Shown here piece by piece: positions 1-20,008 of a DNA stretch of 20,008 nt. Within the stretch, counting starts at the first letter, position 1. Every line of letters begins with the position of its first letter. The notes under the pieces are model-generated. The model made no database searches. It was given only the letters and a program-made list of their open reading frames with translations, and was not told the origin of the DNA. The position numbers and the translations under genes were made by a program. The DNA comes from a virus: positions 1 to 20,008 of IMG/VR virus record IMGVR_UViG_3300023184_000630; one strand, written 5' to 3'.

Positions 1-2
1 TG

Positions 3-107
3 CATAAGTTATTGGAGTTGTTTGATAACGAAGTATACTTTGTTAGCATCGTGCTTGCTCTAATGATAGCAGGATTTGCGTTGGGCTTCTTATTTGGATC
101 GTTATAA
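3..107 (+). CDS. 3' end of a small membrane protein (partial)
   Basis: An open frame enters from the left edge and stops with TAA at 105-107, giving the last 34 residues of a protein whose start lies outside the window. Residues about 12-32 of the visible part form one continuous hydrophobic stretch (VYFVSIVLALMIAGFALGFL) ending in FGSL, so it is probably a single-pass membrane peptide with a short C-terminal tail. The other two forward frames close within about 65 bases. The next gene begins 11 bases later behind its own ribosome binding site. Function is not recognised. A run of small membrane peptides follows directly, so it probably belongs to the same set. Confidence 0.55.
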   Translation, partial: HKLLELFDNEVYFVSIVLALMIAGFALGFLFGSL

Positions 108-118
108 GGAAATAACAC

Positions 119-316
119 ATGTATGAATTAATTTTTACTTTTTTAGTTGTGACCAAAGCCGGTATTCCGGGCTTTCACATAGAACAAATCAGCCGCTTTC
201 GTGAAATAGAGGACTGTGAAAAGACTCGAACCAGTATGGTCACATACATGGATCAACTTGTACGAGAAGGCAAGATGTTTCCCGGTGTGTTTGAATGCCG
301 CAAGGTACAACGATGA
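119..316 (+). CDS. Small hypothetical phage protein (65 aa)
   Basis: The ATG at 119 follows an AAGGA ribosome binding site at 106-110 with 8 bases between. The first 20 residues are hydrophobic (MYELIFTFLVVTKAG) and may be a membrane anchor or uncleaved signal. The rest is polar, with acidic and basic residues and two cysteines (ECRKVQR at the end, EDCEKTR in the middle), a pattern compatible with a short periplasmic or cytoplasmic tail. The stop TGA at 314-316 overlaps the next start in an ATGA junction, so the two are probably translationally coupled. No family function is recognised. Its size, coding direction and coupling to neighbours support it as a real gene. Confidence 0.7.
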   Translation: MYELIFTFLVVTKAGIPGFHIEQISRFREIEDCEKTRTSMVTYMDQLVREGKMFPGVFECRKVQR

Positions 317-540
317 AATTAAATGATGTGTTACAATGGGCAGGTGCGGTGTTTATTATAGTGGGGCATGTGTTTAACAGTATTGGGCCCGAGACTTACC
401 CTTATAACATTGCCACCTTTGCGGCAGGAACTGTGTTCTTTTTAGCCTGGAGTTTGCGTGTGGGTAATACACCACAGTTGTTGGTTAACATTATAGCATT
501 GGCAATAGGTGCAACAGGATTATACAGGGCATTAGTATGA
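313..540 (+). CDS. Small three-pass membrane protein (75 aa)
   Basis: An upstream ATG at 295 is possible, but the ATG at 313 overlaps the preceding stop as ATGA, the junction type used throughout this chain, so 313 is chosen. The product is almost entirely hydrophobic, with three likely membrane segments at about residues 8-24, 33-48 and 56-72. The first two are separated by a polar loop containing the conserved-looking PETYPYN. It resembles small integral membrane proteins seen in marine T4-like phages, but no activity is known to me. Likely location is the host inner membrane. Its stop overlaps the next tiny membrane gene, again as ATGA. Confidence 0.7.
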   Translation: MKLNDVLQWAGAVFIIVGHVFNSIGPETYPYNIATFAAGTVFFLAWSLRVGNTPQLLVNIIALAIGATGLYRALV

Positions 541-620
541 CGGATTATGTTTTTTGTGTAGCCATAACAGTAATGTTGTATGTTCATTTGGTGAGTAATA
601 ACATAACGGCGGTGATATGA
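537..620 (+). CDS. Tiny single-pass membrane peptide (27 aa)
   Basis: The frame begins at ATG 537, which overlaps the previous stop (ATGA at 537-540), and ends with TGA at 618-620, which overlaps the next start (ATGA at 617-620). Exact fusion at both ends is the main evidence that this 27-codon frame is translated; otherwise the chain would have an 80-base gap. Residues about 4-20 (YVFCVAITVMLYVHLV) form one hydrophobic segment, followed by SNNITAVI. It is probably a small inner-membrane peptide. The function is unknown. A role only in coupling translation is an alternative. Confidence 0.5.
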   Translation: MTDYVFCVAITVMLYVHLVSNNITAVI

Positions 621-823
621 ACAAACGCATACAACAACTTGCACTTGAATCGGGTGCCTGGCACCAAGTGTACGATCAAAAGCGATTCATGGTGGACGGT
701 AACTTTGATGTCGCTAAGTTCGCCCAGTTGATTGTGCGGGAGTGTGCCGATCACGTTATGATGACCAGCGACAGATACCGCAAAGAATACTTTGCCCAAA
801 AGGTATTGGAGACATTTAAATGA
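617..823 (+). CDS. Conserved small phage protein, function unknown (68 aa)
   Basis: The start ATG 617 is coupled to the preceding peptide by an ATGA overlap. The product opens with MNKRIQQLALESGAW and contains FDVAKFAQLIVRECADHV near residues 34-50, the layout of a short soluble family common in T4-like phages of marine bacteria (an amphipathic N-terminal helix, then an F-x-x-LIVRE-C helix). No catalytic motif is visible and no activity is known for the family. It is probably cytoplasmic. The stop TGA at 821-823 overlaps an ATG at 820 that opens a 20-codon frame. Confidence in the gene is good; confidence in any role is nil. Confidence 0.75.
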   Translation: MNKRIQQLALESGAWHQVYDQKRFMVDGNFDVAKFAQLIVRECADHVMMTSDRYRKEYFAQKVLETFK

Positions 824-882
824 CAGTGGCCTTGGCTGTGGCTATCCAACTCATAATTGAGTTTGGATTCCGGTATACTTGA
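820..882 (+). CDS. Possible 20-aa hydrophobic micro-ORF
   Basis: An ATG at 820 overlaps the preceding stop in an ATGA junction and opens a 20-codon frame ending at TGA 880-882. The peptide is mostly hydrophobic (MTVALAVAIQLIIEFGF) with two polar residues near the end. It resembles the two other tiny membrane peptides of this block (537-620 and 1843-1932). Against it, the frame is very short and its stop lies inside the -35 box of the promoter at 879-907, so the junction may be chance. Listed as a candidate only. Confidence 0.25.
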   Translation: MTVALAVAIQLIIEFGFRYT

Positions 883-907
883 CCGCAAATGACATCTCGC
901 ATATAAT
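879..907 (+). promoter_or_regulatory. Sigma70-type promoter, placed for a leaderless transcript
   Basis: The -35 box TTGACC (879-884) and the perfect -10 box TATAAT (902-907) are separated by exactly 17 bases. Only five bases (ATACT) separate the -10 from the ATG at 913, so the expected start of transcription falls on the start codon. No ribosome binding site is present upstream of that ATG. Confidence 0.75.
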
Positions 908-912
908 ATACT

Positions 913-1143
913 ATGACTAAGAAAACAATTAAGGTAGAATTTGCCCCCGGGGCACTAGATGACGCAGACTTTGAAAGCCAAGCCGAGCTCGACGAGTTTG
1001 TTGCCAACATTACAGCCATGTTTCAAGACGGCAGTTTCTTAGAAAGCAGCCGTCCTGTGGACATGAAAGAATTGCAAGATACAGACCCTGAATTGTATGC
1101 TAAACTAACGGAATTGAACAACGACAAAAGGACATTACAATGA
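913..1143 (+). CDS. Conserved small phage protein, function unknown (76 aa)
   Basis: The product begins MTKKTIKVEFAPGALDDAD, continues with an acidic helix (QAELDEFVANITAMFQDG, about residues 23-40) and ends in a charged segment. The opening KxIKVEFAPGxxD and the MFxDGxxxxxSRPVD segment recall a short acidic protein found in marine T4-like phages; I know no function for it. The start at 913 has no Shine-Dalgarno sequence and lies five bases after a perfect -10 box, which suggests a leaderless message. The stop overlaps the next start (ATGA at 1140-1143). Probably a cytoplasmic, early-expressed protein. Confidence 0.75.
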   Translation: MTKKTIKVEFAPGALDDADFESQAELDEFVANITAMFQDGSFLESSRPVDMKELQDTDPELYAKLTELNNDKRTLQ

Positions 1144-1382
1144 TATTTGAATGGTTCACTAAAAAAGATCGAGTCCCTAGTAATGTAGTACCGTTTCCTA
1201 AACCCGAACTTGCACCTGATCCAGAACCCAAAGAACACTATCGTGTGGGCTTTACAACTGATAATGAAACTACACTTACGCTAATGTCACCGGGCGGAAT
1301 GTCATTGACATTGACAATGAATCAAGATAGTTGTGAACAACTGATTAAGATGTTACGTGCCACTTACATAGACGAGGAATAA
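1140..1382 (+). CDS. Small hypothetical phage protein (80 aa)
   Basis: The start ATG at 1140 is coupled to the previous stop by an ATGA overlap. The N-terminus (MIFEWFTKKDRVPSNVVPF) is followed by a proline/acid linker (KPELAPDPEPKEHY). A compact C-terminal part has TTDNETTLTLMSPGG and LTLTMNQDSCEQLIKML, which reads as two or three beta strands followed by a helix. No known domain or catalytic signature is visible. The stop is one base before the next ATG, so both are probably translated from one message. The function is unknown. Confidence 0.7.
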   Translation: MIFEWFTKKDRVPSNVVPFPKPELAPDPEPKEHYRVGFTTDNETTLTLMSPGGMSLTLTMNQDSCEQLIKMLRATYIDEE

Positions 1383-1383
1383 C

Positions 1384-1611
1384 ATGGACGCAAAAGACTT
1401 TATTAACGATATTGAAATTGGTATGAAGGGACTTGGGGAGTTTGAAGTACAAGTCGAAATTCCCGATAACTTTGTGTTCTACGGGGTAGTTCCGTACTAC
1501 ATGCACATTGTGAACCGAACCGCATTGGTCACAGTTCCGGCGTCAAGTGTGCAAGAGGCCCGTGAATTGGCTCTAGCATACTTTGCCGGAGGAGTTGACC
1601 CTGATGAGTAG
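1384..1611 (+). CDS. Small hypothetical phage protein (75 aa)
   Basis: The start ATG 1384 lies one base after the preceding TAA and behind a GAGGA ribosome binding site (1374-1378, five bases of spacing). The protein is acidic, with an N-terminal helix (DAKDFINDIEIGMKGLG), a beta-rich middle (EVQVEIPDNFVFYGVVPYYM, VNRTALVTVPASS) and a final helix (VQEARELALAYFAGG). The strand-strand-helix ending recalls small phage proteins of unknown role. No enzyme motif is seen. Its 3' end contains the ribosome binding site and start of the next gene, overlapping by eight bases. Confidence 0.7.
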   Translation: MDAKDFINDIEIGMKGLGEFEVQVEIPDNFVFYGVVPYYMHIVNRTALVTVPASSVQEARELALAYFAGGVDPDE

Positions 1612-1843
1612 TTTGACACGCTACTTTGAAAATAAACATGCAGACTTACCCCGACCCCGATACAACTCAGGTGATCGTGTATCGGGACGTTGGAATGGGA
1701 TTCCTTTTGTGGGAAGTGTGGTGCGTGACACCAAGCCTACTGTATTGGTACACAGCGACTTGCCTGTGCAGTTTGAGGGCAATGTTCATTATGTGTTGTC
1801 AGTTAAGCAAACGGATATGACTTGCTTACAGGTGATTGAGTAA
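1604..1843 (+). CDS. Small basic phage protein with an SGDRVxGRWNG motif (79 aa)
   Basis: A TTG at 1583 could start the frame, but the ATG at 1604 is preferred because GGAGGAG (1588-1594) lies upstream and it makes a short overlap with the previous gene. Residues about 19-38 (RYNSGDRVSGRWNGIPFVGS) form a small SH3-like strand pattern, followed by VRDTKPTVLVHSDLPVQF and HYVLSVK. This barrel-like layout, with a conserved G-D-R-V and R-W-N-G, is familiar in small phage proteins. Nucleic-acid or protein binding would be a guess. The stop overlaps the next start (TAATG). Confidence 0.7.
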   Translation: MSSLTRYFENKHADLPRPRYNSGDRVSGRWNGIPFVGSVVRDTKPTVLVHSDLPVQFEGNVHYVLSVKQTDMTCLQVIE

Positions 1844-1932
1844 TGGCTTGGATGGTGGTCATACTTTTGGTGCTCACAGGACACATGTTCTTGGCATTTA
1901 TGTTGTCGTTAGTAATTTTGATGTTGGAGTAA
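1843..1932 (+). CDS. Tiny single-pass membrane peptide (29 aa)
   Basis: The ATG at 1843 shares one base with the previous stop (TAATG). The frame runs 29 codons to TAA at 1930-1932, and its last codons supply the GGAG ribosome binding site of the next gene at 1936. Nearly every residue is hydrophobic (MAWMVVILLVLTGHMFLAF and onward, ending MLE), so it can only be a membrane-spanning peptide. The exact fit between two genes supports translation. The function is unknown; it resembles the peptide at 537-620 in size and character. Confidence 0.5.
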   Translation: MAWMVVILLVLTGHMFLAFMLSLVILMLE

Positions 1933-1935
1933 ACT

Positions 1936-2310
1936 ATGGGATTAGACATGTACGCTTATACTGCCACTCAACCCGAGGCGGATCACGAAACTGGTCAACG
2001 CGAACTTGCCTACTGGCGCAAACATGCTAACCTGCACGGTTGGATGGAACGTTTGTGGGAACACAAGGTCTTGGCCGACGGTGGTGACCCTGAAGCGCAC
2101 ACCTTCAATGGCATTGAAGTAGAACTAACTTGGGAGGATCTTGACGAGTTAGAAAAGGATATCAATGCCCGTAAATTACCCGAGACTCGAGGATTCTTCT
2201 TTGGTGATGGTGCCGACGATCACTACCGTGATGCAGACTTAAATTTTATTAGAAAAGCACGAGCCGAACTATTTCTTGGACTACGTGTATTTTATAATTC
2301 AAGTTGGTAA
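1936..2310 (+). CDS. Conserved phage protein of the MGLDMY type (124 aa)
   Basis: The start ATG follows GGAG at 1926-1929. The protein begins MGLDMYAYTA and contains AYWRKHANLHGWMERLW (about residues 30-46), both hallmarks of a soluble phage family of unknown function in which the MGLDMY opening and the YWRKxxxxHxW segment recur. Further conserved-looking parts are LTWEDLDELEKDI and the glycine/acid-rich FFFGDGADDHYRD (about 90-102), which could sit near a metal or ligand site, though this is a guess. It is cytoplasmic by composition. The stop overlaps the next start by one base. Confidence 0.75.
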   Translation: MGLDMYAYTATQPEADHETGQRELAYWRKHANLHGWMERLWEHKVLADGGDPEAHTFNGIEVELTWEDLDELEKDINARKLPETRGFFFGDGADDHYRDADLNFIRKARAELFLGLRVFYNSSW

Positions 2311-2771
2311 TGAAAAAAATCTATTATGAAAAACGTGGCCGTAGGTACTATCCTGTGGCCGAATACGATAGTGACTTGTTTAACTCTATGTCTAAGGGCA
2401 ACCATCTTGTCATGTGCTATCCCGGTGGGCATAGTATTCGCTACAATATTGATCCTGACTATGCCGCATTGATTGCTGCAGGTCGTGTTGCCGAAACAGC
2501 CATGTCAGATGCAATTCGTAAAGCCAGTGAAATGCGACCCAAGAGCGGCGATCTTACCGAAGAACAACGGGCAGCCTGGGAACATTTGATTGCGGTGTTT
2601 GGTGACGATGCACGTATGTTACAGTGGCCTGCGACCCGTGACATTGCCGAAACCGCAGTCCAAGCCTTACAAGAGGAAGCCAACAAATTGCTAACCAACC
2701 CAGCAGTTCAATTGGCATACGACCATTTTGTAATGGTAGCAGAATTAACAAAGGAACACAATGAGCGATGA
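2310..2771 (+). CDS. Conserved phage hypothetical protein (153 aa)
   Basis: The ATG at 2310 shares a base with the previous stop and is preferred to an upstream TTG at 2304. The N-terminal part (MKKIYYEKRGRRYYPVAEYD, then MSKGNHLVMCYPGG and RYNIDPDYAALIAAGR) and the helical C-terminal half (LTEEQRAAWEHLIAVFG, ATRDIAETAVQALQEEANKL) match the general layout of a protein common in tailed phages. No function is known to me and no catalytic motif is obvious. It is likely a soluble, mostly helical protein. The next gene starts 11 bases before its stop. Confidence 0.75.
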   Translation: MKKIYYEKRGRRYYPVAEYDSDLFNSMSKGNHLVMCYPGGHSIRYNIDPDYAALIAAGRVAETAMSDAIRKASEMRPKSGDLTEEQRAAWEHLIAVFGDDARMLQWPATRDIAETAVQALQEEANKLLTNPAVQLAYDHFVMVAELTKEHNER

Positions 2772-2949
2772 CTCAGTGGCTAAGCGCATGGCCGAATTAA
2801 TGGAGCCGGTGCATAGGCAAATATTAATGTGCGATGATAGACATGACCAATTGATGTTGGCCTGTGCCATGTTGACCACAGTTAAAGATCTATTTGATTT
2901 ACATATTGGTGAAGATGGGCGTAAAAAGATGTTCGAGGATTTTGTATGA
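2761..2949 (+). CDS. Small hypothetical phage protein (62 aa)
   Basis: The ATG at 2761 has an AAGGA ribosome binding site at 2751-2755. It overlaps the previous gene by 11 bases and the next by four (ATGA at 2946-2949). The product is a predicted pair of helices: an N-terminal MSDDSVAKRMAELMEPVHRQ, then a central DRHDQLMLACAMLTTVKDLF and a short charged tail. Methionine- and leucine-rich helices of this kind often pair with partners, but none can be named. It reads like a small accessory protein; the function is unknown. Confidence 0.7.
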   Translation: MSDDSVAKRMAELMEPVHRQILMCDDRHDQLMLACAMLTTVKDLFDLHIGEDGRKKMFEDFV

Positions 2950-3446
2950 ACATTTACTTGGACATGGATGATGTTGTTGCGGATTGGCATAGTGCTGCAC
3001 AAGACTTTCTTAAAATGCGTTGGAACAAAGAAGCAGAACGTATACCACAGCATGACTGGGATCGTATCAAAAACGACAGCCACTTTTATTTAGATCTTCC
3101 GTTAAAAACAGGAGCACATGACCTGGTCTCTTGGTGTAGAACATACACAAGTCGTAACCCCGGAACCGGGTTATATTTTTTAACTGCGTTGCCACATGAC
3201 TACAGTATGCCCTATGCTGCACAGGACAAGGTATGGTGGGCCAATAGGCACTTTCCCGGTATTCCTGTTTTCTTTGGGCCGTTTAGCCATGACAAATATC
3301 GTTATTGCCAAACTGCCCAAGACATCTTGATTGATGATAGGTATAGTAATTGCAGTGAATGGGTTGCCGCCGGCGGCCGTAGTCATGTGTATAAGAGTTG
3401 GGAAGAATGTCACAGTTGGATAGAAGCCACACTGGGCACACTGTAG
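2946..3446 (+). CDS. HAD-family 5'-deoxyribonucleotidase-like phosphatase
   Basis: This is a 166-aa HAD-superfamily hydrolase resembling 5'(3')-deoxyribonucleotidases, which remove phosphate from deoxynucleoside monophosphates. All four HAD motifs are visible: motif I LDMDDVVADW with the nucleophile D6 and general acid D8; motif II threonine T80 in FLTALP; a motif III lysine candidate K95 (QDKVWWANRHF); and motif IV ILIDDR with D130/D131 binding Mg2+. The length is that of the compact phage and bacterial type. In a T4-like phage this enzyme would adjust nucleotide pools during infection. The substrate is inferred from family resemblance, and other small phosphomonoesters are possible. It is the last gene before a strong terminator. 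Confidence 0.8.
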   Translation: MNIYLDMDDVVADWHSAAQDFLKMRWNKEAERIPQHDWDRIKNDSHFYLDLPLKTGAHDLVSWCRTYTSRNPGTGLYFLTALPHDYSMPYAAQDKVWWANRHFPGIPVFFGPFSHDKYRYCQTAQDILIDDRYSNCSEWVAAGGRSHVYKSWEECHSWIEATLGTL

Positions 3447-3476
3447 TTTTTGCTAACCCCTTTAACTATAGTTTTT

Positions 3477-3507
3477 AACCCCGGTGGCAACATCGGGGTT
3501 TTTTTGT
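3477..3507 (+). terminator. Intrinsic terminator with GCAA tetraloop
   Basis: A 10-bp stem (3477-3486 paired with 3491-3500, one G-T wobble) closes on a GCAA loop of the stable GNRA type. Its AACCCCG arm pairs with CGGGGTT, and seven T residues run from 3499 to 3505. It lies 30 bases after the nucleotidase stop and directly before the promoter at 3509, so it separates two transcription units. Confidence 0.92.
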
Positions 3508-3508
3508 G

Positions 3509-3537
3509 TTGACAACTGAGTTAAATATTGTTATAAT
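3509..3537 (+). promoter_or_regulatory. Full-consensus sigma70-type promoter at the start codon
   Basis: TTGACA (3509-3514), a 17-base spacer and TATAAT (3532-3537) match the sigma70 consensus at all twelve positions. The ATG at 3543 comes five bases after the -10 box, where transcription is expected to start, so the message should be leaderless. The promoter touches the T run of the preceding terminator. Confidence 0.9.
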
Positions 3538-3542
3538 TGCAT

Positions 3543-4724
3543 ATGATCACATATACCACTGTTGAAGATTATTTAGAAGTCATTGCTGGACTCAAAGATC
3601 CTGTCACACTAAAGAAAAGTGCCACACAGTCGTTCTTTGGTGAGTTTGATCCCATTGTGAGTCTGGCACGTTACGATACAGATGTACTCAATAGCATGAG
3701 TACTGCCGCCAACGAAGGTCGCGCATTAACCGAACGACAAGGTGAGTTGGCAGTTAAAATTGTCATCAAATATAAACGACAATTGGGTGCAAAAGGAATT
3801 GATGTAGCACCTATAGAGGAAAACGCACAGTGGCGTATTGCGTTACGTAAAATGGATTATACTCGTAGACTCAGTGTCATTGGCGACGAGATAGTATTAA
3901 ACTTTCCCTATAGCACTGAACTCATTGACGAGCTAAGAACATTCAAGCGCGATAGCCAAGGCTCGGGCGAATGGGACAAAGACAACAAGCAATGGCGTTT
4001 TGCTTTGACTGAATACAACCTGGTATGGCTCACCGCATGGGCCGAAATACGTGAATTTGAATTCAACAACGAAGCACGTAGACTGAATCAATTAATTCGA
4101 GACTGCGAAGCCAATCCTTATCGAATTGAGTTACAATTAACCGACACTGGTTGTGAAATCACCAACTGTCCCGACGCATTGCGCGAGTATATCAACAACA
4201 ACTTGGACGGATTTGAACTAGAAAATCTATTACGTTTAGTTGATAACAGTGCCTTGTTGGGGTTTACTGTCGGCACAGAAATTGCAGATCTTGTAGTTGC
4301 CGGCACTGATCCACGTTTCTATAATTTAGCAACCTGCCGTGAAGTAAAACTAGATCCCACTACAGTCGCAGACGATCTAGCAAGTGTGCTAGACTATGCA
4401 GATCGTACAGAACGTTGGCCAGTGGTGGTATATGAACCCGATCTCAGTGGTAAGTTACTCAAACGTCTTACCGAGTTACGTGGGCAAAACGATATTGCAC
4501 ACATCCTAAGTAAAAAAGATATCAAGTCAGGTATACCCGCAAGCAAGTATATCCATACTATAATTCCCGTCAGTTTCGACATTCCTTTGTTGATCAGTAG
4601 TGCCGGAATGATATATGGTGGAGACAAGAGTCTAATGGTACAGCAAGCAGAGAAGATTGTGTACTGTAGTGCAGATGTATATAACAAAGCAGGCCAAACA
4701 AAGGTAGCCGCAATTGCCATCTAA
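3543..4724 (+). CDS. Phage protein with HARP-like segment, possible fork-remodelling partner
   Basis: The chosen start is ATG 3543 (393 aa); the earlier TTG at 3537 would lie within the -10 box. Residues about 105-170 read as a HARP-like module (the DNA-annealing domain of SMARCAL1-type helicases): RRLSVIGDEIVLNFPYS, then a helix, then WDKDNKQWRFALTEYNL with tryptophans W144 and W151. Upstream, ALTERQGELAVKIVIKYKRQL forms a helix seen in phage helicase-like proteins. The C-terminal third has alternating strands and helices (WPVVVYEPDL, HTIIPVSFDIPLLISS, EKIVYCSADVY) reminiscent of a RecA-like fold. No Walker A, DExH or arginine-finger motif is present, so it is not an ATPase by itself. It lies two genes before the UvsW-type helicase in one operon. 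HARP assignment is by pattern and moderately sure; the function is inferred. Confidence 0.6.
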   Translation: MITYTTVEDYLEVIAGLKDPVTLKKSATQSFFGEFDPIVSLARYDTDVLNSMSTAANEGRALTERQGELAVKIVIKYKRQLGAKGIDVAPIEENAQWRIALRKMDYTRRLSVIGDEIVLNFPYSTELIDELRTFKRDSQGSGEWDKDNKQWRFALTEYNLVWLTAWAEIREFEFNNEARRLNQLIRDCEANPYRIELQLTDTGCEITNCPDALREYINNNLDGFELENLLRLVDNSALLGFTVGTEIADLVVAGTDPRFYNLATCREVKLDPTTVADDLASVLDYADRTERWPVVVYEPDLSGKLLKRLTELRGQNDIAHILSKKDIKSGIPASKYIHTIIPVSFDIPLLISSAGMIYGGDKSLMVQQAEKIVYCSADVYNKAGQTKVAAIAI

Positions 4725-5577
4725 TTTATGTATTGACTTTGGCCGGGACAATTACACTCTAAAATTTCGTGTATTGGATACTCCCGTTGCAGAGTTGTGG
4801 ACCGAGCGTATGAACGCACGGGGCGAATACTTGCTTGACCATCCTGATAGATTCTATGGCTTTAATTCTCGCGAAGAAGAAATAGCAAAGTCCCAACGAC
4901 TATTGCAACGATGTGTTGATATTATAAACAGTTACAGTAACATCATTGCACGGCCAGTTGATGCAACTGATCAAGATTGTTTAAACTATCTACATAACAT
5001 ATTTGAAGTTTATCACGGACTACTAGGTGCACAACAACATGAGTTTTGGGTTCGTGCGCCAGACACAGTTAAAAACGCTCTAGCAGAATTAAACATTAAT
5101 GTACATAGAGCAGAGTCTGCCGTAAGATCCAATAACCCAAGAGTTGTTTGTACATGGTACGGCATGCCAAAAACTAAAACATTGCCAACAGACTTAATGT
5201 CTACGTACGGTACACTGACTACTGAGTTTGGCAGGGTTTATTTAAATTATGCAGAGATTGGAAAAACTTTAGAGGACTTGACTGTTGATAGGGACAACTA
5301 CATTGGCGATGATGCGTTTCGACCATTTAATCATTATAGCGCAGATTTTGTTGTTAGGTTTTCGGAAATAGATCCTGCAGAACGAATTCTTGCAATGAAA
5401 CAATACTACACTCAAAATCAAAAGTTCTTTACTGACCGAGGATTTGATAAGTTTGATGATCCTAGACTACTGCCACTGCGGTTTCCTGTTGCCAAGTTAG
5501 CGACAGAGTTATCGCAAGAGCAAATACTGGCAGACATAGGTTGCAGACAGTACATAAATCGTGTATACTTTGAATGA
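4714..5577 (+). CDS. Conserved phage hypothetical protein (287 aa, TTG start)
   Basis: The frame begins at a TTG at 4714, inside the last codons of the previous gene (11-base overlap). The ATG at 4728 is out of frame, and no in-frame ATG lies close by, so TTG is the best start, although it has no clear ribosome binding site. The protein is soluble and mixed in structure, with NLCIDFGRDNYTLKFRVLDT at the N-terminus, a helical middle (EEEIAKSQRLLQRCVDIINS, LNYLHNIFEVYHGLLGA) and aromatic-rich strands later (FGRVYLNYAEIGKTLEDL, FNHYSADFVVRFSEID). No family or catalytic motif is recognised. Its place between the HARP-like protein and UvsW suggests a role in DNA metabolism, but nothing in the sequence proves it. 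Confidence 0.7.
   Translation: MPSNLCIDFGRDNYTLKFRVLDTPVAELWTERMNARGEYLLDHPDRFYGFNSREEEIAKSQRLLQRCVDIINSYSNIIARPVDATDQDCLNYLHNIFEVYHGLLGAQQHEFWVRAPDTVKNALAELNINVHRAESAVRSNNPRVVCTWYGMPKTKTLPTDLMSTYGTLTTEFGRVYLNYAEIGKTLEDLTVDRDNYIGDDAFRPFNHYSADFVVRFSEIDPAERILAMKQYYTQNQKFFTDRGFDKFDDPRLLPLRFPVAKLATELSQEQILADIGCRQYINRVYFE
5541..5569 (+). promoter_or_regulatory. Possible sigma70-type promoter before the UvsW gene
   Basis: TTGCAG (5541-5546) and TATACT (5564-5569) are separated by exactly 17 bases inside the end of the preceding gene. The ATG at 5574 follows after four bases and a second in-frame ATG at 5577 after seven. The boxes are weaker than those at 3509 and 14865, and the match may be chance. 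Confidence 0.35.
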
Positions 5578-7034
5578 TGCAGGTTAAGTTAATAATTCGA
5601 GATGAAGTCAATGTCAAGTTAGAAGGACTTGATGTCAGTGTACGCAAGAAACTAGTAGACAAGTTCAAATACGAAATTCCCGGAGCACGTTACCAGCCCA
5701 GTGTACGATTGGGCCGTTGGGACGGTAAAGTTCCTTTCTTTAATTTGGGCGGCACAACCTACATTAACTTGTTACCTGAAATATTACCTATATTAGAAAA
5801 CTTAAACTATGATGTAGAACTAGAAGATTTTAGAGACTACAGTACAAACTTCGAGTTTGATGAGATTACAGAAAACACATTTGCACACAAAACTTGGCCC
5901 AAGGGACATCCACAAGAAGGCAAGCCTATTGTACTCAGGGATTATCAACCCGAGATACTAAACAACTTCTTACGGAACAAACATAGTGTACAAGAAGTTG
6001 CCACAGGTGCCGGCAAGACCATTATGACTGCGGCCTTGAGTCAAAGTGTAGAACGATATGGCCGCAGTATCGTTATTGTTCCCAACAAAAGTCTAGTAAC
6101 ACAAACAGAAGCAGACTATAAGAACCTAGGACTTGATGTTGGTGTTTACTTTGGCGACCGCAAAGAGATAGGACGTACACATACCATCTGTACTTGGCAA
6201 AGTCTAAACATCATGTTAAAGAACACCAAGTCAGGTGATGCTGAAGTTGCGATAGGTGACTTTATTGAGGGTGTTGTTTGTATTATGGTAGACGAAGTAC
6301 ACATGGCTAAAGCCGACGCACTTAAAACATTACTCACAGGTGTGTTTGCACACATACCTATTCGTTGGGGTCTAACTGGAACAATTCCCAAGGAGGATCA
6401 TGCAAGGATAAGTATACTTTGTAGCCTAGGCCCAGTTGTTGGTAAACTCAGTGCTAGTGATCTTCAAGAGGCAGGACATCTTGCCCAATGTCATGTTAAC
6501 ATTGTACAACTCGTTGACCACGTAGAGTATAAAGAATATCAACAAGAGTTAAAATACCTATTGGAAACCACAGGAAGGTTGACCTATATGCGTAATTTGA
6601 TTCTTCGAGTCAATGCTACAGGTAATACACTAGTACTTGTTGATCGTGTGGCAACAGGGAAACTGTTAGTAGAATATTTAGGTGAACAAGCGGTCTTCGT
6701 AAGCGGAGCAACCAAGGGCACAACAAGGCAAGCAGAATATGATGAAATTGCAACAAGTACTGGTAAGATTATTGTGGCGACTTACGGTGTGGCCGCTGTG
6801 GGTATTAATATTCCAAGGATTTTTAATCTGGTTCTTATTGAGCCCGGAAAGAGCTTTGTGCGTGTTATACAAAGCATTGGGCGAGGCATTAGAAAAGCAG
6901 AAGACAAAGACCATGTAGAGATCTGGGACATAACCAGTACCTGCAAATTTGCCAAGAGGCATTTGACAAGTCGCAAGAAGTTTTACACTGAAGCGCAGTA
7001 CCCATATTCAATAGAAAAGGCTGAATGGCAATGA
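5574..7034 (+). CDS. uvsW: UvsW-type superfamily 2 DNA/RNA helicase
   Basis: This is a 486-aa helicase close to T4 UvsW in length and motif order. UvsW regresses and rescues stalled forks and unwinds R-loops and D-loops, helping the shift from origin- to recombination-dependent replication. The N-terminal domain (EGLDVSVRKKLVDKFKYEIP, then YQPSVRLGRWDGK) matches the UvsW DNA-binding part. Motifs seen: Q-like LRDYQ before the core; Walker A ATGAGKT at 143-149; DEVH at 240-243; motif III LTGT at 267-270; motif VI QSIGRGIR at 433-440 with arginines R437 and R440. The start overlaps the previous stop as ATGA, with another ATG at 5577. A possible promoter lies just upstream. Identification is strong. 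Confidence 0.93.
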   Translation: MMQVKLIIRDEVNVKLEGLDVSVRKKLVDKFKYEIPGARYQPSVRLGRWDGKVPFFNLGGTTYINLLPEILPILENLNYDVELEDFRDYSTNFEFDEITENTFAHKTWPKGHPQEGKPIVLRDYQPEILNNFLRNKHSVQEVATGAGKTIMTAALSQSVERYGRSIVIVPNKSLVTQTEADYKNLGLDVGVYFGDRKEIGRTHTICTWQSLNIMLKNTKSGDAEVAIGDFIEGVVCIMVDEVHMAKADALKTLLTGVFAHIPIRWGLTGTIPKEDHARISILCSLGPVVGKLSASDLQEAGHLAQCHVNIVQLVDHVEYKEYQQELKYLLETTGRLTYMRNLILRVNATGNTLVLVDRVATGKLLVEYLGEQAVFVSGATKGTTRQAEYDEIATSTGKIIVATYGVAAVGINIPRIFNLVLIEPGKSFVRVIQSIGRGIRKAEDKDHVEIWDITSTCKFAKRHLTSRKKFYTEAQYPYSIEKAEWQ

Positions 7035-7534
7035 GGATTTTAACTCTGGAAAATAGAAGTTACGAGATGAACGAGATACCAAATGAAATTGACGAACTCA
7101 ATTTTTGTGTATTAGATAACAGCAATCCCAAGGAGCCCGATTACTTTTATATCCCGTTAATTTTTATGGAGAGTTTTAATAGCCCGGCACTTGTATTAAA
7201 GATTGGCGAACACGTTGTGCGTATGCCTGTAGACTGGCAACTGTTAATTGGCGAAAAAGAACAAGGCGATTTAGAAGTAGTCCCATTAACAAGTATAAAT
7301 GATCGTGGATTTAGTGCCTTTGCCTTTAACCCACGTACAAGTTTCCGCCCGGACTTTTATCCTGTAGAGATTATAGACATTTATCAAGATGTCAAATGGT
7401 ATTTCCCTAAACTCAAACCCGGCCAGATGTTGGCAGTACCCTTACAAGAAGGTATTGAAGGCCCCATGTGCGTGTACTTTGTCAAAGACATTTCGAGACA
7501 AAGTGAAGTAGTAGACTATAATAAAATTTGGTAA
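7031..7534 (+). CDS. Conserved T4-like phage protein next to UvsW (167 aa)
   Basis: An ATG at 7025 exists, but ATG 7031 makes the usual ATGA overlap with the UvsW stop and is preferred. The protein is beta-rich and soluble. Segments that look conserved are FYIPLIFMESFNSPALVLKIG, VVRMPVDWQLLIGEKEQGDL, FNPRTSFRPDFYPVEI and DVKWYFPKLKPGQMLAVPL, and it ends in a W like many of its relatives. Proteins with this sequence of blocks recur in T4-like phages of marine bacteria, where they are annotated only as hypothetical. No catalytic site can be identified. The acidic, aromatic character could suit a protein-protein or virion role, but this is not supported further. Confidence 0.75.
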   Translation: MRILTLENRSYEMNEIPNEIDELNFCVLDNSNPKEPDYFYIPLIFMESFNSPALVLKIGEHVVRMPVDWQLLIGEKEQGDLEVVPLTSINDRGFSAFAFNPRTSFRPDFYPVEIIDIYQDVKWYFPKLKPGQMLAVPLQEGIEGPMCVYFVKDISRQSEVVDYNKIW

Positions 7535-7535
7535 C

Positions 7536-7994
7536 ATGGGCAGTGATAAACTATTACCCGGCGTAGAGTTAATAACACATAACAAATTCGCAGACCATCG
7601 CGGAGACTTCTGCGAGTTATGGAAAAGCAGTAGTGATGGCATGCGAGGAACATATAGACAAGTTAACTTGGCCAGGAGTCGCTACAATGTACTTCGTGGC
7701 TTGCACAGACAAGATCAAACCAAGTTGGTCATGCCCGTAACGGGTAGGATATTTGATGTAGCAGTTGACCCGGAAACAGGTGCTTGGTGTGGTGCAGTAC
7801 TGGATAAGAATACCGCACTATTAATACCGCCCGAGTATGCACATGGCTACTTAGTATTAAGTGACGAGGCCGTGGTGCAATATGTTGTTGATGCTCCCTA
7901 CAACAAGGCGCTAGAAGAAAACTTTAAATGGAACGCATATGGTATTGCTTGGCCCAATAGCCAAGAACCTGTATTATCTGACAAGGACGTATAA
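7536..7994 (+). CDS. RmlC-like dTDP-sugar 3,5-epimerase (152 aa)
   Basis: The product belongs to the RmlC cupin family (dTDP-4-dehydrorhamnose 3,5-epimerase and related sugar epimerases). Visible landmarks are the HRGDFCELW opening (21-29), which recalls the family's DxRGxFxE; NVLRGLHRQ with the catalytic histidine H57; the cupin strand VTGRIFDVAVD (68-78); the PPEYAHGYLVLSD segment with H103; and Y116, a candidate for the catalytic tyrosine. The C-terminal WNAYGIAWP resembles the WN..GI.WP ending of the family. At 152 residues it is shorter than the usual 175-190, trimmed mainly at the termini. With the nucleotidyltransferase that overlaps its stop, it could build or alter an activated sugar; the true substrate is unknown. 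Confidence 0.8.
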   Translation: MGSDKLLPGVELITHNKFADHRGDFCELWKSSSDGMRGTYRQVNLARSRYNVLRGLHRQDQTKLVMPVTGRIFDVAVDPETGAWCGAVLDKNTALLIPPEYAHGYLVLSDEAVVQYVVDAPYNKALEENFKWNAYGIAWPNSQEPVLSDKDV

Positions 7995-8494
7995 TGAAAA
8001 TTGGATTTAACTGTAGTAGTTTTGATTTGTTGCATACTGGACATGTGACAATGTTAAAGATGGAAAAACAACTGTGCGACTATTTGATTGTGGCCCTACA
8101 AACAGACCCCACAATTGATCGTCCAGGAGTTAAAAACAAGCCCATACAAAGCACATACGAGCGTTATGTACAATTACAGGCCTGCAAGTACGTGGATGAG
8201 ATACTGGTATACGATACTGAATATGATTTGTTGCAAATGTTGCAAACACAGACTATACATGTTCGTTTCCTTAGTGAAGAATATGCCAACAGAGATTTTA
8301 CAGGCAAACAATACTGTATTGACAACGGCATTGAACTACACTACCACAAGCGCACACACGATTACAGTAGTAGCGAACTTAGAGCACGTACTGCCAAATT
8401 AGAAAATACCAAAAACAAAGATAAGATTGAAGCGTTGCCGCAGTACAGTCCAGAAATGGCCAAAAAGATTCGAGACGAGCATAGACAGCGATGA
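7994..8494 (+). CDS. Cytidylyltransferase-like nucleotidyltransferase
   Basis: This 166-aa protein has the signatures of the HxGH nucleotidyltransferases (TagD glycerol-3-phosphate cytidylyltransferase and the RfaE C-terminal type), which join a nucleotide to a small phosphorylated compound. Residues 10-17 read FDLLHTGH, with the nucleotide-binding H14 and H17. A YERYVQLQAC helix near 55-65 supplies the arginine of the family's R-x-x-x-L region, and YSSSELR at 124-130 matches the SSSxLR signature before the C-terminal helix. About 35 extra charged residues follow, richer in lysine than usual. The start shares a base with the preceding epimerase stop, so the two are co-translated. The substrate is unproved. 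Confidence 0.85.
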   Translation: MKIGFNCSSFDLLHTGHVTMLKMEKQLCDYLIVALQTDPTIDRPGVKNKPIQSTYERYVQLQACKYVDEILVYDTEYDLLQMLQTQTIHVRFLSEEYANRDFTGKQYCIDNGIELHYHKRTHDYSSSELRARTAKLENTKNKDKIEALPQYSPEMAKKIRDEHRQR

Positions 8495-8754
8495 GCGACT
8501 TGTTTGAAGGCGACCCCAAATGGATATACGAAAGTCCGGATAAAGGCGAGACCGTCTATCGTCGTTTGCCCGGAACCACACAACGTGACCTGATTCAGGA
8601 TAACAGGACACGTGATGGCAGGCCCTTGATTGAACATATCCGGGAAGACCAAATGTGGGGCGAGATTCGTAGAATGGCTAGAACAGATGCGGGCTTGCAA
8701 GAATTACTGGAACGTGCTATAATATACTATAACTTGAAACGAGAACATGAGTAA
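8491..8754 (+). CDS. Small conserved phage protein (87 aa)
   Basis: The start ATG overlaps the nucleotidyltransferase stop (ATGA, 8491-8494). The protein is short and charged, with DPKWIYESPDKGETVYRRLPG at the N-terminus, a basic middle (TQRDLIQDNRTRDGRPLIEH) and a helical end (GLQELLERAIIYYNLKREHE). The ExPDxGxTVYxRxPG pattern recurs in small phage proteins of unknown role. It is probably cytoplasmic. Its last codons hold a TATAAT box and the start of the next gene, which overlaps by eight bases. Confidence 0.7.
   Translation: MSDLFEGDPKWIYESPDKGETVYRRLPGTTQRDLIQDNRTRDGRPLIEHIREDQMWGEIRRMARTDAGLQELLERAIIYYNLKREHE
8695..8723 (+). promoter_or_regulatory. Probable sigma70-type promoter before the clamp-loader gene
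   Basis: TTGCAA (8695-8700), a 17-base spacer and TATAAT (8718-8723) lie inside the end of the preceding gene. Transcription should start near 8730, leaving a leader of about 17 bases before the ATG at 8747, so this message, unlike those at 913, 3543 and 14900, would have a leader. The -35 box differs from consensus at two positions. Confidence 0.5.
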
Positions 8755-9214
8755 ACTAGATATAGCAAACGAGATGCGAGCATTTGATCGTAAAGATCGT
8801 GACTTCTACGATAGTTTAACTGACGAAGAAAAGAAAAAGTTTGCGCCATTCTTAATGATACGCTGGGGTAGTGTAGTAGAAGGCGACGCAGACCTACAAG
8901 CCTACTACTTAATGAGTGTTAACGAAAGATTAAACAAACACTTCTTTGACGTCTCGGGAACACAACATAAAAAACTGCAATGGTTACTGGCCAGTACAGT
9001 AAGTCCCGGTATGGGCTCACACAGGCACAATTGGCTTGCAGCCAAAAAGCGAGAAGGCAGCAATAACAAAGCAGAAAAGTTCTTGCGTGAACTATATCCA
9101 CATGCCAAGGTAGATGACATTGCCTTAATGGCCCGACTCAATGACAAAAAAGATCTCAAAGAACTAGCACGATCACATGGATGGGACGACAAGCGTATCA
9201 AGGAGTACTTGTGA
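8747..9214 (+). CDS. Clamp-loader small subunit-like protein (T4 gp62 type)
   Basis: The 155-aa product has the layout of the phage clamp loader A subunit (T4 gp62), which, with gp44, loads the gp45 sliding clamp onto DNA for the polymerase. Block by block: an N-terminal helix with acidic and basic residues; KKFAPFLMIRWGS at 31-42, matching the PFxxNRxxS-type segment of gp62 relatives; a central region ending KLQWLLASTVSPGMGSHRHNW, matching the FLxxSVRPxKRxxxW-type segment; and a C-terminal helical tail. T4 gp62 is 187 residues. No ATPase motif is expected or seen. The gp44 and gp45 genes are not in this window. Assignment is by segment resemblance only. Confidence 0.6.
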   Translation: MSKLDIANEMRAFDRKDRDFYDSLTDEEKKKFAPFLMIRWGSVVEGDADLQAYYLMSVNERLNKHFFDVSGTQHKKLQWLLASTVSPGMGSHRHNWLAAKKREGSNNKAEKFLRELYPHAKVDDIALMARLNDKKDLKELARSHGWDDKRIKEYL

Positions 9215-9855
9215 GGTTAATTGCCGCAGGATGTAGTTTCGTATACGGTAATGAACTAAGCGATGTTGGTGAACATGCCGCGCATCCAAGCCGATTGAGT
9301 TTCTCTGCACTATTGGCGCAACAACATGGCTTGGAATATTGGTGTTGTGCAGTACCTGGTGGGGGAAATGATACTGCGGTTAGACAAGTAATTGAATCTA
9401 AACCTGTCCAAGGCGACATGGTATTAGTAAATTGGACCTTTGCTGATAGACACGAATTTTACTTTGAGAACGAGGGGTGGCGAAACATAATTCCCAGTAA
9501 AAATACGTTTTGTAAAGAATTCTTTACTAATTTACAGTCTGAATACTCTGTTTATCATACTGTAAAGAACATTGTGTTTCTATCCAACTACTTGGATAAA
9601 AAAGGTGTACCTTATATATACACATTTGCTGATATGAAGTTACCCTATAACACCGATGCAGCTAGAATCTTAGCCGACGAGATAGACACTACACGATGTT
9701 TTTACTGGAGTGATGATGCTAACTTTTTGGGATGGGCAAAACAATTGGACTATGCCATTGGGCCCGGTAGTCACCCATTAGATGCAGCACACACAAAAAG
9801 TGCAGAATTAATCGATCCCTTATTCTCTCGAATATTAAATGACATACACCTGTAA
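9211..9855 (+). CDS. SGNH-like hydrolase (214 aa, GTG start)
   Basis: The start GTG at 9211 overlaps the previous stop (GTGA) and has AGGAG at 9201-9205 five bases upstream; this is preferred to the ATG at 9181, which would lie deep in the preceding gene. The protein resembles the SGNH/GDSL hydrolases, which remove acyl or acetyl groups: block I AAGCSFVYG with candidate nucleophile S9; block III-like VPGGGND with G51, N53 and D54; and near the end GPGSHPLDAAH, which offers H188 or the D191-H194 DxxH pair as the catalytic dyad. A VNWTFADRHEF strand follows block III. No signal peptide is seen, so it would act inside the cell or on the virion. The substrate is unknown. Confidence 0.65.
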   Translation: MRLIAAGCSFVYGNELSDVGEHAAHPSRLSFSALLAQQHGLEYWCCAVPGGGNDTAVRQVIESKPVQGDMVLVNWTFADRHEFYFENEGWRNIIPSKNTFCKEFFTNLQSEYSVYHTVKNIVFLSNYLDKKGVPYIYTFADMKLPYNTDAARILADEIDTTRCFYWSDDANFLGWAKQLDYAIGPGSHPLDAAHTKSAELIDPLFSRILNDIHL

Positions 9856-10522
9856 GTATTGTACAAAAGAATTCCGCAAGGAAAGTACACTCACGGTGCA
9901 TTTGTGTGAGGCCAAGCGCAGATATCAACAACGCGACGAAACAGGTGTGCAGTTGGGCTTTAAGGCATACATTCGTTTCTACGAAACTACACAGGGCAGT
10001 GCTCGACTGAAAACATATGACGACTTTGCTACTAGTCCTTATTATAATGCTTTTGTTAAGTTTGGAAGACACCTTGTTGCTATTCGTTGTATTAATACCG
10101 GCAGTTATACTGATTGGCTTTTAAAGAATAATAAGAAGTTAGATTATTGGGGCAAGGATGCACTATATACTGAGTGGCTTCCAGAATATTTACGACGTGA
10201 GGCCACGCAAGACGCCTTAGAGCGGGCCTTAAAGGAGATGCAAGATTATGCTGACGCCCATCCGGAATTACAAAACGGCTTCAGGGACTATTTTAGATAC
10301 GGTAATGCTAATCGTATTGTTTACCATATTAGTACTGGTAGGATCAGTCCTTGGATTGTGTTTAACTGTGCTGGCGGGATTGAGTTTCTTGAAGGACTTG
10401 ATCCTGGACAAACCGAAATCGTCCTCCCGTGGATAGACCCCGATTATTGGCAACAGCGGTTTAAAGACTATCTTGCTGACACAGAGTGGGTTAAAGACAT
10501 ATTACAAAAGGCAGGCCTATGA
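9839..10522 (+). CDS. Zinc-finger phage protein, function unknown (227 aa)
   Basis: The N-terminus (YTCKYCTKEFRKESTLTVHLC) carries a single zinc finger with ligands C5, C8, H21 and C23, a C2HC variant of the classical C2H2 layout. It is followed by a basic helix (EAKRRYQQRDETGVQLGFKAY). The remaining 190 residues look like a compact mixed domain with FYETTQGSARLKTYDDFATS, YNAFVKFGRHL, DWLLKNNKKLDYWGKDALY and, near the end, STGRISPWIVFNCAGG. This overall arrangement is familiar from T4-like phages of cyanobacteria and other marine hosts, always as a hypothetical protein. Nucleic-acid binding by the finger is likely but unproved. It overlaps the SGNH gene by 17 bases. Confidence 0.8.
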   Translation: MTYTCKYCTKEFRKESTLTVHLCEAKRRYQQRDETGVQLGFKAYIRFYETTQGSARLKTYDDFATSPYYNAFVKFGRHLVAIRCINTGSYTDWLLKNNKKLDYWGKDALYTEWLPEYLRREATQDALERALKEMQDYADAHPELQNGFRDYFRYGNANRIVYHISTGRISPWIVFNCAGGIEFLEGLDPGQTEIVLPWIDPDYWQQRFKDYLADTEWVKDILQKAGL

Positions 10523-11106
10523 AATTTAAGAGCGACATTGATATTGACTTTGGTAACAGAGATACGGCACTGCGACATTTACAGCATACGCCTGCAGGGA
10601 TTGTTCGCGATGGTAAACTAATAAAGCATAATACAGGTGTGTATGCCACAGACATTCCCACAGATCCATTTACCGGCATTGCCAGCATAGATCACAAGTT
10701 GGCAGAAGACTTGGGCTACATGAAGTTGGACTTGCTGAATGTATCTTTATATACGCAGATAAAGAATGAACAACATTTAACAGATCTCATGTCACAAGAA
10801 CCCATATGGGATTTATTGCTAGACCCTGGGTTCTGTAGCCTGTTAATACACATTGGCGCACACCATGATCTATTATTAAAGTGCCCCGAACCTGTGAATA
10901 GTATTCCCAGAATGGCTATGTTTTTGGCCTTGATACGCCCAGGTAAACGTCATTTAGTTGGTCGTACTTGGCAAGAGATCAGTAAAACAGTATGGAACGC
11001 TACTGACGAATACACATTTAAAAAGTCGCATTCAGTGGCTTATGCACATCTAGTTGCAGTACACATGAACCTAATCTGCGAACAAATCAGTCAGGGCTAC
11101 AGTTAA
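10519..11106 (+). CDS. DnaE-like mini protein with polymerase core landmarks (195 aa)
   Basis: The product shows, in the right order, landmarks of the bacterial replicative polymerase DnaE (DNA polymerase III alpha, C family): SDIDIDFGNRD (residues 5-15) resembling the PDIDIDF motif with two catalytic aspartates; DPFTGIASIDH then LGYMKLDLLNV (65-75), resembling the KxDFLGL motif whose third catalytic aspartate would be D71; an ALIRPG segment (137-142) like the ALYRPG loop; and FKKSHSVAYAHL (167-178), resembling the FNKSHAxAYAxL motif. DnaE is about 1,100 residues, so PHP, most of the thumb and fingers, and the C-terminal domains are missing. Whether it can bind nucleotides or DNA is unknown. 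It is coupled to the zinc-finger gene by an ATGA overlap. Confidence 0.75.
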   Translation: MKFKSDIDIDFGNRDTALRHLQHTPAGIVRDGKLIKHNTGVYATDIPTDPFTGIASIDHKLAEDLGYMKLDLLNVSLYTQIKNEQHLTDLMSQEPIWDLLLDPGFCSLLIHIGAHHDLLLKCPEPVNSIPRMAMFLALIRPGKRHLVGRTWQEISKTVWNATDEYTFKKSHSVAYAHLVAVHMNLICEQISQGYS

Positions 11107-11474
11107 ACTACCTTGCGTACTAGGGTTATGCTACGGCGTTTGCTACGCTTCATGGCCATTTCTTTAAGGCTAACTTGAGGTCCTACTTTAACCTCAACGT
11201 CTTTGCTGTTCATAGTTTTAACACAGAACTTGAACTGACTCCACTCGGCTTTTAAGAACACGTTGATGGGGATAATCCTATTACTTTCCCACCACCAAGT
11301 ATCGCCCAGGGCCAGGAACAACACCTTTTGCTCGGGTGTTCGTAAGCCTGCGAAATCGTAGATTGTAGTAATCTGTTCATCGGCGTTTTGTATTATTCCC
11401 AAGTATTCGTTGCCCCCATATGTCAATAGGGTCAAATAAGGGTATTGTTCAAGTAGTTTTTTTATTTCGTCCAC
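11103..11474 (-). CDS. Conserved T4-like phage protein on the minus strand (123 aa)
   Basis: A GTG start at 11474 gives a 123-aa soluble protein with conserved-looking blocks: MDEIKKLLEQYPYLTLLTYGGN, then DFAGLRTPEQKVLFLALGDTW with a WWWESNRIIPINVFL segment (about 60-74), and a basic C-terminus (KRSKRRSITLVRKVV). Proteins with this arrangement occur in marine T4-like phages without known function; the basic end suggests nucleic-acid or capsid contact, a guess. Its stop TAA shares the TTAA of 11103-11106 with the stop of the opposing gene, so the two end head to head with no terminator between. A late-type CATAAATA motif lies four bases upstream of the GTG. Confidence 0.75.
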   Translation of the reverse strand: MDEIKKLLEQYPYLTLLTYGGNEYLGIIQNADEQITTIYDFAGLRTPEQKVLFLALGDTWWWESNRIIPINVFLKAEWSQFKFCVKTMNSKDVEVKVGPQVSLKEMAMKRSKRRSITLVRKVV

Positions 11475-11478
11475 GTTT

Positions 11479-11484
11479 TATTTA
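11479..11484 (-). promoter_or_regulatory. T4-type late promoter motif (minus strand)
   Basis: On the minus strand the sequence reads CATAAATA, then AAAC, then the GTG start at 11474. It fits the NATAAATA pattern of T4-like late promoters (T4 itself uses TATAAATA). Transcription from such a motif begins about six bases after its last A, that is at the start codon, so the message would be leaderless. Confidence 0.6.
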
Positions 11485-11522
11485 TGGACATATCAAAAGT
11501 GGATTTTACTTTTAACTTGCGC

Positions 11523-11528
11523 TAAATA
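11523..11528 (+). promoter_or_regulatory. Late-type promoter motif before the fibre genes
   Basis: GCTAAATA followed by ATATG lies 16 bases before the ATG at 11545; CTAAATA is a variant of the T4 late motif. It drives the fibre pair and, with the minus-strand motif at 11479-11484, makes a divergent promoter region in this roughly 70-base gap. The start would lie near 11535, giving a leader of about ten bases. Confidence 0.5.
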
Positions 11529-11544
11529 TGTAAAAGAATATGAA

Positions 11545-12039
11545 ATGATAACAGTCAAAGCCTACATCTACCCCAATACCGCCGAGGTACAAGTATTTGA
11601 CCCCAGCATATTTTCAGTAAGGAATCGTATTGTGTATAGCCGTCCAATTAAAGTTTATCAGGGTATAGATAATCCTGTACAAGTCATAGTTAAGAATCAA
11701 GATCAAAAAGCAGTAAATCTTACAGGATATACAGTACAGGCCCAGATACAAGACCCCACCAATGAAGTCACAATCAATACTTATGCAGTCACATTTGCTA
11801 ATATTGCTACAGGCCTAGGAACTTGCACATTGGATGCAACTACATTGAGTAGTCTAGAAAATAGATTTTACAAATTGACCTTTAGAACAATTAAAACTAG
11901 TGATAATTCTCAACAACCCGTTTATGTTGACGATAACTATAGTGTACCATTGGACCTAGAGATATTACCAGCTTATTACAGCGTCACTGCAGCAGTTCCT
12001 AGCACCGACGATATTGTATTTGATGGAGGTGTGCTATGA
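11545..12039 (+). CDS. Probable virion/baseplate protein preceding the fibre (164 aa)
   Basis: The protein is beta-rich and has no enzyme motif. Residues 33-62 (RPIKVYQGIDNPVQVIVKNQ, then DQKAVNLTGYTV) have the pattern of an immunoglobulin-like beta sandwich domain used in phage baseplate upper proteins and fibre connectors (a G-D/N-P-V strand pair then a V-N-L-T-G turn). The rest continues as strands with regular hydrophobic spacing (VTFANIATGLGTCTLDA, VYVDDNYSVPLDLEI) and an acidic tail. It is coupled to the large fibre gene by an ATGA overlap (12036-12039). It is probably an adaptor between the fibre and the virion, or a fibre partner. A late-type promoter motif lies just upstream. Role inferred from context and fold pattern. 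Confidence 0.6.
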   Translation: MITVKAYIYPNTAEVQVFDPSIFSVRNRIVYSRPIKVYQGIDNPVQVIVKNQDQKAVNLTGYTVQAQIQDPTNEVTINTYAVTFANIATGLGTCTLDATTLSSLENRFYKLTFRTIKTSDNSQQPVYVDDNYSVPLDLEILPAYYSVTAAVPSTDDIVFDGGVL

Positions 12040-14861
12040 CCATTGCTAACGTAAATTTAAGACAAGTACTACTAAAGCGTGGTAACACCAATATTACTAG
12101 TGCTTACACTGGTCCTGTTGGTGAGATAGTGATTGACACAACTGCCAACAGCATACGTGTACAAGATGGTGTAACTGCCGGCGGCCACTTGATTGCCACA
12201 ACAACAAGTAGTTCTAATATTGCCAGTGGTGCATTTTATGCCAACGTAGATCAAACTACCGGGCAAGTTAACATACAAGGTAATCTAATTCCATCTGCTA
12301 ATGCGGTATACAGCATTGGGTCAAACACACAACAATGGAAAAATATTTATACAGCAAGTAACGTCTATATTGGTAATCTAGCATTAAGTAATGTTGGCGG
12401 GCAATTAGCCATTAATGGTACTGTGGTCAGTGGCACATTTTCAAATTCCAACGTGGCCAGTTACTTGCCAACAAGTAGTATCATAACTGGCATTAATGCC
12501 AATGTCACTGCAGCCAATGCGGTCATTGCCACACTGGCCAACACCAATGCCAATGTTACTGCGGCCAACGCCGTTATACTTTCCCATACTAATTCATTGA
12601 TAGCAGCCAACGCAGCCATTACTGTCGCCAATACTGCACTAAAGACGTATGTTGACAACAGGTTTAGTACTCTAACAAACGGTGCATCTGATGCCCTAGA
12701 TACCCTGCTGGAAATTGGATCTGCATTAGGAAATAATGTTGGCTTCTCGTCAACAATAGTAACTTGGTTGGGTAATATAAGTGCCAACGTTACTGCAGCC
12801 AACGTAAACATATCTACATTGCAAAGCAATGCTGGTGTGCAAGCAGCCGCCATCGCTGCAGCCAACGCACGTATACAAACACTAGATGCCAACGTTGGTA
12901 GTTTTTATACCTATGCCAACACTACGTTTATTACCACTACCGGTACATATTCAAATACCAACACGGCGGCCTACTTAACTATAAGCACAGTAATCTCTGG
13001 AATTAATGCCAATGTCGTTGGCGCCAATACCGCAATAGTAACTGCCAACACCGCAATGAAGACGTATGTTGATGCAGTCACCACTGCTTGGACTGCAAAT
13101 GCATCAACTCAATTGAGTCAAATTACTGCAGCCAATACAAATATATCTGCACTACAAGCCAACGTTGGTAGTTTTTACACTTGGGCAAATACAAATTTTG
13201 ATACAAGTAATTATGGTAATGCCAACGTAATTTCTTATTTGAGTAGTTACTACACTTGGGCTAATGCCAACGTGGCAGGACTAAGCAGTCAGATCACAGG
13301 CGCCAACACCGCAATAGTAACTGCCAACACCGCAATGAAGACGTATGTTGATGCAGTCACCACTGCTTGGACCGCCAACGCTGGCTCCCAGGCCAATTCT
13401 TTACTTGGTGCTAATGCAGCCATTGTAACTGCTAACACAGCGTTGAAAGGTTATGTCGACACACAACTTAGCACGTTGACCAATGGTGCCTCGGCGGCCC
13501 TAGATACTCTGTTGGAAATTGGATCAGCATTGGGCAACAACGCCAACTTCTCGGGTGTGATGGTTACTTGGTTAGGTAACGTAACTGCAAACATCACTGC
13601 AGCCAACACCAATATATCTACAGGCGCTACAAACATATCTGCGCTACAGGCCAACTTAGGTGCAACGCAAATATGGGCCAATGCCAACATTGCCAGTCTT
13701 ACTGCCAATTTGGGTAGCACACAAATATGGGCCAATGCCAACATTGCCAGTATTAACACAAACTTAGGTGCAACGCAAATATGGGCCAATGCCAACATTG
13801 CCAGTCTTACTGCCAATTTGGGTAGCACACAAATATGGGCCAATGCCAACATTGCCAGTCTTACTGCCAATTTGGGTAGCACACAAATATGGGCCAATGC
13901 CAACATTGCCAGTTTAAACAACAGTATCATTGGAGCCAATACTGCTTGGCAATCAAATGCAGCCGCACAACAGGTGCAGATCAATAACATAGTCACAAAT
14001 GCCAATGCCAATGCTGCAGCCTACCTAGCGTCCGGAAATGATTCTACGATAACAAGTTTGCAAAATTCAATTGTTTATATTCAAGGAACATTGAGCGGAA
14101 TACCCGGGCAAGCTCTTGCTACTTCGGCTCAACTTGATGCAGCAAATGCAGCCATTATAGGTGCTAATGTAGCATGGCAAGCAAACGCAGCCGCTCAGGC
14201 AGGACAAATAACTGGAGCCAATGCCGCAATAGTCTCTGCCAACACCGCATTAAAGACGTATGTTGACACTCAATTAAGCACATTGACCAATGGTGCCTCG
14301 GCGGCCCTAGACACGTTACTGGAGATTGGTACTGCTCTAGGTAACAACGCCAACTTCTCGGGTGTGATGGTTACTTGGTTAGGTAACGTAACTGCAAACA
14401 TCACCGGAGCCAACGTAAACATATCTGCATTGCAAAGCAATACTGGGGCATTGCAGAACCAAATAACCGGTGCCAATGCCGCAATAGTTACTGCCAACAC
14501 TGCAATGAAGGCGTATGTTGATGCAAATACACTATCACAAGCTGCATCAATTAATTCACTCAATACTGCTCAAGTGAACCTTAGCGGACAGTTTGCCAGT
14601 CTCGTAATCGGAGCCAATGCAAATACTGCGGCATACTTGACCACATCAACAGGTAACATTGCGGCAGGTAATGTTACTATTACAAATAAGATTACAGCTA
14701 ACTCTATATCGGTTACTAGTGTTGTACAATACGCTAATTTGACTACAACCCAAATAAACGCAATATCTCCAACATCAGGAGGAATGACAGTGTTTAATTA
14801 TACAACTGGAAATATACAAGTGTATAATGGTACCAAATGGGCTAATATAACCTTGTCATAA
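12036..14861 (+). CDS. Long repetitive tail-fibre-like protein (941 aa)
   Basis: The N-terminus (residues about 6-50) reads RQVLLKRGNTNITSAYTGP, then GEIVIDTTANSIRVQDGV and TAGGHLIA, matching the N-terminal domain of major-tropism-determinant type fibres (virion attachment). Next, about residues 85-120, is a SIGSNTQQWKNIYTASNVYIGN segment of the kind that precedes shaft domains. A very long shaft rich in Ala, Asn, Thr and Ile follows, with NANV/TAAN repeats, three ALDTLLEIGSALGNN blocks about 268 residues apart, and a five-fold 18-aa tandem repeat (539-628). The end (TTTQINAISPTSGGMTVFNY to WANITLS) resembles the C-terminal cap of phage fibres. It is probably trimeric and binds the host surface. 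Receptor-binding residues cannot be assigned. Confidence 0.85.
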   Translation: MTIANVNLRQVLLKRGNTNITSAYTGPVGEIVIDTTANSIRVQDGVTAGGHLIATTTSSSNIASGAFYANVDQTTGQVNIQGNLIPSANAVYSIGSNTQQWKNIYTASNVYIGNLALSNVGGQLAINGTVVSGTFSNSNVASYLPTSSIITGINANVTAANAVIATLANTNANVTAANAVILSHTNSLIAANAAITVANTALKTYVDNRFSTLTNGASDALDTLLEIGSALGNNVGFSSTIVTWLGNISANVTAANVNISTLQSNAGVQAAAIAAANARIQTLDANVGSFYTYANTTFITTTGTYSNTNTAAYLTISTVISGINANVVGANTAIVTANTAMKTYVDAVTTAWTANASTQLSQITAANTNISALQANVGSFYTWANTNFDTSNYGNANVISYLSSYYTWANANVAGLSSQITGANTAIVTANTAMKTYVDAVTTAWTANAGSQANSLLGANAAIVTANTALKGYVDTQLSTLTNGASAALDTLLEIGSALGNNANFSGVMVTWLGNVTANITAANTNISTGATNISALQANLGATQIWANANIASLTANLGSTQIWANANIASINTNLGATQIWANANIASLTANLGSTQIWANANIASLTANLGSTQIWANANIASLNNSIIGANTAWQSNAAAQQVQINNIVTNANANAAAYLASGNDSTITSLQNSIVYIQGTLSGIPGQALATSAQLDAANAAIIGANVAWQANAAAQAGQITGANAAIVSANTALKTYVDTQLSTLTNGASAALDTLLEIGTALGNNANFSGVMVTWLGNVTANITGANVNISALQSNTGALQNQITGANAAIVTANTAMKAYVDANTLSQAASINSLNTAQVNLSGQFASLVIGANANTAAYLTTSTGNIAAGNVTITNKITANSISVTSVVQYANLTTTQINAISPTSGGMTVFNYTTGNIQVYNGTKWANITLS
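13021..13093 (+). repeat. 73-bp direct repeat in the fibre gene, first copy
   Basis: This block recurs at 13300-13372, 279 bases (93 codons, in frame) downstream, with one mismatch in 73 bases. It encodes AATPQ-free shaft sequence of the AIVTANTAMKTYVDAVTTAW type. Near-identity at DNA level, beyond what the protein would require, points to recent duplication or conversion. Confidence 0.85.
13300..13372 (+). repeat. 73-bp direct repeat in the fibre gene, second copy
   Basis: Second copy of the block at 13021-13093. Because the copies are in frame and 279 bases apart, recombination between them would delete or add 93 residues of shaft without breaking the reading frame. Confidence 0.85.
13536..13597 (+). 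repeat. 62-bp exact direct repeat in the fibre gene, first copy
   Basis: The run starting AACAACGCCAACTTCTCGGG is repeated exactly at 14343-14404, 807 bases (269 codons) downstream. A further 29-base identical run at 13476-13504 pairs with 14283-14311 at the same offset. A third, more diverged version of this block lies about 804 bases upstream near 12690-12790. All encode the LGNNANFSGVMVTWLGN type of segment. Confidence 0.9.
13650..13919 (+). repeat. Five tandem 54-bp repeats in the fibre shaft
   Basis: Five in-frame copies of a 54-base unit encode the 18-residue motif ANLG(A/S)TQIWANANIASLT (residues 539-628). Copies 2, 4 and 5 (GST variant) are nearly identical in DNA, and copies 1 and 3 (GAT variant) resemble each other, which suggests growth by unequal recombination or slippage. 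Each unit probably forms one turn of a shaft or coiled-coil structure. Confidence 0.95.
14343..14404 (+). repeat. 62-bp exact direct repeat in the fibre gene, second copy
   Basis: Second copy of the run at 13536-13597. Exact identity over 62 bases in a fibre gene is a substrate for homologous recombination, which could change shaft length by 269 codons in frame. Confidence 0.9.
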
Positions 14862-14864
14862 TAG

Positions 14865-14893
14865 TTGACCTTGCTCCGAGTTTCCTATATAAT
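14865..14893 (+). promoter_or_regulatory. Sigma70-type promoter at the primase start codon
   Basis: TTGACC (14865-14870), a 17-base spacer and a perfect TATAAT (14888-14893) lie in the 38-base gap after the fibre gene. The ATG at 14900 is six bases after the -10 box, at the expected transcription start, so the primase message should be leaderless. The AGG before the ATG abuts it and is too close to serve as a ribosome binding site. Confidence 0.85.
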
Positions 14894-14899
14894 AGTAGG

Positions 14900-15934
14900 A
14901 TGCTTAACTCAATTCTTGACACAGTAACCAGTTTGCTTCCTGGAAAAAGGAAAACAAACTCGGTGTCGGGATGGATCAGTTTTAATGCCGTCTGCTGTCA
15001 TCACCGTGGGGAGTCGCCGGACTCTCGAGGCAGAGGCGGCATTATCACCAATGCCACAGGCAGCATCAGTTACAGTTGTTTTAACTGCAATTACACCGCC
15101 AACTACACACCAGGCAGGCACCTAAACTACAAGTTCCGTAAACTACTGACGTGGTTGGGTGCCGACGAAAATACTGTCAAACGACTGGTCATTGATGCTA
15201 TACGTATCAAGGAACTAGTCGAGCCCGAATCAGTAGAAGCACCACGAGAAGAAATAGTATTCAAACCAAGGCCCTTACCTGAACAAGCACAGACCTTACA
15301 AGCCTTACACACATTCTATGAACTAGCCAACAATAACACCACAGTACCACGTGAGTTCCACGATGCAGTAATTTATGCAGCCAGTAGAAAAATTGATCTG
15401 ACTCGGTACGACTGTTACTGGACTCCGGAACGGGCTTATAACTTACATAAACGATTGATCATTCCGTTCACTTGGCAGAATGAGGTCATTGGTTATACTG
15501 CCCGTGCTGTTTACGATGATGTCAGTCCCAAGTACTACAGTCAGTACGACACCGACTATGTGTACAATGTGGATCGGCAACGTAACGATTCTAAATTTGT
15601 CGTTGTGGTTGAAGGTCCAATCGACGCAATGGCCATAGATGGTGTAGCAATACTCAGCAACGAGTGCAGTGAAGTGCAAGCAGACATTATTGACAGTTTA
15701 GCACGTGAAGTTATTGTAGTACCCGACAGAGATCGTGCAGGCGTAAAACTAATTGACAGTGCTTTGGAATATGGATGGCATGTGAGCTTTCCTGTATGGC
15801 AAGAAACTTGCAAAGATGTTAGCGAAGCTGTTGAGAGGTATGGAAAATTGTTTGTGCTCAAGAGCATCATTGCGGCACGTGAAACCGGCAGGTTAAAAAT
15901 TGAACTAAAAAAGAAGCGATTAAATACGATATGA
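14900..15934 (+). CDS. 61: DNA primase of the T4 gp61 type
   Basis: This 344-aa protein matches T4 gp61 (342 aa) in length and layout. It makes RNA primers for lagging-strand synthesis in complex with the replicative helicase. The N-terminal zinc-binding part has C32, C33, H35 and the C60-x-x-C63 pair, within a WISFNAVCCHHRGESPD to YSCFNCNY frame seen in phage primases. The TOPRIM catalytic core follows, with E238 in VVVVEGPIDAMAID and the D276-x-D278 pair in VPDRDRAG. Helical regions separate the two domains. The gene has its own sigma70-type promoter at its start codon and is coupled to the helicase gene by an ATGA overlap (15931-15934), as expected for a primosome pair. Identification is strong. 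Confidence 0.92.
   Translation: MLNSILDTVTSLLPGKRKTNSVSGWISFNAVCCHHRGESPDSRGRGGIITNATGSISYSCFNCNYTANYTPGRHLNYKFRKLLTWLGADENTVKRLVIDAIRIKELVEPESVEAPREEIVFKPRPLPEQAQTLQALHTFYELANNNTTVPREFHDAVIYAASRKIDLTRYDCYWTPERAYNLHKRLIIPFTWQNEVIGYTARAVYDDVSPKYYSQYDTDYVYNVDRQRNDSKFVVVVEGPIDAMAIDGVAILSNECSEVQADIIDSLAREVIVVPDRDRAGVKLIDSALEYGWHVSFPVWQETCKDVSEAVERYGKLFVLKSIIAARETGRLKIELKKKRLNTI
15921..15926 (+). promoter_or_regulatory. Possible late-type promoter motif before the helicase gene
   Basis: ATTAAATA followed by CGAT lies four bases before the helicase ATG at 15931. It resembles the T4 late motif at the TAAATA core but is inside the primase coding end and differs at the flank, so it may be chance. It has the same start-codon spacing as the minus-strand late motifs. 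Confidence 0.3.
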
Positions 15935-17349
15935 CAAAAGAATACACACGAGAATTACAACAGTTATTTTTAGAAATGATGATGCAGGATGCATCAAGTT
16001 ATGTGCGTGTACAAAACATTTACAAACCTGAACTCTTTGATCGTAGTCTACGCACTACGGCAGAGTTTATTAAAGAACACACAGAAAAACACAAGACATT
16101 ACCCAGTTATGAGCAGATCAAAGCCACTACCGGAGTAGACTTAAAGCCGGTGCCTGAACTAAATGAAGGGCATTATGACTGGTTTATGACTGAGTTTGAA
16201 TCTTTTATTCAATTGAAAGCCGGAGAACAAGCAGTACTACAATGTGCTGACTTATTAGAAAAAGGCGAGACTAATGGTATCTTAAAGATAATGAAAGAGG
16301 CTGTAGAAATCAGTCTGACCAAAGACATGGGTACAGATTACTTTGCTGACCCTGCGGCACGTATTAACAAATACTTCAATAGTGGTGGACAGGTTAGCAC
16401 AGGTTGGCCGCAGATGGATCGATTGTTGTATGGCGGATTTAGTCGTGGCGAGCTAAACATCTTTGCCGGTGGATCGGGATCGGGTAAGAGTCTTGTGATG
16501 ATGAACATTGCACTCAGTTGGTTACAAGCCGGCCTTAGTGGAGTTTATATCACATTAGAACTTAGTGAAGAACTCACAAGTCTGCGTACCGATGCCATGT
16601 TGACCAGCATGGGCACAAAAGACATCCGCAAGGATATTGAGACCACTGAACTAAAAGTACGCATGGTGGGCAAGAAGGCCGGCAAGTATCGTGTTAAAGC
16701 ATTGCCAGCGCAGAGCACAGTAAATGATATTCGCAGTTATTTAAAAGAAGTACAAATTCAAACAGGAATTAAAGTTGACTTTGTCATGGTTGACTACTTG
16801 GACTTGGTTATGCCAGTATCAGTTAAAGTTAACCCCAACGATCAGTTTATCAAAGACAAATATGTAGCAGAAGAATTGCGTAACTTGGCCAAAGAACTAG
16901 GTGTACTGTTAGTAACTGCATCGCAACTTAATCGTAGTGCAGTCGAAGAAGTTGAATTTGACCATAGTCATATTGCCGGCGGTATCAGTAAGATCAACAC
17001 AGCAGACAATGTGTTTGGTATCTTTACAAGTCGTGCTATGAAAGAACGTGGGCGTTATCAAATACAATGTATGAAGTCGCGTAGTTCGACCGGAGTTGGG
17101 CAAAAGATTGATCTTGAATACAACATCGAAACCATGCGTATCACAGATCCTGGCCTAGACAGTAACGACACGGGCTTTGGTCCACCTAAAGCCTTAAACA
17201 TCATGGATCAAATCAAAGGTGGCACAGATGCACCTAAATTAGAACGTGCCACAGGCACTCCTGTGTGGGAACAATCCAACCCTGGTGGTGAAGTACAGAG
17301 CAACAAACTCAAGAGCATGTTGGCCGGACTAAAGTCAAAAGCAGAATGA
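15931..17349 (+). CDS. 41: Replicative DNA helicase of the DnaB/T4 gp41 type
   Basis: The 472-aa product is the size of T4 gp41 (475 aa), the hexameric helicase that unwinds the fork and binds primase. The N-terminal 150 residues are a helical domain. The RecA-like core has Walker A in AGGSGSGKS (179-187), a following helix SLVMMNIALSWLQ, Walker B-type DFVMVDYLDL (283-292) with D288, an ALPAQSTVNDIRSYLKEV segment before it, and a TASQLNRS strand typical of DnaB motif III. Near residue 345 HSHIAGGISKINTADNVFGIF resembles the hexamer-interface motif. The C-terminal ~60 residues are a flexible, low-complexity tail (GTPVWEQSNPGGEVQSNKL). It is coupled to the primase gene by ATGA. Identification is strong. 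Confidence 0.93.
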   Translation: MTKEYTRELQQLFLEMMMQDASSYVRVQNIYKPELFDRSLRTTAEFIKEHTEKHKTLPSYEQIKATTGVDLKPVPELNEGHYDWFMTEFESFIQLKAGEQAVLQCADLLEKGETNGILKIMKEAVEISLTKDMGTDYFADPAARINKYFNSGGQVSTGWPQMDRLLYGGFSRGELNIFAGGSGSGKSLVMMNIALSWLQAGLSGVYITLELSEELTSLRTDAMLTSMGTKDIRKDIETTELKVRMVGKKAGKYRVKALPAQSTVNDIRSYLKEVQIQTGIKVDFVMVDYLDLVMPVSVKVNPNDQFIKDKYVAEELRNLAKELGVLLVTASQLNRSAVEEVEFDHSHIAGGISKINTADNVFGIFTSRAMKERGRYQIQCMKSRSSTGVGQKIDLEYNIETMRITDPGLDSNDTGFGPPKALNIMDQIKGGTDAPKLERATGTPVWEQSNPGGEVQSNKLKSMLAGLKSKAE

Positions 17350-18503
17350 CCACCACCTGCCCATTATACACCAAAGGATTGTATATTGAAAAGTTAAACG
17401 CTTCGGAAGCGCAGGTGAGTATGTGTTGTTTCCAAACTTCAAGTCGGGCTGCTTATACCAATATTAATTTTGATAATAATCCTTATCTTGAGTCACTGAG
17501 AAATAAGTCAAGCACCCAAGACAAAATAAAAGAATGCGAGGGTTGTTGGCAGAATGAATCCATTGGCAATCAAAGTTATCGCCAAGGCCAGATTGCAGCG
17601 TTTGACCAGCTGGGCATAGCAGTTGATGGATCTACGGATTTGGTCAGTATGACATACAACTGTCAGAATACCTGTAATTTAAAATGCATAACTTGTGGTC
17701 CACGTTTTAGTTCGCTATGGGCACCCGAATATAAAAAACTAAACTTAAAAATAGCACTACCAAAAACTATAAAAAAATCTTACTCTTTAAACAATCGTTG
17801 CTACGAAGATTTAGATTTCGCCAAATTGCGACTACTGCATTTTCAAGGTGGAGAGCCATTTCTAACCAATGACCATGAAAATCTATTAGAGAAGGCAGCT
17901 CAAGACGGTAGCATACAAAATTTAACAGTGAGTTACAATACCAATGGAACTATATTTCCTTCAGAACGTACGATTGAGCTCTGGCGTCAATGCCACATGG
18001 TCAAAATTTTCTTTAGCATAGATGCCATTGGCAAACAGTTTGAATACATACGCTTTCCGGGCGTATGGTCCCAAGTAGAAGAAACCATGTTGCGTATTCG
18101 AAACATTGGGCTCCATAATATTTGGATAGAGTTGGGAGTTACAGTTAGTCTTGCCAACGTGTTTTATCTACAAGACATAATTGATTGGAAAAACCAAATC
18201 ATGCCCGTCACCAACTTGGGTGATGCTGTGGGCATGTATATAAATTTTACAGGACCAGTGGGACATGGCGGTGTAGTGCTGGACCTTGTCAACGCCAACA
18301 CAGTATTACAACAGCGTATCTTGTCATATACTGCCACACTGACAGATCATAACATGGCCAATTCTATTCGGCGGTATATCAAAAACTGCCAACCAAACAA
18401 TGATTGGATCGAGTACTTGGATAACTTGGATGTACTAAGAAATACCAATTGGCGTACTAGTCTGTCTCAATTAAGCGACAAAAGTCTGGCAAGTAATCTT
18501 TAA
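17346..18503 (+). CDS. Radical SAM protein with an N-terminal auxiliary cysteine region (385 aa)
   Basis: The radical SAM motif CNLKCITC (C110, C114, C117) binds the 4Fe-4S cluster that cleaves S-adenosylmethionine; GGEPF at 168-172 binds the SAM carboxylate and SYNTNGT is a further core strand. Ahead of it, C5, C27, C28 and the CEGCW pair (C64, C67) form a twitch/SPASM-like extension that in related proteins holds a second cluster. Such twitch proteins are common in uncultured marine phages; their substrates are mostly unknown. The start overlaps the helicase stop (ATGA), so it joins the primase operon. Its last 47 bases overlap, in the opposite direction, the end of a second protein of the same family. 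Confidence 0.85.
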   Translation: MTTTCPLYTKGLYIEKLNASEAQVSMCCFQTSSRAAYTNINFDNNPYLESLRNKSSTQDKIKECEGCWQNESIGNQSYRQGQIAAFDQLGIAVDGSTDLVSMTYNCQNTCNLKCITCGPRFSSLWAPEYKKLNLKIALPKTIKKSYSLNNRCYEDLDFAKLRLLHFQGGEPFLTNDHENLLEKAAQDGSIQNLTVSYNTNGTIFPSERTIELWRQCHMVKIFFSIDAIGKQFEYIRFPGVWSQVEETMLRIRNIGLHNIWIELGVTVSLANVFYLQDIIDWKNQIMPVTNLGDAVGMYINFTGPVGHGGVVLDLVNANTVLQQRILSYTATLTDHNMANSIRRYIKNCQPNNDWIEYLDNLDVLRNTNWRTSLSQLSDKSLASNL

Positions 18504-19521
18504 TAGAGATATTTTTAACACCATCTTGCTTTTGAATCTCGACTAGTGCTCGAGCAAAATCTTTGTCGTCTTGCTCGGTGTGTGCCCCGATAATAAATTC
18601 AAGGTCTTTAGTATGACCAAACTTATCAAATATCTTCTGCTTTGCATTTGCCGGCAATGCCCCGGGCCTAAAGTATCGGGGAGTAATAACTGGGTTATAA
18701 TGATATTTTAGTCCTTGCTCATTAAACCACTCAGTGGTCTCATGATGATACAATGCGTTTAAATTGCTTATAGTATAGTTGGCACTTATGTTGTCAGTTA
18801 TGGTTCTAAAAAAACTTAGGTTATCTAACAATAAATCCCATTTAAGCGGAAATCTCATATATTCAAATACTGGACCAACTCCATCTATACTTAGACCTAT
18901 GTGTACATTTTTAAATTGTGCCAGTAAATCTTTATGACGTTGGGTCAACGCCACAGATCCATTTGTAGTAATAGAAATAAAACATTTAGTATTATCATGT
19001 TCGATTAGTTTTTCTAAAATGTAGAAATTTGCTTTTTCATACAATGGCTCTCCGCCCACTAGTGTCAAGGTAACTAACTCTTTAAAATTTAACTTTTTAT
19101 CTATATCTTCATATGACATTGACTTGGGAGCGATTGGTTTAAGATTCAATTTGACTTCTAGCGGCGCCCAGGCGCTGGATGCATAAGAGCCGCAGGTGAC
19201 ACAAGTAGAATTACAGGTGTTGCTGGTGCCGTTTTTGACCATTATGGTCTTGTACTTTCCCTCACGAACGTCTGACTCAATGATATTGATATCACGATCC
19301 CAATAAAAATCTAATGCTGAGTTTTTAAGGTTACGATCACTGACAAGCCCGGCATCTTCTAGATTCCAACACGCCGAGCAAAACGGAGATCTTTCTCCTG
19401 CTAAAATGCTGGTTTTTATAGATTCTATGTTATAATTACGGGGTAGTAAACAGCAGTGAGTTTCGTTTCCGGTGGTGAATTCGCGCCCAAAAAACGGCAA
19501 TACGCAAAAATAGTTGTTCAT
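18457..19521 (-). CDS. Second radical SAM protein of the same family, minus strand (354 aa)
   Basis: The ATG at 19521 is taken as start; a TTG at 19536 would add five residues and would lie in the promoter motif. The protein repeats the layout of its neighbour: C6, C23, C24 and FCSACW (C48, C51), then the radical SAM motif CNSTCVTC (C103, C107, C110), GGEPL at 156-160 and SITTNGS. A shared SSAWAP segment follows the motif (SSLWAP in the other). It lacks strong similarity beyond these blocks, so the two are divergent relatives, not a recent duplication. Its 3' end overlaps the plus-strand gene by 47 bases. A late-type GATAAATA motif is five bases before the ATG. The substrate is unknown. Confidence 0.85.
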   Translation of the reverse strand: MNNYFCVLPFFGREFTTGNETHCCLLPRNYNIESIKTSILAGERSPFCSACWNLEDAGLVSDRNLKNSALDFYWDRDINIIESDVREGKYKTIMVKNGTSNTCNSTCVTCGSYASSAWAPLEVKLNLKPIAPKSMSYEDIDKKLNFKELVTLTLVGGEPLYEKANFYILEKLIEHDNTKCFISITTNGSVALTQRHKDLLAQFKNVHIGLSIDGVGPVFEYMRFPLKWDLLLDNLSFFRTITDNISANYTISNLNALYHHETTEWFNEQGLKYHYNPVITPRYFRPGALPANAKQKIFDKFGHTKDLEFIIGAHTEQDDKDFARALVEIQKQDGVKNISIKDYLPDFCRLIETD

Positions 19522-19526
19522 AGAAA

Positions 19527-19532
19527 TATTTA
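19527..19532 (-). promoter_or_regulatory. T4-type late promoter motif for the second radical SAM gene
   Basis: On the minus strand the sequence reads GATAAATA, TTTCT, ATG. The last A of the motif at 19527 places the expected transcription start at 19521, the A of the start codon, predicting a leaderless late message. No ribosome binding site is present. Confidence 0.65.
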
Positions 19533-19566
19533 TCAAGACATCTGTATCTATAAATTATATAACAAC

Positions 19567-19572
19567 TAAATA
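19567..19572 (+). promoter_or_regulatory. Late-type promoter motif before the TTG-start gene
   Basis: ACTAAATA followed by TAACATAAA lies 22 bases before the TTG at 19594. With the minus-strand motif at 19527-19532 it makes a second divergent late promoter region, matching the one at 11479-11528. Transcription would start near 19578, giving a short leader that includes the GGAG ribosome binding site. Confidence 0.5.
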
Positions 19573-19593
19573 TAACATAAATTGGAGCAAATC

Positions 19594-19845
19594 TTGCAGA
19601 AGCGCACCCGTAGCATTTTAGAAGAACTCAGCAGCATGAGCGTACAACGAGACAAGAGCAGTCTCATTGAGAGCCGTGCTAACAACGTGATTTCCAGTGC
19701 TATAAACCTACTGAATTATATTCGAGAGAACTATGACGAAGATCAAGCATTAGAGCTGGAACGTCGTCTTTTAAACAGTATACGCAGCCAAGATCCCCAA
19801 AAATTCACACGCGGAGTACGGAGACTAGGCAAAAATGAAAATTAA
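19594..19845 (+). CDS. Small conserved phage protein (83 aa, TTG start)
   Basis: Two TTG codons are possible starts. The TTG at 19594 is preferred because GGAG (19584-19587) lies six bases upstream, whereas a start at 19582 would place the GGAG inside the gene. The protein is helical and charged, with RTRSILEELSSM, then RDKSSLIESRANNVISSAIN and a LLNYIRENYDEDQALELERR segment of coiled-coil character, ending FTRGVRRLGKN. It resembles a short conserved protein of marine T4-like phages without known role. At 83 residues it is too short to be the recombination mediator UvsY. The next gene starts 11 bases before its stop. Confidence 0.65.
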   Translation: MQKRTRSILEELSSMSVQRDKSSLIESRANNVISSAINLLNYIRENYDEDQALELERRLLNSIRSQDPQKFTRGVRRLGKNEN

Positions 19846-20008
19846 CGCATTACTAACAGAACGAGCTATCATACAGGAACAAATACTTGCAGATAGCACA
19901 TATCGAGAGTTTTATAAGTTGGGTATTCTATTACGAGAATACGCCATGGATCAACAACAAATTCAACAGTTATTCCGACAAGTAGCCGATGGTGCTGCCG
20001 CAGGCGGT
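19835..20008 (+). CDS. 5' end of an unidentified phage protein (partial, 58 codons)
   Basis: The ATG at 19835 overlaps the end of the previous gene by 11 bases and the frame stays open to the window edge. The visible part is helical: MKINALLTERAIIQEQILAD, then YREFYKLGILLREYAMD and QQQIQQLFRQVADGAAAGG. The pattern of an N-terminal helical stretch followed by a glycine/alanine turn recalls the start of large virion-associated proteins in marine T4-like phages, but 58 residues are too few to name it. There is a weak AGG upstream and no clear ribosome binding site. Confidence 0.5.
   Translation, partial: MKINALLTERAIIQEQILADSTYREFYKLGILLREYAMDQQQIQQLFRQVADGAAAGG

Follow-up and report, generated by a model that had tools for sequence, protein, structure and literature searches.

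Sigma70-type promoters placed at start codons predict a class of leaderless messages for replication genes in a clade of environmental phages

Introduction

When a sigma70-type promoter lies so close to a gene that only a few bases separate its −10 box from the ATG, where does the message begin, and how does the ribosome find its start codon? This question is raised by three promoters in an isolated fragment of a viral record, IMGVR_UViG_3300023184_000630, whose 20,008 bases were analysed as a whole and are referred to here as the window. Transcription from sigma70 promoters usually starts at the seventh base after the −10 box. Ribosomes bind the 5′-terminal AUG of leaderless mRNAs without the aid of a Shine-Dalgarno sequence (reviewed in PMC9031893). 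A sequence-only reading of the window had proposed that the three promoters produce messages of this kind, and that the distances between such promoters and the next ATG should reveal it.

Results

Each of the three promoters pairs a TTGACC or TTGACA box with a perfect TATAAT across a 17-base spacer, and the arrangements described in the sequence-only reading, including gaps of 5, 5 and 6 bases to the ATG, are exact in every letter and coordinate. The promoters, the genes behind them and the adjoining features are these:

879..907, + strand: promoter 1; TTGACC 879-884, spacer 17, TATAAT 902-907; gap of 5 to the ATG at 913
913..1143, + strand: predicted leaderless gene, 76 aa, behind promoter 1; the next gene starts at 1140 in an ATGA overlap
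3477..3507, + strand: terminator-like hairpin (3477-3500) followed by a T run, directly 5′ of promoter 2
3509..3537, + strand: promoter 2; TTGACA 3509-3514, spacer 17, TATAAT 3532-3537; 12/12 consensus; gap of 5 to the ATG at 3543
3543..4724, + strand: predicted leaderless gene, 393 aa, VEDYL family, uncharacterised; two genes 5′ of the UvsW-like helicase
5574..7034, + strand: UvsW-like helicase; downstream gene in the promoter 2 unit, in ATGA overlap with the preceding ORF
14865..14893, + strand: promoter 3; TTGACC 14865-14870, spacer 17, TATAAT 14888-14893; gap of 6 to the ATG at 14900
14900..15934, + strand: predicted leaderless DNA primase gene, 344 aa, behind promoter 3
15931..17349, + strand: DnaB-like replicative helicase, in ATGA overlap with the primase

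No Shine-Dalgarno-like motif precedes the ATGs at 913, 3543 or 14900, as had been claimed, and the genes starting at 1140, 5574 and 15931 do begin in ATGA stop/start overlaps, the device that had been attributed to coupled downstream genes. The label "HARP-like", by contrast, found no backing in Pfam or PHROG: the 3543 product has no Pfam match, its PHROG match is weak (E 0.007) and carries no name, and the HARP identity is thus unsupported. The further claim that the A of the ATG is the first transcribed base agrees with the spacing in part, since the gap of 6 fits the canonical +1 while the A behind a gap of 5 is the sixth base after the −10 box, one short of the usual seventh.

When both strands were scanned for TTGACN-N16..18-TATAAT, the window yielded no matches beyond these three sites, which are also the top three scores among its 69 promoter-like sites. 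Dinucleotide shuffling of the window (300 shuffles) produced a mean of 0.09 such promoters and a maximum of 2, but never an ATG 5-7 bases after one of them, in agreement with the earlier judgement that the pattern is not due to chance. An accidental pattern set before ATGs that are not real starts could appeal to the small number of sites in the window, three only, and to the 913 gene, for which no relatives were found in viral contigs; the shuffles, together with the clade statistics and the codon-position signal described below, speak against such an accident and make its probability next to negligible.

Several other genes of the window were noticed in passing. The 941-aa protein encoded at 12036-14861 contains many near-repeats (GANTAIVTANTAMKTYVD..., ATQIWANANIASL...) and resembles a tail fibre (PHROG tail fiber match). 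Two similar-looking radical-SAM-like genes, 17346-18503 (+) and 18457-19536 (−), are convergent, with overlapping 3′ ends, and the former matches Pfam Radical_SAM. A small membrane-protein-like gene at 313-540 (MKLNDVLQWAGA...) is located inside an operon, and its look-alikes in G003 (L099) and L138 stand behind leaderless promoters with a gap of 6; members of this family may thus start by coupling in some genomes and from leaderless messages in others.

The distance test was carried out on relatives of the window. Relatives of the primase (14900) number in the hundreds in viral contigs, and the best 80 were used; 17 larger relative records were fetched, one duplicate was excluded, and the clade statistics refer to the remaining 16 contigs plus the window. 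A site was counted as promoter-like if it matched 11 of the 12 consensus bases, and the ATG had to open an ORF of at least 60 aa. At a gap of 6, 17 ATG ORFs were found against 0.46 expected (background 0.0033 per position; P 3e-21). With each gene counted once, promoter-ATG distances in the clade are bimodal: 21 genes fall at gaps of 5-9, with a peak at 6 and no Shine-Dalgarno sequence (0/21), only 2 at 10-17, 30 at 18-35, 21 of them with a Shine-Dalgarno sequence, and 6 at 36-60. Genes in the sparse zone of 10-17 bases would have a leader, but one too short to accommodate a Shine-Dalgarno sequence. The distribution thus has the sharp peak at 5-7 bases anticipated by the sequence-only reading, and with it a separate, leadered class. 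Across the 53 promoter-adjacent genes of the clade, Shine-Dalgarno sequences are absent (0/53), an absence that arises partly by construction because TATAAT takes up the same stretch.

Cultured jumbo phages served as controls. The same scan gave 3 sites at gaps of 5-7 in RaK2 (3.9 expected) and 1 in PA5oct (2.1 expected). Because neither phage shows a peak, the peak in the clade is not produced by the method, and a leaderless peak as a general feature of jumbo phages is ruled out. These results also bear on the possibility that promoters come to lie near genes through lack of intergenic space, without functional consequence, the real messages being longer and originating at upstream promoters. 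Intergenic gaps are short, promoter 3 being fitted inside the 38 bases between the stop at 14861 and the primase ATG at 14900, and read-through from upstream units is possible at 14900. However, crowding of this sort does not predict the narrow peak at 6, the valley at 10-17 and the second, Shine-Dalgarno-bearing peak at 18-35; nor does it fit the missing peak in RaK2 and PA5oct, the terminator-like hairpin that isolates promoter 2, or the retention of −35 box, −10 box and spacing in orthologues, and we consider it extremely improbable.

Conservation by gene family points in the same direction as the distances. A promoter lies 5-9 bases from the start codon in 41 of 44 distinct upstream regions of the primase family, in 11 of 12 of the VEDYL (3543) family and in 10 of 14 of an exonuclease family (220-240 aa), and none of these upstream regions carries a Shine-Dalgarno sequence (0/44, 0/12 and 0/14, respectively). 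For the DnaB-like helicase family, 20 of 44 distinct upstream regions contain a separate promoter for this gene, at gaps that range from 5 to 9. Upstream of the primases, positions −75 to −46 are nearly random (entropy 1.80 of 2 bits) while the promoter geometry is kept. Within the 3543 family, the gap of 5 occurs in 2 of 11 promoter-bearing members, the window's gene being one.

The ATGs themselves behave as start codons. In the primases, codon-position entropy from codon 2 on is 0.83/0.61/1.56, with variation mostly in third positions, and because this pattern begins right after the promoter-adjacent ATG, that ATG is taken to be the start. The window primase has no second Met within roughly its first 240 residues, and the N-termini of the VEDYL family are conserved, consistent with the predicted ATG as its start. 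The few primase relatives that have no promoter (L072, L075, L079) start with TTG and have unrelated upstream sequence.

Where exactly the polymerase starts can be narrowed by the bases around the ATG. Bacterial RNA polymerase favours a pyrimidine at −1 and a purine at +1, and T or C immediately precedes the ATG at 42 of 53 promoter-adjacent starts of the clade versus 402 of 835 other starts, which fits a polymerase start on the A of the ATG. The predicted messages are also less structured over their first 12 bases than other gene starts (0.74 vs 0.64 unpaired; P 7e-4). In 46 non-redundant primase upstream regions the gap is 6 (34), 7 (10) or 8 (2), with no other values; the gaps of 7 and 8, like the range of gaps in the helicases, would suit transcripts that start 1-4 bases before the ATG, or heterogeneously, and carry a tiny leader with no Shine-Dalgarno sequence, translation still proceeding from the 5′ end. 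The modal gap of 6, which puts the A on the canonical +1, and the pyrimidine preceding it argue against such near-leaderless messages, and we regard them as unlikely, although a gap of 7-9 may leave 1-3 leader bases.

A different start might also result if TATAAT were read by a phage-encoded or phage-modified transcription factor rather than according to the sigma70 expectation. T4 late promoters, for example, depend on gp55 for recognition and have no TTGACA-type −35 box. In the window, by contrast, a TTGAC(A/C)-type −35 is present at 17 bases from the −10 box, and it is conserved at this spacing across the relatives' families. Jumbo phages that have no RNA polymerase of their own often encode sigma-factor homologues (PMC13282480), but none of the window proteins searched against Pfam and PHROG was identified as a sigma factor, and reading by a phage factor appears very improbable.

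The same arrangement was found in other environmental viral contigs. Among the matches listed for the exact pattern with a gap of 6, the ATG opens an ORF of at least 60 aa in 83 of 130 and a Shine-Dalgarno sequence occurs in 2; among those listed for a gap of 12, the corresponding counts are 35 of 118 and 10. Contigs chosen for the 12-base gap, and hence not biased to gaps of 5-7, still have the 5-7 peak (16 vs 2.1 expected; P 8e-10). In a qualitative comparison of the top 25 families of each set, the genes behind leaderless promoters in these contigs are often exonucleases, primases, polymerases and ligases, and the leadered set contains sigma factors, regulators and tail genes, as well as some ligases. 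The relatives G005, G006 and G003 (e.g. L107, L109, L112, L099, L101) possess a second, clustered class of promoters, the TTGACTTTTTGGTAAAATGACTGTATAAT-type sites. Behind each lies a leader of ~30 bases, nearly identical from site to site and containing a Shine-Dalgarno-like GGAG, and then a small ORF; these TTGACTTTTTGGTAAAATGACTGTATAAT-type sites look like repeated promoter-leader cassettes.

No cultured close relative of the window phage was found, and a host search in genome contigs returned two matches only, both in apparently mis-binned sediment MAGs. The primases of Atu_ph07, PA5oct, RaK2, PBECO4, Munch and Phosso are about 30-39% identical to that of the window. Unlike the window clade, RaK2, PBECO4, Munch and Phosso have ordinary Shine-Dalgarno-like leaders before their primases. 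In PA5oct, the exonuclease (EST35_0240, 41% identical; expected 5′ end 158242) has a promoter 7 bases before its annotated ATG. The PA5oct primase has a promoter at a gap of 6 if its start is taken to be a second in-frame GTG, which lies two codons downstream of the annotated one. These are the only two PA5oct genes with a leaderless-type arrangement, and both belong to families that are leaderless in the window clade. The annotated PA5oct primase start (L379, L385; 145884) is a GTG immediately 3′ of TATAAT, which ends at 145883, and this annotation is probably two codons too long. Three further pattern matches were discarded: those in PA5oct at 12831 and 216211 are not 5′ of real genes, and that in Munch at 76305 is inside an annotated gene.

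Discussion

Leaderless mRNA is the best explanation of the three promoters, given the distance classes, the conservation in orthologues, the start-codon signal and the null controls. The 913, 3543 and primase genes probably have leaderless mRNAs, transcribed from sigma70 promoters situated at the start codon. What had been proposed from the window gains support from the distance peak in relatives and the conservation in orthologous genes, a comparative support that reaches the 3543 and primase genes but not the 913 gene. The main weakness of the leaderless reading for the 913 and 3543 genes is their gap of 5: with the A as the sixth base after the −10 box and the G as the eighth, some transcripts could start inside the ATG.

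We propose that host sigma70 RNA polymerase would start on the A of the ATG, or within 1-2 bases of it, and that ribosomes would then recognise the 5′-terminal AUG without a Shine-Dalgarno sequence; both the start base and the binding mode are what we infer. Downstream genes of the units would be translated via their stop/start overlaps, consistent with translational coupling. The hairpin before promoter 2 should stop read-through from upstream, and its position directly 5′ of this promoter makes a longer, read-through leader unlikely for the 3543 unit. Because leadered promoters with Shine-Dalgarno sequences are in use in these phages as well, leaderless starts would represent a distinct, maintained class, which appears to cover many DNA replication and repair genes.

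Leaderless genes are already a known kind. The lambda cI message made from PRM belongs to the single repressor gene of a temperate phage. It is named as a leaderless phage mRNA in a review (PMC9031893). The leaderless messages known from phages are, like this one, isolated cases, in contrast to the group of replication genes predicted here for a lytic-type phage. In bacterial TA-led genes, a sigma70-like −10 box (TANNNT) about 10-12 bases before the start codon led to the inference of leaderless mRNAs (Zheng et al. 2011, PMC3160421); the window and its relatives likewise keep about 5-9 bases between the end of the −10 box and the start codon. However, TA-led genes were described on bacterial chromosomes, whereas the arrangement found here belongs to genomes of lytic-type phages, includes a full −35 box and precedes conserved replication genes. 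In Deinococcus-Thermus, experiments have shown that a −10 box kept at constant distance before the ORF drives leaderless mRNA, mostly without a classical −35 box, and addition of a −35 box at 17 bases raised expression (PMC12340547); the window promoters differ from this type in that the −35 box at 17 bases is present and conserved. The giant Bacillus phage AR9 has mapped 5′ ends with leaders of 26-491 bases, and the authors of that study note that leaderless transcripts are frequent in phages (PMC5312081); AR9 is a large phage with long leaders that encodes its own RNA polymerases, unlike the predicted leaderless genes described here. Searches of the open-access literature, in which subscription journals are mostly not represented, brought up no account of leaderless messages as a gene class in lytic phages, and a conserved class of leaderless replication genes in such phages seems undescribed.

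The advantages suggested by the sequence-only reading, escape from leader-targeting factors and 70S initiation during host takeover, are speculative, and the label "early" for the 913 gene has no support. One may further speculate that the clade maintains two deliberate translation classes, one led by Shine-Dalgarno sequences and one leaderless for replication and repair, and that a shift of ribosomes to 5′-AUG (70S) initiation is the switch that turns on the DNA replication genes; we offer this as a tentative and rather doubtful idea. For annotation, a TATAAT 5-9 bases upstream marks start codons in these phages, which gene finders based on Shine-Dalgarno sequences may mis-score. If the leaderless class is real, these phages would provide a natural two-class system for asking why selection keeps leaderless mRNAs, and would also let one ask whether infection alters ribosome initiation.
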